Source of the DNA: Rothia mucilaginosa
GTDB lineage: Bacteria; Actinomycetota; Actinomycetes; Actinomycetales; Micrococcaceae
Assembly: GCF_019334805.1 (NCBI RefSeq)
Contig: NZ_CP079822.1
Coordinates: 310,001 to 374,000 of the forward strand
Reading direction: 5' to 3'
DNA length: 64,000 nt
The notes under the pieces: generated by a model
Told to the model about the DNA's origin: nothing
Seen by the model: only the letters and a program-made list of their open reading frames with translations
Database searches by the model: none
Shown: piece by piece, positions 1 to 64,000 of the stretch
Layout: each line of letters opens with the position of its first letter
How positions within the stretch are numbered: position 1 is the first letter of the stretch
Made by a program: the position numbers and the translations under genes

Positions 1-529
1 CTTATCTTTCCAACTCTAGGTTCTTGGCTCCATCTTTCCAACGAAGGTTTTGCTCTCTTTGCGGGTACTGCGGTCAACGATACTTCCTCTGTGACAGCTA
101 CTGCTAGTGCCTGGGATAGTCTTTACAATGCAAACACTCTTGAGCCTGCAACTATTGTCAAGCTGACACGTACTCTAGCTATTATCCCTATCGTTCTCTT
201 CCTCTCCTATTATTGGCAAAGCCGTCAACAAGGCAACAACCAAGGAGTGAAGCTTAAAAAAAATCTTCCCCGTTTTCATTCTCTACTTTATCCTAGCTTC
301 TCTGCTAACTACTCTTCTCACATCTTTCGGTGTCAGCACTAGCTTCTTTTCACCTCTCAAACAACTCTCCATATTCCTCATCATCATGGCTATGAGTGCT
401 ATTGGTCTCAAAACCAACCTCATTGCTATGATCAAATCCAGTGGAAAATCCATTCTTCTTGGAGCCCTTTGCTGGATTGCTATCATCCTGACTAGTCTTG
501 GCATGCAATTACTCATCGGTATTTACTAA
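1..529 (+). pseudogene. YeiH/UPF0324-type membrane protein (putative sulfate exporter family), 3' part, frameshifted
   Basis: The frame is open from base 1 and matches the C-terminal part of YeiH-family membrane proteins: an [11 protein letters not shown] stretch, then VVKLTRTL-like and [11 protein letters not shown] membrane segments. A run of eight A (256-263) shifts the frame. With seven A the reading continues as [13 protein letters not shown] through two more hydrophobic segments and ends LLIGIY at the TAA at 527. The gene is therefore either broken by a +1 slip in a homopolymer or the read has an error there. Base composition is clearly lower in GC than everything after 930, which suggests transfer from a low-GC Firmicute such as an oral Streptococcus (inference). 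The 5' part lies outside the window. Substrate is unknown; the sulfate label is a family annotation only. Confidence 0.75.
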
Positions 530-535
530 GAAAAA

Positions 536-555
536 AGGGAGCCTAAAGGCTACCT
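536..555 (-). terminator. Short hairpin with A-run, terminator-like on the minus strand
   Basis: AGGGAGCC, TAAA loop, GGCTACCT pairs with one mismatch. Six A lie just before it on the plus strand, which gives a T-run on the minus strand. The plus-strand side has no T-run, so as a terminator of the yeiH-like gene it looks incomplete. Confidence 0.3.
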
Positions 556-621
556 CAGAACGTAGACAAACGTCATTTTTGGCGTTTTATCTATGATGAA
601 AAAACTAAAGAATACATTCTC

Positions 622-804
622 ATGCTGGAACACATTTGGGAATTCGTAATGTATGTTGAACCCGACGGGTCATATACCGAAGACAAAAATACTGCCGAAG
701 GGGACGATAACGGCGCTTACATTCTCAAATATTCAGATGGATTTTGGACTGTCGTTGGCTCGCTTTCTCAAGAGCAGCTGAAGGAAAAAGGGTTACTGAA
801 ATAA
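622..804 (+). CDS. Small hypothetical protein (60 aa), possibly a truncated gene end
   Basis: I do not recognise this protein. It is acidic and rich in aromatic residues (DGFWTVV, YILKYSDG) and low in GC like the yeiH-like piece before it. No ribosome binding site precedes the ATG at 622. The same frame stays open upstream to the TAA at 544 without any ATG, GTG or TTG and reads plausibly (DKRHFWRFIYDEKTKEYI). This suggests the visible ORF is the C-terminal end of a longer gene that was cut at a recombination junction near 545-560. An internal ATG at 649 is preceded by a weak GGGA and is an alternative start. No signal peptide or membrane segment is seen. Its function is unknown. Confidence 0.4.
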   Translation: MLEHIWEFVMYVEPDGSYTEDKNTAEGDDNGAYILKYSDGFWTVVGSLSQEQLKEKGLLK

Positions 805-817
805 CCCCATAACCATT

Positions 818-882
818 GAGAAGCCACATGTGTTTCGAGAAGCCACCATTATTGTGGCTTCTCGAAACACATGTGGCTTCTC
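818..882. repeat. 29-bp perfect inverted repeat with 7-nt loop
   Basis: The arms 818-846 and 854-882 are exact reverse complements around the loop CATTATT. Each arm itself holds the 10-mer GAGAAGCCAC twice, separated by ATGTGTTTC. There is no T-run on either side. It lies exactly between the low-GC segment and ybaK. It may be a terminator, a REP-like element or a scar of integration. Confidence 0.9.
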
Positions 883-883
883 G

Positions 884-910
884 GCGCATAGGTATCAGCG
901 CATAGGTATC
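884..910. repeat. 13-bp direct repeat, two copies
   Basis: GCGCATAGGTATC occurs at 884-896 and 898-910, separated by one base and directly following the inverted repeat. It lies just upstream of the proposed ybaK promoter. Confidence 0.85.
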
Positions 911-928
911 GGCGCGTGGTGACTTCCG

Positions 929-934
929 TAAAAT
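929..934 (+). promoter_or_regulatory. -10 element (TAAAAT) for a leaderless ybaK transcript
   Basis: TAAAAT ends seven bases before the ATG at 942 and no Shine-Dalgarno sequence is present. This is the arrangement of actinobacterial leaderless mRNAs, where transcription starts at the A of ATG. No clear -35 is seen. The call is an inference from spacing. Confidence 0.4.
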
Positions 935-941
935 GGTATCT

Positions 942-1442
942 ATGGCTAAGAAAACTAAAGGTAAGAAGAGCGGCGCAGCAACCGCCGCCGTAGCACTGCT
1001 GACCGAGACGAACACCCCCTTCCAGATGCGTGAATACGAGCATGTTGAGGGCGTCACCTCCTTCGGTGAAGAAGCCGCGAAGAACCTCGGTGCCTCCGAG
1101 GAGCAGGTGTTCAAGACCCTGCTGATCGTGCATGAGAAGGATTTCGCGGTCGCAATCGTGCCGGTCTCTGGCAAGCTCAACGTGAAGGCGGCCGCCGCAG
1201 CCCTCGGCTGGAAGAACGCCTCCATGTGCGACCCGAAGGTCGCCGAGCGCCGCACAGGCTACGTGGTGGGCGGTATTTCTCCGCTGGGTCAGAAGACCCC
1301 CTCCCCCACCCTGCTCGATGAGTCTGCGCAGCTTTTTGACACGATCATGGTTTCTGGCGGTAAGCGCGGCCTGGATGTTGAGCTCGCCCCGGACGACCTG
1401 CTGAAGCTCACCAACGGCAAGTACGCTGACATCCGTGCTTAG
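942..1442 (+). CDS. ybaK: Cys-tRNA(Pro)/Cys-tRNA(Cys) deacylase YbaK
   Basis: A 166-aa trans-editing protein of the YbaK/EbsC branch of the ProRS INS superfamily. It hydrolyses Cys mischarged on tRNA-Pro in the cytosol. The family core is visible: TPFQMREYEHVEG near the N-terminus, the LGASEEQVFKTLL segment, VAIVPVSGKLN with the conserved lysine, and the GYVVGGISPLGQK glycine-rich loop. The length is normal for the family. I chose the ATG at 942 (MAKKTKGKK) over the one at 933 because a TAAAAT box ends seven bases before 942 and no ribosome binding site serves either start. The lysine-rich N-terminal tail is usual in actinobacterial copies. It is followed by msrB on the same strand after 84 bases and is probably its own unit. 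Confidence 0.9.
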   Translation: MAKKTKGKKSGAATAAVALLTETNTPFQMREYEHVEGVTSFGEEAAKNLGASEEQVFKTLLIVHEKDFAVAIVPVSGKLNVKAAAAALGWKNASMCDPKVAERRTGYVVGGISPLGQKTPSPTLLDESAQLFDTIMVSGGKRGLDVELAPDDLLKLTNGKYADIRA

Positions 1443-1526
1443 TCCGCGCGTAGCGGGAATAATCCGCCCGGCCGCGGCGTTATGTGAGCCGTAAGAGCCT
1501 GGGCATGAGAGCAAACTGAAGGAGTC

Positions 1527-1991
1527 ATGATGGGCAATTCGCTACCCGGCGTGGGTGCTATCGCCAAGAACTGGCGTGAAGTGCTCAAGCCTGAAGAGTA
1601 CGCTGTTCTGCGTGAGGGCGGCACCGAGCGCGCGTTCACGGGCGAGTACTGGAACACCCACACGGAGGGTGTGTATTCGTGTCGTGCCTGCGGTACGGAG
1701 CTGTTCCGTTCTGATCAGAAGTTCGATTCGCATTGTGGTTGGCCGTCGTTTTTCGCGCCGCTGGCTGAGGACCGTGTGCGTTACCTGGAGGACACGACGT
1801 TCGGTATGCGCCGTGTGGAGGTGCGTTGCGCCGCCTGCGATTCGCACCTGGGTCACGTGTTTGAGGGTGAGGGCTACCCGACTCCCACGGATTTGCGGTA
1901 TTGCATTAATTCGGTGTGTCTGACGCTGACCCCGGCTGGTGAAGCACAGCCTGGTGATACTCCGGTTGACGAGGCGGAATCCACCGAATAG
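1527..1991 (+). CDS. msrB: Peptide-methionine (R)-S-oxide reductase MsrB
   Basis: A 154-aa cytosolic repair enzyme that reduces methionine-R-sulfoxide in proteins. The zinc site is seen as two CxxC pairs (C52/C55 and C101/C104). SHCGWPSF lies at 68-75 and the catalytic cysteine is C126 in RYCIN. Most homologs continue RYCINSASL; here the next residues are SVCL, giving an extra Cys at 131 that could act as a resolving cysteine (inference). A GGAG Shine-Dalgarno sequence precedes ATGATG, so the start may be 1527 or 1530. The acidic tail after residue 135 is not part of the fold. Confidence 0.95.
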   Translation: MMGNSLPGVGAIAKNWREVLKPEEYAVLREGGTERAFTGEYWNTHTEGVYSCRACGTELFRSDQKFDSHCGWPSFFAPLAEDRVRYLEDTTFGMRRVEVRCAACDSHLGHVFEGEGYPTPTDLRYCINSVCLTLTPAGEAQPGDTPVDEAESTE

Positions 1992-2204
1992 ACCCCGCCA
2001 ATGCCCCCAGCGGGCACGCCGGTGAGCCCCTTATTGTGAGTCTCTCTAAATTCGAGGCTTTAGGCTCGGGCGGGTAGAATGGCGTAGTGCCTTCGCGGGC
2101 ACGCCACCTCGCCCGGGCTCGTGTTTGCTCGGGCGTACGCCTACCCGGGCATTTGGCGCATCGTGTGGGCGCGTCGAATCAGACAGAGGAAAAGGATTGA
2201 GTGC

Positions 2205-3470
2205 ATGAGTACCGCAGCTGAACAGAATGCCGCAGGCACCCCTCAGCTGACCCTTCACGGTATCGAAGTTCCGGACGTTGTTCCTCTGGAGGCCCCTTCC
2301 TCACCGATTCCGACTCTCATCACCACTGAGAGCGGTCTGCGTCGTGCCGCTGAGCAGTTGGCGGCGGCGTCCGGCCCGGTGGCTGTTGATACGGAGCGTG
2401 CCCAGGGCATCCGCTACGGTTCGCGTGCTTTTTTGGTGCAGCTTAAGCGTGAAGATCAGCTGTACCTGATTGACCCTGAGGCGTTTAAGGATTTGCGCAT
2501 TATTAACGATGCTCTGGCGGATGCTGAGTGGGTTATTCACGCCGCAATTCAGGACTTCCCGAGCCTGGATATGCTCGGTATGCGCCCGAACCGTCTGTTT
2601 GATACGGAGCTTGGTGCGCGTCTTGCCGGTCTGGAGCGCGTGAACCTGGGTGCGACCGTTGAGGAGCTTCTCGGCTATAAGCTGGCGAAGAAGCACTCGA
2701 AGGAAGACTGGTCGCGCCGCCCCCTGCCGGAATCCTGGTTGAACTATGCTCTGCTGGACGTTGACGTGCTCATTGATTTGCGTGATGCGTTGGAGGATTT
2801 GCTCCGCCAGCAGGGTAAGCTGCAGTACGCTCTGGAGGAGTTTGAGTACCTGTGCAAGACCCCGGTGAAGGATCCGACGGATCAGCCGGAGCGTTGGCGT
2901 AAGACGAAGGGCCGCACGATGTTGCGTTCGGTCAAGCAGCTGACGGCGCTGCGTAACCTGTGGCTTGAGCGTGACTCGCTGGCACGTAAGAAGGACGTCG
3001 ACGCGAAGCGTCTGCTACCTGATTCTGCGATTGTGGAGGCGGCACGCACCATGCCGCGTAACGTTCCCGCCATCATGGCGATCCCCGGTTTTCAGACGCG
3101 CGGTCTGCGTCGTGAGGGCCCGCGCTGGGTGCGTGCTATTGCCGCGGCGGCACGCGGTGAGAACGCTGTACCGTTCACTTTGCCGTCGACTGCCCCGCCG
3201 CCGTTGAAGGCGTGGGAGTCTAAGCGCCCCGAGAACTTGGCGTTGTTCACCGAGGTTCGTCAGGCAATTGATGAGCTCTCTGAGGAGCTGACCATTCCGG
3301 CGCAGAACCTGATCACGACCGATTATGTTCGCCGCCTCTGCTGGGAGCCGCCGGCTCGTTTTGACGAGCAGACCCTGCGGGATGCACTCGCCGAGTACGG
3401 TGCGCGTTCGTGGCAGACGGGTCTGGTTGCCCCCGTGATCGCGCCGATTTTTGCCCGCCACTTGGGGTAG
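2205..3470 (+). CDS. rnd: Ribonuclease D-like 3'-5' exonuclease with HRDC domain
   Basis: A 421-aa DEDD-family exoribonuclease that trims RNA 3' ends. Motif I is VAVDTERA, motif II lies in HAAIQDFPSL, and motif III is YALLDVDVL with the tyrosine of the DEDDy type. A C-terminal HRDC domain follows (KQLTALRNLWLERDSLARKK, then LLPDSAIVEAA). The frame is open further upstream to 2121, but the ATG at 2205 has AGAGGAAAAGG before it and starts the normal N-terminus, so it is preferred. A TAGAAT box at 2075-2080 could be the promoter and would leave a leader of about 120 nt. The neighbour across the Rieske gene is dxs, the same rnd/dxs proximity as Rv2681/Rv2682c in M. tuberculosis. Confidence 0.93.
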   Translation: MSTAAEQNAAGTPQLTLHGIEVPDVVPLEAPSSPIPTLITTESGLRRAAEQLAAASGPVAVDTERAQGIRYGSRAFLVQLKREDQLYLIDPEAFKDLRIINDALADAEWVIHAAIQDFPSLDMLGMRPNRLFDTELGARLAGLERVNLGATVEELLGYKLAKKHSKEDWSRRPLPESWLNYALLDVDVLIDLRDALEDLLRQQGKLQYALEEFEYLCKTPVKDPTDQPERWRKTKGRTMLRSVKQLTALRNLWLERDSLARKKDVDAKRLLPDSAIVEAARTMPRNVPAIMAIPGFQTRGLRREGPRWVRAIAAAARGENAVPFTLPSTAPPPLKAWESKRPENLALFTEVRQAIDELSEELTIPAQNLITTDYVRRLCWEPPARFDEQTLRDALAEYGARSWQTGLVAPVIAPIFARHLG

Positions 3471-3544
3471 ATTTCTCTAACGCTGAATAGATGTGTGTGC
3501 CGGTTGGGTGTGTTGCTGATGCGACCACCCGACCGGCATTTTTG

Positions 3545-3593
3545 TGCCTCGGGAGTTGCCTCAGGATTTTGCCTCAGGAGTTGTCTCGGGAGC
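3545..3593. repeat. Degenerate 12-13-bp tandem repeat, four copies
   Basis: TGCCTCGGGAGT, TGCCTCAGGATTT, TGCCTCAGGAGT and TGTCTCGGGAGC run head to tail between rnd and the Rieske gene. It belongs to the short 3' intergenic repeats seen throughout the window. Confidence 0.85.
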
Positions 3594-3678
3594 AAACGTG
3601 AACGAAGCTTAGCCTGCTCTCATTCGATTTTTATCCCAAACCGGCATAGTGTGGAGAGAGTACACGAAAGGAACCACC

Positions 3679-4233
3679 ATGCCCGCACCCAACGGATGCT
3701 GCCGCTCTCAGAAGGCATGCGCCTCCCCCACTGCATCTGCCGCCGTCGAATCTAACGCTACCGAATCTAATGCCGTCGACACCGCAGTCGATACCGCAGA
3801 GATTGAATCTTCTGCTCGCGTCTTTTCCCGCCGCGCAACCCTCATCACCGGTGCCGTCGTATCCGGTGCGCTGCTCGCCTCCTGCGCTGAAGGTGACTCC
3901 AACGTCACCGTACCCGAAGGCAGCGTAGAGATGGGCGCCGCCTCCGCCGTGGGCGTAGGCAAGGCGGCTAAGCTGACCCACGGCTCCACGACCGTTATCG
4001 TCTCCCAGCCCTCTTCGGGCGAATACAAGGCGTTCAGCACCGTGTGCACCCACCAGGGTTGTCAGGTGCAGGTGCAGGACTCCAACCGCATCGTGTGCCC
4101 CTGCCACGGTTCCGAGTACGCCGTAGCTGACGGCTCGGTAGTGCACGGCCCTGCGGAGGCGCCTCTGACCAGCTACCCAGTGCAGGTGAAGGGCGGCAAG
4201 ATTTTCGTCACCCACACCAATAAGGATTCCTAA
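3679..4233 (+). CDS. Rieske (2Fe-2S) Tat-exported lipoprotein
   Basis: A 184-aa protein with one Rieske domain. Box 1 is CTHQGC (C123, H125, C128) and box 2 is CPCHGS (C140, C142, H143). That gives ligands C123/H125/C140/H143 and the disulfide C128-C142 by family rule. The N-terminal region has a twin-arginine (R51-R52 in FSRRATL), a hydrophobic stretch and a lipobox LLASC with Cys69, so it should be folded, exported by Tat and lipidated outside the membrane. The 50 residues before the twin arginine are long and include a Cys pair (GCCRS). It has no cytochrome b/c partners nearby, so it is not the bc1 Rieske subunit; the electron partner is unknown. The start at 3679 has GAAAGGAACC upstream. 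Confidence 0.88.
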   Translation: MPAPNGCCRSQKACASPTASAAVESNATESNAVDTAVDTAEIESSARVFSRRATLITGAVVSGALLASCAEGDSNVTVPEGSVEMGAASAVGVGKAAKLTHGSTTVIVSQPSSGEYKAFSTVCTHQGCQVQVQDSNRIVCPCHGSEYAVADGSVVHGPAEAPLTSYPVQVKGGKIFVTHTNKDS

Positions 4234-4260
4234 AACCTGTAGTTCAGAAGACGTACGGCA

Positions 4261-4290
4261 AAGCCCCGCCCATCACAATGGGCGGGGCTT
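4261..4290 (+). terminator. Rho-independent terminator after the Rieske gene
   Basis: A 13-bp perfect stem AAGCCCCGCCCAT / ATGGGCGGGGCTT with a CACA loop, followed by a pyrimidine-rich CTGTCTGTCT. Confidence 0.85.
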
Positions 4291-4308
4291 CTGTCTGTCT
4301 ATACTGTG

Positions 4309-4350
4309 CTTGTCATTGAGCAGCTTGTCATTGAGCGCTTGCTATTGCGG
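4309..4350. repeat. Degenerate 14-15-bp tandem repeat, three copies
   Basis: CTTGTCATTGAGCAG, CTTGTCATTGAGCG and CTTGCTATTGCGG are head to tail in the gap between the Rieske terminator and the end of dxs. Confidence 0.85.
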
Positions 4351-4396
4351 CACGCTACTGAGAGAAGCTCAGGCGGCACATTTCAGGTACGACCGC

Positions 4397-6469
4397 TTAG
4401 CGGGTGTGGCGCGGCTTCTGGCCCTCTTCACGAGCGAACGGCACCTTATCGCCAGCCAGCTGCGCACGCAGATCCGCGATAATGGTCTCCGCGGTCAGGC
4501 CGACTTCCTCAAGAATCTGCTCGCGGGAAGCGTGCGGAATGAACTCGGCAGGAAGACCCAGCTCGCTCAGCGCGGTATCCACGCCAGCCGCACGCATTTC
4601 CTGGCGGATGCGCGATCCCACGCCGCCGGAACGCACGCCGTCCTCAATGGTCACCACAATACGGTGATCACGAGCCAGCTCAATAACCGAAGACGGCACC
4701 GGCATCACCCAGCGCGGGTCAACCACGGTGGACTGGATACCCTCGGCGGCAAGCACCTTCGAGGCTTCCAGAGCCACGCGAGCCATAGCGCCCACGGCAA
4801 CGAACAATACGTCACGCTGACCGGTCTCCGGGTGGGGTTCACCGGTGCGTGCCAGCACGTCCACACCGTCGCTGCGACGCTCCAGGGCGGGAATGTCCTC
4901 ACCCACGGAGCCCTTCGGGTAACGAATCACGGTCGGTGCATCGTTAATAGCTACAGCCTCACGCAGCTCTTCGCGCAGGGTCGCGCCATCACGCGGAGCC
5001 GCCAGGTGCAGACCCGGAATGAACTGCAGCATCGCCAAATCCCACATACCGTGGTGGCTTGCACCGTCCGGGCCGGTAATGCCGGAGCGGTCCAGCACCA
5101 CGGTCACGCCCGCCTTGTGCAGGGCAACGTCCATGAGCAGCTGGTCAAAGCCGCGGTTCAGGAAGGTAGCGTAGAGGGCAACCACCGGGTGCATGCCGCC
5201 GTACGCCAGGCCGGCGCTCATCGCCACGGCGTGCTGCTCAGCAATACCTACGTCAATAACGCGCTCGGGGTGGCGCTTCTGGAATTCGCGCAGACCCACG
5301 GGAATGAGCATCGCGCCGGTAATGCCGACGACGTTCTCCTGCTCATCCGCAATATCCGCGATTTCGCGACCAAAGACGCCGGTCCACGACTCGGAGGTGC
5401 TGGTCGAAACGTCCTCACCGGTCAGCGGGTCAATCTGGCCCACCGCGTGGAACTGGTCGTCCTCATTGGCGCGGGCAGGCGCGTAGCCGTGGCCCTTCTC
5501 GGTAATGGCGTGCACAATCACCGGGCCGGCGTAGTTCTTCGCCGCGGTCAGTGCGTTCTCCACAGCCTGCTGGTCGTGGCCGTCAATGGGGCCCACGTAT
5601 TTCATGCCCAGGTCTTCAAAAATGCCCTTGGGTACGACGACGTCCTTAATGCCCGCCTTCATGCCGTGCAGGCCGCGGTACACCATCTGACCGACGGGGC
5701 CGCCGCGCTGCAGACCGATGCGCACCGCATCCAGGGCGTTGTCGTAGCGGTGATCGAGCCGCACACGATCCACCTGCTGCTGCACACCGTGCTTGAGCTC
5801 AGAGAGCTGGTTCGCGAAACCGCCAATGGTCGGCGCGTAGGAGCGGCCGTTATCGTTGACCACAATCACGACCTTGCGGGTGCGGTCGGCAGCGATATTG
5901 TTCACTGCCTCCCACGCCATGCCGCCGGTCAGCGCGCCGTCGCCAATGAGAACCACGGTGTAGCGGTCGTCTTCACCGTTGAGCTTGTGCGCGCGAGAAA
6001 TACCGTCAGCCCACGAAATCGAGCTGGAGGCGTGCGAAGACGCAATAATGTCGTGCTCAGACTCGCCGCGATCCGGGTAACCCGACAGGCCGCCCTTCTG
6101 ACGCAGAGTCTTAAACGCGTGACGGCCAGTCACCAGCTTATGCACATAGGACTGGTGGCCGGTGTCGAAAAGAATGTTGTCCTTGGGAGATTCGAAGACA
6201 CGGTGAATGCCGAGGGTCAGCTCCACAACGCCCAGGTTCGGGCCCAAGTGACCGCCGGTCGCCGACACATTCGTCACGATGAACTGGCGAATCTCCTTAG
6301 AGAGCTCCTCCAGCTGCTCGTAGCTGAGGTTCTGCAGGTCCGCCGGGGACTGAATACCCGGGAGCAACTTGGCAGTGGCGCCATCGCCAATGCTGTAGTC
6401 AGCGGTGGGTGCGCCACCGGCGGCGCTATTCGGGGTCTCCTCCTGCGGCAATGCGTTTTCAGCGGACAT
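4397..6469 (-). CDS. dxs: 1-deoxy-D-xylulose-5-phosphate synthase
   Basis: A 690-aa thiamine-diphosphate enzyme. It condenses pyruvate with glyceraldehyde 3-phosphate, the first step of the MEP isoprenoid pathway, in the cytosol. DTGHQSYVHK lies near 102-111, the TPP/Mg motif GDGALTGGMAWEA near 176-188 ends with NDN near 206, and the transketolase-type pyrimidine half carries EQHAVAMSAGLAYGG. The N-terminus has about 40 extra residues of low complexity before the conserved SPADLQNLS start. A GAGGAG Shine-Dalgarno sequence precedes the ATG. It is a single-gene unit, converging on the Rieske gene. A very long open frame on the opposite strand is an artefact of codon bias. Confidence 0.96.
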   Translation of the reverse strand: MSAENALPQEETPNSAAGGAPTADYSIGDGATAKLLPGIQSPADLQNLSYEQLEELSKEIRQFIVTNVSATGGHLGPNLGVVELTLGIHRVFESPKDNILFDTGHQSYVHKLVTGRHAFKTLRQKGGLSGYPDRGESEHDIIASSHASSSISWADGISRAHKLNGEDDRYTVVLIGDGALTGGMAWEAVNNIAADRTRKVVIVVNDNGRSYAPTIGGFANQLSELKHGVQQQVDRVRLDHRYDNALDAVRIGLQRGGPVGQMVYRGLHGMKAGIKDVVVPKGIFEDLGMKYVGPIDGHDQQAVENALTAAKNYAGPVIVHAITEKGHGYAPARANEDDQFHAVGQIDPLTGEDVSTSTSESWTGVFGREIADIADEQENVVGITGAMLIPVGLREFQKRHPERVIDVGIAEQHAVAMSAGLAYGGMHPVVALYATFLNRGFDQLLMDVALHKAGVTVVLDRSGITGPDGASHHGMWDLAMLQFIPGLHLAAPRDGATLREELREAVAINDAPTVIRYPKGSVGEDIPALERRSDGVDVLARTGEPHPETGQRDVLFVAVGAMARVALEASKVLAAEGIQSTVVDPRWVMPVPSSVIELARDHRIVVTIEDGVRSGGVGSRIRQEMRAAGVDTALSELGLPAEFIPHASREQILEEVGLTAETIIADLRAQLAGDKVPFAREEGQKPRHTR

Positions 6470-6694
6470 ACACCCACACTCCTCAAGGTTGGGGCACGGC
6501 TCATTCCGTGCGTTGGTTCTTCAATGATTCTACCGTTTACAGTGCCAAAAAGCAGATTTATGCGCCCGCAGAGCAAGACGCACCGGGTTGAGCGAAAACA
6601 GCCTGAAATAACCCCTAGTGGGCAGGCTGGTGAACAACCCAACCCGCCCAACACAGCGATTATTTGCTTCTTTGTTACGGCAACTAGCCGCGCG

Positions 6695-8332
6695 CTACGT
6701 GGTGCGGCGGCGGCGCGGACGAGGCTTCGCCGGGGCACGCTCAAAAAGCGCCACCGACTCCACATGATGCGTATTCGGGTACATATCAAACGCCCGAAGC
6801 TGCACCATGTCCCAACCCAGCTCACGCAAAATACCGGTGTCACGACCCAGGGATGCCGGGTCGCACGCCACATACAGAATACGCTTGGGGTCCAGCGCAT
6901 CCAGGCGTTCCAAGGTGGTTCGGTTCGCGCCCTCACGGGACGGGTCAAGGACCACCGCATCAATGGCGGGGATTTCGCCAAACTCAAGGGCGGTCTTCAA
7001 GTCCACCAGGTGACGTGCCACGTCGCCGCGAATCACCTCAATGCGGGTGTCCGCAGAGTTCTCAGTGCGGGAGCAGCCATCCGGCGCGAAGTTCGAGCGC
7101 GCATCCTTATGGGTCACCGGGGAGCCCTCAATGCTGACCACGGTGCCGGTGGCGCCCACGGCGTCCGCGAGCGCGGCGGTGAACAGACCCGCGCCGGCGT
7201 ACAGGTCGAGGGTGCATTCGCCTTCCTGCGGGCGGAGCATGGTGAGCATGGTTCCGACCATGGTGGAGGGGGCGGCGCGGTGAATCTGCCAGAAGCCGCC
7301 GGCGGACACCTGGTAGCTGAAGCGGCGGGAGCCGAAGGTGACTTCTTCGGTGACGGAGCGCAGACCCGCGCCGAGCAGCTGGTCGCCTTCGGGTACGCGG
7401 CGGTAGGGGCTGTGGGCGGAACCGGGGCGGCGGCGCTTGGGCTTGCCGTTGGAGGTAGGCTGCGGGGTGAAGAAGAGGGAGATTTTGCGCTTGGCGAGCA
7501 GTCCCCAGGCGTCAGATGCCTGCTGTTCGATGTCTTTGGCGACTTCTTCGATGGAGAAGCGCGGGTCGACGATGAACTGCAAGAGGACCCTGCCGCGGGA
7601 GGAGACGGTTGCCTCGACTTCGCGTACGCCGCGCAGGTTCAGCTTCTCAAGCTGCAGGTTGCGCAGTTCGGTGGCGGCGAGGGGAAAGTCGATGACCGGT
7701 ACGGGCTGGGAGGCGCGGTAGGGGTGCATGCCGATGCGCCAGGTGACGGCGGGGCTCTTCTTGCCGCTGTTCTGCTCTTCGCTATTGTGCGCGCGGACCT
7801 TGGTCACGTTGTAGCGCACGCGGCTACGCCAGGACAGACCCTCGTTGTTATCGCGCAGGGGCAGCTCTTCAACCATGAGGTTGGTCAGCAACGGCGATTC
7901 GAGGGGCAGGCCGCCCAGGCGGTTGATTTGGGTGCGGACGATATCGGTCTTGTAGCGTCGCTGCTCATCCAGGTTGATGTGGCCGTACTCCATGCCGCCG
8001 AGTAGTTCGGGTACGCCGGTTGCTGCGGCGCGTTCCTCTTCGGTGGCGAGCGCATCCGCCTGAATCCAGGGGTGGGCACGGCGCGCCAGGGAGGGTACGG
8101 GTACGGAAATAACGTCCGCGAAGTAGAAGCGGCGCTTGGGGCCGATTGCGGTGATGCGCACTTCAGCCTGTTCGCCGACGATGCCGTGACGCACAAAGAT
8201 GACGCCCTGTTCGGTGCGCGCTACGAAGGCGCCGCCGTGTGCGGGTGCCTCACAGGTGACGGTGAGGGTCTGCCCGACGCTGTATCCGTCTACTTTTTTG
8301 GAGGCGGCAGGCGTGGTAGCAGTGTGAGTCAC
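6695..8332 (-). CDS. TRAM-domain class I SAM-dependent RNA methyltransferase (TrmA/RlmC/RlmD-like)
   Basis: A 545-aa RNA (uracil-5) methyltransferase-like protein. It has an N-terminal TRAM domain (about residues 15-75), a middle RNA-binding region, and a Rossmann SAM domain with LDLYAGAGLFTAALA. The release/catalysis region includes VLDPSREGA and YVACDPASLGRD, which carries the candidate catalytic cysteine. The iron-sulfur cysteine set of RlmD is not apparent. Insertions rich in K/R (KPKRRRPG) and an arginine-rich tail suggest RNA binding. The start is a GTG at 8332 with AGGAG upstream; an ATG just before it is out of frame. The position beside the permease and TrkA genes equals Rv2689c beside Rv2690c-Rv2692. 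The exact rRNA/tRNA target is not known. Confidence 0.88.
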   Translation of the reverse strand: MTHTATTPAASKKVDGYSVGQTLTVTCEAPAHGGAFVARTEQGVIFVRHGIVGEQAEVRITAIGPKRRFYFADVISVPVPSLARRAHPWIQADALATEEERAAATGVPELLGGMEYGHINLDEQRRYKTDIVRTQINRLGGLPLESPLLTNLMVEELPLRDNNEGLSWRSRVRYNVTKVRAHNSEEQNSGKKSPAVTWRIGMHPYRASQPVPVIDFPLAATELRNLQLEKLNLRGVREVEATVSSRGRVLLQFIVDPRFSIEEVAKDIEQQASDAWGLLAKRKISLFFTPQPTSNGKPKRRRPGSAHSPYRRVPEGDQLLGAGLRSVTEEVTFGSRRFSYQVSAGGFWQIHRAAPSTMVGTMLTMLRPQEGECTLDLYAGAGLFTAALADAVGATGTVVSIEGSPVTHKDARSNFAPDGCSRTENSADTRIEVIRGDVARHLVDLKTALEFGEIPAIDAVVLDPSREGANRTTLERLDALDPKRILYVACDPASLGRDTGILRELGWDMVQLRAFDMYPNTHHVESVALFERAPAKPRPRRRRTT

Positions 8333-8521
8333 AGCATTGTCTCCTAAAGAATCACTTAATGTGAACTATTTTACACCGGTTTGTATCTTTATTCCGATTC
8401 CGACGCCCCGCTAGGGGTACCGAATAGGGCGTAAAGGGCAAAGTCCAGGCGCTATTCGAGGGGATGTACGAGGCTACGTACGGGGTGTACGGAGGCTCAG
8501 AAATCGGCTTAGCCGATACGG

Positions 8522-10720
8522 CTAGCGCTTCTTCTCGCGCGCCACAGCGTCCGCCTCGTGCAGGCGGCCGCGGTACACCGCGTGGCGGTTACTCTGGATT
8601 AGCTCGCGGCCACCACCGGCAGAACGGGTCACGTTCGGGGCGACTGCCGCCGTAGAACCGTCAGCCTCCGCGGTCGAATCGTTGGCAGTTTCTTTACCCT
8701 GCAGGCGCTGATCAAAAATCTCATCATACACCTCATCCTCGTGCATCGCCCAGGGCACGGTTGCCGTCATAACGCCTGGCTCATGCAGAAGCGCCTGCTT
8801 GAGGCGGCGCACCGTGCGGCGGTGCAGAAGACGCTGCCACCAGTGCTCCACCACGAATTCCGGCAGGTAGACCACCAAAATATCGCGCGGTGACTTCTTG
8901 CGGCGGCGGCGAATATACGAGACGACAGCATCCACCGTGTCACGGTACGGCGAGTCAATGACCGACAGCGGCACCGGAATACCGAGGGCGTACCAGCGCT
9001 TCTTCACGACCTCCAGGGCGGCCCGGTCATTGTTGACCGTCAGCGCCTCAATCGTGGAGGGGCGACCGGCACGCGCATAGGAGAGGGCACGAACCACCGG
9101 GCGGCGCACACGCTCCACGTACACGATGGCGTGCACACGCGAAGGCAGGGCCGCCACATCCGCAACGGATTCGGCGTTCAGGGGGATGTCCAGGGCGGCA
9201 TCCACCGCATCGTAGTGGCGGCGAGTCACAACCATACCTCCAACCATCAGGGCAATCATTCCAAGGGAGAGCCACGCACCGGCGGCGAACTTCGTCACCA
9301 CGACGATGACCAGCACCGCGGCGGTTACGACCACACCCACCACAGAGACAGCGATATCACGAATCAGGGCGCGGCGCGGCATCTGTGCCAGGGTGATGCG
9401 CAGCAGACGCATGCGGTAGCGCACCACCGCCAGCTGAACCAGCACCATCGACAGGCACATGCCCACGATGTACAGCTGAATCAGCGAGTACACGTCCGAG
9501 CCGAAAACGGTGGTGAGGAAAATTGAGAATGCCGACAGCGCCAGCACACCGTTCGCATACAGGCCGCGTGATTCCATGCTGCGGAAGAACACCGGCAGGT
9601 ACTGGTAATCAGCCAGCGACGAGGCAATCACCGGGAAGCCGGTAAACGCAGTCAGCGAGGCGATAATCAGCACGCCCACCGTGGCAAACACCAGCAGCTG
9701 CGCGAAGAACGGAACACCCTGATAAATCGCCAAAGCCACCTGGTACAGCGCCGGCTTCTGGTGGAAGTACTCCCCCGGCGCGTGCCCGTCAATGAACAAG
9801 AAACGGGTCGTATCGTGCACCATGTGCACGCGGGTTGCCGCCGCAAAACCGAGCAGGCTCACCAGCAGGACCGAGGTGATTAGGCCCATCATCATCATGG
9901 TGACCGCCGCGTTATATTTCTTCGGGCGGCGGAAATACTTCACCGAATTAGAGATCGTAGAAACACCCGAGAACGCCACCACACCGGCGGAGAACGAACG
10001 CGCCAGAAGCAGCACCAGCGCCAAGCCTTCCAGGGCATGATCGTGGTATTCGGGGGCAATCACGTAGGTCGCCGACTCAGCCAGCGGCAGGGTACCCGTC
10101 GCGGCACGAATCCAACCCACAATGAGGGTCGCTCCTAACAGCGCCAAGAAAACGTACAGCGGCCAGTACGCAATCTTGCCCAGCAGCTGCACGCCACGCA
10201 GCGCAAACAGCGTCAGCGCGACAATGAGTAGCACAGCAATGTGCGTGCGCCAATCCTGAATCTGCGGATACAACGCCACCAAAAACGAGGACGCCGAAGA
10301 CATCGACACCGCCACTGTGAGCATATAGTCCATCAGCGACGAAGCGCCCATCACAATCGACGGCAGCGCACCCAGTTTGCGGTGCACCAGCTGAATATCG
10401 CCCTCAGAAGCAATCTGATTAATGTTGTACCGGTACGTGCCAATCACCAGCAGACCCACCATCGCCACCCCCAAACCAATCCAGGGCGAAAAAGCGAGCG
10501 CAGACGCACCCGCGGCGGCAAGGGTCAAAATCATCTGGTCGGCGGCGTAGGCGACCGAAGAGATGCCGTCGGCACCGAAAAGAGGCAGGGCGTAGCGCTT
10601 CGGCAGATTGACAGCCGAAAGATTTCGCGTGCTGACCGGCCTGCCGGTCAGGGCGATGCGCATCTTATCCCAACGATTCCTCACGCTGTTAAGGCTATAG
10701 GTCGCGGCTTCAAAGCTCAA
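8522..10720 (-). CDS. APC-superfamily permease, KimA/KUP-like; candidate potassium transporter
   Basis: A 732-aa membrane protein with about 12 hydrophobic segments (residues 45-500) and a cytosolic C-terminal domain of about 200 residues. It is usually annotated as an amino acid permease. Several residues I recall as K+ ligands in B. subtilis KimA are present at the right spacing: D51 and Y58 in GADGISSVAY (KimA D36/Y43), and D131, T135, S139 in DYMLTVAVS (KimA D117/T121/S125). It is divergent from two TrkA-type regulatory genes, which supports potassium transport (inference). The TTG start at 10720 has no clear ribosome site; a GTG at V13 or the ATG at M20 are alternatives. An imperfect duplication with the sequence CGGCTTAGC / CGGCTAGCG touches its stop codon. 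Confidence 0.8.
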   Translation of the reverse strand: MSFEAATYSLNSVRNRWDKMRIALTGRPVSTRNLSAVNLPKRYALPLFGADGISSVAYAADQMILTLAAAGASALAFSPWIGLGVAMVGLLVIGTYRYNINQIASEGDIQLVHRKLGALPSIVMGASSLMDYMLTVAVSMSSASSFLVALYPQIQDWRTHIAVLLIVALTLFALRGVQLLGKIAYWPLYVFLALLGATLIVGWIRAATGTLPLAESATYVIAPEYHDHALEGLALVLLLARSFSAGVVAFSGVSTISNSVKYFRRPKKYNAAVTMMMMGLITSVLLVSLLGFAAATRVHMVHDTTRFLFIDGHAPGEYFHQKPALYQVALAIYQGVPFFAQLLVFATVGVLIIASLTAFTGFPVIASSLADYQYLPVFFRSMESRGLYANGVLALSAFSIFLTTVFGSDVYSLIQLYIVGMCLSMVLVQLAVVRYRMRLLRITLAQMPRRALIRDIAVSVVGVVVTAAVLVIVVVTKFAAGAWLSLGMIALMVGGMVVTRRHYDAVDAALDIPLNAESVADVAALPSRVHAIVYVERVRRPVVRALSYARAGRPSTIEALTVNNDRAALEVVKKRWYALGIPVPLSVIDSPYRDTVDAVVSYIRRRRKKSPRDILVVYLPEFVVEHWWQRLLHRRTVRRLKQALLHEPGVMTATVPWAMHEDEVYDEIFDQRLQGKETANDSTAEADGSTAAVAPNVTRSAGGGRELIQSNRHAVYRGRLHEADAVAREKKR

Positions 10721-10858
10721 TTTTATTCAGCCGAATAGTGGGCATGGCGAGCGGAATATCACGGAGCATCGGCGTGGAGGCTCACCCGCCCATTACACTG
10801 GTAGAGGTAGGCGGTAACGCCTTATCGACACAAAACATCAACACATTCGGAGGGTTGT

Positions 10859-11740
10859 ATGCCTCACTTCGTCATTATGGGTGCCGGGCGCGTGGGCGTC
10901 ATGTTGGCGCGCACTCTGGAAGCTTCGGGGCATACGGTCGCCGTCATCGACCAGGACGAACGCGCCTTTCAGCCGCTGCGTAAGGGCTTTGAGGGCCGCC
11001 TGGTGACCGGTGTTGGCTTCGATGAGGACACCCTCAAGCGTGCCGGTATTACCGAGGCGTACGCTTTTGCCGCGGTCTCTTCGGGCGATAACTCGAATAT
11101 TATTGCCGCCCGTGTGGCACGCGAAATGTTCAAGGTGAAGAACGTTGTGGCGCGTGTGTACGACCCGAACCGCGCCGAATTCTTCCAGCGCATGGGTATT
11201 CCCACGGTCGCTTCGGTGCGTTGGTCCACCGACCAGGTGCTGCGCCGCCTGCTACCTGAGCAGGCGCTCAAGGGCGATTTCCGCGAACCCTCGGGCCGCC
11301 TCATGCTCACCGAAATTCCGCTCGACGACGGCTGGGCGGGTCACGCCCTGACCAGCATCGAACGTGCCGCCGGGGTGCGCATCGCCTACATCACCCGATT
11401 CGGTGAGGGTATGCTCCCCCGCCCCGATTCCGCCTACCAGCAGGGCGACAGCGTGCACGTCATGATGCGCACCGACGACGTTGCGGACGTAACCCGCATC
11501 CTCTCCCACCCACCGCGCGTTGAAGACGAAGAAACAGAAGCTGAGGGGGACTACGCCCCCGCCTCGGGCCACAGAAAGCGCCCTAAGCGTCCCCACGCAC
11601 CGAAGAAACCCGCCGAGCAGAAGCACAACGACGGCCCCGTCATCGAGCATGAATTCCACCTCGGTGACACTCCCCCGGAGCTGCCCGACCCCCTCGAACT
11701 CATCGGCCGCCATCGTGACCACTCGAAAGGTGAGAAGTAA
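10859..11740 (+). CDS. TrkA-family potassium channel/transporter regulatory protein (CeoB-like)
   Basis: A 293-aa cytosolic RCK-type protein. The N-terminal Rossmann domain starts MGAGRVGVMLARTLEASGH and has VIDQD at the end of the second strand, typical for NAD(H)/adenine-nucleotide binding. A TrkA-C-like domain follows (about 125-220). The last 70 residues are a charged extension (KRPKRPHAPKKP, then HEFHLGD) not present in short TrkA proteins. A GGAGGG Shine-Dalgarno sequence precedes the ATG. It abuts the next TrkA gene with no gap (TAAGTG), so the two are co-translated and probably form a hetero-oligomeric gating ring. It is homologous in place to Rv2691. Confidence 0.9.
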   Translation: MPHFVIMGAGRVGVMLARTLEASGHTVAVIDQDERAFQPLRKGFEGRLVTGVGFDEDTLKRAGITEAYAFAAVSSGDNSNIIAARVAREMFKVKNVVARVYDPNRAEFFQRMGIPTVASVRWSTDQVLRRLLPEQALKGDFREPSGRLMLTEIPLDDGWAGHALTSIERAAGVRIAYITRFGEGMLPRPDSAYQQGDSVHVMMRTDDVADVTRILSHPPRVEDEETEAEGDYAPASGHRKRPKRPHAPKKPAEQKHNDGPVIEHEFHLGDTPPELPDPLELIGRHRDHSKGEK

Positions 11741-12394
11741 GTGAAGGTCCTTATTGTTGGTGCCGGTTCCGTGGGTGCCTCCATCGCTAAAGAGCTCATG
11801 ATGAACGGCCACGACGTGACCATCATCGACTCCAAGCCCGAAGTCAAGAAGCGCGCCGACCTGCCCGGTGTGCGCTGGCATATTGGTGACGCCTGCGAGC
11901 TGTCCGTGCTGCGCCAGGTGCACCCGAACAAGGCGGACGTGGTCGTTGCCGCAACCGGTGACGATAAGGCAAACCTGATGGTCTCCCTGCTGGTGCGCAG
12001 TGAGTTTGGTGTGCCGCGCACCGTGGCGCGCGTGAACAACCCGCGTAATGAGTGGCTTTTTGATGATTCCTGGGGCGTGGACGTTGCCGTGTCCACCCCG
12101 CGTCTGATGACCGCCCTCGTTGAGGAAGCCGTGGAAGTCGGCGACGTGGTGCGCCTGCTGACCCTGCAGGCTGGCGGCGCAACCCTCGCCGAGTACACGG
12201 TGCCGGATGACCACCCCGTCATCGGTTACCGCGTGGATCACGTGCAGTGGCCCGTTGATACGGTGCTCACCGCGATTCTGCGTGACGGCGCGCCAATCCC
12301 GCCCAGTGCCGACGTGGCGATTGAGGGCGGCGACGAGCTGTTCTTCATCACGACCATTGCCGGTGAGGATCAGATCCGCGCACTGTTCGCCTAA
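11741..12394 (+). CDS. TrkA-family potassium uptake regulatory protein (CeoC-like)
   Basis: A 217-aa second RCK protein. The Rossmann motif is VGAGSVGASIAKELMMNGH with IIDSKPE. The segment VVVAATGDDKANLMVSLLVRSEFGV is typical for TrkA-N, and the TrkA-C domain covers about 135-217. The start is a GTG directly after the stop of the preceding gene. The paired TrkA genes opposite a KimA-like permease are conserved in actinobacteria. They gate a K+ transporter in response to NAD(H) or ADP/ATP in known systems; the partner here is not shown by sequence. Confidence 0.9.
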   Translation: MKVLIVGAGSVGASIAKELMMNGHDVTIIDSKPEVKKRADLPGVRWHIGDACELSVLRQVHPNKADVVVAATGDDKANLMVSLLVRSEFGVPRTVARVNNPRNEWLFDDSWGVDVAVSTPRLMTALVEEAVEVGDVVRLLTLQAGGATLAEYTVPDDHPVIGYRVDHVQWPVDTVLTAILRDGAPIPPSADVAIEGGDELFFITTIAGEDQIRALFA

Positions 12395-12440
12395 GCGTTT
12401 ATGCGCAAGCTTTTGCATAGCATTTAGACGTAAGTTTTTG
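12395..12440. repeat. Imperfect 25-bp tandem duplication right after the second trkA stop
   Basis: GCGTTTATGCGCAAGCTTTT (12395-12414) is repeated as GCATTTAGACGTAAGTTTTT (12420-12439). The first copy begins at the base after TAA. Confidence 0.7.
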
Positions 12441-12445
12441 AGGAG

Positions 12446-12486
12446 GCGAAAGCCCCGGTCACCCATACGGGTACCAGGGCTTTCGC
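12446..12486 (+). terminator. Terminator between convergent trkA and DUF3159 genes
   Basis: A 10-bp outer stem GCGAAAGCCC / GGGCTTTCGC with further pairing inside (GGT/ACC, ACCC/GGGT), followed by TTACTTTT. It probably works in both directions. Confidence 0.7.
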
Positions 12487-12527
12487 TTACTTTTATGAAG
12501 CTATTTCACGAAGTCACGGACTGTGAT

Positions 12528-13334
12528 TTAGCGGTTCTTGGAGCTTCCAGACTCTCCGGGCACCTCAGTTTCTTCAGCATCCAGCGCCTCGGGGTCCTCG
12601 CTCACCGGCGCCTCCTCGGGAGCCGACACGCGCCACGCCAGCCACACACCCAAAGCGTACAGCGGCAGACCCATGATCAGGCGGGTCGCGCCCAGCGCCT
12701 CCACATTATTCGCGAAGTACAGGGGCACCTGCACGGCAAGGCGCAGCATCATCAGCACGGTAATAATCCAGGTGGCAAGCATGTACTGACGCAGACGCAC
12801 CGGGTTCTGGCGCCAGCTCAGCGCCTCACCACGAATGACCGCGAAAATCAGACCCATCAGCGGCCAACGCACCAGCATCGACAGCAGATACGCCAGAATG
12901 TACACGCCGTTCGTCCAGAAACCGACCACAAAGTAGTCGCTCGCATTACCGGTACGGTACGCGGCAAACGCACAAATCGCCACGCCCACCAGACCGGTCA
13001 GCGCACTCACCAGCTTAGAGCCCTGCACCAGACGAATCAGGGTGAACACGCCCGCCGCAGCCAACGCCGCAATCAGGGACAGGTTCAGCTCCTTCGTCAC
13101 GGTGAACAGCACCAGGAACGCCACCGCGGGCAGGGAGGATTCCACCAGGCCGCGCCAGCCGCCAATAGCGTGCAGAATATCCACGTCGCCGTTAGCGGTG
13201 CGGCGCATATTCGCGCCCATGGAGGCGCTTAGGCTCTGCGCCAGCTGATTCTCCTCCCGCGCCGGGGCATCTGCAGGGCTAGGTACAGGGTTAGCGTTCG
13301 GATCGGGCTGGGTCGAAGACTGCTCAGCGCTCAT
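12528..13334 (-). CDS. DUF3159 membrane protein
   Basis: A 268-aa membrane protein of the actinobacterial DUF3159 family; function unknown. The N-terminal 65 residues are soluble and Pro/Asp-rich, then HAIGGWRGLVESSLPAVAFL leads into about six membrane segments. The C-terminus is acidic (SEDPEALDAEETEVPGE). The ATG at 13334 has GGAGAAGGG upstream and overlaps the preceding OB-fold gene by 11 bases, so the two are translationally linked. The run DUF3710 / OB-fold / DUF3159 matches Rv2696c-Rv2693c, which argues for a shared but undescribed role. Confidence 0.85.
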   Translation of the reverse strand: MSAEQSSTQPDPNANPVPSPADAPAREENQLAQSLSASMGANMRRTANGDVDILHAIGGWRGLVESSLPAVAFLVLFTVTKELNLSLIAALAAAGVFTLIRLVQGSKLVSALTGLVGVAICAFAAYRTGNASDYFVVGFWTNGVYILAYLLSMLVRWPLMGLIFAVIRGEALSWRQNPVRLRQYMLATWIITVLMMLRLAVQVPLYFANNVEALGATRLIMGLPLYALGVWLAWRVSAPEEAPVSEDPEALDAEETEVPGESGSSKNR

Positions 13335-13863
13335 ATTTTCCCTTCTCCACAAAGAATTGCGGCACAATCTCATAGCGCGGGTTATAAATCACCGGCTGAT
13401 GCGCCCTCACAGACACCACCCCGGAACAGCGCAGTAGCGCACCGGCATGCACGCCGGGCACCATCTGCTGGCCCTGCCACTTGAGCATGACCCTATCCCC
13501 CGGATTAAACGGCGCATAGGGCGGGAAAGACACCTCGTGCGGCTCCTGCACCGCCACGGTCGCCAAAGACGCCGTGTTCAGATGGTGCTGCTTCTCGGGG
13601 TCCTCAGACTCCTCCTCGAAATCCTCACCGGGCGGCTCCACAATCGGCATACCAATCAGCGCCAGCGGGCTCGACCACTGCAGGGGCTTCGACTTAGCCA
13701 CCACCAGCTCGGCACGGTACATCGGTTTATCCTGCAGGGCAGGCAACCACACCTGCTCCACGCGTCCGGCAAGGCGTACGCGAAAGCGCTCGGGGTACCC
13801 GGGAGCAAGAATCTGCTCCTCAGGAACCGCGAGCGCACTCGGGTAGTTCGAAAACTCAGGCAT
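13324..13863 (-). CDS. OB-fold nucleic-acid-binding domain-like protein
   Basis: A 179-aa protein that begins MPEFSNYPSALAV and contains two beta-rich parts with FRVRLAGRVEQVWL and NPGDRVMLKWQG, which fit the small OB-fold family found between DUF3710 and DUF3159 in actinobacteria. No signal peptide is seen. Its ATG overlaps the stop of DUF3710 by one base (TAATG), so it is co-translated with it. The binding partner is unknown. The family assignment rests on position and overall look rather than on a sharp motif. Confidence 0.7.
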   Translation of the reverse strand: MPEFSNYPSALAVPEEQILAPGYPERFRVRLAGRVEQVWLPALQDKPMYRAELVVAKSKPLQWSSPLALIGMPIVEPPGEDFEEESEDPEKQHHLNTASLATVAVQEPHEVSFPPYAPFNPGDRVMLKWQGQQMVPGVHAGALLRCSGVVSVRAHQPVIYNPRYEIVPQFFVEKGKYER

Positions 13864-14657
13864 TAGCCAATCTCGGTAATCTCAGGGCCGCGGCGAGGCA
13901 TCGGGCGCAGCTTGCTGTGCTCGTTCTCGGTCTCTTCCTCCACGGCGGGCTCTTCCTCAGCCGCAACGACCAGGTCGGCGGGCAGAGTCATGGGCAGCAG
14001 CTCGCGCGGCGGGCGCGGGTCGTCGCCACGGTCCACCACGACGGTGCGGAAGACTTCCTCCACGGAGGCGGCAGCCTTATCGTCACCGAGCACAGCCGCG
14101 CCGGAGATGACGCCGCGCAGGAACCAGCGGGGACCGTCCACACCCACGAAGCGGGCGATGCGCTCGCCGGGCTGGCCGTCCGGGGTGACGGCGGGCAGGC
14201 GGGTCAGCATCTCGGCGCCGAATACGCCGGCGTAGATGTCGACGATGCCGCCCTGGGATTTGACGGATTCGGTCAGGTCGTGACGGATGTCGTCCCAGAT
14301 GCCGGTGGTGCGCGGTGCGGCGAATGCCTGCACCTGCAAGGTTGCGCCGTCACGGGTGATGGTTGCGGCGATCACCGCGCCGGTTGCGTCGTCAGTTTCG
14401 AGGCGCAGGTTCATGCCGTCGAGCAGCTTGATGCGCAGCGCACCCAGGTCGACGTAGTCTTCGAGGTCTTCGGCGGTGACTTCTTCAATATCGTGCGGGC
14501 CGTTGACGCGGTCGTACTTGATGACCTCGGGAGAGTTCTCCTCTTCCTTCAGCTCCTCAACCTCGACGTTGGTCTCCTCAATCTCTTCGGCGACAGCCTT
14601 GTCGATGGCGGCCTTTTCAGCCTCCTCGGCGTGCTTCTTCTTACCAAATCCGAACAT
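13863..14657 (-). CDS. DUF3710 protein
   Basis: A 264-aa soluble protein. An N-terminal charged helix (KKKHAEEAEKAAIDKAVAEE) of about 45 residues is followed by the DUF3710 core with VDLGALRIKLLDGMNLRLE, TLQVQAFAAPRTTGIWDDIR and the highly typical RWFLRGVISG. The C-terminus is acidic and ends in a short basic-acidic tail. The start ATG has AAAGTAGG upstream. It lies directly downstream of dut in the same direction (77-base gap), as in M. tuberculosis. No biochemical role is established. Confidence 0.85.
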   Translation of the reverse strand: MFGFGKKKHAEEAEKAAIDKAVAEEIEETNVEVEELKEEENSPEVIKYDRVNGPHDIEEVTAEDLEDYVDLGALRIKLLDGMNLRLETDDATGAVIAATITRDGATLQVQAFAAPRTTGIWDDIRHDLTESVKSQGGIVDIYAGVFGAEMLTRLPAVTPDGQPGERIARFVGVDGPRWFLRGVISGAAVLGDDKAAASVEEVFRTVVVDRGDDPRPPRELLPMTLPADLVVAAEEEPAVEEETENEHSKLRPMPRRGPEITEIG

Positions 14658-14734
14658 GGTATTCCTACTTTCACCGCACGCAGGGTGCGGGGGTTTCTTC
14701 TCTTCTCTCGTGCGGTTTTCGCGGTGAGAGCAGA

Positions 14735-15181
14735 CTAGTGGATGCCGCTGGAGCCGAAGCCGCTGGAGCCGCGTTCGGTCTGTTCCAGTTCGTCCACCAC
14801 GGTAAAGGTTGCGTGCTCGTACTTCTGAATGATCAGCTGGGCGATACGGTCGCCGCGCTGCACGTGGAAGGACTTGGTCTTGTCAGTGTTGAGCAGGGTG
14901 ACCATCAGTTCGCCGCGGTAGCCGGAATCAACGGTGCCGGGTGCGTTCACAATGGTGATACCGTTCTTGGTTGCCAGGCCGGAGCGCGGGTGCACCAGAC
15001 CAACGTAACCTTCAGGCAGGGCAATTGCCACGCCGGTGGGGACGAGGGCGCGTTCGCCCGGCTCCAGTTCGAAGTCGATGCGGGAGCGCAGGTCAGCGCC
15101 GGCGTCGCCGGGCTTTGCGTAGGTGGGTGCGGGCAGCTCGGGGTCGAGCAGCTTAATGTGGACGTTTACGGGGGTCATCAT
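14735..15181 (-). CDS. dut: dUTP diphosphatase
   Basis: A 148-aa trimeric dUTPase that converts dUTP to dUMP and pyrophosphate, keeps uracil out of DNA and supplies dTMP synthesis. All five motifs are visible: PGDAGADL (1), HPRSGLATK (2), GTVDSGYRGEL (3), RGDRIAQLI (4) and RGSSGFGSSG (5), the last being the C-terminal P-loop-like arm. The ATG at 15181 is chosen because TAGAGT ends seven bases before it and no Shine-Dalgarno sequence is present, so it is probably leaderless; a second ATG follows at once. Confidence 0.96.
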   Translation of the reverse strand: MMTPVNVHIKLLDPELPAPTYAKPGDAGADLRSRIDFELEPGERALVPTGVAIALPEGYVGLVHPRSGLATKNGITIVNAPGTVDSGYRGELMVTLLNTDKTKSFHVQRGDRIAQLIIQKYEHATFTVVDELEQTERGSSGFGSSGIH

Positions 15182-15188
15182 GGTCAAT

Positions 15189-15194
15189 ACTCTA
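15189..15194 (-). promoter_or_regulatory. -10 element (TAGAGT) for a leaderless dut transcript
   Basis: On the minus strand TAGAGT is followed by seven bases and then the ATG of dut. The nearest purine run (AAAGG) is upstream of the box and too far away to be a ribosome site. Confidence 0.45.
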
Positions 15195-15327
15195 ACCTTT
15201 CGCGGGTGTCTGTGCCATCACCTCGCGCTGTGTTGAGGCTCTACTGCGGGGTGTTTTCGTTGTGTGTTCGCGTTGAGCGCGTGCCACAGCGTGCCGTGTT
15301 GGGGGCGAACGCGGCGCTGTTCTTGCG

Positions 15328-15377
15328 CGCGCTTTCGCATACGCGCTTTCACATGCTCAACGGCACATACTCAACGG
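15328..15377. repeat. Two neighbouring 14-bp tandem duplications
   Basis: CGCGCTTTCGCATA / CGCGCTTTCACATG (15328-15355) is overlapped by CACATGCTCAACGG / CACATACTCAACGG (15350-15377). They sit in the gene-free 266-bp stretch between dut and DUF4193, which otherwise holds only a terminator. Confidence 0.8.
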
Positions 15378-15404
15378 GGCGGGTGCACTCGGCACTCGCC
15401 CCGT
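15374..15404 (-). terminator. Terminator hairpin of the DUF4193 gene
   Basis: A 13-bp stem ACGGGGCGGGTGC / GCACTCGCCCCGT with one G-T pair and a 5-nt loop, downstream of DUF4193 on the minus strand. The T-tail is weak. Confidence 0.6.
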
Positions 15405-15428
15405 CATGAGGTGTATGTCGGGTGGGTG

Positions 15429-15465
15429 TTAGCCCTTCCCTAAAGTTTTAGCCCTCGCACTCGAT
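15429..15465. repeat. Imperfect 18-bp tandem duplication over the DUF4193 stop codon
   Basis: On the minus strand GAGGGCTAAAACTTTAGG is followed by GAAGGGCTAACACCCACC, so the Glu-Gly-stop end is copied. The stop TAA is at 15448-15450. Confidence 0.6.
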
Positions 15466-15747
15466 GCAGTAGGACAGGCCGCCCTCTTCACGTGCAATCT
15501 GCGAGCGGTGGCGCACCAGGAAGCAGGATGCGCAGGTGAACTCGTCGTCCTGAGCGGGCAGAACAACAACGTTCAGCTCCTCGTTGGAGAGGTCAGCACC
15601 GGGCAGCTCGAAGCTTTCTGCTGCGCTGTTCTCGTCTTCGTCCACCGCACCGGACTGCATCTCGGAACGGCGGGCGTTCAGCTCCTCGTAGGACTCTTCG
15701 TTCTGCTCTTCGTCCTGCTTGCGAGGTGCATCGTAATCAGTTGCCAA
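15448..15747 (-). CDS. DUF4193 zinc-ribbon-like protein
   Basis: A 99-aa acidic protein of an actinobacterial family beginning ATDYDAPRK. The C-terminal part has two CxxC pairs, CASC and CIEC, about 22 residues apart, which fits one structural zinc. The start is a TTG at 15747: the frame runs further upstream, but only here is a GGAG sequence placed 9 bases before a start codon, and the family always begins (M)ATDYDAP. It is divergent from sepH. Its role is unknown; conservation and the zinc ribbon suggest protein or nucleic-acid binding. Confidence 0.88.
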   Translation of the reverse strand: MATDYDAPRKQDEEQNEESYEELNARRSEMQSGAVDEDENSAAESFELPGADLSNEELNVVVLPAQDDEFTCASCFLVRHRSQIAREEGGLSYCIECEG

Positions 15748-16073
15748 ACTTTCACGCTCCGTTGGTTCTGTGGCTGTGTGTTGGACTAGGCCACGCTGGT
15801 TTATTGAGTGCTCTAGGTGCCGCGGGTGTGTAATTAACCCCGACGGCATGCCAGGTATTGTTCACCATTGGCACCCTATTTGTCTAATCCTGGGTAGGCT
15901 TTGGACTGTTTAGGCGTCACATTTTATCTTTTTCAGTGCGGAAAGTACATGTTTTTTTGGTGAAAATCCCGCCTCCGCTACTGATTTACCGCGCTTTCAC
16001 GGTACCCTGGTAGGTAGTTTGCGTTCCGTGCAACACATTCACGAACGCGTCCGGTTCACCTATGGAGGTTCTC

Positions 16074-17201
16074 ATGCTTGAACTGCGTCTGATTGGCGTT
16101 CACGATGACGGCGAAAATCTGGTGCTTGAGTCTGCTGACGGCACCCGCTTCTTGCTGCCGATTGACGCGAACCTGCGCACGAGCATCACCAAGGCTCGCC
16201 GTATTCAGCCCGCCCGCGGTCTGGGCGCTAAGGGCACCTACGGTCCGCGCGATATTCAGACCCGTTTCCGTCAGGGTGCCTCCGTTGAGGAAATCGCTGA
16301 AGAGTCCGGTTGGGAGCCGGAGCGCGTGCGCCGCTACGAGTGGCCGATCGTTGCTGAGCGTGCCCACATTATTCGTGCCGCTCAGAGCGTGAAGATTGGT
16401 CGCCGCAGCTCTGCTTCGGGTACCGCACAGATTCCCGTGACCCTGAGCGCCCGCATTGAGGAAGTCTCCGAGCGTTACGGTTTTGAGGACGCAACCCAGG
16501 ACTGGACCACCCGCCAGCAGGAGAACGGCCAGTGGCGCGTTGAGGTTGATATTGCACTGAAGGATTCGGTGCGTCAGAACCTGCCCGCGCAGGTCGTCTT
16601 CCCCGCACGTTGGGTGTACAACCCGGCGAACCAGGGCCTGTACGCGTCGAATGAGGCAGCGTACTTCCTGATGGGCAATAGTGAGGACGCTGTTGCCGCC
16701 GCCGCGAAGAAGGCTCCCGTGGAGGTTCCTCCCGCCCGTCTGCCGAAGGCACCCGAGCCCGCACCGGCACCCCTTACTTCCTCTGAGAGCGCTGACGAGC
16801 GTAAGCTCAAGGAGCTTCTGGAGCGTGCCCGCTCGGTGCGCCCGGCACAGGTTGAGGAGCCCGAGGTGTTCGTGCACCGCGAGCCCGCCCAGCCCGCTGC
16901 GCCTGTAGCTCCTGCTGCTCCCGAGCCCACCGCAGAGACCACCGACCCGCTGGCTGTGGATTCGGAAGCACCCGCTGAATCCGTTCCGGTCGAGTCCTTC
17001 ACCCTGCCGGCACCCATCGAGGACGCACCCGCGGCTGAGGTTGCCGAGGCGCCCGTTGCCGAGGCGCCGGCCACTGAAGCACAGCCTGAGCCCGCACCCG
17101 CAGCTGAGCCCGCCTCCGAGGAGAAGCCCAAGCCTTCCTCGAAGAAGCAGCGCGTGAGCGTTCCGGCTTGGGATGACATCATCTTCGGTAGCCGCAAGTA
17201 A
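16074..17201 (+). CDS. sepH: Septation protein SepH (DUF3071)
   Basis: A 375-aa actinobacterial cell-division protein that, in Streptomyces, binds FtsZ and promotes filament assembly at septa. The N-terminal DUF3071 domain starts MLELRLIGVHDDGENLVL and includes a helix-turn-helix-like part (VEEIAEESGWEPERVRRYE, about residues 80-98). A long Pro/Ala/Glu-rich linker covers about 215-355, and a short conserved tail ends PAWDDIIFG. The ATG at 16074 is chosen over one at 16062 because GGAGG lies 5 bases before it. The long open frame on the opposite strand comes from the alanine/proline codons of the linker. Confidence 0.92.
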   Translation: MLELRLIGVHDDGENLVLESADGTRFLLPIDANLRTSITKARRIQPARGLGAKGTYGPRDIQTRFRQGASVEEIAEESGWEPERVRRYEWPIVAERAHIIRAAQSVKIGRRSSASGTAQIPVTLSARIEEVSERYGFEDATQDWTTRQQENGQWRVEVDIALKDSVRQNLPAQVVFPARWVYNPANQGLYASNEAAYFLMGNSEDAVAAAAKKAPVEVPPARLPKAPEPAPAPLTSSESADERKLKELLERARSVRPAQVEEPEVFVHREPAQPAAPVAPAAPEPTAETTDPLAVDSEAPAESVPVESFTLPAPIEDAPAAEVAEAPVAEAPATEAQPEPAPAAEPASEEKPKPSSKKQRVSVPAWDDIIFGSRK

Positions 17202-17228
17202 GCGGCCGCCCTCGCGCCGCTCAATAAA

Positions 17229-17294
17229 GGGCATCTAGGCAGTAGCTTCTAGGCAGGGGCTTTAGGCCGGGCTTTAGGCAAGGGCATCTAGACA
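17229..17294. repeat. Degenerate tandem repeat of 12-16-bp units after sepH
   Basis: GGGCATCTAGGCAGTA, GCTTCTAGGCAGG, GGCTTTAGGCCG, GGCTTTAGGCAA and GGGCATCTAGACA follow one another. The shared core is CTWTAGGC or CTAGGC. Confidence 0.7.
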
Positions 17295-17297
17295 TAC

Positions 17298-17337
17298 GAA
17301 AACCGCTGGTTATTCACCCGAATAACCAGCGGTTTTC
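17298..17337. terminator. Bidirectional terminator between sepH and the phosphatase-fold gene
   Basis: A 17-bp perfect stem GAAAACCGCTGGTTATT / AATAACCAGCGGTTTTC with loop CACCCG. A/T runs in the stem serve both directions. Confidence 0.9.
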
Positions 17338-17351
17338 TATGCCCTCTGATG

Positions 17352-17383
17352 CTTTAGAAGACTAGTACTTTAGAAAGTCTTGA
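17352..17383. repeat. 16-bp tandem duplication over the phosphatase-fold gene stop codon
   Basis: CTTTAGAAGACTAGTA is followed by CTTTAGAAAGTCTTGA. On the minus strand both copies contain TTCTAAAG, the Phe-stop end of the gene. Confidence 0.75.
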
Positions 17384-18650
17384 GCATGCGCAACGGCACC
17401 AGACGCTCAGCGTCCGTCAGCGAACCGTGCTGACCAACCATGTGCAGGGCACGCTCCTGATAGTGGCGCATATCGTACAGCGCCCAGTCGTCGCGAGCGC
17501 ACACCATCAAATCACCAATGCGGCCGCGCGCCGCATCCGTAATGACCGGACCAAAGTAGCCGGCACGCATCAGTTCACGAGAGTCAATCACCCAGGCGCG
17601 CTCGCCCCAGTACTGCGCCCAACGCTGAGCGGTGGCGGTGCGTGCCGCCTCCGAAGTGTCTTCGAGGTACAGGTGCACGGCACGAGGTTCACCGGCGGTC
17701 ATTGCGATGTTGCGGGTCAGCTCCTCCACGCCCGAGTAGTCGATGCGCTGATGCTCGGGCACGTTCACCATGCCGTGATCGGCGGTCACGAAGAGTGCCG
17801 CCCACGCCGGGGCGCGCTCCGCCAGACGCTTCAGCGCCGAGTTCAGCTCCTCCAGCTGCTGCAGCCATTCGTCACTGCCCACGCCGTAGCGGTGGCCCGC
17901 CGCGTCAATCTCGCCCCAGTACAGGTACACGGTGGTCGGGGTGCGGCTGGATAGCGCCTCCAGGGCGTAGGTGACGCGGGCGTTATAGCCGACGGCGTCC
18001 ACGAAGTCACCGCCGCGCAACGCCGCCTCCGTCAGGCCCGTACCGCGGTACTTACCCAGCGAAATGGTGAGCACGCGGCGGTTTTCGTGGTGGCGTTCCA
18101 GCACGGTCGGCAGCGGTTGCCAGGCGTGCGGGTCCACCGACTGGTCCCAACCGGACAGGTGGTTCATGACCGAGCCCGCTCCCCCATTGCCAGCCGGGTT
18201 GCGCACCTCGTAACCGGCGATGCCGTGCGCGCCCGGTGCCGTGCCGGTACCCAGCGAGGTCAGGGAGGCGGCGGTCGTGGTGGGGAACGCGGCGTCCAGC
18301 GGACCCAGGTTCAGGGTCTTACGCAGGGCGGGCGCGTAGCCGCCGTAGCTATTGATGAGCTGCTCGCCCAGACCGTCCACCATGACCACGCAGGCGTGAC
18401 GGAAAGACGCCGGGTCAACGTCCTGCTCCGCGAGGCGACCGGCAAGGTTCAGCGGGTCGGCTACGGAGTTGAACGCCGGGTCGTCGTCCAGGGCGTGCGC
18501 GGGGCGCGCCAGGCTTCGCTGAGCCACCAGAGAGGAGGCGGACTCCAGCACATCGGCGATGCTATTGCTGCCGTAGGCGGGCGCGGGGGGCAACGGCGCG
18601 CCCAGAACATCGTGCAGAGTGGGCTGTTCGGTGCGGGACGGGGCCGTCAT
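17370..18650 (-). CDS. Alkaline phosphatase superfamily (nucleotide pyrophosphatase/phosphodiesterase-like) protein
   Basis: A 426-aa metal-dependent hydrolase fold. Metal and nucleophile motifs are visible: VVMVDGLGEQL (first Asp), FPTTTAASLTSLGTG with the nucleophile threonine, GEIDAAGHRYG (Asp/His) and TADHGMVN (Asp-His), plus a final GQHGSLT histidine. No signal peptide is seen, so it is probably cytosolic, like other actinobacterial members next to sepH. The physiological substrate is unknown. It lies 44 bases downstream of DUF5998 in the same direction, so the two are likely one transcript. Confidence 0.85.
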   Translation of the reverse strand: MTAPSRTEQPTLHDVLGAPLPPAPAYGSNSIADVLESASSLVAQRSLARPAHALDDDPAFNSVADPLNLAGRLAEQDVDPASFRHACVVMVDGLGEQLINSYGGYAPALRKTLNLGPLDAAFPTTTAASLTSLGTGTAPGAHGIAGYEVRNPAGNGGAGSVMNHLSGWDQSVDPHAWQPLPTVLERHHENRRVLTISLGKYRGTGLTEAALRGGDFVDAVGYNARVTYALEALSSRTPTTVYLYWGEIDAAGHRYGVGSDEWLQQLEELNSALKRLAERAPAWAALFVTADHGMVNVPEHQRIDYSGVEELTRNIAMTAGEPRAVHLYLEDTSEAARTATAQRWAQYWGERAWVIDSRELMRAGYFGPVITDAARGRIGDLMVCARDDWALYDMRHYQERALHMVGQHGSLTDAERLVPLRMLKTF

Positions 18651-18665
18651 AGGTTCCTCTCGGGG

Positions 18666-18704
18666 TGTTTATCGGCGGTGCTTATCGGTGCTATTTATCG
18701 GCGG
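18666..18704. repeat. 13-bp tandem repeat, three copies, over the DUF5998 stop codon
   Basis: TGTTTATCGGCGG, TGCTTATCGGTGC and TATTTATCGGCGG are exactly in register. The DUF5998 stop (18695-18697) lies in the third copy; on the minus strand each copy reads as CCGATAA. Confidence 0.85.
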
Positions 18705-19288
18705 GTTGCGTACATGCGGGCACGGTGCAGTGCACGCGCAAAATGCTGCGCACGCTGAACCGACTCCGGGCCGTCAGCGGTTGCAGAAACACGCACTGCA
18801 ATGTCCTCGCGGCGCGCATCGCCGGTGAAGCCGTGGTCGGCATTGCACTGCGGATCCTGGCAACCGGCAGGAGCCAGCTCCATGTGCAGCGAACCGGTCC
18901 AGGCAATCTGGAAGGAAATCTCAGTCGGGGCGGTGCTACCGGCGTTGTACGCCTGCGGCTGGCTGAAACCGTAGCTGATGGTGACCGCGTTCAGGGCGCT
19001 CAGGTGCACCGCCTCCACGCTCACATGCGCCACGGTACCCTGCGCGTCACCCTCAAGGTGCTGGTCGTCCAGGTGCGCAAAGATGACGTGCTCACCGCAG
19101 AGCACCATCACGGTGATGTGGCGGTGAAAATCATCGCGTGAGAAGTGGGTTTCATGCTGTACGAAGTGCGCGTCCGGGTTCATGCCCGCCAGCGCGTCAT
19201 CCACCACTTCCAGCACGAGGTCGGGGTAGAAACCGGCATGCTTAATGTCTGCGACCAGTTGCTCGCGTTCGGGGGTGGTGGCGTACAT
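18695..19288 (-). CDS. DUF5998 protein
   Basis: A 197-aa soluble protein found next to the phosphatase-fold gene in actinobacteria. It begins MYATTPEREQLVADIKHAGFYPDLVLEVVDDALAG, a helical region, followed by a beta-rich part with HRHITVMVLCGEHVIFAHLDD and a CQDPQCNADHGFTGD segment that holds two Cys and a His and may bind metal (inference). The ATG at 19288 has AAAGAGG 5 bases upstream and is preferred over a start at 19339. Function is unknown. Confidence 0.82.
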   Translation of the reverse strand: MYATTPEREQLVADIKHAGFYPDLVLEVVDDALAGMNPDAHFVQHETHFSRDDFHRHITVMVLCGEHVIFAHLDDQHLEGDAQGTVAHVSVEAVHLSALNAVTISYGFSQPQAYNAGSTAPTEISFQIAWTGSLHMELAPAGCQDPQCNADHGFTGDARREDIAVRVSATADGPESVQRAQHFARALHRARMYATRR

Positions 19289-19400
19289 CGTACCTCTTTC
19301 GTGCGGTGCCTTCATGAGGCGACGTCGGTCGGCGCACACGATGAAGGCGGTTAGGTATTACTCCCCTCTACCTTAGAGGGTTCCAGCCGGGCTATGCTAC

Positions 19401-19429
19401 TTGACCACGCTAATACATGCGCATATGAC
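19401..19429 (+). promoter_or_regulatory. Sigma70-type promoter upstream of parC
   Basis: TTGACC (19401-19406), a 17-base spacer, then TATGAC (19424-19429). It is the best promoter match in the 286-bp gap before parC; the leader would be about 140 nt. Confidence 0.5.
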
Positions 19430-19574
19430 GGCATGCACTCCCCCGGTACGCTTCGGTTACTGCCCCGCAACCGGCTTGGTGTACCCCACAGATGACGCTG
19501 ACCCGCCAGCCCGTCTGACCCGCTCCCACCCGCTAAAATAGGAGGAGCGAAAACACACCGACACGAGGAGATAT

Positions 19575-22100
19575 ATGGCTCGCCGATCCAAATCCGCCGT
19601 CAGCGACTACCCGGTGGATGTGGTAGAGAATATCGTCGACATCGACGTATCCGCCGAGATGGAAACCAGCTTCCTGGAATACTCCTACTCGGTGATTTAT
19701 TCGCGTGCCCTCCCCGACGCCCGCGACGGCCTCAAGCCCGTGCAGCGCCGCATCCTCTACATGATGCAGCAGATGGGTCTGCGCCCCGATAAGGGCCACG
19801 TCAAGAGCGCCCGCGTGACCGGTGAGGTCATGGGTAAGCTCCACCCGCACGGCGACGCCGCAATCTACGACGCCATGGTGCGCCTCGCCCAGCCCTTCGC
19901 GCTGCGTCTGCCCCTCGTTGACGGTCACGGTAACTTCGGCTCCCTCGACGATGGCCCGGCAGCCGCCCGATACACCGAAGCACGCATGGCACCCGCCGCG
20001 CAGGCGCTCACCGCGGACCTCGAAGAAGACGTGGTTGACTTCGTACCGAACTACGATAACCAGTTCATGCAGCCCTCCGTGCTGCCCGCAGCGTTCCCGA
20101 ACCTGCTCGTCAACGGCACCACCGGCATCGCGGTCGGCATGGCAACCAACATGGCACCGCACAACCTGCGCGAGGTCATCGCAGGTACCCGCCACCTCAT
20201 CGCCCACCCCGAGGCGACCCTCAAAGACATCATGAAGTTCATCCCCGGCCCCGACCTGCCCACCGGCGGCACCATCGTGGGTCTGGGAGGCATCCGTGAC
20301 GCCTACGAAACCGGCCGCGGCACCTTCAAGACCCGCGCGAAGGTCTCCATCGAGCAGGTCAGCCCCCGCAAGCAGGGCATTGTCGTCACCGAACTGCCGT
20401 ACATGGTCGGCCCCGAAAAGGTCATCGAAAAGATCAAGGACGGCGTCAACTCCAAGAAGCTCACCGGCATCTCCGACGTGGTCGACCTGACCGACCGCAC
20501 CAACGGCCTGCGCCTCGTCATCGAAATCAAGAACGGATTCAACCCGGAGGCGGTGCTTGCCGCCCTCTACAAGCACACTCCACTCGAGGATTCCTTCGGC
20601 ATTAACAACGTGGCGCTCGTGGACGGTCAGCCGCAGACCCTCGGCCTGCTCGACCTGATGCGCGTGTACATTGACCACCGCCTGAACGTGGTCCGCCGCC
20701 GCACCGAATTCCGCCTGGGCAAGCGCACCGACCGCCTGCACCTGGTGGAAGGCCTGCTCGTGGCGATCCTCGACATTGACGAGGTCATCCAGATCATTCG
20801 TGAATCTGATGAGACCGCCCAGGCACGCGAAAAGCTGAAGGCTGTCTTCGACCTGACCGACACCCAGGCGAACCACATTCTGGAGCTGCGTCTGCGCCAG
20901 CTCACCAAGTACTCCCGCCTGGAACTCGAAGCAGAACGCGACACCCTGCAGCAGGAAATCGCGGAATTGCAGCGTATCCTCGGCTCCGATGCGGCGCTGC
21001 GCGAACTGGTCTCCGAAGAGCTCGCAGAGGTAGCCGAACGCTACGGCACCGACCGCCGCACCCAGCTCAAATCCAAGGACGACATGCAGGTCGCCATTGA
21101 GGCGGTCACCGCGCAGTCCAAGGCGAAGAAGAGCCTGGGCCTCGCCCTCGAAATCGCGGATGAGCCCTGCTGGGTGCTGCTTTCGGCCTCCGGCATGATG
21201 GGACGAACCCCCGGCAAGCCCATCCGCGAGGCGCTCGTGGATCCCGGCAAGCGTTTCAAGCACGACGTGTTCACCTCGATTGTGCCGACCACCGCGCGCG
21301 GTGAGATCGGTGCCGTGACCTCTGCAGGACGCATGGTGCGCCTGTCCGTTATGGACATTGCGGTGCTGGACGAGAACGGTGGCACCCCTTCCATGGCGTC
21401 GGCGGTGAAGGCAGCCGAGCTGGTTCAGCTCGCCAAGGGTGAGAAGCTGGTCGCCCTCGTACCGCTGAACACGGTGCTGGCGCTGGCAACCGCGGGCGGC
21501 GTGATCAAGCGCCTGAACCCGGATTACCCGCTGAACCAGACCGAGTGGGACATCATGAAGCTCAAGGACGGCGACGAAATCGTAGCCGCCGCCCCCTGCC
21601 CCACCGACGATGCGGTACTCACCTTCGTCACCCGCGACGCGAAGCTACTGACCTTCGACGCGGCAAAGGTCCGCCCGCAGGGACGCACCGGCGGCGGTAT
21701 CGCAGGCATCAAGCTTGCCGATGGCGACCGCCTCATCGCCCTGGGCGTGACCGCGCCCGGCGACGCGGCGGAGGTCGTAACCGTCACCAACGGCAAGGAC
21801 GGCCTGGCAAGCGCCAAGGTCACCGCCCTGAGCGAGTACCCGCAGAAGGGCCGCGCGACCGGTGGTGTGCGTGCGCACCGATTCCTCACCGGTGAGAGCC
21901 AGCTGGCTCTGGCGTGGGTGGGCGTGGGCCCGGCGAAGGCGGCGTCCTCCGGCGGTGTGGCTCGTTCCCTGCCGACCGAGCACGGTGCCCGTGATGGTTC
22001 CGGTGTGATGCTTACTCAGAGCATCGGCATTGTGGGCCCGAACTATGCGGCTGTTTCTGCTGCGCTGGCGGTTAGCCCGGAGGGTGAAAAGCTCTTCTAG
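19575..22100 (+). CDS. parC: DNA topoisomerase IV subunit A
   Basis: An 841-aa type IIA topoisomerase breakage-reunion subunit that works with ParE to decatenate chromosomes. The winged-helix core starts LPDARDGLKPVQRRILY, the quinolone region is HPHGDAAIYDAMVRL (residues 90-104) and the catalytic tyrosine is Y133 in AARYTEARM. The C-terminal beta-pinwheel covers about 520-841. It is called ParC and not GyrA because the partner subunit at 34237-36339 is ParE-like and the GyrA-box glutamine motif (QRRGGKG-type) is not seen in the tail. Position A95 equals Ser83 of E. coli GyrA. GAGGAG precedes the ATG. Confidence 0.9.
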   Translation: MARRSKSAVSDYPVDVVENIVDIDVSAEMETSFLEYSYSVIYSRALPDARDGLKPVQRRILYMMQQMGLRPDKGHVKSARVTGEVMGKLHPHGDAAIYDAMVRLAQPFALRLPLVDGHGNFGSLDDGPAAARYTEARMAPAAQALTADLEEDVVDFVPNYDNQFMQPSVLPAAFPNLLVNGTTGIAVGMATNMAPHNLREVIAGTRHLIAHPEATLKDIMKFIPGPDLPTGGTIVGLGGIRDAYETGRGTFKTRAKVSIEQVSPRKQGIVVTELPYMVGPEKVIEKIKDGVNSKKLTGISDVVDLTDRTNGLRLVIEIKNGFNPEAVLAALYKHTPLEDSFGINNVALVDGQPQTLGLLDLMRVYIDHRLNVVRRRTEFRLGKRTDRLHLVEGLLVAILDIDEVIQIIRESDETAQAREKLKAVFDLTDTQANHILELRLRQLTKYSRLELEAERDTLQQEIAELQRILGSDAALRELVSEELAEVAERYGTDRRTQLKSKDDMQVAIEAVTAQSKAKKSLGLALEIADEPCWVLLSASGMMGRTPGKPIREALVDPGKRFKHDVFTSIVPTTARGEIGAVTSAGRMVRLSVMDIAVLDENGGTPSMASAVKAAELVQLAKGEKLVALVPLNTVLALATAGGVIKRLNPDYPLNQTEWDIMKLKDGDEIVAAAPCPTDDAVLTFVTRDAKLLTFDAAKVRPQGRTGGGIAGIKLADGDRLIALGVTAPGDAAEVVTVTNGKDGLASAKVTALSEYPQKGRATGGVRAHRFLTGESQLALAWVGVGPAKAASSGGVARSLPTEHGARDGSGVMLTQSIGIVGPNYAAVSAALAVSPEGEKLF

Positions 22101-22136
22101 GCGCGCCGTTCACGGACTTTCGACCTTAGGTTGCTA

Positions 22137-22180
22137 ACGAAGCCGGGGAGGACGAAGCAGGGAGCGACGAAGCCGCGAGG
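22137..22180. repeat. 15-bp tandem repeat, three copies, after parC
   Basis: ACGAAGCCGGGGAGG, ACGAAGCAGGGAGCG and ACGAAGCCGCGAGG are in exact register, about 40 bases after the parC stop and before its terminator. Confidence 0.85.
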
Positions 22181-22220
22181 AACCTGCGCGCATATAACGC
22201 GCAGAGATATGAACGCACAG

Positions 22221-22252
22221 AAAGGCCCCGGTACTGATGTACCGGGGCCTTT
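22221..22252. terminator. Bidirectional terminator between parC and cydDC
   Basis: A 14-bp perfect stem AAAGGCCCCGGTAC / GTACCGGGGCCTTT with loop TGAT, followed by CTTC on the plus side. Confidence 0.9.
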
Positions 22253-22295
22253 CTTCATGTGCAATCCCGCATGTCGTGCCTGCCAACAGGCACGT

Positions 22296-25200
22296 TTAGA
22301 GGCGAACCACCTCATCGCAGCGGGCAATATCCTCAGGACGGTGCGACACCAGAACCGTAGCCACGGAGCTGGAGCGGGTCGCCGCATCCAGGTCAGCCAT
22401 CAGCGCGCGAGCAGACTCAGCGTCCAGGTGCGCGGTCGGCTCATCCAGCAGCAGCACCGGCGAGTTCACCAGCAGGGCACGAGCAACCGCCAGACGCTGA
22501 CGCTGACCGCCGGAAAGGAAGGAACCGCCAGCACCCACCGGGGTGCGCAGGCCCTGAGGCAGAGTGTCAAACCACTCGCCCAGACCCACACGGCGCAGAA
22601 CCTCAATCAGCTCTTCCTCGCTCGGGCGATCCGAACGGTCACGAGCCAGCATCAGGTTACCCTCAAGGGTCGACTCAAAAATGTGAGCCGCCTGCGGGCA
22701 CCACGCCGCGTAGCCGCGCAGCTGCTCACCTTCCAGAACCTCACCGGAAGCCAGCACGCGGCCGGACTCCAGCGGCAAGAAGCCCAGAACGGTTGCAAGC
22801 ACGGTAGACTTACCGGAACCGGAGGGGCCGGTCACCGCAGTCCAGGAGCCCGCGCGGGCGTTCATGTTCAGGTCGGTGAAGACCGGGTGGTCCATGCCGG
22901 GCCAGCGGGCGGCTGCGTCCTGCAGGCTCAGTGCCGGGGCGGGGTCGGTGACCTTCACGCCGAGTTCCTGCGGGGTGCCGCAGCTGACCAGGGTGGGTTC
23001 GCCGGGCTTCGGCGGGCGCACAGCCTTAGAATCCGACTGAGCGCCAGCCTTAGAATCAGTTGCAGATTCGGGGCGGTCAAAGCGGTGAGCACGCTGACGG
23101 TCAGCTTCCAGCAGCTCCTCCATCTCAGCCTCCGCGCGGGCACGCAGACGCTCAACACGACGCGGCAGAACGTGGGTGTCCACCTCAGCCTCGGTCGGCA
23201 CGGAACGCTTCAGGGTCGAGACGGCAACAATACCCTCCAGGGATACGTTACGCACGCTCGGGGCAATCGTCGCGAGCAGGCGGCTGAACGCGGGCCAGGA
23301 GCGGACCGCCTCAACATGACCCAGGGAGCTTTCCAGCATGCCGGTGCACAGCAACACCACAATCGCCGCTTCCGGGGCACGCACGGTGCCGTCAACAGCC
23401 AGCGGGTACGCAATAATTGCGCTCGCCAGAGCCGCACCGAACCAGCTGAGGGTCACGAGGGTACGACCCACGCCCTGAGCGGTCGAGCCCTTCTGCAGGG
23501 CGGACAGGTTCTCGGCGTCCAGGGCGCCGTTAGCCTTCTCAGCGGTGGTTGCCACGCCGTTAGCGCGCAGGTCCTCAGCAGCCGAAAGCATGCCGGTACC
23601 CAGGCGCAGCATCTGCGCGGTGGAGCGGCGAGCCAGCGCCTCCGCACGGGCATCGGCGCGCAGCACAATCCACGGAGCCACAAAAGTGCTGACCAGCACG
23701 GCAAGTAGGACCGGAATCAGAGCCTGCGGCAGGATGCACGCGGTCGTAATCAGCGCCGCAGTCATGACCAGCAGGTGCGCAGCCGGCGGAATAATAACGC
23801 GAGGCACGCCGTCACGCAGCTCATCAATACCACCCACAAGGCGTTCGAGCAGCGCGTCACCACGCAGCAGGGCACGCACGCTGCTCACGCTCTGCCATGC
23901 GCCAACCCAGGCGCGCAGACGCAGAATATTTGCGGCGGCAAGAACCTTCGAGTGGGTCATCAGACGCTCAGCGTAGCGGGCGCAGGCACGACCCAGACCG
24001 AAGAAACGCACGCCCACAATGGCGACCATCAGGTACATCATTGCCGGACCCTCGGCGGCGCGAACAATCAGCCAGCCGGACAGCGCGGTCAGTGCCGCAG
24101 CCATCAGGGAAGTAATCGCAGCCATAATCACCGGACCGGTTGCGGCGCGAACACCGATACCGGTCAGTTCCTTCAGGGTGCGCAGGCTTGCGAACAGGCC
24201 GGCAGGCTCGGCTTCCTCGACCTCGGCAGCTGCGGAGGCGCCCGCCGGGGCGGTGCTTTCTGCCTCGTATTCTGCCCGATCCTTGAGCAGGTGCGCGGGG
24301 GTTTCGGCAGGCACGGGCACGCGGGCGGTGTTCGCCTCAGCGGCCCAGGTGTAACCCTGAGCGGTCTGCACGGCACGAACGAGGGTGTCGCAGCCGGCGG
24401 CAAGCTCCTGCTCGTGGGTCACAATCAGCACGGTTGCGCCAAGTTCCGCTAGGCGGTGCAGGGCGCGGGTCACCAGGTATGCCGAGTAGGCGTCCAGGTG
24501 TGCGGTCGGCTCATCCACCAGGACGGTCAGCACGGTCTGCTCACCGCCGGCGCGGTAGATAGCCTCGGCACGAGCCAGGGTGCGTGCCACGGCGAGGCGG
24601 CGCGCCTGACCTGCACTGAGGGCACCGGGTTCAAGGGCAGTGAGCTTCTCCATGCCCAGCTGAGCCAGCGGGCCAACCAGCAACGCGGACTCAGCATCGG
24701 TGACGGACAACTTCTTGGAGTCCATCGCTTCACCGAGCAGAGTGGCTGCACGCTCACGCTCCGCCTCGGTGGCGCTCAGCGCATAGAGAGCCATTTCGGT
24801 CTGCACGGTGGGTGCGGTGAAGACCGGCGACTGCGGAATGACCAGGGTGGTTCCCAGACCGGTCACGCTACCGGTCAGGTGCACGGGCTCCTCCGAGCCG
24901 GTGGGCACCAGACCTTCACGCACGGCACCGGAGAACACGTTCAGCAGGGTGGACTTACCGCAGCCGGACTCACCCATCACGCCAATGACCGCGCCGCGTT
25001 CACCGTTGGCAGTGGCAACGCGACGGTTCAGGTTCAGCGACAGGTTAGTCAGCACGGCAGGACGCGCCGGGTAGCTCACCGACAGGTCCTCAACCGCGAT
25101 GGTGGAAGGCTGAGCCTTCTGCGATGCTGCGCTTTGCTCTGCCGAGTCCGCAGCGGCGGCGGGCAGGGGCGCATCAATAATCTTCTGGGCGCTACGCAGG

Positions 25201-26339
25201 GCGGCAACGCCGTCCTCCGATTGGTGGTAGGCGGCACCCACATCACGCAGCGGCTGGTAGCATTCGGGAGCCAACAGCAGCACAAGAATTGCGGTGTCCA
25301 GGCCCAGGGTGCCGTTGACCAGGCGCACACCAATCAGCACAGCAATCAGCGCCACCGAAATGGTGGTGATGAGCTCCAGCGCAAGCGAAGACATGAAGGC
25401 GCTACGCAAAGTCTGCATGGTGCGTTCACGGTAACGCTGGCCGAGGGCGTTCATGGCGCGAGTCTGTGCACGTTCACGGCCCAGACCGATAATGACGGGC
25501 AGGCCGCGTACCAGCTCCAGAATATGGTCGGAGAGGCGGTGCAGTTCAGCCTGAGCTTCTGCGGTCTCGTCGCGGGTGTTCTTACCAATCAGAATCATGA
25601 ACACCGGAATAAGCGGCAGGGTGCACGCCAGCACCATGGCGCTCATCCAGTCCAGGGACGCCACAACGACCCAGAGGATGAACGGCACAACCGCAGTGGA
25701 AACGAACGCGGTCAGGGTCTTGGTGTAGTAGTCGTCCAGGGCGTTCAGGCCGCGGGAAAGCAACACAGCGGTCGCGCCGGTACCTTCGGGGGTGTCTGCG
25801 CCACCGGTGGCGAGCACGCGCTTGAGCAGCGAGGAACGAATCTGAGACTTCGCCCCGGAGGCGGCACGCTGCGCGCTCACAGCCAGCAGGTAGTCGGTAC
25901 CCGAGCGGACAAGCAGGGCAGCCACGGCGACCGCAATCAGGCCGGGGGTAATGGCGTCGCCGTCACCGAAGATGCCGCCGAGTCCGAGCAGCCAGCCGCC
26001 GTGCGCTTCCAGGTGTGCCTGGGCGGAGCCGGCGAACTCAACGTAGGCGCGGTACACGTCCGGCGCGCTCGTCTCCTTGAGGCGCGCGTGCTCGGCGGCA
26101 ACAGCGGCGAAACCGGCGTGTGCTGCGCGGGCAATAATCACAGCCAAGGCGGCACTGAAAAGCACCGTCGCGATGGTGTGCACGGCGGTGATGACACCGA
26201 ACGTGCTGAGGGTTTTACGGGCGTCAGGGCCCAGAGGTGGGCGGCGGTCAGTGCGGTCATTGCGCTTTCCTTCGGTCACCTCTGGTGCCTCAGTGTTCTG
26301 ATGTTTGTCAGCGTGACGCGGTGTGTGCGTTCGACTCAC
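22296..26339 (-). CDS. cydDC: Fused CydD-CydC heterodimeric-type ABC exporter
   Basis: A 1347-aa fusion of two ABC half-transporters needed to assemble cytochrome bd (heme/thiol export function in E. coli). First half: about six membrane segments (residues 45-380), Walker A GESGCGKST and LSAGQARR with DEPTAHLD (CydD-like). Second half: membrane segments about 715-1000, Walker [18 protein letters not shown] and DEPTAHLD (CydC-like). An alanine/glutamate-rich linker joins the halves. The start is GTG at 26339 with AAGGACA upstream; an N-terminal 40-residue charged tail precedes the first segment. It lies in the same direction as cydAB but is separated from them by three genes of an unrelated exporter. 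Confidence 0.93.
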   Translation of the reverse strand: MSRTHTPRHADKHQNTEAPEVTEGKRNDRTDRRPPLGPDARKTLSTFGVITAVHTIATVLFSAALAVIIARAAHAGFAAVAAEHARLKETSAPDVYRAYVEFAGSAQAHLEAHGGWLLGLGGIFGDGDAITPGLIAVAVAALLVRSGTDYLLAVSAQRAASGAKSQIRSSLLKRVLATGGADTPEGTGATAVLLSRGLNALDDYYTKTLTAFVSTAVVPFILWVVVASLDWMSAMVLACTLPLIPVFMILIGKNTRDETAEAQAELHRLSDHILELVRGLPVIIGLGRERAQTRAMNALGQRYRERTMQTLRSAFMSSLALELITTISVALIAVLIGVRLVNGTLGLDTAILVLLLAPECYQPLRDVGAAYHQSEDGVAALRSAQKIIDAPLPAAAADSAEQSAASQKAQPSTIAVEDLSVSYPARPAVLTNLSLNLNRRVATANGERGAVIGVMGESGCGKSTLLNVFSGAVREGLVPTGSEEPVHLTGSVTGLGTTLVIPQSPVFTAPTVQTEMALYALSATEAERERAATLLGEAMDSKKLSVTDAESALLVGPLAQLGMEKLTALEPGALSAGQARRLAVARTLARAEAIYRAGGEQTVLTVLVDEPTAHLDAYSAYLVTRALHRLAELGATVLIVTHEQELAAGCDTLVRAVQTAQGYTWAAEANTARVPVPAETPAHLLKDRAEYEAESTAPAGASAAAEVEEAEPAGLFASLRTLKELTGIGVRAATGPVIMAAITSLMAAALTALSGWLIVRAAEGPAMMYLMVAIVGVRFFGLGRACARYAERLMTHSKVLAAANILRLRAWVGAWQSVSSVRALLRGDALLERLVGGIDELRDGVPRVIIPPAAHLLVMTAALITTACILPQALIPVLLAVLVSTFVAPWIVLRADARAEALARRSTAQMLRLGTGMLSAAEDLRANGVATTAEKANGALDAENLSALQKGSTAQGVGRTLVTLSWFGAALASAIIAYPLAVDGTVRAPEAAIVVLLCTGMLESSLGHVEAVRSWPAFSRLLATIAPSVRNVSLEGIVAVSTLKRSVPTEAEVDTHVLPRRVERLRARAEAEMEELLEADRQRAHRFDRPESATDSKAGAQSDSKAVRPPKPGEPTLVSCGTPQELGVKVTDPAPALSLQDAAARWPGMDHPVFTDLNMNARAGSWTAVTGPSGSGKSTVLATVLGFLPLESGRVLASGEVLEGEQLRGYAAWCPQAAHIFESTLEGNLMLARDRSDRPSEEELIEVLRRVGLGEWFDTLPQGLRTPVGAGGSFLSGGQRQRLAVARALLVNSPVLLLDEPTAHLDAESARALMADLDAATRSSSVATVLVSHRPEDIARCDEVVRL

Positions 26340-26457
26340 GTGTTGTCCTTAGTCTTCTGCTGTTTTTACCTCCCATCAGTTTAAGGGTTGGGCTATCTAA
26401 TACCTATTTGACCAGTCAGGTTTCAGGTAATTGGTTGGTCCTCACCCGGCGCTCACT

Positions 26458-28707
26458 CTAGCCGCGCATAGCGTCGGCGGGGCTCTTGCGGGATGCCACC
26501 CACGCCGGGTATGCCGAAGACACCAGACCGGTAAGGGCGCCAACGCCCACGCCGAGCACCACGAATCCGGGTGAGAGAACCGCCTGCCAGCCTTGCACGA
26601 GCGAAAGAATGATGGTCGCAATCATGCCGGAGCAGGCGCCGATGGAGCCGCCGAGCACGCCGAGCATGACGCCCTCCATGAGGAAGATGCGGGCAATCAG
26701 CCATTTACTCGATCCGATGGCGCGGCGCAGCGCAATCTCTGCGGTGCGCGATTGCACGGACAGATACATGGCGGTTGCCGCCGAGAGGGAGGCGAGCACC
26801 AGCAGAATACCGGAGAGCACACCCACGTACAGGCCCAGATCCGAGGCGATAGACGCGCGTAGGCTCTGCAGGTCGGAGGGGGTTTCCACGTTGATCTGGC
26901 TGGGTTCAGCGGGCTTGAGGGTCAGCGGAATTGCCTTGGCGACCGCTTTGCCGTAGCCCCGTTCGGTTTCGGCAATGTATGTGACCTGGCCGCGTCCGGT
27001 GCGCTGAAGTGTGCCCGGCGAGACAATGACCGTGTTCCTAAATTCGTAGCCGCTATTGCCGGGGTCGAAGAGGCCAATGACCGGCATCAGCTGACCTTCC
27101 ACCCAGATGCTCACACCGGGTGCCACCTGCGGCAACCCACCGAGCTTAATGCCGTAGTCGACGGCGGGTAGCTCGCCGGGCCTGGGCTCGGTTGTGGCGT
27201 TATCTGCAGCCTTATCTTCGGGAATAATGCCGAGGGCGCGGGCAGCGGAGACCGACACAATAGCGCCGGAGAGCTGCTCGGAGCGTTCACGGTCGGCAAC
27301 GTTCTGCTGGGTGAGGGTCGCGTTCATCTGTTCGAGCGCACGCAGGGTTTCGGGGTTCATGCGGGCACCGATTTGCTCGAGCCTGGTCTTCGAGGTGGAA
27401 GTGAGTCCAATCGCCGTTTTGGGTTCGTCCTCGTAGGGGCTGAACCGGGTGATTCGCACGTCGGCGGGTGCCACACTGCTGACGAATCCGGTGTTCTTCA
27501 CGTAGTCCAGCGCGCTAATACGGTCGGCTACATTCTGCGCGGATTCGCCCTGCCGGTAGGTTCCGAGCATGTTCTGGTCATTGTCCCTGTCGCTGATGTA
27601 GAGCGTGGACTGTTCGGATCCGAGCAGGCGCTGGTTCACCTGGTAGCTGGCGGATTCGCTCATGCCGGAGGCGCTGATGAGTCCGCCCACGCCCAGTGCG
27701 AAGGACAGGCCCAGCAGCAGGGTGCGTAGCGGTCGGGAGGTGAGCGCAGAGATCGCCTCGATGCTGTCGTCGGTGAGGAAGCTTCCGCGGCGATGCGTAG
27801 CGGGCTTCTCCCCCGGTGCAAGGCTCGCGGAGGCGTCTACCGGGGCACCTACCGTAGCTTCTGCAGGGGTATCCGTTGCAGCCGACACAGCCTCGGCAAC
27901 CGGCACCTCAGCAACCGGCACCGTAGCCGAATCGGTGCGGCTCTGCTCGTGCAGCCGCCCATCCTCAATGCGGATCACGCGGCGGGCGGCGGCGGCAACC
28001 TCCGGGTCGTGGGTAATCACCAGCACGGTACAGCCGGTCGCGTTAATGCGCTGAAGAATCTCAATGACCTTGGCGCTATTGTGGCTGTCCAGGTTGCCGG
28101 TGGGCTCGTCGGCAAGAATCAGCGGCGGGCGCGTGGCGAGGGCACGAGCAATGGCGCAGCGCTGCTTCTCGCCGCCGGAGAGGTAGCGGGTGCGGATGCT
28201 GGCGCGGTCGCTCAACCCCAGAAATTCTAGGGTTTCTTCGGTGCGTTGCAGGCGCTCGCCGTAGGGTACGCCCTGCACGCGCAGGCCCATGGAGGCATTG
28301 GTTGTGCTGGTTTCATCCAGCAGCATGTTTGAGGACTGGAAGATGAAGCCGAGGTGGTCTCGGCGCATTTCGTCGCGTTCTCTGTCGCTGAGTCCTTCCG
28401 TGTTTTTGCCGAAGAGGCTGTAGGTTCCGCTGGTGGGAGTGTCGAGCAGGCCAATGGCGTTGAGCAGGGTGGATTTACCGGAGCCCGACGGACCAATAAT
28501 GGCGAGGAATTCGCCGCGTTCGACCACCAGGTCGAGGTGGTCGAGGACTGCTCGTTCGCTCCCCTCGAAAACACGGGTAATGCCGTGCATTTCGATAGCG
28601 GGCGCGGTACCGAGCCCGGCAGCAGGTGTAGCGGCGGACGCTACGTTGGGCGCAATTGTAGGCGCACGTCCTGGGCTTGTGTCTGGGGTTATCTTACGGC
28701 GGCTCAT
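26458..28707 (-). CDS. MacB-type ABC transporter, fused ATPase and FtsX-like permease
   Basis: A 749-aa single-chain ABC protein. The ATPase covers about residues 35-260: Walker [18 protein letters not shown] signature and [10 protein letters not shown]. An alanine/valine/proline linker leads to one membrane segment near 345, a periplasmic MacB_PCD-like domain, and three FtsX membrane segments at the C-terminus (about 620-745). MacB proteins use mechanotransmission to move substrates from the periplasm or outer leaflet. Its ATG overlaps the adaptor stop by four bases (ATGA), so the two are one translational unit. The substrate (peptide, lipid or antibiotic) cannot be told from sequence. The C-terminal MacB signature ends [11 protein letters not shown]. 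Confidence 0.88.
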
Positions 28708-29831
28708 GAGACAAGCACCTTCTGTCCCGCGCTGAGGTTTGCGTTGATTGCGGCGTATCCGCCGGCGGTGCGCAGAACCTCAACGTTAACTCGTTCGGTG
28801 GCGGGCGCATCCTTGCTGGTCGAGGTGGAGCTTCCGCCCTTTTCAACGAGCACGTAGGTGCCCTGGGAGTCCTGGCGTACCGCGGTAGTCGGCACGGCGA
28901 GGGTGGTTGAGGTGTTGCCCTTACTGGTGATGGATGCGCTCTGCCCCGGAGTGAGCTTGCTCGGGTCGTCGGCGCTGAATCGCACGCTCTTTGCCGCACC
29001 CTTGGAGGGGTCGTTCTGCAGCTCACCAATGCTGGTGATGGTGCCCTCCACACTGCCGGTGGAAGTGCGCAGGCTAACGCGGTCGCCGGCCTTGAGCTTA
29101 TTGGCAACGGAGAGCTCAACGCTGGATTCCACGTAGGGTTCGCTAGTTTCTACACTCGCGATGGGGTTGCCGTCGCTGATGAGCTGACCGACCGCGGCAA
29201 CGGCGGTGACGGTGTGGCTGCCGCCGGGCAGAATCGCGTAGTTGCTGCGGGCAATGCTGGTGACCCCCTCGCTGGGCACGCCGGTCAGGTGCGCGCGGTG
29301 CAGGCGCGTGACGGCGTCGAGGGTGTCTTCGGTGACGGTGCCGCTTTGAGCGGTGGCATACCCGGCGGAGTTCAGTGCCTTCTGGAAGGCGAGCACGTCG
29401 TCGCCGTTATCGCCCAGGTTCAGGTCGCGGTATAGCGGTAGCGGCCCGTCCAGCACGAAGACGGGGTCGGCACCGATAATGCCGATGAAGTCACCAGCTT
29501 TGAGTACGTTACCGGGCTTCTGGTTCTGGTAGACGAGCACCGGCTCACCGTTGGTGCGTGCGCTAATCGGGGCGGTCTCTCCAGCCTTGGTGGTTCCTGC
29601 AATGGCGAGTCCCTCGCTGACGGTGCGTTCTTCGACCTTCGCCCAGACCGGGATCACGGTTTTCGCTTGCACGGTCGGGTCGGGGCCTGTTGCGGCGTAG
29701 CGGGTGCCAAGGTAGAAGGACAGCATGAGCGAGCCGATGGCGAGGATTGCCAGCAGCAGGAGCACGCGGGGTCGGGCGATGCGCTCGCTAAAGCGGTGAC
29801 CGCTGTTTTGGTTCTGTGAGTGAGTGGTCAT
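28704..29831 (-). CDS. Membrane-fusion (HlyD-like) adaptor with peptidoglycan-binding-like domain
   Basis: A 375-aa protein with one N-terminal membrane anchor (PRVLLLLAILAIGSLMLSF, residues 23-41) and an extracytoplasmic body. It contains beta-barrel/lipoyl-like parts (AISARTNGEPVLVYQNQKPGNVLKAGD) and an inserted PG_binding_1-like helical module (NGDDVLAFQKALNSAGY to LDAVTRLHRAHL, about 130-170). The C-terminal membrane-proximal domain ends [11 protein letters not shown]. Such adaptors pair with MacB-like ABC proteins in Gram-positives; the peptidoglycan module would fix it in the wall. It is the middle gene of a three-gene cassette. Confidence 0.82.
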   Translation of the reverse strand: MTTHSQNQNSGHRFSERIARPRVLLLLAILAIGSLMLSFYLGTRYAATGPDPTVQAKTVIPVWAKVEERTVSEGLAIAGTTKAGETAPISARTNGEPVLVYQNQKPGNVLKAGDFIGIIGADPVFVLDGPLPLYRDLNLGDNGDDVLAFQKALNSAGYATAQSGTVTEDTLDAVTRLHRAHLTGVPSEGVTSIARSNYAILPGGSHTVTAVAAVGQLISDGNPIASVETSEPYVESSVELSVANKLKAGDRVSLRTSTGSVEGTITSIGELQNDPSKGAAKSVRFSADDPSKLTPGQSASITSKGNTSTTLAVPTTAVRQDSQGTYVLVEKGGSSTSTSKDAPATERVNVEVLRTAGGYAAINANLSAGQKVLVS

Positions 29832-29894
29832 GGCGGTGTCTTTCTGAGCTGTTTTTGCGCTGTCTTTTGTGGTGCTGTCTTTCAGCGTCCCGGT

Positions 29895-30848
29895 TTACTG
29901 GTGCTCCATAACGTACTGCTTGAACTTCTCGTCACGCTCACGTTCTGCCTTGCGGTCCTGCTCAAGCTGTGACTGGTACTTGCGGATGAGCGGCATCTGG
30001 TACTGAGCTTCCAGGTCGTAGAGCTGCTTGCTCATGCCGACCTGCTGGTTACATTCGGCCTGGATGGTGGCGATGCGAATCTCTTCTTCGGAGGCGGGCT
30101 CGTTGAATCCGTTGTTCTTGCTCAGCTGCTCAGCCAGCGGGGTTTCCTCGGCGACGGAGCCTGCCGAGCGAGGGGTGAGGCCGCGGTCTGAGACGCACTG
30201 CTTCCACTTCTCTTCGAGCTCGCGGTGCAGTTTGCTACCGTAAACGGCGTTACCCGCCTCAGTAGAGATACGACTGGATGTGGACTGCCCTTCATTCTCG
30301 GGCCTCTTGCCTTCGGGCACCGCGGCCTCCAGGGTCTCGCGGGCCTTGGGGTAGCATTCGGTGCGAAGCTTGTCCTCGGGGCTCATGCTCTCCCCCGAGT
30401 TATAGGAGATGGGGGCGGCTGCGTTGTTGGGGTCTCGCTTCTGAAAACCGTACTTCTGGGCGTACTCGACGTTCCAGGGACCGTACTTTCGTCCCAAATC
30501 ACCGCGGGGTGCGCTTTCAGAATAGGGAGCCTGGATGGTGTAGTTCTGCCCGTGTTCGGCAAAGCACTGCTTCATGGCAATCTGAAAGGCCGTGTATTCG
30601 TAGTTGGTGCGCTCGTAGTAGAGGTAATCGTCCAGGGGCATCTTCACGATGTCCTGTTCCGCGTCGAAGATGGCGTGGACGCTTTCGTCGCGTTCCAGCG
30701 GCGGGTTGAAGAGCGAGCAGGCGCTCAGGGGCATGATGCCGATACAGAACAGGGCACCCGTGGCGAGCAGGCGGCGGCGCGTGCCGGTGCGAGGGGTAGT
30801 TCCGGTGCGAGGAGCGGATGCAGTGGAGCTACGGTTGAGGGACTTCAT
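29895..30848 (-). CDS. Predicted lipoprotein of the MacB cassette, function unknown
   Basis: A 317-aa exported lipoprotein. A basic N-region (TGTTPRTGTRRRLL) is followed by a hydrophobic stretch and a lipobox LSAC with the lipid-bearing Cys at about residue 44. The mature part is hydrophilic with four cysteines in two spaced pairs (MKQCFAEHG, RTECYPKA, KQCVSDRG, AECNQQV), which suggests two disulfides. The C-terminus is a charged helix (LEQDRKAERERDEKFKQY). I do not recognise the family. Its place 63 bases upstream of the adaptor, in the same direction, suggests it is the substrate-contact or wall component of the exporter. Confidence 0.75.
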   Translation of the reverse strand: MKSLNRSSTASAPRTGTTPRTGTRRRLLATGALFCIGIMPLSACSLFNPPLERDESVHAIFDAEQDIVKMPLDDYLYYERTNYEYTAFQIAMKQCFAEHGQNYTIQAPYSESAPRGDLGRKYGPWNVEYAQKYGFQKRDPNNAAAPISYNSGESMSPEDKLRTECYPKARETLEAAVPEGKRPENEGQSTSSRISTEAGNAVYGSKLHRELEEKWKQCVSDRGLTPRSAGSVAEETPLAEQLSKNNGFNEPASEEEIRIATIQAECNQQVGMSKQLYDLEAQYQMPLIRKYQSQLEQDRKAERERDEKFKQYVMEHQ

Positions 30849-30976
30849 CGTTGAACACCTTTCATAAGAGTGAGTTGCTCACCACATTACACTTTTTGCT
30901 CCTTGCCGCGCTCGAATTTCGGGGGGGGTGTGCACCAAAAATTTTTGCGCGCCCACTCATCTGCCGAGAGCTGCAG

Positions 30977-31022
30977 CCTCTGCGGGAATATCCTCTGTAG
31001 GAATAGTCCTCTGGGGGCATAG
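30977..31022. repeat. 15-16-bp tandem repeat, three copies, between the lipoprotein gene and cydB
   Basis: CCTCTGCGGGAATAT, CCTCTGTAGGAATAGT and CCTCTGGGGGCATAG are in register in the gap, directly before the cydB terminator. Confidence 0.85.
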
Positions 31023-31026
31023 AAAA

Positions 31027-31062
31027 ATCCCCCGAACTTCTCAGAAGAGAAATTCGGGGGAT
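31027..31062 (-). terminator. Terminator of the cydAB operon
   Basis: Outer stem ATCCCCCGAA / TTCGGGGGAT with an inner CTTCT/AGAAG hairpin. On the minus strand it is followed by TTTTT (31022-31026). It separates cydAB from the exporter cassette and cydDC. Confidence 0.85.
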
Positions 31063-31080
31063 CCTTCAATCAGCTACATG

Positions 31081-32151
31081 CTACTTGGTCGGCAGTTCAG
31101 CCAGTTCGGTAGCGTCGTGAGCCTCGGGGATGTGATCCACGTGCAGACGCTTACGGAAGACCCAGTAGGTCCATGCCTGGTAGACGAACACGACCGGCAG
31201 ACCAAGGCAGGTCACGAAGGTCATAACGCCCAGGGTGTACTCGGAGCTGGATGCGTTCGCAATGGTAAGCGAGTATGCCGGGTCCAGGGTGGAGGGCAGA
31301 ACGTTCGGGTACATTGCGGTGAAGATTGCCAGAGCGCCGAATGCGAGGAACACGGACAGACCAGCGAAAGCGCGACCCTCACGGCCACCCTTTGCGGAGA
31401 TCCAAGCAATCAGAACAGCAACCACAGCCAGGATGGTGCACAGCCAGGAGATGCCGTTACCGGTGGTGAAGTCCAGAGTCAGAACCCATGCAACAATCGG
31501 CAGCAGCAGGACGGGAGACCAGCGTACCAGGGTGTTGCGGGCACGGTGGCGGATGTCACCGTCGGTCTTCAGAGCGATGAAGGCAAGACCCTGAACCAGG
31601 GAGAAGCCAACGAAGCCCAGACCGCCGAGCAGAACCGGCAGGGAGATCCATGCGAAGGCGCCGCCGACGCGGTCGCCGTTCTCGTTGATGGGCAGACCCA
31701 TGGAGGTCAGACCGAGCAGAGCGCCGACGAGCAACGCGATGAAGAAGGAAGAAACAGACAGAGCGATGTTCCAGTTACGGATCCACTTCTCATCGTTCTT
31801 CTTGCCGCGGTATTCAATGGCGACCACGCGCAGAATCAGGAAGACCAGCGCGAGGGTCAGGGGGATGTACAGAGCCGAGAAGAGGGCTGCGTACCAGATG
31901 GGGAATGCAGCAAACAGAGCTGCACCACCGGTCACAAGCCACACCTCGTTACCGTCCCAGACGGGGCCGATGATGTTCAGCAGCAGACGACGTTCCTTCT
32001 CGTTCTTGGTGAACTTGGAACCCATCAGCATACCGACACCCAGATCGAAACCGTCGAGAATCATGTACATGATGAGGAAGACGCCAATGGCGACGAACCA
32101 GAGGGTGGGCAGGCCAGGCTGACCGGCAAAGATATTGAAATCAAAGTTCAT
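31081..32151 (-). CDS. cydB: Cytochrome bd ubiquinol/menaquinol oxidase subunit II
   Basis: A 356-aa membrane protein with eight to nine hydrophobic segments. The family segments DGFDLGVGML and GPVWDGNEVWLVTGGAALFAAFP are near the N-terminus (residues 33-90). CydB supports the heme-bearing CydA in the quinol oxidase that reduces O2 to water at high affinity without pumping protons. It follows cydA by 21 bases and shares its transcript. A short hydrophilic tail (RLHVDHIPEAHDATELAELP) ends it. Confidence 0.95.
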   Translation of the reverse strand: MNFDFNIFAGQPGLPTLWFVAIGVFLIMYMILDGFDLGVGMLMGSKFTKNEKERRLLLNIIGPVWDGNEVWLVTGGAALFAAFPIWYAALFSALYIPLTLALVFLILRVVAIEYRGKKNDEKWIRNWNIALSVSSFFIALLVGALLGLTSMGLPINENGDRVGGAFAWISLPVLLGGLGFVGFSLVQGLAFIALKTDGDIRHRARNTLVRWSPVLLLPIVAWVLTLDFTTGNGISWLCTILAVVAVLIAWISAKGGREGRAFAGLSVFLAFGALAIFTAMYPNVLPSTLDPAYSLTIANASSSEYTLGVMTFVTCLGLPVVFVYQAWTYWVFRKRLHVDHIPEAHDATELAELPTK

Positions 32152-32172
32152 GGTGAATCAATCCTTACCCGC

Positions 32173-33744
32173 CTAGTAGGCGAACTCCAGCACATCGCGC
32201 TTGGACTTGTCGTTGGACTCGTCCTCGTGGTGCGACTGAACCAGCTCGGGCATTGCTGCCACCACACCGGCCTTGACGTACTTGATGAGCAGGTAAACCT
32301 CAACCACCATCAGCACGCCGTAGAGCAGACCCAGGGTGAGCAGGGAGAAGAGGATTTCTTCACCGGAAACACCCGGGGAGATAGCTGCTGCAGTGAACAG
32401 GTGAATCGAGGGGTCACCCTGAAGGTTCGGAGCCACAACGAAGGGCTGGCGGCCCATTTCGGTGAAGATCCAGCCGAGGGAGATAGCGAAGAAGGGAGCC
32501 AGGATGGACCAGACTGCAACGTTCTTGAGCAACTTGGACTCGGGGACGGTGCCCACGCCCTTCTTACGGGTTACCCACAGCGCGTAGAGATAGAAGGGCA
32601 GTACGACTGCACCCAGGCCAATCATGCCGCGGAAGCCCCAGTAGGAGACCTCGAGGGAGGGCAGGTAGTCAATCTTCTGACCTGCACGCTCACCGTAGAG
32701 CGGGTTGTTGGGCAGGTTGGTGCCGAACTTAGCTTCGTACTCGGGCAGCAGGGTCTGAATACCCTTCACCGGGGTGTCAAAGTTGTCGTATGCCAGGAAG
32801 GACAGCACGCCGGGGACCTCGATGACGGTGTGGATCTTATCGCAGCTCTGAGCGCCGAGCTCGCCGACGGTCAGAACGGAGAAGGCGGTGCCATCGTGGC
32901 ACGCGGCTTCTGCAGCAGCCATCTTCATGGGCTGCTCGTGGATCATCATCTGTGCCTGCAGGTGACCGGATGCGCCGATACCTGCGAAGGCGAGGAGACC
33001 CACAACAGCGCCCAGGCGCAGGGACTTGAACCAGACCTGGTAGTCAGTCTTGTCACGTGCGCCCTTGTCGGACTCACCAACAACAACCTTGCCGTCAACG
33101 ACCTTGTCGATACCATCCTTGCGGCGACGCCACAGCTTGTACCATGCGATACCAACCAGGAAGCCACCTGCAACCTGAATTGCGGAGGTGATGACGTGAG
33201 AGAAGGTCACCCATGCGAGGGGGTTCATCAGCACTGCGCCAATGTCGGTCATGCGGGGACGACCGTCAATCATTTCTGCGCCAACGGGGTGCTGCATCCA
33301 GGAGTTTGCAACCAGAATGAAAAATGCAGAAATCCAGGAGCCGAGAACAGCCATGAACAGGCAGAAGGCGTGGACTGCAGGCTTGAGGCGGTCCCAGCCG
33401 AAGATCCACAGGCCGAGGAAGGTCGACTCAACGAAGAAGGCGAAGAGGCCTTCCATTGCCAGCGGAGCGCCGAAGACGTCGCCGACGAAGCGGGAGTATT
33501 CACTCCACGCCATGCCGAACTGGAATTCCTGAACCAGACCGGTGGCCACACCCATAGCGAAGTTAATGAGGTACAGCTTGCCCCAGAACTTCGTCATGCG
33601 CTTGTATTCGTCCTTCTTGGTACGAACGTAGCGAATGTACAGGTAGGTCACCACAAGGCCCAGACCCAGAGTCAGCGGAACCATGAAGAAGTGGTAGACG
33701 GTGGTAATACCGAACTGCCACCTACCAAAATCAAGGGGATCCAT
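32173..33744 (-). CDS. cydA: Cytochrome bd oxidase subunit I
   Basis: A 523-aa heme-bearing subunit. H18 in TTVYHFFMVPLTLG is the heme b595 ligand by family rule, the heme b558 His lies in AWVTFSHVITS and the Met in FTEMGRQPF. The quinol-binding Q-loop (about 245-340) has two cysteines exactly 19 residues apart (AACHDG, QSCDK), as in the disulfide I recall for mycobacterial bd. The ATG has AAGGACC upstream. The promoter must lie in the 490-bp gap to parE, which carries inverted repeats (see those entries). Regulation by oxygen/redox is likely, but no known Rex or FNR box is clear. Confidence 0.95.
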   Translation of the reverse strand: MDPLDFGRWQFGITTVYHFFMVPLTLGLGLVVTYLYIRYVRTKKDEYKRMTKFWGKLYLINFAMGVATGLVQEFQFGMAWSEYSRFVGDVFGAPLAMEGLFAFFVESTFLGLWIFGWDRLKPAVHAFCLFMAVLGSWISAFFILVANSWMQHPVGAEMIDGRPRMTDIGAVLMNPLAWVTFSHVITSAIQVAGGFLVGIAWYKLWRRRKDGIDKVVDGKVVVGESDKGARDKTDYQVWFKSLRLGAVVGLLAFAGIGASGHLQAQMMIHEQPMKMAAAEAACHDGTAFSVLTVGELGAQSCDKIHTVIEVPGVLSFLAYDNFDTPVKGIQTLLPEYEAKFGTNLPNNPLYGERAGQKIDYLPSLEVSYWGFRGMIGLGAVVLPFYLYALWVTRKKGVGTVPESKLLKNVAVWSILAPFFAISLGWIFTEMGRQPFVVAPNLQGDPSIHLFTAAAISPGVSGEEILFSLLTLGLLYGVLMVVEVYLLIKYVKAGVVAAMPELVQSHHEDESNDKSKRDVLEFAY

Positions 33745-33833
33745 TGATAGGTCCTTACTATGTGTGTACTTAATGTGTGCTTGTGCCAGATTTCGGGTAG
33801 TCCCCCGCCAATGGGGGGCGTACGAGAGTTACT

Positions 33834-33844
33834 GACACAGTGTC
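33834..33844. promoter_or_regulatory. Palindrome GACACAGTGTC upstream of cydA
   Basis: GACAC-A-GTGTC is nested in a wider GAGAG / CTCTC pairing (33824-33848), about 90 bases before the cydA start. Possible operator; no known regulator consensus was recognised. Confidence 0.3.
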
Positions 33845-34029
33845 TCTCATGCTTCTAAGGTACAGGGTTTTCCTGAGGAGCTGTGAGTATGCTGTGCATA
33901 GTATGGACGTTTATTGTTTGACGTTTCGCTAAAGGTACCTTGGACGTTATCCCTCAGCATGCGGGTGGATTGAGGGACGAAACACGATGGTGCCTTGCGG
34001 GGTTGGGAGGTACTTTCGGAACCAGGGTG

Positions 34030-34064
34030 AAACTTTGCGGTTTTATATTATTTCTGCAAAGTTT
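34030..34064. promoter_or_regulatory. 9-bp inverted repeat around an AT-rich core upstream of cydA
   Basis: AAACTTTGC (34030-34038) and GCAAAGTTT (34056-34064) flank a 17-base core with TATATTA. On the minus strand the core includes TAATAT and TATAAA, which could be a -10 element. It is either a cyd operator or a weak parE terminator. Confidence 0.35.
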
Positions 34065-34218
34065 TGGTGACAGATTCCTGAATTATGACAGGTGGTTCAA
34101 GCAGTACTCAAAGCTTAAATTTGCCTAAATCATACCAATTTTACTGAAACTTCCAAGAAATAGTGTGACTATTATCATGGAAAAATCATTAAATGTGACA
34201 CGCCAGTCACCACTACCC

Positions 34219-34242
34219 CGCAAGGTACACCGCAAGCTACAT
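34219..34242. repeat. 12-bp tandem duplication over the parE stop codon
   Basis: CGCAAGGTACAC is followed by CGCAAGCTACAT. On the minus strand these are ATGTAGCTTGCG (Met-stop) and GTGTACCTTGCG. Confidence 0.75.
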
Positions 34243-36339
34243 ATCGATGCTCTCAGCATCCAGCTGATGAGCACCCGCAATAATGAACTCCTTACGCGGA
34301 GCCACCTCAGAACCCATCAACAGAGAGAACGCACGCTCGGCAGCCTCCGCATCCTCAATGCGAATACGGCGCAGCATGCGATGACGCGGATCCATCGTCG
34401 TCTCAGCCAGCTGATCGGCGTCCATCTCACCCAGACCCTTATAACGCTGAATGGGTTCCTTATAGGACACCCCCTGCTCCCGCAGAGAATCCAGAAGCTC
34501 GTGCAGCTGCTTCTCCGAGTAGGTGTACACCATCTCGTTCGGCTTGCCGCGGCGCACCACCTCCACGCGATGCAGAGGCGGAACCGCAGCGTACACGCGA
34601 CCGGCCTCAATCAGCGGACGCATGTAACGGTAGAACAGAGTCAGCAGCAGGGTACGAATGTGGGCGCCGTCCACGTCCGCATCGGTCATCATAATGACCT
34701 TGCCGTAGCGGGCAGAGTCCAGATCAAAAGTACGGCCCGAACCGGCACCGATCACCTGAATCAGCGCCGCGCACTCGGCGTTCGCGAGCACATCGGTCAC
34801 CGAGGCACGCTGAGTGTTCAGGATCTTACCGCGAATCGGCAGCAGAGCCTGATACGAAGAAGAACGCGCCAGACGCGCAGTACCCAGCGCCGAGTCGCCC
34901 TCCACAATGAACAGCTCGGAGTGCTCAACATTGGTCGAACGGCAATCCACCAGCTTAGTGGGCATGGACGAAGACTCCAGCGCGGTCTTACGGCGCTGAG
35001 TTTCCTTATGGATGCGCGCCGAGACGCGGGTCTTCATCTCAGAGACGACCTTCTCGCACAGGGCGGTCGCCTGAGCCTTCTCGGCGCGGGCGGTCGACTC
35101 CAGGCGAGCCTTCAGCGCATCACCCACGACCTTCGACACAATCTGGCGAACCGCCGGGGTACCCAGAATCTCCTTGGTCTGCCCCTCAAACTGCGGCTCG
35201 GCAAGACGCACGGTCAGCACGGCGGTCAAGCCGGCGAGCACGTCGTCCTTCTCAATCTTGTCGTTACCCACCTTGTACTTGCGGGCATTATCGGCAAGGT
35301 GCTTGCGCATCACGCGCAGCAGGCCCTGCTCAAAACCGGTCGTGTGAGTACCGCCCTTGGGGGTGGCAATAATGTTCACGAAGCTGCGGACCGTCGTCTC
35401 GTAACCAATGCCCCAGCGCAGCGCAACGTCCACTTCGCAATCGCGCTCCACGTCGGTCAGCTGCGAGCGGCCGTCCTCACCCAGCACCGGCACGGTCTCG
35501 GTGAAAGATCCGCTGCCGCTAAAACGCCAGGTGTCGGTAATACGCTCATCGTGCGCCAGAAACTCGACGAACTCGCTAATGCCGCCGTCGTACTGGAAGA
35601 CTTCCTCGTGGGGCTCCAACTCGCCGGGGGTGCCGGGCAGTCGGCGCTCATCGCGGATGCAAATACGCAGACCCGGAATGAGGAACGCGGTCTGGCGCGC
35701 ACGAGCAGCCAAGTCCTCGTAGCTGAACTTAGCGTCGGGGGTGAAAATCTGCGGGTCAGCCCAATAGCGCACACGGGTGCCGGTCACGCCGCGCTTAGCG
35801 CGACCCACAATCTGCAGAGCATCAGTGCCCTCGGTTGCGGGAGTGAACGGATCTTCGGGCTTGGGGGTGCGGCCGGACTCAAAGAAGCCGGGAATGCCGT
35901 GGCGGAAGGACATCTGGTAGGTCTTCGAGCCACGGTCCACCTGCACGTCCAGGCGGGAAGACAGTGCGTTCACCACGGAAGCACCCACACCGTGCAAACC
36001 ACCGGACGCGTTATAGGAGCCGCCGCCAAACTTACCGCCGGCGTGCAGCTTGGTGAACACGACCTCGACACCGGACAGGCCGGTGCGCGGCTCAATGTCG
36101 GTGGGGATACCGCGGCCATCATCGCGTACCTCAACCGAACCGTCACGGTACAGAATGACCTGAATGGACTGGCCGAAACCGGCGAGCGCCTCATCCACCG
36201 AGTTGTCGATAATCTCCCAGAGGCAGTGCATCAGGCCGCGGGAGTCGGTGGAGCCAATGTACATGCCCGGGCGTTTGCGTACAGCTTCCAGACCTTCCAG
36301 CACGGAGAGGTGACGGGCGGTGTAGTTCGAAGACGCCAC
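34237..36339 (-). CDS. parE: DNA topoisomerase IV subunit B
   Basis: A 700-aa ATPase subunit of type IIA topoisomerase. GHKL motifs: IIDNSVDEALAG, VEVRDDGRGIP, GGLHGVGASVVNALS. The TOPRIM domain has FIVEGDSALGTARLAR and MMTDADVDGAHIRTLLL, and the C-terminus has PIQRYKGLGEMDADQL. In the TOPRIM Glu motif the usual EGDSAGGSA reads EGDSALGTA, as in the actinobacterial ParE branch. The start is a GTG at 36339 (VASSNYTARHL) because AAAGGA lies 8 bases before it; the frame runs further up without a ribosome site. It is unlinked to parC, 12 kb away on the other strand. Confidence 0.92.
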   Translation of the reverse strand: MASSNYTARHLSVLEGLEAVRKRPGMYIGSTDSRGLMHCLWEIIDNSVDEALAGFGQSIQVILYRDGSVEVRDDGRGIPTDIEPRTGLSGVEVVFTKLHAGGKFGGGSYNASGGLHGVGASVVNALSSRLDVQVDRGSKTYQMSFRHGIPGFFESGRTPKPEDPFTPATEGTDALQIVGRAKRGVTGTRVRYWADPQIFTPDAKFSYEDLAARARQTAFLIPGLRICIRDERRLPGTPGELEPHEEVFQYDGGISEFVEFLAHDERITDTWRFSGSGSFTETVPVLGEDGRSQLTDVERDCEVDVALRWGIGYETTVRSFVNIIATPKGGTHTTGFEQGLLRVMRKHLADNARKYKVGNDKIEKDDVLAGLTAVLTVRLAEPQFEGQTKEILGTPAVRQIVSKVVGDALKARLESTARAEKAQATALCEKVVSEMKTRVSARIHKETQRRKTALESSSMPTKLVDCRSTNVEHSELFIVEGDSALGTARLARSSSYQALLPIRGKILNTQRASVTDVLANAECAALIQVIGAGSGRTFDLDSARYGKVIMMTDADVDGAHIRTLLLTLFYRYMRPLIEAGRVYAAVPPLHRVEVVRRGKPNEMVYTYSEKQLHELLDSLREQGVSYKEPIQRYKGLGEMDADQLAETTMDPRHRMLRRIRIEDAEAAERAFSLLMGSEVAPRKEFIIAGAHQLDAESIDM

Positions 36340-36433
36340 GGGAATCCTTTCGGGTGAATATGTCTGCGGTGGTGAACGCGTGCCACCGGGCGGAGTGCGA
36401 GTCCGGCTCAAGTGCTACGGGGGCAGAACGACA

Positions 36434-36461
36434 GCGGGGCACGACGCGTGTCGTGCCCCGC
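36434..36461. terminator. Strong 12-bp hairpin between parE and the upstream membrane gene
   Basis: GCGGGGCACGAC / GTCGTGCCCCGC with a GCGT loop. There is no T-tract, so termination is uncertain. Confidence 0.5.
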
Positions 36462-36562
36462 AGAGCGTTCAACGTTCGGAACTCTATTCTAGCGTGGCTT
36501 GGGGAAAAGGGTGGTCAGGACGGTCACCGATGGTGCTGTGCCTGGTTCCCACGTTCACCCCG

Positions 36563-37792
36563 CTAGTGTGCCTCACCCGTGGCACGCGAGGAGCTCTCGT
36601 GACGGTTCGTGACCATGATATTGGACTTGAAGTAGAACTCTTCGGGAAGCTCATTCGTGACCGGACCGTGCGGGAACTCGCTGAGCTTCGGCACGAAGTA
36701 CCAGTCCATCAGCTCGCCGCTACTCTGCTTGAGCACGCGGCGTTCCCTCATGGCGTGGTGTACCTTGCGGCGCAGTCGCGGGCTGTCTTTCAGGGTGCTA
36801 GTGAAGACCCACGGAGTCTCGTAGCCCTCGACAATCGTGCCGAAGGTGATGCGCAGGTTGCCGTTCTCGTCAGCGTCCATCGTGAAGTCGCCGTCTGCGA
36901 TGTCGGTGAAGGCGAGCATCCAGCTGTGTCGGCGTTCGTAGCTTTCGCGGGTGGTCTGCAGCGCCGCAATGATGCGGTGGTCGACCAGCAGCTCCACCTT
37001 GCGTTCGGTGATTTCACCCAGACGAGCGTAGGAGCCGAAGGCTCGGTTTGCGCCGCTGCGGCGAGGCCACTTCGTCACCGCACCGTGCGGCACCTCCCCC
37101 GCAAAGGTGAAGGGGCCCGTCATGGTGCCGGGCAGACGCAGACGCTCAAACGGAGCCGTCGGCAGGAACGTTGTCAGCAGCTGGTCAGAGCTCACCGACT
37201 TACCCCAGCGTGCCATCTCAAAAACAGTCGGTTCGGGGCCCACCGGGTAGATGCGCGGCATCTTGCGCCCGAATTCGTCAAAACCGTCAATAAACTCACC
37301 GTTGGAGCTGTACCCGGGCATGGTCGCACCGAGCGGGCGAGTCCACGACCCCGAATACGGCTTGGTCAGGTGCGGGTTCTCCACCGGCAGGATGCAGGTG
37401 CGAGCGCCCAGGTAGGCGGGCATACGCGAGAGGTTACGCCAGGCGAACTTCGCGGCAACTGCTTCACGCCACCATATCGGGCGTTTGCCCGGGGTCTGCC
37501 CGCCCAGGCAGTGCATGAGCAACCAGAATCCAGCCCAGCCGAGGCAACCGGCGGCAACCACGCAGAAAATAATCGTCAGCACAGTGTGCAGGGTTCCGGT
37601 CGCCCAGATATTCGTGGCGATTAGAGCCATGAACGCCACCCACGCCGCCATGACGTACGGGCCGAGCGTAATCATCGGGTCGACCACCTTCACGGCGGCA
37701 ATGACGCGGCGGTTCAGTCCGCGCCACACGTAGGAGTACGCCCAGCATCCGGCGGCAAGGGCGAGTGCCATCAGCAGAAGAAGGATGAGCAT
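36563..37792 (-). CDS. Hypothetical membrane protein (409 aa)
   Basis: I do not recognise the family. Three hydrophobic segments lie in the first 100 residues (LILLLLMALALAAGCWAYSY; a second near 45-62; a third near 67-95), followed by about 300 soluble residues. The soluble part has FDEFGRKMPRIYPVGPEPTVFEMARWGKS and a beta-rich C-terminal region with HSWMLAFTDIADGDFTMDADENG. No catalytic motif is seen. The ATG at 37792 has GAAAGAGA 6 bases upstream and begins the first membrane segment, so it is preferred to 37846. The gene stands alone between hairpins on both sides. Confidence 0.7.
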   Translation of the reverse strand: MLILLLLMALALAAGCWAYSYVWRGLNRRVIAAVKVVDPMITLGPYVMAAWVAFMALIATNIWATGTLHTVLTIIFCVVAAGCLGWAGFWLLMHCLGGQTPGKRPIWWREAVAAKFAWRNLSRMPAYLGARTCILPVENPHLTKPYSGSWTRPLGATMPGYSSNGEFIDGFDEFGRKMPRIYPVGPEPTVFEMARWGKSVSSDQLLTTFLPTAPFERLRLPGTMTGPFTFAGEVPHGAVTKWPRRSGANRAFGSYARLGEITERKVELLVDHRIIAALQTTRESYERRHSWMLAFTDIADGDFTMDADENGNLRITFGTIVEGYETPWVFTSTLKDSPRLRRKVHHAMRERRVLKQSSGELMDWYFVPKLSEFPHGPVTNELPEEFYFKSNIMVTNRHESSSRATGEAH

Positions 37793-37882
37793 CAGTGTGT
37801 CTCTTTCGCTGCAGGTTTTTCTACCGCGGTCGGTGACAGCAAGCATCGGGCAGATGCAGCGTTGAAAGGCTCTTCAATAGCA

Positions 37883-37920
37883 AAACTCGCCTGCCGAAGG
37901 TACCTTCAACAGACGAGTTT
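37883..37920. terminator. Terminator-like inverted repeat upstream of rdgB end
   Basis: AAACTCG / CGAGTTT outer stem with CTG/CAG and a central GAAGGTACCTTC palindrome. A-rich and T-rich ends on the two sides allow action in both directions. Confidence 0.55.
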
Positions 37921-38088
37921 CTTTGGTGTCACTAACCTTGAGGTAAAGCTTCTCACACTATTGTGCCTTTAATTGGTATCCCTGTGGGGGATTTTAGAGG
38001 GATGCGTGAAAAAATCGCACCCAACCCCGCATTTTCACCCAACAGAGAGGCACAGTCAGAGCGGCACAGCGAGTACGCTCTGGCGCCT

Positions 38089-38118
38089 CAGCGACGGTTT
38101 TAGACAGCGGTTTTAGGA
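38089..38118. repeat. 14-16-bp tandem duplication over the rdgB stop codon
   Basis: CAGCGACGGTTTTAGA is followed by CAGCGGTTTTAGGA. On the minus strand both carry TCCTAAAACCGCTG-like text including the TAA stop. Confidence 0.75.
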
Positions 38119-38769
38119 GACCAGCGCGGCAGCAATCTGAGGAATCAGCGCCTCAAAAGCACGCGCACGGTGGCTAATCGAGTTCTTAATTTCGGAGGGA
38201 ATCTCAGCGCAAGACTTGCCAGCGTACTGCCCCTCGTACAGGGCGTTCTCACCGTTCAGCTCCACGGGGCGCAGGATCGGGTCGTAGCCGAAGCCGCCCT
38301 CCCCCGCCGGTGCGGTCAGCAGCTCGCCGGGCAGCTCGCCGTACTCGACCGCCTCAAAACCGTTCGGGGAGGCAACCGACGCCGCGCAGCAGAACTTCGC
38401 GCCGCGGTGCTCGGCAGAAATATCGCTCAGCTGAGCCAGCAGCAGGTTCAGGTTCGCGGTGTCATCACCGTGGCTACCCGCCCAGCGTGCCGAGAAAATA
38501 CCGGGAGCGCCATTGAGCACATCCACCGACAGGCCGGAATCGTCAGCAATAGCGACCAGACCGGTTGCCTCGGCAACAGCGCGCGCCTTCAGCAGGGAGT
38601 TCTCAGCGAAGGTCACGCCGGTTTCGGGAACGTCGGGGGCGTTCACGCTGGAGGCGTCAACCACCTGGGTGTCAACGTCCAGGCCGTCAATGCGTCCGCG
38701 CAGAATTTCGCGCAGTTCCTTGAGCTTGCCCTTATTGTGGCTTGCCAGAACAATCTTTGCGTCTGCCAT
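38113..38769 (-). CDS. rdgB: XTP/dITP diphosphatase (RdgB/Ham1)
   Basis: A 218-aa house-cleaning enzyme that hydrolyses dITP, dXTP and related deaminated purine triphosphates to monophosphates. Family motifs: LASHNKGKLKELREIL at the N-terminus, TFAENSLLKARA with the catalytic Glu, ADDSGLSVDVLNGAPGIFSARWAG, and GGFGYDPI. The C-terminal SHRARAFEAL is the usual nucleotide-contact end. It is the last gene of the murI-MBL-rph-rdgB run, 38 bases after rph, with AAGGAGAAAC before the ATG. Confidence 0.95.
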   Translation of the reverse strand: MADAKIVLASHNKGKLKELREILRGRIDGLDVDTQVVDASSVNAPDVPETGVTFAENSLLKARAVAEATGLVAIADDSGLSVDVLNGAPGIFSARWAGSHGDDTANLNLLLAQLSDISAEHRGAKFCCAASVASPNGFEAVEYGELPGELLTAPAGEGGFGYDPILRPVELNGENALYEGQYAGKSCAEIPSEIKNSISHRARAFEALIPQIAAALVS

Positions 38770-38807
38770 AGTTTCTCCTTGTCGACGGAACTAATTACTG
38801 GGACGGG

Positions 38808-39539
38808 TTAGTGTGCCAGTGCTTCACGCTGAATCTGAGCCAGTTCAGCGGTGCCTTCCAGCGCCAGGTCGAGCAGGCTGTTGAGCTCGTCGCGGTCGAA
38901 AGGCGCGCCCTCGGCGGTGCCCTGAACCTCAACGAACTTGCCGCTGCCGGTGACGACCACGTTCATGTCGGTCTCGGCGCGAACGTCTTCGGTGTAGGGC
39001 AGGTCCAGCATGGGGGTGCCGTCAATAATGCCCACCGAAATTGCGGACACCGAATCGATCAGCGGGTTCGCCTTAGCGGGCAGAATCTTCTGCTCCTTCG
39101 CCCAAGAAATAGCATCAGCCAGCGCCACGTACGCGCCGGTGATGGAGGCGGTGCGGGTGCCGCCGTCAGCCTGCAGAACGTCACAGTCGAGCACGATGGT
39201 GTTCTCGCCCAGCTCATCCATGTTGATGACCGCACGCAGGGAGCGACCAATCAGGCGAGAAATCTCGTGGGTGCGGCCACCCACGCGGCCCTTCAGCGAC
39301 TCGCGAGAAGAACGGGTGTTGGTGGCGCGCGGCAGCATCGCGTACTCGGCGGTCACCCAGCCCTTACCCTCGCCCTTGAGCCAGCGCGGCACGCCCTCGG
39401 TGAAGGATGCGGTGCACAGCACGCGGGTGTTGCCGAACTCGATGAGGGCGGAACCCTCAGCGTTGCGGGACCAGCCGCGGGTAATGGTGATGGGGCGCAG
39501 TTCGTTGAGGGCGCGGCCGTCTTCGCGGGTTGCAGTCAT
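38808..39539 (-). CDS. rph: Ribonuclease PH
   Basis: A 243-aa phosphorolytic 3'-5' exoribonuclease that trims tRNA 3' ends. Diagnostic parts: [37 protein letters not shown] and the [24 protein letters not shown] block, then [23 protein letters not shown] with the catalytic Asp pair. It is full length. An AAGGAGAACC Shine-Dalgarno sequence precedes the ATG. It lies between the MBL-fold gene and rdgB, as in M. tuberculosis Rv1339-Rv1341. Confidence 0.96.
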
Positions 39540-39628
39540 GGGTTCTCCTTGGGTCTGTCTGCGGGGTCTGTGTCTGTCTGTTGAATCTGTGTTAGCTGGC
39601 GCGAAAGGCGTGTACCGGGGTTGTTATA

Positions 39629-39691
39629 CCTAGCCCAGCTCAGATTTAGCCTAGTCCAGCTCAGGCTTCGCCTAATCTAGCTCGGGCTTAG
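39629..39691. repeat. Three 21-bp tandem copies of the MBL-fold gene end
   Basis: Copies start at 39629, 39650 and 39671. The last contains the real stop (39672-39674). In frame on the minus strand they read KPELD-stop, KPELD-stop and KSELG-stop, with synonymous changes in the Leu and Asp codons between the first two. Confidence 0.9.
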
Positions 39692-40565
39692 GGAGCGCAA
39701 TCGCGGTGTTCAGCGGCGGGTCGAGCACCTCCACCACATTCAGGGTGGACGTGACCGGGTTAGCCTCCGTCGGGCGCGGGTAGATGCGGTAGCTTGCCGC
39801 CATTTCGGCAATGCCGACCGGACCGGAGAAGGCACTACGCGCCTCCGCGTAGGCGATGTCCGGGTCGTTCCACACGGGCAGGTGGGTCAGCAGCAGGTTA
39901 CGCACGCCCGCCTCCGTGGCGGCCTCGCCGGCGCGCTTGCCGGTCAGGTGAATACCGCGCAGAGCGTCGTCACGGCCCTCCTGGTAGGCCGCCTCGCAGA
40001 GGAACAGGTCAGCACCGCGCGCAGCCTTGACCAGGCCCTCGCACAGGTCGGTATCGCCCGAGTACGAGAACACGGTGTGACCCTCGCGGTCGTTGCAGGT
40101 GATGCGCAGCGCGTACGGGTCCTTCGAGGGGTGAACCACACGGAACGGCTCCACGCGGAAGGGACCAATCTGTACGGGCTCACCCTCAGTCCAGGTGTGG
40201 TACTCGAACTCGGTGCTCATGCCCGGCTCCGGGTCCAGGCCGTGAGTCGCCGAAAGGTACTCGTTAATCGCGGCGGGGCCGTATAGCGGAATGCGGCCCT
40301 TGGGCCAGCCGCGCGGATCCCACTTGACCGCCACGTGCAGACCGGACAGGTCGATGCAGTGGTCCGGGTGCAGGTGCGAAATCAGAATCGCGTCGATATC
40401 GCTCAGGTCGATATGGCGCTGGAGCATGCCGAGGGAGCCGTTGCCCATGTCCATGATGATGCGCCAGGTTCGACCCGCGAAGTCCGTGGCGGTGAGCATG
40501 TAGCAACTAGCCGGTGAGACGGGGCCGGGAAAGGAGCCCGTGCAACCGATAACGGTTAGACGCAT
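39672..40565 (-). CDS. MBL-fold metallohydrolase (Rv1339-like, putative cyclic nucleotide phosphodiesterase)
   Basis: A 297-aa metallo-beta-lactamase-fold protein. The metal motif is [11 protein letters not shown] (HxHxDH, about residues 63-73). Further ligands are [12 protein letters not shown] (Asp) and a His in LLTHLPVW. It lacks the RNA-contact additions of RNase Z and is closest in place and look to Rv1339, which has been reported to hydrolyse cAMP in mycobacteria; the substrate here is inferred only. Its ATG overlaps the murI end by 10 bases, so the genes are translationally coupled. Its C-terminal five codons plus stop are present three times in tandem (see repeat). Confidence 0.85.
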
Positions 40566-41608
40566 GAGGTGTCGTCCTTAGGGGTGGTGCCGGAAAATTC
40601 GGTGCCCGCGACAGTGTGTGCTGCCTCTGCAGGATCTGCCGATTCGTCGAGGGTGATGCTGCGGTGTGCCGCAAGCATTTCGGGGGTGAGTGCCGCAAGC
40701 GAGCCGGTCGGGTAGCGTTCAGCCACGGAGCTGGTGTGGCGAACGTTGGTGACCTCGGGGCCGAGGAAGCGGCGCGCCAGCTGCGAGAACGTCTCAGATT
40801 CGCCGGTGGCGAGGAATTCGTGGTGCGGGTTTTCCTCGGGGACCGGGCTTTCAATGGCGTGGTTGAGCAGTTCGCGGTACACGTCCTTCGCGGTCTCATC
40901 CGCGGAGGAAACCAGGGTGACATCCTCACCCATAATGTAGGAAATCACGCCGGCCAGCAGCGGGTAGTGGGTACAGCCGAGCACGAGGGTGTCCACGCCG
41001 GCATCCTTGAGCGGCTGCAGGTACTCGCGGGCGGTCTCCAGCAGCTCGGGGCCGGAGGTAATGCCCTTCTCCACGAACTCCACGAAGCGCGGGCACGCCA
41101 CCGAGTGCACCTCAAGGTTCGGGGTGATCGCGAAAGTGTCCTCGTAGGCGCGGGAGGTGACGGTCGCCTCGGTTGCAATCACGCCGATCTTGCGGTTGCG
41201 GGTTGCGGCGAGCGCACGGCGGGCGGCGGGCTGAATCACCTCAATGACGGGGATGCCGTACTGGCGGGTGTAGCGTTCGCGGGCGTCGCGGAGCACCGCT
41301 GCGGAGGCGGTGTTGCAGGCGATGACGAGCATTTTCACGCCGGAGTCGACGAGTTCGTCCATGATGCGCAGGGCATTGGCGCGTACTTCTGCGATTTTGA
41401 GGGGGCCGTAGGGGCCGTGGGCGGTGTCGCCGACGTAAATGATGCGTTCGTGAGGCAGCTGGTCCATGATGGCGCGTGCCACGGTGAGTCCGCCAACGCC
41501 GGAGTCGAAGACGCCGATGGGTGCCGCGGCGGTGGGGCCTACGGGCGCGGGGCTTCCCCAGGGGGTGCGGGCACGGTAGGGATTGGTTGCATCAATGCTG
41601 TCACTCAT
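40556..41608 (-). CDS. murI: Glutamate racemase
   Basis: A 350-aa cofactor-independent racemase that makes D-glutamate for peptidoglycan. [14 protein letters not shown] (34-47) is followed by the two catalytic cysteines C98 in [10 protein letters not shown] and C212 in LGCTHYPLL. The N-terminus has about 30 extra Pro/Ala residues, and a C-terminal extension of about 60 residues after the racemase fold is rich in Thr/Ser/Glu. A weak AGGTG precedes the ATG. It heads a coupled run with the MBL gene, 154 bases after DUF2017. Confidence 0.95.
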
Positions 41609-41703
41609 GTGTCACCTACACTTCGTTATCGGTCGGGTACCACGTTCTATGCTAACTCGCTAAGGTTACCCTTTTAGTCCGTTGAGCGGTTAGATGAGTC
41701 GAG

Positions 41704-41721
41704 AACCACCATTATGTGGTT
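41704..41721. repeat. Hairpin AACCAC-CATTAT-GTGGTT downstream of DUF2017
   Basis: Perfect 6-bp stem with the loop CATTAT, preceded by GAG. The core resembles the long inverted repeat at 818-882 (CCACCATTATTGTGG). Confidence 0.6.
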
Positions 41722-41762
41722 GTATATGACGATAGTTTGAAGGGGAATTTGAAAAATTCGTT

Positions 41763-42395
41763 CTATTCTTGCTCGTTTGCCCCGCCATTTGCCCCGCCAA
41801 ATACTCCGCCGGACTTTTCCTCTTCTTCATCGTCCAGCCCGTCGAGCATGGCGAGCATGAGCGAGTCCTGAACCCAGGAGACGAAGTTGTACACCACGGC
41901 CATGTACTCTTCTTGGGTCTCGATCTCGGAAGGGTCGGTGAACGCCGCAATATCTTCTGCGGTGTCTTCGTCCACGATGTAGAGGCGGTCGGCGAGCACC
42001 AAGCGGATATCGCCGAGCGCAGCAGCCCAAGCGCGGGCGTGTTCTTCGTTCAGGCGCAGGTCGCTGGACTCAATGTCGAAGGCGAGCATTGCGAGGTTCG
42101 CGCGTTTAGTTTCGCGCAGGTCGCGTTCGGTATAGCGGCGGTATTCGGTGGCGGCCTCGTCGTCACTGCTTGCGGCGGGTAGCAGGCGTGCTACGGCACT
42201 GTCGGCGGGGATAGTGGGGTTTTCGGTGATGCCGACCAGCGCCTCCAACGGGTCGACGGTGCCGCCGTCGGCGGTGGTATCTGCCGGGCGCAGTAGCGCG
42301 CGCACGTCTTCGGCGAGTTCGCGAATCAGGTCACGTTCGGCGGGTTCGAAGGAGGCGGTGTAGCCTCCGGGGGTGCGGCGGAAGGGTCGCGCCAT
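41763..42395 (-). CDS. DUF2017 protein
   Basis: A 210-aa helical, acidic cytosolic protein of an actinobacterial family always next to clpS. It starts MARPFRRTPGGYTASFEPAERDLIRELAEDVRALL, and the C-terminal half has DIRLVLADRLYIVDED and a VYNFVSWVQDSLMLAML helix. The last 25 residues are Gly/Asn/Glu-rich and not conserved. Its ATG shares one base with the clpS stop (TAATG), so it is translationally coupled to clpS. A role with the Clp protease is suggested by place only. Confidence 0.88.
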   Translation of the reverse strand: MARPFRRTPGGYTASFEPAERDLIRELAEDVRALLRPADTTADGGTVDPLEALVGITENPTIPADSAVARLLPAASSDDEAATEYRRYTERDLRETKRANLAMLAFDIESSDLRLNEEHARAWAAALGDIRLVLADRLYIVDEDTAEDIAAFTDPSEIETQEEYMAVVYNFVSWVQDSLMLAMLDGLDDEEEEKSGGVFGGANGGANEQE

Positions 42396-42715
42396 TAGTT
42401 TTCTACTTTCTCGAAGGTTGCCAGCAGGCCCCAGGCGTGCATTGCCTGGGTGTGTTTTTCGGCGTCTTCGCGGGAGCCGGTGAAGACGATTGCCTTGCCG
42501 TTGTTGTGCACCTGCAGCATGAGTTCTTCGGCGCGGGCACGGGAGTAGCCAAAGTGGCTACGGAAAACGTAGGACACGTAGGTCATGAGGTTGACGGGGT
42601 CGTTCCAGACGATGACGTTCCAGGGGATGTCTGCGGCGAGGATGTTCTCCAGGGCGGTGTCGAGGTCGGTGTCCTCGAGGGTTCCGGTGGAGAGGGTCAC
42701 GGCGGTAGTGTTCAT
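42395..42715 (-). CDS. clpS: ATP-dependent Clp protease adaptor ClpS
   Basis: A 106-aa N-degron adaptor. The core starts IPWNVIVWNDPVNLMTYVSYVF (about residues 31-52, the N-D-P substrate pocket) and continues LMLQVHNNGKAIVFTGSREDAEKHTQAMHAWGLLATFE, which contacts the ClpA/ClpC N-domain. It delivers proteins with bulky N-terminal residues to ClpCP. An AAGGAAACC Shine-Dalgarno sequence precedes the ATG. It is divergent from pncB. Confidence 0.95.
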   Translation of the reverse strand: MNTTAVTLSTGTLEDTDLDTALENILAADIPWNVIVWNDPVNLMTYVSYVFRSHFGYSRARAEELMLQVHNNGKAIVFTGSREDAEKHTQAMHAWGLLATFEKVEN

Positions 42716-42931
42716 TGGTTTCCTTTGCGGCCGGTTCCCTTTGATTATACGGGCGGGTATGTGTTGCCCCTGTGTGGCCCCTGTGTTCGTCCTGCGCTAC
42801 TGCGGTGTTCGTCCTGTACTGCTCCCGCACAGAGTGCTGGTAATTTGTCATACTACAGTACTTAGAGTCAAGAATACTTTATGTAGTGATTGACACGCCG
42901 ACTCAAGAGGAAAAATACCCTAATCCCCCAC

Positions 42932-42937
42932 TACAAT
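42932..42937 (+). promoter_or_regulatory. -10 element (TACAAT) for a leaderless pncB transcript
   Basis: TACAAT is followed by AAACAC and then the ATG at 42944; no Shine-Dalgarno sequence exists. Transcription would start at or next to the A of ATG. An upstream region with ACTACA / TGTAGT arms (42853-42888) could hold an operator. Confidence 0.5.
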
Positions 42938-42943
42938 AAACAC

Positions 42944-44242
42944 ATGGCTACTACTTCCCTTCTCACCGACCACTACGAACTGACCATGCTCCAGGCGGCA
43001 CTCGCCTCCGGCGCAGCCAACCGTAAGTGCACCTTCGAAGTCTTCACCCGCCGCCTGCCCGCGGGCCGCCGCTACGGCGTCCTCGCAGGCACCGGCCGAT
43101 TCCTCGAAGGCCTCGCTAACTTCCGCTTCAACGACGAAGAACTCTCCTTCCTCTCCTCCCGCAATATCGTCAACAAAGAGACCCTCTCCTACCTCGAATC
43201 CTTCACCTTCAGCGGCAACATCCGCGGCTACGCAGAAGGCGAAGCGTTCTTCCCCCACTCCCCCGTCCTGCAGGTCGAAGGCACCTTCGCCGAAGCGTGC
43301 GTCCTCGAAACCTACCTGCTGTCCATCCTGAACTTTGACTCCGCCGTGGCGAGCGCCGCCTCCCGCATGAGCGCAGCCGCTGGCAACCGCCCCTGCCTCG
43401 AAATGGGTTCGCGCCGCGCCCACGAACGCGCCGCCGTCTCCGCCGCACGCGCCGCCGTGATTGCCGGCTTCGCGGGCACCTCCAACCTGGAGGCTGGCCT
43501 GCGCTACGGCCTGCACACCATCGGCACCAGCGCCCACGCGTTCACCCTGCTGCACGACAGCGAACGTGAAGCGTTCGAGGCGCAGTTGCGTTCCCTCGGC
43601 GCCCGCACCACCCTGCTCGTCGACACCTACAACGTGGACGAGGCGGTCCGCCTCGGCGTGGAACTCGCGGGCGAAGAGCTTGGCGGCGTGCGCCTGGACT
43701 CCGGCGACCTGGTCGCCACCGCGGCACGTGTGCGTGAACTGCTCGACTCGCTTGGCAACACCCACACCAAGATCACCGTCACCAGCGACCTGGACGAGTA
43801 CGCCATCGCATCCCTGGCGGCAGCACCCGTGGACTCCTACGGCGTGGGCACCAAGCTGGTCACCGGTTCCGGCGCGCCGACCTCCTCCATGGTGTACAAG
43901 GTCGTTGAGCGTGAGAACTCCGCCGGTGAAATGCAGCCGGTCGCTAAGGCGTCGGCTGGCAAGGCGTCCATCGGTGGCGCCAAGCGTGCGGCCCGCCGCC
44001 TCAACAGCATGGGCATTGCGACCGCCGAGGTTCTGGGCACCCACGAGGACCCGAACCTGCTCGAGGGCACCCGCCCGCTCATGGTGGACTTCGTCCGCAA
44101 CGGCGAGCTGCTGCCCGGCTTCACCGGTGAGGAAGGCGTGCGCCGCGCAACCGCCCGCCACGTAGCATCCCTGGCTGAGCTTCCCGAAGCTGCCCGCCGC
44201 CTCTCGGAGGGTGAGCCGATCATTCCGACCGAGTTCATCTAA
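42944..44242 (+). CDS. pncB: Nicotinate phosphoribosyltransferase
   Basis: A 432-aa enzyme that joins nicotinate and PRPP to NaMN in the Preiss-Handler NAD salvage route. It starts TSLLTDHYELTMLQAAL, with CTFEVFTRRLPAGRRYGVLAG, EMGSRRAHERAAVSAARAAVIAGFAGTSNL (the active-site block with the phosphorylated-His neighbour GTSAHAFTLLH) and VRLDSGDL. The ATG at 42944 is chosen because a TACAAT box ends 6 bases before it and because the family begins MATTSLLTDHYE; the frame goes on upstream. It is followed by pncA on the same strand. Confidence 0.95.
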   Translation: MATTSLLTDHYELTMLQAALASGAANRKCTFEVFTRRLPAGRRYGVLAGTGRFLEGLANFRFNDEELSFLSSRNIVNKETLSYLESFTFSGNIRGYAEGEAFFPHSPVLQVEGTFAEACVLETYLLSILNFDSAVASAASRMSAAAGNRPCLEMGSRRAHERAAVSAARAAVIAGFAGTSNLEAGLRYGLHTIGTSAHAFTLLHDSEREAFEAQLRSLGARTTLLVDTYNVDEAVRLGVELAGEELGGVRLDSGDLVATAARVRELLDSLGNTHTKITVTSDLDEYAIASLAAAPVDSYGVGTKLVTGSGAPTSSMVYKVVERENSAGEMQPVAKASAGKASIGGAKRAARRLNSMGIATAEVLGTHEDPNLLEGTRPLMVDFVRNGELLPGFTGEEGVRRATARHVASLAELPEAARRLSEGEPIIPTEFI

Positions 44243-44316
44243 ACCACCCTTCTGAGATACTGTTTTTCACCTGGCGAATCAGAGTGAAAACTCATTCCTA
44301 CTTGTAAAGGACAGAC

Positions 44317-44943
44317 ATGTCTAAGGCACTGATTATTGTTGACGTGCAGAACGATTTCTGCGCCGGCGGCACCCTCGCCACCGAGCGCGGTGCGGACGTT
44401 GCCGCACTGATTAGCGAATACGTGGAGAACAACCACCACCGCTACGACGCGATTATTGCCACCCAGGACTGGCATATCGATCCGGGCTCGCACTTCTCTG
44501 ACACCCCCGACTACGTTGACTCCTGGCCGGTGCACTGCGTCGCCAAGAGCGAAGGCTCGCAGATTCACGAGAACCTGGACACCGACTACATTGAGGCGTA
44601 CTTCCGCAAGGGCCGCTTCGAGGCAGCCTACTCGGGTTTTGAGGGTCTTCTCGCCCCTGAGGATGAGGTCGCAACCGGCGAGCACGAGCCTGGTGCGGAT
44701 GCGTCCGAGGACGGTCCGCAGACTCCCCTGTCGGAGTGGCTGGATGAGCGCGGTATCGAGTTCGTCGATGTTGTCGGTATCGCCACCGATTATTGCGTGT
44801 CGGCAACCGCTCGCGATGCGGTCGATGCAGGCTACGAGACTCGCGTGCTGCTTGACCTGACCGCGCCCGTGCACGAGGACAAGCTCGACGACGTGGTTGC
44901 CGAGCTTGAAGATGAGGGCGTCGAGGTGGTTGAGGTTCTCTAA
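44317..44943 (+). CDS. pncA: Nicotinamidase (isochorismatase-like)
   Basis: A 208-aa amidase that converts nicotinamide to nicotinate, the substrate of PncB next door. The catalytic triad is D9 (VDVQNDF), K98 (FRKGR) and C160 (ATDYCVSATA). The metal site is D51, H53 and H59 in QDWHIDPGSHF. An insertion (about residues 112-136, acidic) is longer than in short PncA proteins. AAAGGACAG precedes the ATG. By family precedent it would also activate pyrazinamide (not tested). Confidence 0.95.
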   Translation: MSKALIIVDVQNDFCAGGTLATERGADVAALISEYVENNHHRYDAIIATQDWHIDPGSHFSDTPDYVDSWPVHCVAKSEGSQIHENLDTDYIEAYFRKGRFEAAYSGFEGLLAPEDEVATGEHEPGADASEDGPQTPLSEWLDERGIEFVDVVGIATDYCVSATARDAVDAGYETRVLLDLTAPVHEDKLDDVVAELEDEGVEVVEVL

Positions 44944-44961
44944 CCTCGACCTTGAATAGAC

Positions 44962-45018
44962 AGAGGCGGGGAGCCTGGGATGTACTATCGGATGTACTAT
45001 CCCGGACTCCTCGCCTCT
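44962..45018 (+). terminator. Large hairpin after pncA
   Basis: A 12-bp stem AGAGGCGGGGAG / CTCCTCGCCTCT with an inner GGGAT/ATCCC stem. GATGTACTATC occurs twice in the loop. There is only a weak T-tail. Confidence 0.65.
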
Positions 45019-45024
45019 TGCTGT

Positions 45025-45089
45025 ACCGATAACTTAGCGCACCGATAACTTACTGCGCCGATGACTTAGCGTGCCTACGACTCATCGTG
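45025..45089. repeat. 16-17-bp tandem repeat, four copies
   Basis: ACCGATAACTTAGCGC, ACCGATAACTTACTGCG, CCGATGACTTAGCGTG and CCTACGACTCATCGTG are head to tail and increasingly diverged. Confidence 0.8.
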
Positions 45090-45103
45090 TAATACCCCCG
45101 AAT

Positions 45104-45139
45104 AGCCGAGGCCACTTAGTCAGCCGAGCCGCTTACTTG
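45104..45139. repeat. 18-bp tandem duplication at the end of the remnant gene
   Basis: AGCCGAGGCCACTTAGTC is followed by AGCCGAGCCGCTTACTTG. The second copy contains the stop of the remnant gene on the minus strand. Confidence 0.75.
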
Positions 45140-45250
45140 AAGCACACCTCTGCCATGCCGTTCACGCGCACGTTCGGGCCAGCCGGCGCCTCCGGTGAGG
45201 ATGGTGCGGCGGGTGGGGTGTGCATTGTGTGGCATGAGGTTTTCTTTCAT
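45133..45250 (-). pseudogene. Remnant of a Tat-exported protein gene (signal peptide joined to C-terminus)
   Basis: The minus strand begins MKENLMPHNAHPTRRTILTGGAGW, a twin-arginine signal start. One frame over, the sequence reads GPNVRVNGMAEVCFK and stops at 45133. Its final cysteine near the end resembles the ends of the two glycine-rich proteins in this region (VYLCAV, VFLCQVGK). It looks like an internal deletion that removed nearly the whole mature part. Inference only; it could also be chance. Confidence 0.4.
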
Positions 45251-45386
45251 GAGGGTTGAGATGGATGAACAATTTACACATTTATGCACTGTGTGCAATA
45301 TTCATTTTCTAGAGTATAGACACCGAAAAACATTCTCAACTCACCACGCCATGACCTCGCTCAACCCAGCATTTTCGGGCGCAAAA

Positions 45387-45419
45387 AAGCCCGCGAGCGC
45401 ATACACGCCCGCGGGGCTT
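45387..45419 (-). terminator. Terminator of the first glycine-rich protein gene
   Basis: AAGCCCGCG / CGCGGGGCTT with one bulge; on the minus strand it is followed by six T. It has the shared loop text GAGCGCAYAC also found at 47156-48667 (split) and 50409-50438. Confidence 0.8.
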
Positions 45420-45470
45420 TCTCCCTTATCCAAAGGTATTTACGTGCTTATCTTGGTCAGGAAAGGTTGG

Positions 45471-46892
45471 TTATACCGCACAAAGATACACCGTCGCGGT
45501 GCCACCTTCACCATACTGCGAGCCTTTGTGTGCATTATTTGCCCGAGAAATTTCACCTTCAAGAACGCTCGGCGCCAGGTAAGACCCACCCGCACCACCT
45601 GCACCGGCAAGCTGCGCGGAGCTGATACTCTGGCGAACACCCGTCGGGTTATTATTCCATTTCTGAGCGATTGTAATCGCTGACTGCGAGAGTGCCGCGC
45701 CCGAACCGCCACCGCCGTAACCGCCGCCGCCGCCACCGGACACAATGACCTGCGCGCCGTTGAAGTAAGGGGCGAGATGATAGTAGGACAGATATTTATG
45801 GGTTCCATCGGGGCGTTGGAGAGTTTCATAGCTTTCCGCATTGAACCCATCGTGGTTATCCAACTGGTAGCTTACAGACATCACGCCGTCGCCACCATTT
45901 CCTTGCAGACCATTAGTACCGGGATTACCTGCGGTCGAGGAGCTATAAAGCACCTGCTTATTCTGACTATCAAAGCTAAAAATACTGTTGGGAGTACCGG
46001 TCAACACTGTCGGCTTAGCACCACCGGCACCACCGATACCATTACCGCCGCCCTTGCCACCTTCAACAGTTAGCTGAATGTTCGGGTCCTGAGCATAATA
46101 TTCACGTCCAATTGTGGCGTCACCACCGCGTGCTCGTTCCCCCGACCCTCCAACACTGCGTACGGGCGGGTGGGTCTGGTTTTCCGGCCCAATCATACGA
46201 GCGTCGACAATTCCAGGGAAATGGTCCGGGTCAGGTTCCGTCGTGAACATTGTTGCCCGGGTGACTCCACCGCCACCGCCGCCAGCAACAGCGATGACCT
46301 CACCGTTGATGAGCAGAGCCGAGGAACCGCCGCCCGAGCATCCATATATCTCTTCCATAGGTTGTTTAGGATGCGGACCGTGATCCCAATCAGTAGCCCA
46401 CACCCAGCGCTTGGTTAGCTTCTTCATCACGTCATCGGGAATCCTGGTGCGAGGAACCCCACCACCGTTACCGAAACCTTGGCCACCTTGGGAGCCTTCA
46501 GTCCGGTACTCATCTAAATTGTCAGCTCCGTACCCTCGGACTTCGAGCATACCGCCGCCACCTGCAATGAGCTCGATATTTGCCGGACCCTGCACCCCGA
46601 TAACTCCGGTTACTTTCGCTCCTGAGCCGCCGAGAGAGCTGTCGTCAAAGCCTCCGCCACCTGCACCACCGGTCAGTTCAAAACGGATCTTATAGAAGGT
46701 AAGGCGGCTATGAAGATATTCCGTTTCTTCCCTGCGGTTATACATGTCAGCGTGGGCATACATGTAAGGTTCTTCTGACACGGTGCAATCCGGTTTTGAT
46801 GCAGCGTAAGCTGGCACTACTGCTGAAGCCGCAATCACGGGCGTTGCCCAGGCGGCACCCTTCACGACCTTACGGCGAGAAATATGAGACAT
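45471..46892 (-). CDS. Tat-exported glycine-rich protein, paralog 1
   Basis: A 473-aa exported protein of unknown function. The Tat signal is MSHISRRKVVKGAAWATPVIAASAVVPAYA. The mature part has repeated glycine-rich beta segments (FELTGGAGGGGF, ELIAGGGGML, VSGGGGGGYGGGGSGAALS, LAGAGGAGGSYLAP) and three conserved Cys: DCT at the mature start, YGCSGGGSSALLI in the middle, YLCAV at the end. The first and last could close the fold by a disulfide. There is no sortase motif and no membrane anchor, so it is secreted or wall-associated non-covalently. It is 60-65 percent alike by eye to the paralog at 48717-50144. AAGGACA precedes the ATG at 46892. Confidence 0.8.
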   Translation of the reverse strand: MSHISRRKVVKGAAWATPVIAASAVVPAYAASKPDCTVSEEPYMYAHADMYNRREETEYLHSRLTFYKIRFELTGGAGGGGFDDSSLGGSGAKVTGVIGVQGPANIELIAGGGGMLEVRGYGADNLDEYRTEGSQGGQGFGNGGGVPRTRIPDDVMKKLTKRWVWATDWDHGPHPKQPMEEIYGCSGGGSSALLINGEVIAVAGGGGGGVTRATMFTTEPDPDHFPGIVDARMIGPENQTHPPVRSVGGSGERARGGDATIGREYYAQDPNIQLTVEGGKGGGNGIGGAGGAKPTVLTGTPNSIFSFDSQNKQVLYSSSTAGNPGTNGLQGNGGDGVMSVSYQLDNHDGFNAESYETLQRPDGTHKYLSYYHLAPYFNGAQVIVSGGGGGGYGGGGSGAALSQSAITIAQKWNNNPTGVRQSISSAQLAGAGGAGGSYLAPSVLEGEISRANNAHKGSQYGEGGTATVYLCAV

Positions 46893-47052
46893 CACTGTCC
46901 TTCAATGGTTGGTGCAACCGTTCTTCTAACCCATTTCTCGCACTCGGCTCGGCAGAATAACGGCTACATGGTGTTTCTGATGGAGACCCTCCCGTAATGG
47001 CAACCCCGCCAGGTTCGAGAGGGATCTTCCACCAATAGAGTACATGAATCAG

Positions 47053-47083
47053 GTTTTATGGACACCCCAAAAGGTCATAAAAC
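47053..47083. repeat. Inverted repeat GTTTTATG / CATAAAAC
   Basis: 8-bp perfect arms (47053-47060, 47076-47083) with a 15-base loop in the gene-free stretch between the first glycine-rich gene and the IS. The rest of 46893-47155 holds no gene that I can support; the promoter of the glycine-rich gene should be there. Confidence 0.5.
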
Positions 47084-47155
47084 AGCACGTCGAACCAATT
47101 TTATACCCGTCTTGTAGCTGTCCGGCAATCTATTTCATAAGTTCAGGGCACGCAA

Positions 47156-47172
47156 AAACCCCGCGAGCGCAC
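47156..47172. terminator. Left half of an IS-split terminator (partner 48649-48667)
   Basis: AAACCCCGCG plus the loop start AGCGCAC. Together with ACACCCGCGGGGCTTT at 48652-48667, after removal of the IS and one CAC copy, it restores the same hairpin that stands intact at 50409-50438. Confidence 0.8.
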
Positions 47173-47213
47173 TGAACTGCGCCCCGAAACTTGGACGCTT
47201 TAAATAGTAACCC

Positions 47214-48074
47214 TTATGCGGCTTCCAGCAGGGCCTGATCCCGGTACTCTACCGGAGTCAGGCCCTTAAGCTTTACCTGACGCCTTACTGTATTCCAGTG
47301 CATGATATAGGCATCAAGGTCGGCCTTGAAACTCTCAAAGGTCTGCCAGTCTTGGCCGCGGAAGAACTCGTCCTTCAGATGTCCAAAAACCTGCTCAGTG
47401 GCGCCATTATCAATACAGTTGCCCTTGCGTGACATACTCTGGATAAAACCATTCTCAGCAAGCGTGCTGATATAGAACTCGTGCTGATACTGCCACCCCA
47501 TATCCGAGTGCAAAATCGGTTCAACCCCTGCGGGTTTGGCCTCCATGAGTACCTGGAGCATCTCTTGTTGCTGGAGGAGGTTAGGGCACATCGAGATCGA
47601 GTGGGCAACAATCTCTTTGCTAGCAAAGTCGTAAACCGGAGCGAGATACGCCTTACCAAAGGAGAGCTTAAACTCGGTAACATCGGTACCCAACTTCTGC
47701 CAGGGACCGGTCGCCGTGAAGTTGCGACCAATGACGTTCTCAAAACTTTGCCCCACGTCCCCCTTATAGGAGTTGTACCTACGGTAGGGCCTCTGGCGGC
47801 GTATACCGCAACGCAACCCCATCTGACGCATCATCTTCAAAACCGTCTTATCGGCAATGCGCACCCCTTCCTCAGCGCGCAGGCACATAGCCACCTGCCT
47901 GTGACCACACCCGTTGGGGGTTCGCGAAAAGATCTGTGTGACCTTGGGACGTAGCTGCACTCTGGTTGGCTGCCGGGGATGAGCCAACGCGTAGTAGTAG
48001 CTCGACCTGGCAAGACCAGCAGCTTCGAGCAGATCACGCACCGCGTGTCCGCGCCCTGAAAGCTCAGCGACCAC
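47214..48074 (-). CDS. IS3-family transposase OrfB (DDE catalytic part)
   Basis: A 286-aa integrase-core protein. An HTH_21-like start (HAVRDLLEAAGLARSSYYYAL) is followed by the DDE triad: GTDVTEF (D), HSDMGWQYQ (D) and NGATEQVFGHLKDE (E). The frame is open upstream of its GTG start (48072-48074) back to the A7 run at 48125-48131, so the active product is most likely OrfAB made by -1 frameshifting. The GTG overlaps the orfA stop by one base, which allows a separate OrfB as well. Confidence 0.93.
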   Translation of the reverse strand: MVAELSGRGHAVRDLLEAAGLARSSYYYALAHPRQPTRVQLRPKVTQIFSRTPNGCGHRQVAMCLRAEEGVRIADKTVLKMMRQMGLRCGIRRQRPYRRYNSYKGDVGQSFENVIGRNFTATGPWQKLGTDVTEFKLSFGKAYLAPVYDFASKEIVAHSISMCPNLLQQQEMLQVLMEAKPAGVEPILHSDMGWQYQHEFYISTLAENGFIQSMSRKGNCIDNGATEQVFGHLKDEFFRGQDWQTFESFKADLDAYIMHWNTVRRQVKLKGLTPVEYRDQALLEAA

Positions 48075-48589
48075 TAGGGCTTTGTCCCGGTTTGGGAGCG
48101 CCTGTGCGCCTTCAGGGCAATCGATTTTTTTAGGTACGCCACCTGCGCCTCAAGCTTGCGCACACGCTCGGCAAGTTCCTCCTCACGCGTTGGTGGTACC
48201 GCCCCCGCACCTAATCCCTTTGGCCTGCCCTTGGGCTTAGGCTTAAGCGCCTGCGCGCCGCCTTCACGGTACAGCCTGCACCATTGCTTCAACGGTGTCG
48301 CGCTTGCAATGCCGAAACGCACCATTGCCTCGGGCTTACTCATTCCACCGTCAACCACGGCCTTGGCTGCGGCGACTTTGGTCTCGTAGTCGTATTTGGT
48401 GTGTTTTATTCCCATGGTAAGAAGCCCGTCCTTCCCGATGACGTGGTACGTTTTCTGCCACTCTCTCACAGTTGCGGCGGACACACCAAGCTTCCTGGCG
48501 GTTAGACCATAGCCGAATCCTCTCTCAAACATCAGTGCTGCTTGCTCCCGGAGCAAACGATCGTGTCTCATTCCTAGATTTATAGGCAT
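48074..48589 (-). CDS. IS3-family transposase OrfA (HTH and leucine-zipper part)
   Basis: A 171-aa DNA-binding protein. Two helix-turn-helix units are visible (GYGLTARKLGVSAATVREWQK and MSKPEAMVRFGIASATPLKQWCR), then a basic PKPKGRPKG stretch and a coiled coil (EEELAERVRKLEAQVAYLKKSIAL, about residues 135-160) used for multimerisation. The Shine-Dalgarno sequence GGGAGG before the ATG lies inside a hairpin (see 48596-48641). Frameshifting to OrfB would occur in the LKK codons near residue 155. Confidence 0.9.
   Translation of the reverse strand: MPINLGMRHDRLLREQAALMFERGFGYGLTARKLGVSAATVREWQKTYHVIGKDGLLTMGIKHTKYDYETKVAAAKAVVDGGMSKPEAMVRFGIASATPLKQWCRLYREGGAQALKPKPKGRPKGLGAGAVPPTREEELAERVRKLEAQVAYLKKSIALKAHRRSQTGTKP
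48125..48131 (-). other. A7 slippery site for -1 programmed frameshift, OrfA to OrfAB
   Basis: On the minus strand C-CTA-AAA-AAA-TCG (LKKS) can slip back by one base, which gives LKKIDCPEG and leads without a stop into OrfB. Confidence 0.7.
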
Positions 48590-48595
48590 GAAAAG

Positions 48596-48641
48596 CCTCC
48601 CGTTTCTTGGACTTTATTTTTGGTGTCCAAGAAACGGGAGG
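48596..48641 (-). promoter_or_regulatory. 17-bp perfect hairpin at the transposase-proximal IS end, sequestering the orfA ribosome site
   Basis: CCTCCCGTTTCTTGGAC (48596-48612) and GTCCAAGAAACGGGAGG (48625-48641), 12-base loop. On the minus strand the second arm ends GGGAGG-CTTTTC-ATG, so the Shine-Dalgarno sequence is in the stem. Transcripts that enter from outside would hide it; the CTTTT tail may also terminate them. Confidence 0.75.
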
Positions 48642-48716
48642 CAGTTCACACACACCCGCGGGGCTTTACTGGCAACCGAATCAATTCATCTCCGGCACCC
48701 TTCAAATATTGGTTAT

Positions 48717-50144
48717 TTACTTGCCAACCTGGCAGAGGAATACCCTCACTACGCCATCATGAGAGTACGTTGCTGAGCTGAACACCTCATCGGAAGTGGC
48801 GTTATTGGAGTTAGACATCTCCCCCTCCATCACCCGCGGCGCCAGGTAGGAACCACCCGCACCACCAGAGCCAGCCAGCTGCACATAGCTAATGCTCTGA
48901 CGAATACCCTTCGGATTGTTATTCCACTTCTGAGCAATCGTGATAGATGACTGCGAGAGCGCCGCGCCGGACCCACCGCCGCCGTAGCCGCCGCCGCCAC
49001 CGCCGGAGACGATAATCTGCGCACCATTAAAGTAGGGCGCTACACCGTAGTAGTGGATTTCTTCTCGAGTTCCATCAGGGAATTCAAGGACCTCTACGTC
49101 TTCCTGACGCCACCACGCCTCGTTATCATCCAGCTGGTAGCTCACCGACATCACGCCGTCGCCGCCCTTACCGTTCAAGCCATTAGTGCCGGGGTTGCCT
49201 GCCGTCGAGGAGCTATAAAGCACCTGCTTATTCTGACTATCAAAGCTAAAGATATCATTGGGGGTACCGGTCATCACGGTCGGCTTAGCGCCGCCGGCAC
49301 CACCAATGCCTCCGCCGCCACCTTTACCGCCTTCAACAGTCAGTTCAAGGTTCAAATCCTGAACATAGTATTCGTGGCCTTCGGTGGCGTCACCGCCACG
49401 AGCCCCGCCAGCAACGCCAGCTGCACTGTATACGGGCGCGTGGGTCGGGTGCTCGGGCCCAGTCATGCGAACGTCCACAATGCCGGGGAAATGGCGATGA
49501 TTAGGTTCTGCGGTGTATGGTTTTCCGCCAATTGATACGCCACCGCCACCACCGGCAACGGCAATGACTTCACCATCAATCAGTAGTGCCGATGAGCCAC
49601 CACCCGAGCATCCGTAGACTTCTTCCATAGGCAAAGGAATGGGTCCGTAAGACCATTGGTGAGCCCAGACCCAGCGCTCATATACTTTATCCATAACATC
49701 GTTAGGGATTCTTACCTTAGGGGTCGAGCCTCCGTCGCCGAACCCGTATCCACCCTTCACCGGAGCGGTTCGGTATCCTTCACCGCTGGGGTAGAACTCA
49801 GGAGCAAAACTGCCGCCACCCCCAGCAATAATTTTGACGGTCTGGTAGGGTTTCACTTCAACGATTCCGCTGACCTTGGCACCGGATCCTCCGTCCAGGC
49901 CCCTCTCGTATCTTCCGCCGGCGCCGCCGGTCAGCTCAAAACGTAGCTTATGGGTGCCCGCTGGGATTGTAAATTCTTCTTCAACGCGTTCATAATTGCT
50001 CATACCCCGAGCAGAGACAAATGCGTTCTCAGCAAACGTACAGTCCACAGAAGAGGCGAAGGTCGGAACGACCGAAGAAGCCGCAATAACGGGCGTAGCC
50101 CAGGCGGCACCCTTCACGACCTTACGGCGAGAAATATGAGACAT
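48717..50144 (-). CDS. Tat-exported glycine-rich protein, paralog 2
   Basis: A 475-aa paralog of the protein at 45471-46892. The Tat signal peptide is nearly identical (SRRKVVKGAAWATPVIAAS), followed by SSVDCTFAEN. The Gly-rich segments, YGCSGGGSSALLIDGE, the shared block from GGAGGAKPTV to SSSTAGNPGTNG and the last cysteine (FLCQVGK) are all kept. The N-terminal 60 mature residues and the stretch before APYFNGAQ are the variable parts. The start at 50144 (ATG, AAGGACA upstream) is preferred to 50252 because it begins the signal peptide. Its terminator was split by the IS, so readthrough now meets the IS hairpin. Function unknown; adhesion or wall structure are possible. Confidence 0.8.
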   Translation of the reverse strand: MSHISRRKVVKGAAWATPVIAASSVVPTFASSVDCTFAENAFVSARGMSNYERVEEEFTIPAGTHKLRFELTGGAGGRYERGLDGGSGAKVSGIVEVKPYQTVKIIAGGGGSFAPEFYPSGEGYRTAPVKGGYGFGDGGSTPKVRIPNDVMDKVYERWVWAHQWSYGPIPLPMEEVYGCSGGGSSALLIDGEVIAVAGGGGGVSIGGKPYTAEPNHRHFPGIVDVRMTGPEHPTHAPVYSAAGVAGGARGGDATEGHEYYVQDLNLELTVEGGKGGGGGIGGAGGAKPTVMTGTPNDIFSFDSQNKQVLYSSSTAGNPGTNGLNGKGGDGVMSVSYQLDDNEAWWRQEDVEVLEFPDGTREEIHYYGVAPYFNGAQIIVSGGGGGGYGGGGSGAALSQSSITIAQKWNNNPKGIRQSISYVQLAGSGGAGGSYLAPRVMEGEMSNSNNATSDEVFSSATYSHDGVVRVFLCQVGK

Positions 50145-50408
50145 CACTGTCCTTCGATGGTTGGTGCAATCACTCCCCTGGCACGCTATCGGGGTGCGCG
50201 CTATTGCGAGGTTGGTTGCATGGTGTTTCTTAAAGTTTTGATGGCTCAGCATAGACCTATATGCTGCGCATCATTGGAAAGTCCCCTGAACTCGGCGACC
50301 ATGCCGTGTGTTCTAAAGACCTTTCCCACACTAGGCTACACGTTCCGTCTCTGCGCTGCCATGATTATGGCGCCTCATACCCAACATTCTGCATTTTATG
50401 CACACGAG

Positions 50409-50438
50409 AAGCCCCGCGAGCGCACACCCGCGGGGCTT
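50409..50438. terminator. Terminator between the helicase gene and the glycine-rich locus
   Basis: AAGCCCCGCG / CGCGGGGCTT, 10-bp perfect stem, loop AGCGCACACC. TTT on the plus side. The 264 bases from 50145 to 50408 otherwise hold only the promoter region of the glycine-rich gene. Confidence 0.8.
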
Positions 50439-50460
50439 TCCCCTATGTTCTATCCACGTT

Positions 50461-52248
50461 CTAGCGTCGGCCCACGAACCAGTCCGATAGCTTATCGATA
50501 CGCGCCTGAATCTGCTCCGCAGAAGCCTGCGCGACCGCCGGGCCGCCGCAAATCTTACGCAGCTCGTTGTGAATCACGCCGTGCGGCTGACCCGAACGAA
50601 TCGACCACGCCGCCACGTTCTTCGCTAGCTTATTGCGCAGCGCCTTCAGCTGGCGGTGATCCACCACCGAAGGTGCCGCAGTCGCCGGGCGGCGTGCCGC
50701 GTGTTCACGCTGATGCGCACGCAGCAGCGTACCCACCTGCTCGGCGTCCAGCAGACCCGGAATACCCAGGAAGTCCTGTTCCTCCTCACTACCCACGGCA
50801 AGGTTGCCGGAGGCGAACTCGGCACCGTCGAACAGCACACCGTGGAAGGACGCCTCGGAGCCGAGCGCCTCAAACTTACCGCGTGCCAGCTGCTCGGAGG
50901 CGCGCTCCTCCCGGTTTGCTTCCTCGAGCAGGTGATCGTCCAGGCCCTCAACCATGGGGTCGATTTCCTGGGGCGCGCCGCGGTCGAGGGCGTGGTCGCG
51001 CTCGACCTCCATGTCGTTGGCGAGCATCATCAGCTGCGGCACCGAGGGCAGGAACACGGATGCGGTTTCGCCGCGCTTGCGGGCACGCACGAAACGTCCG
51101 ATAGCCTGCGCGAAGAACAGCGGGGTGCTGGTGCTGGTGGCGTACACGCCCACGGCGAGGCGGGGCACGTCCACACCTTCGGACACCATGCGCACGGCAA
51201 CCATCCAGCGTTGCATGCCTTCACGGAATTCGTCGATTTTCGCGGAGGCTTCACGGTCGTCAGAGAGGATCACGGCGGGGTATTCGCCGGTGATTTTCTG
51301 GATCTGTTCGGCGTAGGCTTTGGCGTCCGCGTGGTCGGTTGCGATGACGAGCGCACCGGCGTCGGGCACGGTGCGGCGCACCTCGGTCAGGCGCTTGTCG
51401 GCTGCCGCGAGCACGGTCGGAATCCATTCGCCGTTGGGGTCGAGGGCGGTTCGCCACGCCTGGGAGGTGATGTCCTTGGTGAAGCCTTCGCCGAGGTTTG
51501 CCGCCATTTCCTCACCGGCGGAGGTGCGCCAACGCATCTGGCCCGAGTAGGCCATGAAGATGACCGGACGCACCACGTGGTCCTTCAGCGCGGGGCCGTA
51601 ACCGTAGGAGTAATCTGCCTTGGAGCGGCGGATACCGTCATTGTCGACCTCGTAGGTGACGAACGGAATCGGGGAGGTGTCCGAACGGAACGGGGTACCG
51701 GTCAGCGCCACGCGGCGGGTCGCATCGTCGAATGCCTCGCGCAGGCCGTCACCCCAGGAGAGGGAGTCGCCGGCGTGGTGAATCTCGTCAAAAATCACGA
51801 GGGTCTTCGTCGCCTCGGTGTTGCGGGCGTGCAGCTGCGGCTTATTCGCCACCTGCGCGTAGGTCAGCGCCACACCCTTGTAGTGGCGGCTGATGGTCAC
51901 ATCCGCGTTCTTGAAGTTCGGGTCAATGGGAATACCGACCTTCGCTGCGGCGTCTGCCCACTGCTTTTTTAGGTGGTCGGTGGGCGCCACAACGATGAGC
52001 TGGCGGACCGTGCCGCGGTTGAATAGTTCCTTGGCGAGGGTCAGCGCAAACGTGGTTTTACCCGCGCCGGGGGTTGCCACGGCCATGAAGTCGCGGGGGT
52101 TCTTTTCGAAGTACTTCTGCATGGCCTCGGCCTGCCAGGCGCGCAGGCTGACGGAAGTACCCCAGGGGGCGCGGTCGGGGTATGCCGGGGAGAGCTTCGG
52201 CTTCACCATACTGTCGAATAGGGTGGGTTCCTCTGCGGGTGCGCTCAT
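50461..52248 (-). CDS. DEAD/DEAH-box (SF2) helicase
   Basis: A 595-aa superfamily 2 helicase. Motif I is ATPGAGKTT, motif II is FDEIHHAGD (DEIH), motif III is LTGTPFRSD and motif VI is QAIGRFVRA; the two RecA-like domains cover about 35-420. The C-terminal 170 residues end in a helical region (LRNKLAKNVAAWSIRSGQPHGVIHNELRKICGG) known from actinobacterial members that lie beside DUF3039. The start at 52248 has GAAGGAGAG just upstream. Nucleic-acid target unknown; probably DNA repair or RNA metabolism. Confidence 0.88.
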   Translation of the reverse strand: MSAPAEEPTLFDSMVKPKLSPAYPDRAPWGTSVSLRAWQAEAMQKYFEKNPRDFMAVATPGAGKTTFALTLAKELFNRGTVRQLIVVAPTDHLKKQWADAAAKVGIPIDPNFKNADVTISRHYKGVALTYAQVANKPQLHARNTEATKTLVIFDEIHHAGDSLSWGDGLREAFDDATRRVALTGTPFRSDTSPIPFVTYEVDNDGIRRSKADYSYGYGPALKDHVVRPVIFMAYSGQMRWRTSAGEEMAANLGEGFTKDITSQAWRTALDPNGEWIPTVLAAADKRLTEVRRTVPDAGALVIATDHADAKAYAEQIQKITGEYPAVILSDDREASAKIDEFREGMQRWMVAVRMVSEGVDVPRLAVGVYATSTSTPLFFAQAIGRFVRARKRGETASVFLPSVPQLMMLANDMEVERDHALDRGAPQEIDPMVEGLDDHLLEEANREERASEQLARGKFEALGSEASFHGVLFDGAEFASGNLAVGSEEEQDFLGIPGLLDAEQVGTLLRAHQREHAARRPATAAPSVVDHRQLKALRNKLAKNVAAWSIRSGQPHGVIHNELRKICGGPAVAQASAEQIQARIDKLSDWFVGRR

Positions 52249-52467
52249 TCTCTCCTTCTTCCTCGTCTGCATCTGCTGTTGCGGCGGGTTAGGCTCTGGA
52301 CGGCTGATGCCCGCCGGGCACAGCGAGGTTAAATTCTAGCACCACATCCGCGGGTTATTGCCGGGCTGTGGTGCAAGAATTTGGTGCTCGTCAGCAAAGT
52401 CTCATGAGCAGTGTTGGGGCCGTTGAGTCTTGCTACTGTTGCGTGTTATTTATTCGTATTTATTCAG

Positions 52468-52535
52468 GCGTATTGTCTGAGGTGTGTTGCCTGATGCGTA
52501 TTTGTCTCAGGCGTGTCGCCTGGCGCGTATTACTC
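52468..52535. repeat. 28-29-bp tandem repeat reaching over the DUF3039 stop codon
   Basis: Units begin GCGTATT at 52468, 52496 and 52525; the first two also share GTCT, AGG, GTGT and GCCTG. The third is the coding end with the stop at 52530-52532. CAGGCG / CGCCTG pairs allow small hairpins. It fills most of the 280-bp gap, which otherwise has no gene. Confidence 0.75.
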
Positions 52536-52829
52536 GCCGGAGCCGTTGTCACCGTCGTTGCCCGGTGCCAGGCCTTCGTAGATTTCCTTGCACTGGGGGC
52601 AGACGGGGAACTTCTGCGGGTCGCGGCCGGGTACCCACATTTTGCCGCAGAGGGCACGTACAGGTTCACCGGTCAGCGCCGATTCGAGGATCTTTTCCTT
52701 GCGTACATAGTGGGAGAAGCGCTCGTGGTCGCCGGGTTCAGAAAGCTGGGTTTCTTCGCGTTCGAGCAGGGCGGTGCCGCCTGCGGTTCCGGGGCCAAAG
52801 GGGTCTTCGATGCCTTCGATCGAGCTCAT
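52530..52829 (-). CDS. DUF3039 protein
   Basis: A 99-aa actinobacterial protein. The core HERFSHYVRKEKILESALTGEPVRALCGKMWVPGRDPQKFPVCPQCKEIYE has three Cys (ALCGK, CPQC) and a histidine that can make a zinc site. The ATG at 52829 (MSSIEGIEDPFGPG) has AAGGAG upstream and is preferred to the longer frame. It is upstream of the helicase in the same direction, a conserved pair. Function unknown. Confidence 0.88.
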   Translation of the reverse strand: MSSIEGIEDPFGPGTAGGTALLEREETQLSEPGDHERFSHYVRKEKILESALTGEPVRALCGKMWVPGRDPQKFPVCPQCKEIYEGLAPGNDGDNGSGE

Positions 52830-53056
52830 GTTTCTCCTTGATGATGAGGTGGGATACATAGGGTGAGGGGTGCCGCTGCACGGTTGGGTGATTGGCGCCT
52901 TCTCTATTTTAGTAGCAGTTGGGAGGTGCCGAGCCCCCGGGCGGTCAATATGGAGGCAGGCCACAGCTCAACCATAGACTCTTAGGTATTGCGGTGAGCT
53001 TCTTTCCGCTAGAAGTTCGGGGCTAGAATTTCGGGCGGCATAGAAGCATAGAAAAG

Positions 53057-53093
53057 GGGTTCCGCGCCAGGCTTAGTACCTAACACGGAACCC
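53057..53093 (-). terminator. Terminator of the ABC exporter genes
   Basis: GGGTTCCG / CGGAACCC with a 21-base loop; on the minus strand it is followed by CCTTTTC. The rest of 52830-53132 holds only the DUF3039 promoter region. Confidence 0.65.
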
Positions 53094-53132
53094 TTCTCTT
53101 TTATTCCTGATGTGCTGGAGCTTCGACTCTTG

Positions 53133-54809
53133 TTAGTTCGCCTGGAAACGTGCCACGCGTTCCAGCATCTTGGAGCTGACCTTGTCGTAGCGGTGACCGC
53201 CCCACGCCACGCCACCCACGAGCAGTGCGGCACCAATCAGGAGCTGAATCAAGCCACCGAAGACGAGGGTTAGTAGATCTTGGGTCACGAAAATGTACAC
53301 AACAACCGAGATACCGCCGGGTAGCGCGCTGAGCATCACCAGAATTACGGTGAGCATGAGCAGCAACTGATTAGCGAAGCCCTCATTGTTCTTCGGGTTC
53401 TTGAACGGGTTAGCACCCGGAGGCGCCACGGGCGGGCTAATGAAGGTGTCCATCACGCTGCCCATACCAGCCGCTGCGGCGAGCACGCCCAGCTGGTGCA
53501 TCAGCACGATGGGGAAAAGCTCCAGGTGTCCATTTGCCGCTGAGGCGACGAACACCATCACCACCACGATCGGAACCATCAGGATGCTGTAACCCCAAAG
53601 ACGGCCGAGACGATCGTCAATACCGCGTAGCGGGGAGAGCACGTGCAGGCTGAATGCGGTGTTGTCGTAGGAGACGAGGTAGCACATGTAGTAGCCGGTG
53701 AAGACGGTGCAGAAGTACATCCAGAATCCGAAGAGCTGCATCACGCCGCTATTGATGATCTGGTTAGCTTCAGCCGCGTTGACGCCGTTAAAACTGGCCC
53801 GACTTTCGAAGGAGCCTACAGAGCTCAGGAACAGGGGCATAGCCACCGTCAGTATCAGGTAAAGCATGGCGGTGCTTGCGGTCAGCAGCTGCAGACGGTT
53901 GTCTTTCAGAAATGAGTGCAGGGTTCGTGCCGCCACGGCACCACGCGGGGTTGCGGGGAACCGTGCCAACAGACCCAAATCACCCGCGGCGACTTCAGCT
54001 GCGCTCGCGTGGTGGGCGCTACCGCCCACATTCGCCATGGAGCGTGCCAGGTTCTTACCCCACAGCCACCATCCGCCAGCCAGGTAGACGAGGGTCAGAG
54101 CCAGGCAGCCAAGGGCAACACCCATATTGCCGGTCGCCATAAAGTAGGGCACAGCAAACGCGGAACCGAAGGGCGTCACGCCCAGCCACGGCAGGTAGGG
54201 CAGCACCTCTTCCCAGTGCTTGGTCAGGTAGGTTATCGTTCCACCGAAGATAAAGCCGGCGCTCATCATCAGTAGCATGGCAACGATCATCAGGGTGTTG
54301 GCGATGCGCGGGTTATCATTCAGCGCCATGCCCAGGCGGTTGGCGAGACGAGCCCACACCATGAGGTTCGCAAGGCCGAGCACGCAGCAGATGAGGTACA
54401 CGACCAGCGCGAGCGGTTGCGATATAAACGCGATCGCACCCAGCAGCACGGCAATGATGCTGGCAATGCCGGGGATACCCACGAACCCGCCGAGGAACTG
54501 GCCCTTCTGCAGGGTGGAGGGCTTGATGGGGAAGAGCACGAATCGGCTCTCGTCCAGGGTGCCGTCCAGTCCGCTAAAGAAAATGGGGACAATAGCCCAG
54601 GCGAGCGCCACAACGGTGCCTACAAGGAGGGCGCCGAGCTGACCGTATTCGGGTACCTCCGAGTTAGCGATAACGTATGCGGAGCCGAGGCCGAAGAGCA
54701 TACCACCCGCATAAAGCGCCGCAAAAATTAGGCCAATGAGCGCCCAGATGCTTCGGCGGAAGGAAGCGAGCACATACTGCCACTTTAGTGAGACGAGGTG
54801 CCCAACCAT
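53133..54809 (-). CDS. ABC-2-type exporter permease
   Basis: A 558-aa membrane protein with about 12 hydrophobic segments in two halves separated by a soluble loop (about 255-300, with GGSAHHASAAEVAAGDLG). The FFSGLDGTLDESRFVLFPIKPSTLQKGQFLGGF segment is a hallmark of an actinobacterial transporter permease family next to an ATPase. It overlaps the ATPase gene by 25 bases, so translation is coupled. The substrate is unknown. Confidence 0.82.
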   Translation of the reverse strand: MVGHLVSLKWQYVLASFRRSIWALIGLIFAALYAGGMLFGLGSAYVIANSEVPEYGQLGALLVGTVVALAWAIVPIFFSGLDGTLDESRFVLFPIKPSTLQKGQFLGGFVGIPGIASIIAVLLGAIAFISQPLALVVYLICCVLGLANLMVWARLANRLGMALNDNPRIANTLMIVAMLLMMSAGFIFGGTITYLTKHWEEVLPYLPWLGVTPFGSAFAVPYFMATGNMGVALGCLALTLVYLAGGWWLWGKNLARSMANVGGSAHHASAAEVAAGDLGLLARFPATPRGAVAARTLHSFLKDNRLQLLTASTAMLYLILTVAMPLFLSSVGSFESRASFNGVNAAEANQIINSGVMQLFGFWMYFCTVFTGYYMCYLVSYDNTAFSLHVLSPLRGIDDRLGRLWGYSILMVPIVVVMVFVASAANGHLELFPIVLMHQLGVLAAAAGMGSVMDTFISPPVAPPGANPFKNPKNNEGFANQLLLMLTVILVMLSALPGGISVVVYIFVTQDLLTLVFGGLIQLLIGAALLVGGVAWGGHRYDKVSSKMLERVARFQAN

Positions 54810-55768
54810 GACAATCCTTCCGAGGAGGTGCGGCCACCGACCAGCTGCACAAATCGTTCTTCAAGGCTCACGCCGGCGCGTACTTCGTCGACGGTTCCGG
54901 CGGCGAGAATACGGCCAGAGTCCATGACGGCTACGTGGTCACACAGGCGCTGGACAAGGTCCATCACGTGCGAGGAGATAATGACGGTACCGCCGGAGGC
55001 AACGAAGCCACGCAGAATGTCCTGAATATTAGCGGCAGAAACCGGGTCGACCGCCTCGAAGGGCTCGTCCAGAATCAGCACGGAGGGCGCGTGAACGAGA
55101 GCGGCGGCGAGCGCAATCTTCTTGGTCATACCGGCTGAGTAGTCGGCGACGGCACGACCCGCAGCGTCGGTCAGGTCCATGGCCGCGAGCAGGTCCTTGA
55201 CGCGGGAGGCAACGGTTTCCTTATCGATCCCGTGCAGGTAGCCGGAGTAGGTGATGAGCTGTTCACCGGTGAGCTTGTCGAAGAGGTGCACGCCGTCGGG
55301 CAGCACACCCAGGTGCGCTTTGGCTTTGAGCGGGTCGGCCCACATGTCGATGCCGCGCACGTAGGCGGTGCCTTCATTGGGCTTGAGCATGCCGGTGACC
55401 ATGGAGATGGTGGTGGTTTTACCGGCGCCGTTGCGGCCGACCAACCCGTAGAAGGATCCGGAGGGGATATCCAGGTTAATGCGGTCGACGGCGACCTTCT
55501 GACCGAATGCCTTGGTGAGGCCGCGGATTTCGATAGCGGGGCGGGCGCCAGCAGTCGGTGCGGCCTGCGGGGTGACGGGTAGCTGCGGTGCTACCGACGC
55601 GGGAACGACAGCTTCCGGAGCTGCAGGCTCGCGGTTTGCGGCTTCTGGGGTTACAGCCTGGGGTGTTGCCGCGGCGGGTACTGCCTCTATTGCGGTCTCT
55701 TGTACCGGGTTCTGCGGTGAACCTGGTTCTTGCGGGTTCGGGTCCTGGGGAAAGTGACTAGTGTTCAT
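54785..55768 (-). CDS. ABC transporter ATP-binding protein
   Basis: A 327-aa ATPase. Walker A GRNGAGKTT (about 112), signature YSAGMTKKIALAAAL, Walker B VLILDEPFEAVD and the H-loop SSHVMD are all present. The first 75 residues are a Pro/Ala/Glu-rich tail without homology. The permease gene overlaps its end. The signature reads YSAGM rather than LSGGQ, common in ABC-2 exporters of the EcsA/YtrB type. Confidence 0.88.
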   Translation of the reverse strand: MNTSHFPQDPNPQEPGSPQNPVQETAIEAVPAAATPQAVTPEAANREPAAPEAVVPASVAPQLPVTPQAAPTAGARPAIEIRGLTKAFGQKVAVDRINLDIPSGSFYGLVGRNGAGKTTTISMVTGMLKPNEGTAYVRGIDMWADPLKAKAHLGVLPDGVHLFDKLTGEQLITYSGYLHGIDKETVASRVKDLLAAMDLTDAAGRAVADYSAGMTKKIALAAALVHAPSVLILDEPFEAVDPVSAANIQDILRGFVASGGTVIISSHVMDLVQRLCDHVAVMDSGRILAAGTVDEVRAGVSLEERFVQLVGGRTSSEGLSWLGTSSH

Positions 55769-55944
55769 ATTTTCACCCTACCACCCCCCCCATGAGGTCT
55801 AGCAGGTTTGGTGATGAAACCTGCATTATTAAGTACTCACAACGCATAATATGGACATTCCCGGGTGCTATGCGTAGCGTCCTGGCGCGCTATCAGACAG
55901 GTTAGGGTTTCTGCTCTCCCCCACCTCAAAACCACAAACACAGA

Positions 55945-55996
55945 ACGGGCTACCGCCTACCCCACAGCACGAGTGCGTGGGTAGACGATAGCCCGT
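55945..55996 (-). terminator. Terminator after ybbN
   Basis: ACGGGCTA / TAGCCCGT and CTACCC / GGGTAG stems around a CAC...GTG inner loop. Nothing else is seen in the 308-bp gap to the ABC gene. Confidence 0.65.
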
Positions 55997-56076
55997 CCGT
56001 ATTCAACGTTTCAGCCGCCTAGATTAGCCAGAGCTAGCTAGACCGGCTCATGATGTTTCCCGGGTGACAGCTATTT

Positions 56077-57090
56077 TTAGAACAGCGCCATGGTCAGTGC
56101 CGCACGCGCCTTGACGGTGCGCGGGTCAGATGCACCCACCACGTCGAAGAGCTGCACGAGGCGCTCGCGCACGCGCGCCTTATCGTCGGGACCTACCGCG
56201 CTGAACAGGCGCAGCAGACGGTTGTATGCATCCTCCACGTGGCCACCGACCAGGTCCAGGTCGGCTACGTTGAATGCGGCATCAATGTTCATGGGGTCTG
56301 CCGCGGCCGCCGCGCGTTCGGTTGCCATGTCCAGGTCCTTCACGCGGGCGAGCAGTTCGACCTGTTCCAGGCCGAGCTTCGCTTCCTTATCGCCGGGGTT
56401 CTCGGCAATTGCCTTGCGGTATGCGGCGCGGGCACCCTCCAGGTCGCCGCGGTCGAGGGCGGCGACAGCTTCTGCGTGCAGGGGCGGCAGGGGCTTTTCA
56501 TTTTCGGGAACGACCGGGTCGAAGCCGCCGGGCAGCTGGTACTGTGCCGCGAGCTGCAGAACCTGGGAGAGCACATCGCCGAGGTCTTCTGCGCTGACCG
56601 GGCCGGTGTAAATCGGTGCCGGGCGACCCGCCAGAACGGCAACGCCCGCGGGCACGCCGCTCACGCCGAATGCCTGGGCTGCTTCGGGGAGCTTGGTGAC
56701 ATCCACGGCGGCGCAAATCATGGTGCCTGCTGCGGAGTCGACGAGCTTCTGCACGCCTTCGAGCATCTGCAGGGAGGAAGGCGAGTGCGGTGCGTAGAGC
56801 GCAAAAATCACGGCACCCTGGCTAGAGAGCTGCACGAACTTCTGAAACTCTTCGGGGGTGTTGACCTCGTAGCGCCAGGTGGGAGCAGAGGGGGTCTGCA
56901 CGCCGCCCTGTGCGCCAGCAGACTGTGTCGCTGCGTTCTGTGCCGCGTTGGGGTTCAGTTCCATGGCGTTGCGTACGGAGGCGGGAATCTCCTGCGTTGC
57001 CCCGTTCTGTGCTGCACCACCCTGGGCAACGTTACCCTGTGCCGCGTTCTGGGATGCGCCGCGGTCTGCCGGATCAAAAATAATGCTCAT
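56077..57090 (-). CDS. YbbN/CnoX-like thioredoxin-fold co-chaperone with TPR-like domain
   Basis: A 337-aa protein. The N-terminal 70 residues are Asn/Ala/Gln-rich and disordered. A thioredoxin fold follows (residues 72-185), but the CxxC site is replaced by YAPHSPSS, so it has no redox activity. A helical TPR-like C-terminal half (about 205-337) includes LDRGDLEGARAAYRKAIAENPGDKEAKLGLEQVELL. In other bacteria this family acts as a holdase that hands clients to GroEL/DnaK. The ATG has AGGAG upstream. The gene is monocistronic. Confidence 0.85.
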   Translation of the reverse strand: MSIIFDPADRGASQNAAQGNVAQGGAAQNGATQEIPASVRNAMELNPNAAQNAATQSAGAQGGVQTPSAPTWRYEVNTPEEFQKFVQLSSQGAVIFALYAPHSPSSLQMLEGVQKLVDSAAGTMICAAVDVTKLPEAAQAFGVSGVPAGVAVLAGRPAPIYTGPVSAEDLGDVLSQVLQLAAQYQLPGGFDPVVPENEKPLPPLHAEAVAALDRGDLEGARAAYRKAIAENPGDKEAKLGLEQVELLARVKDLDMATERAAAAADPMNIDAAFNVADLDLVGGHVEDAYNRLLRLFSAVGPDDKARVRERLVQLFDVVGASDPRTVKARAALTMALF

Positions 57091-57396
57091 CCTGGGCTCC
57101 TTTACGTTCTGTACCTATTCTTGCGTGCGGGCTAGATCCTTCACGCGTTCCTTCCTCTATTATCCCCACAACGCGCCGTTGCGAGCGCGCGTTCCCTGCC
57201 GCCTACGCTCTGAGCTCATGCCGGGACTAGCGCTTAGGCTAATCCTTGAACAGCGCGCAGATACCTCTCCCACTTGCGCTCCCCTGCCCTGGGATTCGCC
57301 CTTGGGCTTCACTGCTGACGCCGTAACAAAGTAAACCAGCCGGTAGAATGGCACAGTAGAGAAAAAATACCCGGAAATGTTCCGGAAAGGAAGAGC

Positions 57397-58683
57397 ATGA
57401 GCGAGAAGAAACCCTCAGCAGCTCCCGAAGAGACGACATCGTCCTCCGAGACACGCAAGAAGGAATCCCTCACCGATCAGCTAACGGAGACCTTCAGCGA
57501 GATAACCGAGAGCATTAGCCAGGTGCGTTCCAAGCGCCGCCGCGCGTCCATGCCTCCTACAGATACCATTCCGGTGGTCCCCTCCGCTTCTGAGGATGCG
57601 CCTCCCGCACCGAAGGTGGTCGGCAACGGCAAGACCTCGATGATGCATAACCCGGTCGCTTTTGGTTTCCTCATGACCGTGGGCGTGGGTCTGGCGCTCT
57701 TCGCCTACTACATTTTCAATAATGTAGGTGCCCTGGTGGGTTGGGTGACCGGCGCTATTTTCATTGCTCTGGGTCTGGACCCGATTGTGCGCCGCCTGGA
57801 GTCTTGGGGCATTAAGCGCGGTATCGGCGTGATTGCTGTGCTTGCTGGTTTTGCTGGCGCTGTGACCGGCCTGGTCATGACGATTGGCCCGGTCATTAGC
57901 GAGCAGGCGTCTAAGTTTGTTCAGTACGCGCCGGGTATTTATCAGAACACGATTGATTCTGATTGGTACCACGAGCTTGATCAGCGTTTTGACATCAGCA
58001 CCTGGGTGAATGAGAACGTCCCGAAGTTCTTGGAGTCGACGTTCTCTTCGTCGCAGGTCAATAGCTTCATGTCGAGCCTGGTTTCTGCGGGTTCTACCCT
58101 GGCGCAGAGCGTGACCGGCGTGATTATTGTGCTGTTCCTGTCCCTGTACTTCCTCACATCGATGGACACGATTAAGGCGTGGGGTGTGCGTCTGGCGCCG
58201 GCGTCTAAGCGTGTGCGCGTCAAGTACATTACCGACAAGATTACTGAGTCGGTGGGTAACTACGTGATGGGTCAGGCGATGGTAGCCATTCTGAACGCCC
58301 TCTTCGCATTCTTCATAATGTTGTTCTTGGGCTTTAGCTTCCCGCAGTTGATGGCTTTGGTCGTTATGATTCTGGCGTTCATTCCGCTGGTTGGTGGCGT
58401 GATTGCGCTGATTTTGACCTCGCTGATTCTGCTGACTCAGGACTGGAGTCTGGCGCTGTGGTTTGCGGTGGCGTACTTCCTGTACTTGCAGGTGGAGGCG
58501 TACCTGATTTCTCCACGTATTATGGCTCGCGCTGTCTCGGTTCCTGCCGGTGTTGCGATTATTTCGGTGGCTGCCGGTGGCGCGCTCTGGGGCGTGCTGG
58601 GTGCGCTGATTGCTATTCCGGTGGCAGCTTCCATGCTGATTCTGGTGCGTGAGGTGTTCATTCCTCGCCAAGATCAGCTGTAG
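57397..58683 (+). CDS. AI-2E family transporter (PF01594)
   Basis: A 428-aa membrane protein with a soluble charged N-terminal 90 residues and about eight hydrophobic segments. Family features are GAIFIALGLDPIVRRLESWGIKRGIGV, the long extracellular stretch about 165-225, and VVMILAFIPLVGGVIALILTSLILL near the C-terminus. AI-2 export is a historical label; many members are Na+/H+ antiporters, so the substrate is open. GGAAAGGAAG precedes the ATG. A TAGAAT box (57344-57349) may be its -10. The stop codon is inside a tandem repeat. Confidence 0.87.
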   Translation: MSEKKPSAAPEETTSSSETRKKESLTDQLTETFSEITESISQVRSKRRRASMPPTDTIPVVPSASEDAPPAPKVVGNGKTSMMHNPVAFGFLMTVGVGLALFAYYIFNNVGALVGWVTGAIFIALGLDPIVRRLESWGIKRGIGVIAVLAGFAGAVTGLVMTIGPVISEQASKFVQYAPGIYQNTIDSDWYHELDQRFDISTWVNENVPKFLESTFSSSQVNSFMSSLVSAGSTLAQSVTGVIIVLFLSLYFLTSMDTIKAWGVRLAPASKRVRVKYITDKITESVGNYVMGQAMVAILNALFAFFIMLFLGFSFPQLMALVVMILAFIPLVGGVIALILTSLILLTQDWSLALWFAVAYFLYLQVEAYLISPRIMARAVSVPAGVAIISVAAGGALWGVLGALIAIPVAASMLILVREVFIPRQDQL

Positions 58684-58742
58684 TCACCTCCCAGCTGTAG
58701 TCACCTCCCAGCTGTAGTCACCTCCCAACTGCAGTCATTTCT
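58675..58742. repeat. 17-bp tandem repeat, four copies, including the stop codon
   Basis: CAGCTGTAGTCACCTCC stands at 58675, 58692 and 58709 without change, and a fourth diverged copy starts at 58726. The first copy codes Gln-Leu-stop of the AI-2E transporter. Confidence 0.95.
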
Positions 58743-58793
58743 AGGTTCTCTACGCGTTCCCTGTTTCTTCCACCGAGCAGGCATTTAAGACAA

Positions 58794-58834
58794 AAGGCGG
58801 CGGCTTTGGATGTTCTATCCAAAGCCGCCGCCTT
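58794..58834. terminator. Bidirectional terminator, 17-bp perfect stem
   Basis: AAGGCGGCGGCTTTGGA / TCCAAAGCCGCCGCCTT with a 7-base loop, AAAA before and TAATATTTTT after. It serves the convergent transporter and hydrolase genes. Confidence 0.93.
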
Positions 58835-58867
58835 AATATTTTTACGCAGTATTTTTATGCCGAACCT

Positions 58868-59686
58868 TTAGAGCTCAGTGATTTCTTCTGCCACCGGGCC
58901 GCTGTACTCGGTGGGTAGCTCGGTGGGTACACCGGTCACGATGCTGACCACAGTGTTCAAAACCTGCTGTACGGACTTCTCACCCACCCACAGGTGCTTG
59001 CATCCCTCAAAGGGAATCACCTGAGTGCGCGGTACAGCCGCGAAACGCTCACGCGCCGCCGGAGGCTGCAGGTAGTCGTCGTGCTCAGGCACCAGCGCGT
59101 ACAGCGGGTTCGAGATCTTGTTCCACTCGTCCAGCTCAGCCGGGTGCACGCGGTGCAACGGCGGGGAGAGCAGAATAGCGCCGGTGAACTCATTCGCGTA
59201 TTCGGGCGCGTACTTGAGCACCAGCTCGGTGCCGAAGGACCAGCCGACCAGCCAGGGGTTCGGCAGGGCGCGCTCGCGCACGAACTTCAGGATTGCGTCG
59301 AAGTCCTTCTTCTCGGCAAAGCCGCCGTCAAAGACGCCTTCGCTGGTGCCGCGAATCGAGGAGGTACCGCGAGTGTTGAAACGCAACACCGCAATGTTCG
59401 ACAGCGCCGGCAGGCGGAAGGACGCCTTCTTGTACACGTGCGAGTCCATGTAGCCGCCGTGGGTGGGCAGCGGGTGGAAGGTCACCAAGGTTGCCTTGAC
59501 TTCACCTTCGGGCAGGGCAAGTTCACCGACGAGGCGCTTGCCGTCCGCGGTGGTGACGGTGAAGTTCTCGCGGCGTGCAGGCAGGACGGTACGTGCCTTA
59601 ATGGGGGTGGGTTCAGCGGCGGTGCTGAAGACGTAGCGGGCGGGATCGAATTCCTGCTCGCGGGTGATATCGGCGGTGTTGCTCAT
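58868..59686 (-). CDS. Alpha/beta hydrolase
   Basis: A 272-aa cytosolic hydrolase fold. The oxyanion part is TFHPLPTHGGYMDSHV, the nucleophile elbow GWSFGTE (Ser, about residue 150), the acid likely D in VPEHDDY, and the His in GCKHLWVGE. The segment AVLRFNTRGTSSIRGTSEGVFDGG is characteristic of the short-chain CocE/dienelactone-like serine hydrolases. The substrate is unknown. The ATG has AAGGAACG upstream. Confidence 0.88.
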   Translation of the reverse strand: MSNTADITREQEFDPARYVFSTAAEPTPIKARTVLPARRENFTVTTADGKRLVGELALPEGEVKATLVTFHPLPTHGGYMDSHVYKKASFRLPALSNIAVLRFNTRGTSSIRGTSEGVFDGGFAEKKDFDAILKFVRERALPNPWLVGWSFGTELVLKYAPEYANEFTGAILLSPPLHRVHPAELDEWNKISNPLYALVPEHDDYLQPPAARERFAAVPRTQVIPFEGCKHLWVGEKSVQQVLNTVVSIVTGVPTELPTEYSGPVAEEITEL

Positions 59687-59722
59687 TGCGTTCCTTCAAG
59701 AATTGGATTCGAGAATGTGGAC

Positions 59723-59750
59723 TAGGGTCTAGGGTCTTGGGTCTTGGGCT
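59723..59750. repeat. 7-bp microsatellite, four copies
   Basis: TAGGGTC, TAGGGTC, TTGGGTC and TTGGGCT, between the hydrolase start and the zinc-ligand protein end. Confidence 0.85.
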
Positions 59751-59773
59751 GCACTTTAAGTGCAGTGTTCAGC

Positions 59774-60100
59774 CTATTTACGGCGGGTGCGCCAGCAATG
59801 CTGATGCCAGTGCCTGCGCTCATCAATGGCGCGGCTACGGCCCATCGTGTGGCTTTCTTGCCACACCACCAGATGCGCTGTTCTGGGCGGAATCGGGCGG
59901 TAGCATTCGGGGCAGGTGTAGGTTTTTTGGGCGTTGACGGCTGCAATGTATTGCACCAGCCAGTCACCGTATCGGTCACGTTCCAGTCGGGGCGCTGGGT
60001 CGAGAATCCTGCTGATATCACGCCCTGCGGGTGCTTGACGGTGCCACTTATCGCTGGTGGTGCCGGATGCTCGCCTGCCGGGATGATTCTTACGTGCCAT
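59774..60100 (-). CDS. Small putative zinc-binding protein
   Basis: A 108-aa basic protein. CPECYRPIPPRTAHLVVW carries a CxxC pair, and RRHWHQHCWRTRRK carries His/Cys ligands near the end, so one zinc site of the type CxxC-H-C is likely. A similar short protein is found next to nucS in many actinobacteria, where databases often name it ATP/GTP-binding without evidence. It may bind nucleic acid, given its many Arg and Lys residues. No ribosome site stands out at the ATG. Confidence 0.7.
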   Translation of the reverse strand: MARKNHPGRRASGTTSDKWHRQAPAGRDISRILDPAPRLERDRYGDWLVQYIAAVNAQKTYTCPECYRPIPPRTAHLVVWQESHTMGRSRAIDERRHWHQHCWRTRRK

Positions 60101-60274
60101 GAGCCCTATTCTACCGCGCCACTCAGCTATCTCTACCTACCGGCTCTGCCGCTGTTCGCTCTGCGCTCTTCCTCATTCTGAGGCGGTACTCCCCCGCTCT
60201 GTAACCCAACCTGTACCAAGCACGGGTTCCCTAGCTCATACCCTCACCTGCTAGAGCCAAACACTCGTACCTGC

Positions 60275-60280
60275 TAGAGT
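60275..60280 (+). promoter_or_regulatory. -10 element (TAGAGT) for a leaderless nucS transcript
   Basis: TAGAGT ends six bases before the ATG at 60287 with no Shine-Dalgarno sequence. The 11-mer ACCTGCTAGAG occurs here and 24 bases upstream, so the box may be duplicated. Confidence 0.45.
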
Positions 60281-60286
60281 AGACGG

Positions 60287-61000
60287 ATGCGTATTGTCAT
60301 TGCTGAATGCTCCGTAGATTATGAGGGCCGCCTCCGCGCCCACCTGCCCCGCGCTACCCGCCTGCTGATGGTCAAGAATGACGGCTCCGTCCTCATTCAC
60401 TCCGACGGCGGTTCTTACAAGCCTCTGAACTGGATGAGCCCTCCCTGCTCCCTGCTGGTGGCTGAGCGTGAGGACGTTCCGCAGAGCATCCGTGAGGACC
60501 TGGAGTCTGATGTTCAGCAGCTGTGGACCGTTCAGGCGGCTAAGAGCGATGACCGCCTCATGATTCGTATCTACAAGATTGAGCACGAGTACACCACCGA
60601 CCTGGGTGTTGACCCCGGCCTCATTAAGGACGGTGTGGAGGCTGATCTGCAGCGTCTGCTTGCCGAACAGATCCACACTCTCGGTGAGGGCTATTCGCTG
60701 GTGCGCCGCGAGTACCCGACCGCTATCGGTCCGGTAGACATCATGGCGAAGGATGCGCACGGCGTCTCCGTGGCGGTCGAGCTCAAGCGTGTGGGCGATA
60801 TTGACGGTGTGGAGCAGCTGACCCGTTACCTGGAGCTGCTCAACCGTGACCCGCTGCTGGCACCGGTGCGCGGCGTGTTTGCGGCACAGACGATTAAGCC
60901 GCAGGCTCGTACCCTGGCTGAGGACCGCGGTATCCGCTGCGTGAGCCTGGACTACGACGCGATGCGCGGCGTGGACGATTCGGCTGACCGCCTGTTCTAG
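60287..61000 (+). CDS. nucS: Mismatch-specific endonuclease NucS (EndoMS)
   Basis: A 237-aa nuclease that replaces MutS/MutL in actinobacteria. It cuts both strands at G-T, G-G and T-T mispairs. The N-terminal DNA-binding/dimer domain (1-115) is followed by a RecB-like domain with [21 protein letters not shown] (the D-ExK site, about 150-170) and [13 protein letters not shown] (QxxxY). The C-terminus ends ADRLF, which resembles the sliding-clamp-binding tail reported for NucS. The ATG fits a leaderless start. It faces the ATP synthase genes, as in many actinobacteria. Confidence 0.94.
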
Positions 61001-61018
61001 CTGACCGGCCTGTTCTAA
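60984..61018. repeat. 17/18-bp tandem duplication of the nucS coding end
   Basis: CTGACCGCCTGTTCTAG (coding ADRLF-stop) is followed by CTGACCGGCCTGTTCTAA, which keeps LF-stop. More TCTAGCTAAGCGG-like echoes follow. Confidence 0.85.
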
Positions 61019-61050
61019 ACGGCTCTAGCTAAGCGGCTACACATAGCTTG

Positions 61051-61083
61051 AGGGGCGCCTCCCGATACATGGGAGGCGCCCCT
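61051..61083 (+). terminator. Terminator of nucS
   Basis: AGGGGCGCCTCCC / GGGAGGCGCCCCT, 13-bp perfect stem, 7-base loop, followed by TTTTC. Confidence 0.93.
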
Positions 61084-61185
61084 TTTCTGCGTATACCGAT
61101 CTTTCTGCGCATCATCTTTCTATGCACGCTGTCGTTCTGCACGCGCGCTCTTTCTGGGCACACGCTCTACCCCAGATACACCAAA

Positions 61186-61223
61186 CGCCGGTGCCTCTCC
61201 CCTTTCAGGGTGGAACACCGGCG
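61186..61223 (-). terminator. Putative terminator of the atp operon
   Basis: CGCCGGTG / CACCGGCG, 8-bp stem with a 22-base loop, about 40 bases after atpC on the minus strand; TTTGG follows. Confidence 0.5.
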
Positions 61224-61264
61224 AGGTGTACACAGCGGTCAATTCCCCTTACGGAGAACCGACT

Positions 61265-61522
61265 TTAGATCTGTGCGTGCTTTGCAGCGATGGTCACGTG
61301 ATCGTTCGAGACAGTCAAGAAACCTGCGTTGAGGATGGTCTTAATGGTCTCACCCTCAACAGGTTCAATGAGCAGCTCGCCGTCCTGTGCCAGCAGCGTG
61401 CAGGTGGGGATCATACCCGGCAGGATGCCGAGGTCACCGCTGACGGAGCGTGCACGAACGTAGTTCGCTTCGCCAGTCCACACGACGCGTTCGCGGGAAA
61501 CAACTTCAACTTTCAGAGCCAT
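61265..61522 (-). CDS. atpC: ATP synthase F1 epsilon subunit
   Basis: An 85-aa protein, the short actinobacterial form with only the N-terminal beta-sandwich (LKVEVVSRERVVWTGEANYVRARSVSGDLGILPGM) and almost no C-terminal helical hairpin. The latter is the part that inhibits ATPase action in other bacteria. It starts two bases after the atpD stop and ends the operon. Confidence 0.94.
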   Translation of the reverse strand: MALKVEVVSRERVVWTGEANYVRARSVSGDLGILPGMIPTCTLLAQDGELLIEPVEGETIKTILNAGFLTVSNDHVTIAAKHAQI

Positions 61523-61524
61523 GA

Positions 61525-62997
<1,473 letters not shown>

Positions 62998-63044
62998 TTA
63001 CTTAGAAAGTTTGGACAGTTGATGGCTTCGTTGGCGTACAAGTA

Positions 63045-63986
63045 CTAGGAGCCGAGGGCGTCTGCGCCGCCCACGATTTCGGAGAGCTCCTGAGTAATTT
63101 CCGCCTGACGTGCGTTGTTCATCAAACGGGTGTACTTGGTAATCAGCGTCTCAGCGTTGTCACCTGCGGTCTTCATTGCGCGCTGGCGGGATGCCAGCTC
63201 ACTTGCTGCTGCCTGCAGGAGGCAGGAGAAGATACGCGATGCAATGTAGCGCGGCAACAGCGCGTTGAGCACTTCCTCGGCGGAGGGCTCGAACTCGAAG
63301 GATGCCGCCTGCTCGTACTCAGCCTTGGTCAGTTCCTGATCGGGAACGATTTCCTCGCCCATTTCCTTTGCATCGCCCACATGAATGGGCAGCAGACGCA
63401 GGATCTTGGGTTCCTGAACAACCATCGACTTGAACTCGGTGTACACGATGTGCAGTTCGTCCACGCCGCCCTCTTCGAAGGGCAGTTCGTAGGCTTCGAG
63501 CAGCGCGTCACGAATCTCGACGGCAGTTTCGACGCGAGGTGCATCGGTGTGGCCTTCCCACGCACGGGCGTAGGGGCGCTCACGGAACTCGAAGTAAGCC
63601 TTTGCCTTACGGCCAACCAGGTACAGCTGTACCTCCTGGCCGTTAGAGCGCAGCCTCTCAATCAGAGATTCGGTACGACGCAGGATAGCGGAGGAGTACG
63701 AACCTGCCAGGCCGCGGTCGCTGGTGACAACCAGGATTGCGGAGCGGCGGTGTTCGTAGGTTCCGAACTCGTGCGGCTTGTGAATCAGCGGGTGCTTGAT
63801 GCCATGCTGAGTCGCAACCGCAGTCACCATGCGGGTCAGAGCGTTCGCGTAGGGGCCGGCTGCCTGAGCAGCGTTACGAGCCTTGTTAATGCGGGAGGTC
63901 GCGATCATCTCCATCGCCTTGAAGATCTTCTTCATAGACGACGTCGAAGCAATCTTCTGTCGGTAAACCCTAATCTGGGCTCCCAT
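63045..63986 (-). CDS. atpG: ATP synthase F1 gamma subunit
   Basis: A 313-aa rotor shaft subunit, complete. The N-terminal helix reads [36 protein letters not shown] and the C-terminal helix [44 protein letters not shown]; both are the coiled-coil halves that turn inside alpha3beta3. An acidic insert ([11 protein letters not shown]) is as in other actinobacteria. AAGGAAGC precedes the ATG. The rest of the operon (atpA and so on) lies beyond the window edge. Confidence 0.97.
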
Positions 63987-64000
63987 AGAGCTTCCTTTCT

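What the first reader, a model, noticed from the sequence alone, without database searches (positions are those of the whole stretch)
3545..61018. Short degenerate tandem duplications recur at gene 3' ends and often copy the stop codon
Unrelated tandem repeats with units of 7-29 bp and 2-4 copies lie in most 3' intergenic gaps: 3545, 4309, 12395, 15328, 15429, 17229, 17352, 18666, 22137, 30977, 34219, 38089, 39629, 45025, 45104, 52468, 58675, 59723 and 60984. At nine or more the stop codon is within the repeated unit (DUF4193, phosphatase-fold gene, DUF5998, parE, rdgB, MBL, DUF3039, AI-2E transporter, nucS). The unit sequence differs each time, so this is not a dispersed repeat family but a process: repeated local slippage with later drift, tolerated or favoured just after coding ends. 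It supplies backup stops and spacer length before terminators. I do not know a description of this as a genome trait.
Basis: seen in the sequence. Interest (0 to 1): 0.75.

Follow-up and report, generated by a model that had tools for sequence, protein, structure and literature searches.

The report
Short DNA stutters after bacterial genes
In the mouth bacterium Rothia mucilaginosa and its closest kin, short stretches of roughly 9 to 19 DNA letters are repeatedly doubled and kept wherever this does little harm, most visibly just past gene ends, while most sampled relatives of the same genus hardly do this at all.

Summary
In 464 kb of this genome (Rothia mucilaginosa complex), 251 intergenic gaps hold 73 short tandem arrays; shuffled gaps give 1-2. 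A stop codon lies wholly inside an array at 24 of 305 genes, a start codon at 1. "A process, not a repeat family" is supported: units are unrelated and arrays differ between close strains (13 duplication gains, 3 losses, 5 undecided). Placement needs no targeting: array coverage follows divergence (rho 0.84), which peaks just after stops. The backup-stop idea fails (in-frame second stop 12 of 24 with an array, 137 of 280 without).

New here: density is about 20-fold that of congeners G001 and G010 and 30-fold that of five other Rothia together. Duplications also occur in frame inside genes. Exact ones clearly exceed chance only from 9 bp up, with no end homology above chance. G001 and G010 also lack MutS and have NucS, so missing indel repair alone cannot explain the contrast; no Rothia searched has Ku. 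Best reading: a lineage-specific duplication bias plus weak selection; the enzyme is unknown. Two other Rothia and several high-GC actinobacteria also have many arrays, so density itself is not unique.

The parts
3545..3592 (.). 12-bp unit x3.9 array in a tandem gap, 74 bp after a stop
   Evidence: G009 and G020 carry diverged versions of other length
4308..4341 (.). 15-bp unit x2.4 array in a convergent gap
   Evidence: one copy in G009
15328..15377 (.). two adjoining 14-bp duplications in a tandem gap, 3' side
   Evidence: absent from both G009 and G020
17234..17291 (.). 14-bp unit x4.4 degenerate array in a convergent gap
   Evidence: shorter in G009
18660..18704 (.). 13-bp unit x3.5 array that contains the stop of the gene at 18695-19288 (-)
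22137..22175 (.). 15-bp unit x2.6 array in a convergent gap; a terminator-like hairpin follows (by eye)
30977..31022 (.). 16-bp unit x2.9 array beside a terminator-like hairpin (by eye)
   Evidence: one copy in G020, poorly alignable patch in G009
34213..34241 (.). 12-bp unit x2.4 array containing the stop of 34237-36339 (-)
   Evidence: also present in G020
39629..39691 (.). 21-bp unit x3 array containing the stop of 39672-40565 (-)
   Evidence: reduced in G009, similar in G020
44978..45071 (.). exact 12-bp duplication and a 16-bp unit x2.9 array after the stop of 44317-44943 (+)
   Evidence: the 12-bp duplication is also in G009
52468..52531 (.). 29-bp unit x2.2 array reaching 2 bases into the stop of 52530-52829 (-)
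   Evidence: one copy in G009, G020 and L046
53008..53035 (.). 14-bp duplication, 97 bp after a stop
   Evidence: shared with G009, single in G020
58675..58737 (.). 17-bp unit x3.7 array containing the stop of 57397-58683 (+)
   Evidence: fewer copies in G009, G020 and L046
59722..59748 (.). 7-bp unit x3.9 array in a divergent gap (5' side, not a 3' end)
60983..61017 (.). 18-bp unit x2 array containing the stop of nucS, 60287-61000 (+)
   Evidence: one copy in G020 and L046; NucS family match at G000 370635-370988 = window 60635-60988
27891..27922 (.). 15-bp duplication inside a called gene, in frame
   Evidence: single copy in G009 and G020, scored as a gain here
41776..41799 (.). exact 12-bp duplication inside a called gene, in frame
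   Evidence: single copy in G009 and G020, scored as a gain here

Best explanation
These arrays are the standing trace of a lineage-specific mutational bias in the Rothia mucilaginosa complex. Some step in DNA maintenance makes tandem duplications of about 9-19 bp, at many positions and without using matching bases at the ends. Selection then removes most of those that break frames or regulatory DNA. In-frame ones survive in genes, and those in weakly constrained DNA survive between genes, above all in the first tens of bases after stop codons and in convergent gaps, so the stop codon is often copied passively. Some doubled units expand to 3-4 copies or contract again by ordinary slippage; copies that pick up point changes persist as degenerate arrays. 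Shown here: the excess, its lineage pattern in the sampled stretches, the strain differences, the unit sizes, the lack of end homology above chance, and the match of placement to divergence. Supported by few events: that gains outnumber losses. Inferred: that the seeding event is a staggered pair of nicks about 9-19 nt apart, filled in and rejoined (duplication with no end homology). Not Ku-dependent joining, since Ku was not found. The responsible enzyme or lost function is unknown.
For: Excess over shuffles: 75 against 1.05 arrays. Lineage: 73 in 58.1 kb of gaps (G000), 54 in 48.5 kb (G009), 19 in 21.9 kb (G020), 6 in 7.9 kb (G101), against 2 in 37.8 kb (G001) and 2 in 29.0 kb (G010): G000 is 21-fold above those two, p 6e-20; 31-fold above 1 in 24.8 kb in G003, G021, G007, G013 and G022 together, p 1e-10. 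Gene-caller-free check, arrays with period not divisible by 3 per 100 kb: 19.2, 16.2, 12.5 and 8.2 in the four members, 3.2 and 3.2 in G001 and G010, 0 to 2.5 in those five congeners. In-frame coding arrays 2.75 per 10 kb in G000 against 0.54 and 0.61 in G001 and G010. Strain turnover. Polarised duplication events: 13 gains, 3 losses, 5 undecided. Exact duplications of 9 bp or more: 27 in G000, G009 and G020 together, about 1 expected. Periodicity running 2 or more bases past two copies in 5 of 21 exact and 10 of 54 one-mismatch two-copy arrays with units of 11 bp or more, chance 16%. Placement follows divergence, rho 0.84 over 16 bins, 0.70 over the 12 non-coding bins. Ku in 0 of 35 Rothia.
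Against: Two of ten other Rothia sampled also have many arrays (G019 5 in 4.3 kb, G017 2 in 3.1 kb); frame-free densities are 10.0 and 7.5 in these, and also 7.5 in G006. Several high-GC actinobacteria reach similar densities. So the trait may have several origins or be ancestral and lost. Exact copies are a minority (10 of 73 arrays in G000 at 100% match; one exact duplication of 9 bp or more in 23.7 kb of G020): many arrays are old or diverged, so ends may have been blurred. Short units are not wholly flat: in G009, 68 exact 5-bp duplications against 52.1 expected and 5 of 7 bp against 1.9. Strict duplications are only 19 of 283 non-coding and 15 of 147 coding indels of 5-60 bp against G009. 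The gain excess is weak evidence: two of the 13 gains are 6-bp events near chance, the outgroup state was judged by length alone, and other non-coding indels also lean to insertion, 20 against 6. The contrast in end homology with other actinobacteria holds for exact arrays (11 of 14) but not for one-mismatch arrays (2 of 18). No gene explains the lineage pattern.
Confidence: 0.55

Rival explanations
1. Ordinary replication slippage between short direct repeats, left uncorrected because actinobacteria mostly lack MutS/MutL and NucS does not repair indels; the Rothia mucilaginosa complex simply slips more.
For: MutS_V found in 1 of 39 genomes (G000 and 38 relatives), not in G000, G009 or G020; NucS family matched in 25 of 26 genomes tested, 24 over the cut-off; a review says EndoMS/NucS is unable to correct indels (PMC8228993, passages seen). 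High-GC actinobacteria also have many arrays, and exact arrays of ten other actinobacteria do show end homology, 11 of 14. Copy-number change within arrays here looks like slippage.
Against: G001 and G010 share the MutS-negative, NucS-positive state but have about 20 times fewer arrays. Little excess of 5-8 bp exact duplications and no end homology above chance in this lineage.
Confidence: 0.25
2. Selection keeps the repeats because they act at gene ends: backup stop codons, spacing before terminators, or RNA stability.
For: 24 of 305 stops lie inside arrays, about twice the 11.9 expected from average non-coding coverage; 18 of 254 against 8.4 in G009, 3 of 108 against 2.6 in G020. Convergent gaps are densest in G000, G009 and G020.
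Against: In-frame second stop 12 of 24 against 137 of 280; period divisible by three in 5 of 24. Arrays vary between strains and are often absent. Coverage follows divergence. No link to hairpin stems or to codon bias of the upstream gene, 35 against 206 genes, p 0.53.
Confidence: 0.05
3. Footprints of a mobile element: insertion makes a target-site duplication of variable length and excision leaves the two copies in tandem.
For: Unit size and lack of end homology are what target-site duplications look like.
Against: Of 16 large length differences (80 bp or more) between G000 and G009, one has boundary repeats in the 11-17 bp range (13 bp); the others have 2-9 or 23 bp or more. No boundary motif is apparent by eye in 32 exact duplications (listed). 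Arrays of 3-4 copies need another step.
Confidence: 0.07
4. Out-of-register recombination between diverged alleles taken up from other strains, so that one copy comes from the donor and one from the recipient; this would explain why even strain-specific copies differ.
For: In a few strain-specific duplications the two copies resemble alleles of two different strains, for example at window 40658 and at L031 5301 and 16536, where G009 has the extra copy (read by eye).
Against: No statistical test was made; a past deletion between two diverged copies gives the same picture; only four related strains were available.
Confidence: 0.08

Closest known systems
[quoted passage not shown] known to me from memory and from its citation in PMC2654908, not read)
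   Same: Short insertions that are tandem copies of the neighbouring sequence, spread over unrelated sites.
   Different: A eukaryote, where end joining uses Ku (recalled); here a bacterium in which Ku was not found, a narrower size range, and a strong difference between species of one genus.
Excess of close direct repeats and 6-11 bp tandem repeats in prokaryotic intergenic DNA (survey PMC4060949, passages seen)
   Different: The passages I saw do not treat position relative to stops, strain turnover, end homology or Rothia.
Slipped-strand contingency repeats and VNTR loci, including MIRU loci of mycobacteria that overlap stop codons (recalled)
   Same: Tandem arrays whose copy number differs between strains, some overlapping a stop codon.
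   Different: MIRUs are a dispersed family with related units (recalled); here no unit is shared between many sites.

Membership tests
Dispersed repeat family (MIRU/REP-like) | Shared unit sequence at many sites | tested here: not met
   No dominant shared 8-mer or 6-mer in 3' regions of G000; the commonest 8-mer occurs 12 times in 30 kb
Classical slippage duplications | Matching bases (2 or more) at the duplication ends | tested here: not met
   5 of 21 exact and 10 of 54 one-mismatch two-copy arrays, chance 16%; three multi-copy exact arrays set aside
Classical slippage duplications | Shortest units most in excess | tested here: not met
   Exact 5-8 bp duplications 208 against 188.8 expected in G000, G009 and G020 together (some excess at 5 and 7 bp in G009); 9 bp or more 27 against about 1 (sums)
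VNTR / copy-number variable loci | Copy number differs between strains | tested here: met
   Window alignments with G009, G020 and L046
Ku-dependent end-joining duplications | Ku present | tested here: not met
   0 of 35 Rothia genomes match PF02735; the control found B. subtilis
Backup stop codons | Repeat adds an in-frame stop | tested here: not met
   12 of 24 against 137 of 280 in G000, 10 of 18 against 126 of 234 in G009
Target-site duplications of a mobile element | An element between the copies in some strain | tested here: inconclusive
   16 large length differences against G009 examined, one with repeats of fitting size

The most novel reading that the evidence does not exclude
The Rothia mucilaginosa complex carries a derived mutational process that makes 9-19 bp tandem duplications with no end homology and without Ku, for example by filling in and rejoining staggered nicks. 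It is a bacterial counterpart of the homology-free short tandem duplications of eukaryotes, switched on or off between sister species.
Probability: 0.3. Interest if true: 0.75.

Novelty: new variant of a known kind. Interest (0 to 1): 0.5.

Why it matters
A 20-30-fold difference in one class of repeats between species of one genus points to a gained or lost step in DNA maintenance that could be mapped. It gives a naturally occurring system to ask how short duplications arise in bacteria in which neither MutS nor Ku is found. It also warns that repeats at gene ends need not be regulatory, and offers ready strain markers. The in-frame duplications in genes are a source of protein length variation.

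Tried and rejected
Hairpin proximity of collapsed array sites (no difference). Codon bias of the upstream gene as an expression proxy for transcription- or gyrase-linked damage (no difference). Shared motif search. Large insertions with fitting target-site duplications. Repair genes as the cause: DinB-type polymerase (16 Rothia), SbcD (16 Rothia), PolA 5' nuclease domain (34 of 35; the miss, G016, is 65% complete), exonuclease VII (15 of 15) and RecG (15 of 15, all below that model's cut-off) are matched in the complete Rothia genomes searched, so presence or absence of these does not explain the pattern. G101 was not. My first indel census used a cruder duplication test and was replaced. In one search I entered a wrong 2x2 table for end homology; one search redoes it. 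One search stopped on a script error after its first part; the rest was rerun, and repeats the position test with arrays and 15 bp around them masked.

Rows dropped before counts: gaps under 30 or over 700 bp (270 gaps of 30 bp or more in G000, 251 kept); 70 indels without a usable outgroup or partner anchor; low-complexity units; multi-copy arrays in the end-homology counts (3 exact in the complex, 3 exact and 3 one-mismatch in other actinobacteria). One search compared ten of thirteen other actinobacteria; G049, G074 and G063 were left out (one search had shown no such array with units of 11 bp or more in them or in E. coli). Gene calls are from a simple home-made caller, not an annotation. 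It leaves a 2,270 bp hole at 44944-47213, where ORF listing shows a 474-aa frame, and an 852 bp hole at 47865-48716. G001 seems to hold frame errors (its coding share is low), so G010 is the safer comparison.

Papers: PMC8228993, PMC2654908 and PMC4060949 seen as passages; all others as search listings only. Not finding the trait in print rests.
Full report
Setting. The window is G000 contig 1, 310001-374000, of a 2.28-Mb single-contig genome. Close relatives are G009 (about 94% nucleotide identity over the window), G020 (about 92%) and L046 (about 88%). I call these four the R. mucilaginosa complex. I analysed 464 kb of G000, 400 kb of G009, 160 kb of G020 and 61 kb of G101; for comparison, 280 kb each of congeners G001 and G010, 40-80 kb each of eight further Rothia, 40-80 kb each of thirteen other actinobacteria, and 80 kb of E. 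coli K-12.

The observation. TRF finds 14 of the 19 listed sites at score 40 or more. Over 251 intergenic gaps of 30-700 bp the genome sample holds 75 arrays of score 40 or more; 20 dinucleotide shuffles of each gap give 1.05 on average. With periods under 6 left out it is 73 against about 1.8. At score 50 or more it is 39 against about 0.1. Arrays are densest in convergent gaps (20.4 per 10 kb), then tandem (12.2), then divergent (8.4) in G000; 13.3, 12.1 and 6.7 in G009; 21.4, 6.3 and 5.6 in G020. A stop codon lies wholly inside an array at 24 of 305 genes (11.9 expected from mean non-coding coverage), a start codon at 1 of 305; in G009 18 of 254 (8.4 expected) and 0; in G020 3 of 108 (2.6 expected) and 0; in G001 0 of 215 and G010 0 of 208 stops. 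A separate test that needs no array finder asks whether the stop and its surroundings recur 7-30 bp downstream: 21 of 249 stops at score 10 or more against 0.1 with shuffled 3' DNA, 17 of 204 in G009, 3 of 87 in G020, 0 of 162 in G001, 0 of 135 in G010.

A trait of a lineage. Array density in gaps is 12.6, 11.1, 8.7 and 7.6 per 10 kb in the four members of the complex, and 0.5 and 0.7 in G001 and G010. Five further Rothia (G003, G021, G007, G013, G022) give 1 array in 24.8 kb. Three others differ: G017 2 in 3.1 kb, G019 5 in 4.3 kb, G006 1 in 4.9 kb. G+C content does not explain the contrast: the stretches of G003, G013, G021 and G022 have 60-61% G+C, as those of G000 do. High-GC actinobacteria reach about 12 per 10 kb or more (G025, G034, G060, G083, in 2-6 kb of gaps each), with a higher shuffled background of 1.2-2.9; E. 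coli has 0 in 6.5 kb. A measure that needs no gene calls, arrays with a period not divisible by three, gives 19.2, 16.2, 12.5 and 8.2 per 100 kb in the complex against 3.2 in G001 and G010, 0-2.5 in the five low congeners, and 7.5, 10.0 and 7.5 in G017, G019 and G006. Inside genes, in-frame arrays are also about five times commoner: 101 in 368 kb of G000 against 11 in 205 kb and 14 in 229 kb of G001 and G010. The process is therefore genome-wide, and the 3' ends are where it shows most.

It is ongoing. Alignments of 16 window gaps with G009, G020 and L046, where these could be placed, show by eye that most arrays have different copy numbers, or no second copy, in at least one relative; the array at 34213 is shared with G020 and that at 53008 with G009. 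Between G000 and G009, 19 of 283 non-coding and 15 of 147 coding indels of 5-60 bp are tandem duplications at 85% identity or more, against 1 and 0 at random places. Their lengths are 8-15 bp in non-coding DNA and 9, 12, 15 or 18 bp in genes. With G020 as outgroup, duplication events at 80% identity or more split into 13 gains (4 non-coding, 9 coding), 3 losses and 5 undecided. This is a small set: two gains are 6-bp events near chance, the outgroup was judged by length, and other non-coding indels also lean to insertion (20 against 6, 32 undecided; coding 9 against 6, 6 undecided). Strict duplications are a minority of all indels, and I do not claim otherwise.

Signature. Exact two-copy duplications of 5-8 bp occur about as often as in first-order simulations in G000 (71, 17, 4, 2 observed; 63.5, 17.2, 5.2, 1.0 expected) and G020 (22, 3, 3, 0; 22.3, 6.2, 2.2, 0.5); G009 has some excess (68, 12, 5, 1; 52.1, 15.6, 1.9, 1.1). 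Units of 9 bp or more are in clear excess: 27 in the three genomes (13, 13 and 1) against about 1. 32 distinct exact duplications with units of 9 bp or more were listed from the four genomes, units 9-19 bp. If duplications arose by mispairing between short repeats, the periodicity should run on past two full copies. In the complex it runs on by 2 or more bases in 5 of 21 exact and 10 of 54 one-mismatch two-copy arrays with units of 11 bp or more; chance is 16%. Two of the five run on by 7-8 bases. In ten other actinobacteria it does so in 11 of 14 exact arrays (Fisher p 0.002) but in only 2 of 18 one-mismatch arrays, so the contrast rests on the exact ones. No motif is apparent at the boundaries (read by eye).

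Why gene ends. Array coverage and substitution divergence between G000 and G009, measured outside arrays and 15 bp around them, go together over 16 position bins (Spearman 0.84) and over the 12 non-coding bins alone (0.70). Both are highest 0-25 bp after stops (divergence 9.5%, coverage 11.4%) and low in the 25 bp before starts (3.3%, 1.5%). The simplest reading is tolerance: the first bases after a stop are the freest of the bins measured. The stop is copied because it lies at the edge of that free zone. The copies do not serve as backup stops, and I found no link to hairpins or to codon bias of the upstream gene.

Mechanism. Shown: excess, lineage pattern, turnover, size range, lack of end homology above chance, placement that follows divergence. 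Inferred: the seeding step. MutS_V was found in 1 of 39 genomes, G000 and 38 relatives; the one is G022, in a 213-aa frame. NucS was matched in 25 of 26 genomes, all 13 Rothia tested among them; NucS is reported not to correct indels (PMC8228993, passages). That may make the whole group permissive, but G001 and G010, with few arrays, share it. Ku was found in none of 35 Rothia. The repair genes I searched (DinB type, SbcD, PolA 5' nuclease, exonuclease VII, RecG) do not separate the complex from its congeners by presence. Homology-free doubling of a narrow size range is what filling in and rejoining of staggered nicks would give; I hold that step at low confidence. Later copy-number change within arrays looks like ordinary slippage, and many arrays have diverged copies (10 of 73 in G000 and 12 of 54 in G009 at 100% match), either from age or because exact copies are lost again.

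Comparison with what is known. Excess of close direct repeats between genes is known for many prokaryotes, and some genomes have extreme 6-11 bp tandem repeats there (PMC4060949, passages). Copy-number variable arrays are well known, and stop-overlapping MIRU units in mycobacteria are recalled. That many recent short human insertions are tandem duplications is cited in PMC2654908 (passages). I found no description of this trait in Rothia or of a species-level switch in such duplications in the searches; that library lacks most subscription papers. I file it as a new variant of a known kind.

Noticed in passing
window 3545-3600 and 30960-31010: Short hypervariable intergenic patches: flanks nearly identical between strains, but G009 hard to align inside, next to or within degenerate arrays.
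   Followed up: partly
G000:C1:2054387-2056309 (RecG): The RecG match is split at profile position 462/463 by about 38-40 extra residues in G000, G009 and G020, but not split in G101 or G010; possibly an in-frame expansion.
   Followed up: no
window 866-917: G009 carries 2,524 bp more than this genome between these positions, with boundary repeats of only 2 bp.
   Followed up: no
L030 11121-12138: About 1 kb present here and absent from G009, with a 32-bp direct repeat at its edges.
   Followed up: no
window 44944-48716: Region where my gene caller found little although a 474-aa frame exists; it holds a CCG-type array.
   Followed up: no
G022:C1:776651-777067: One Rothia genome has a MutS_V-family match over the cut-off in a 213-aa frame, unlike the other Rothia in that search.
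   Followed up: no
all sampled G000 coding sequence: In-frame tandem arrays inside genes, mostly of 9-18 bp units, are about five times commoner than in G001 and G010, so protein length variation may be unusually common in this complex.
   Followed up: partly
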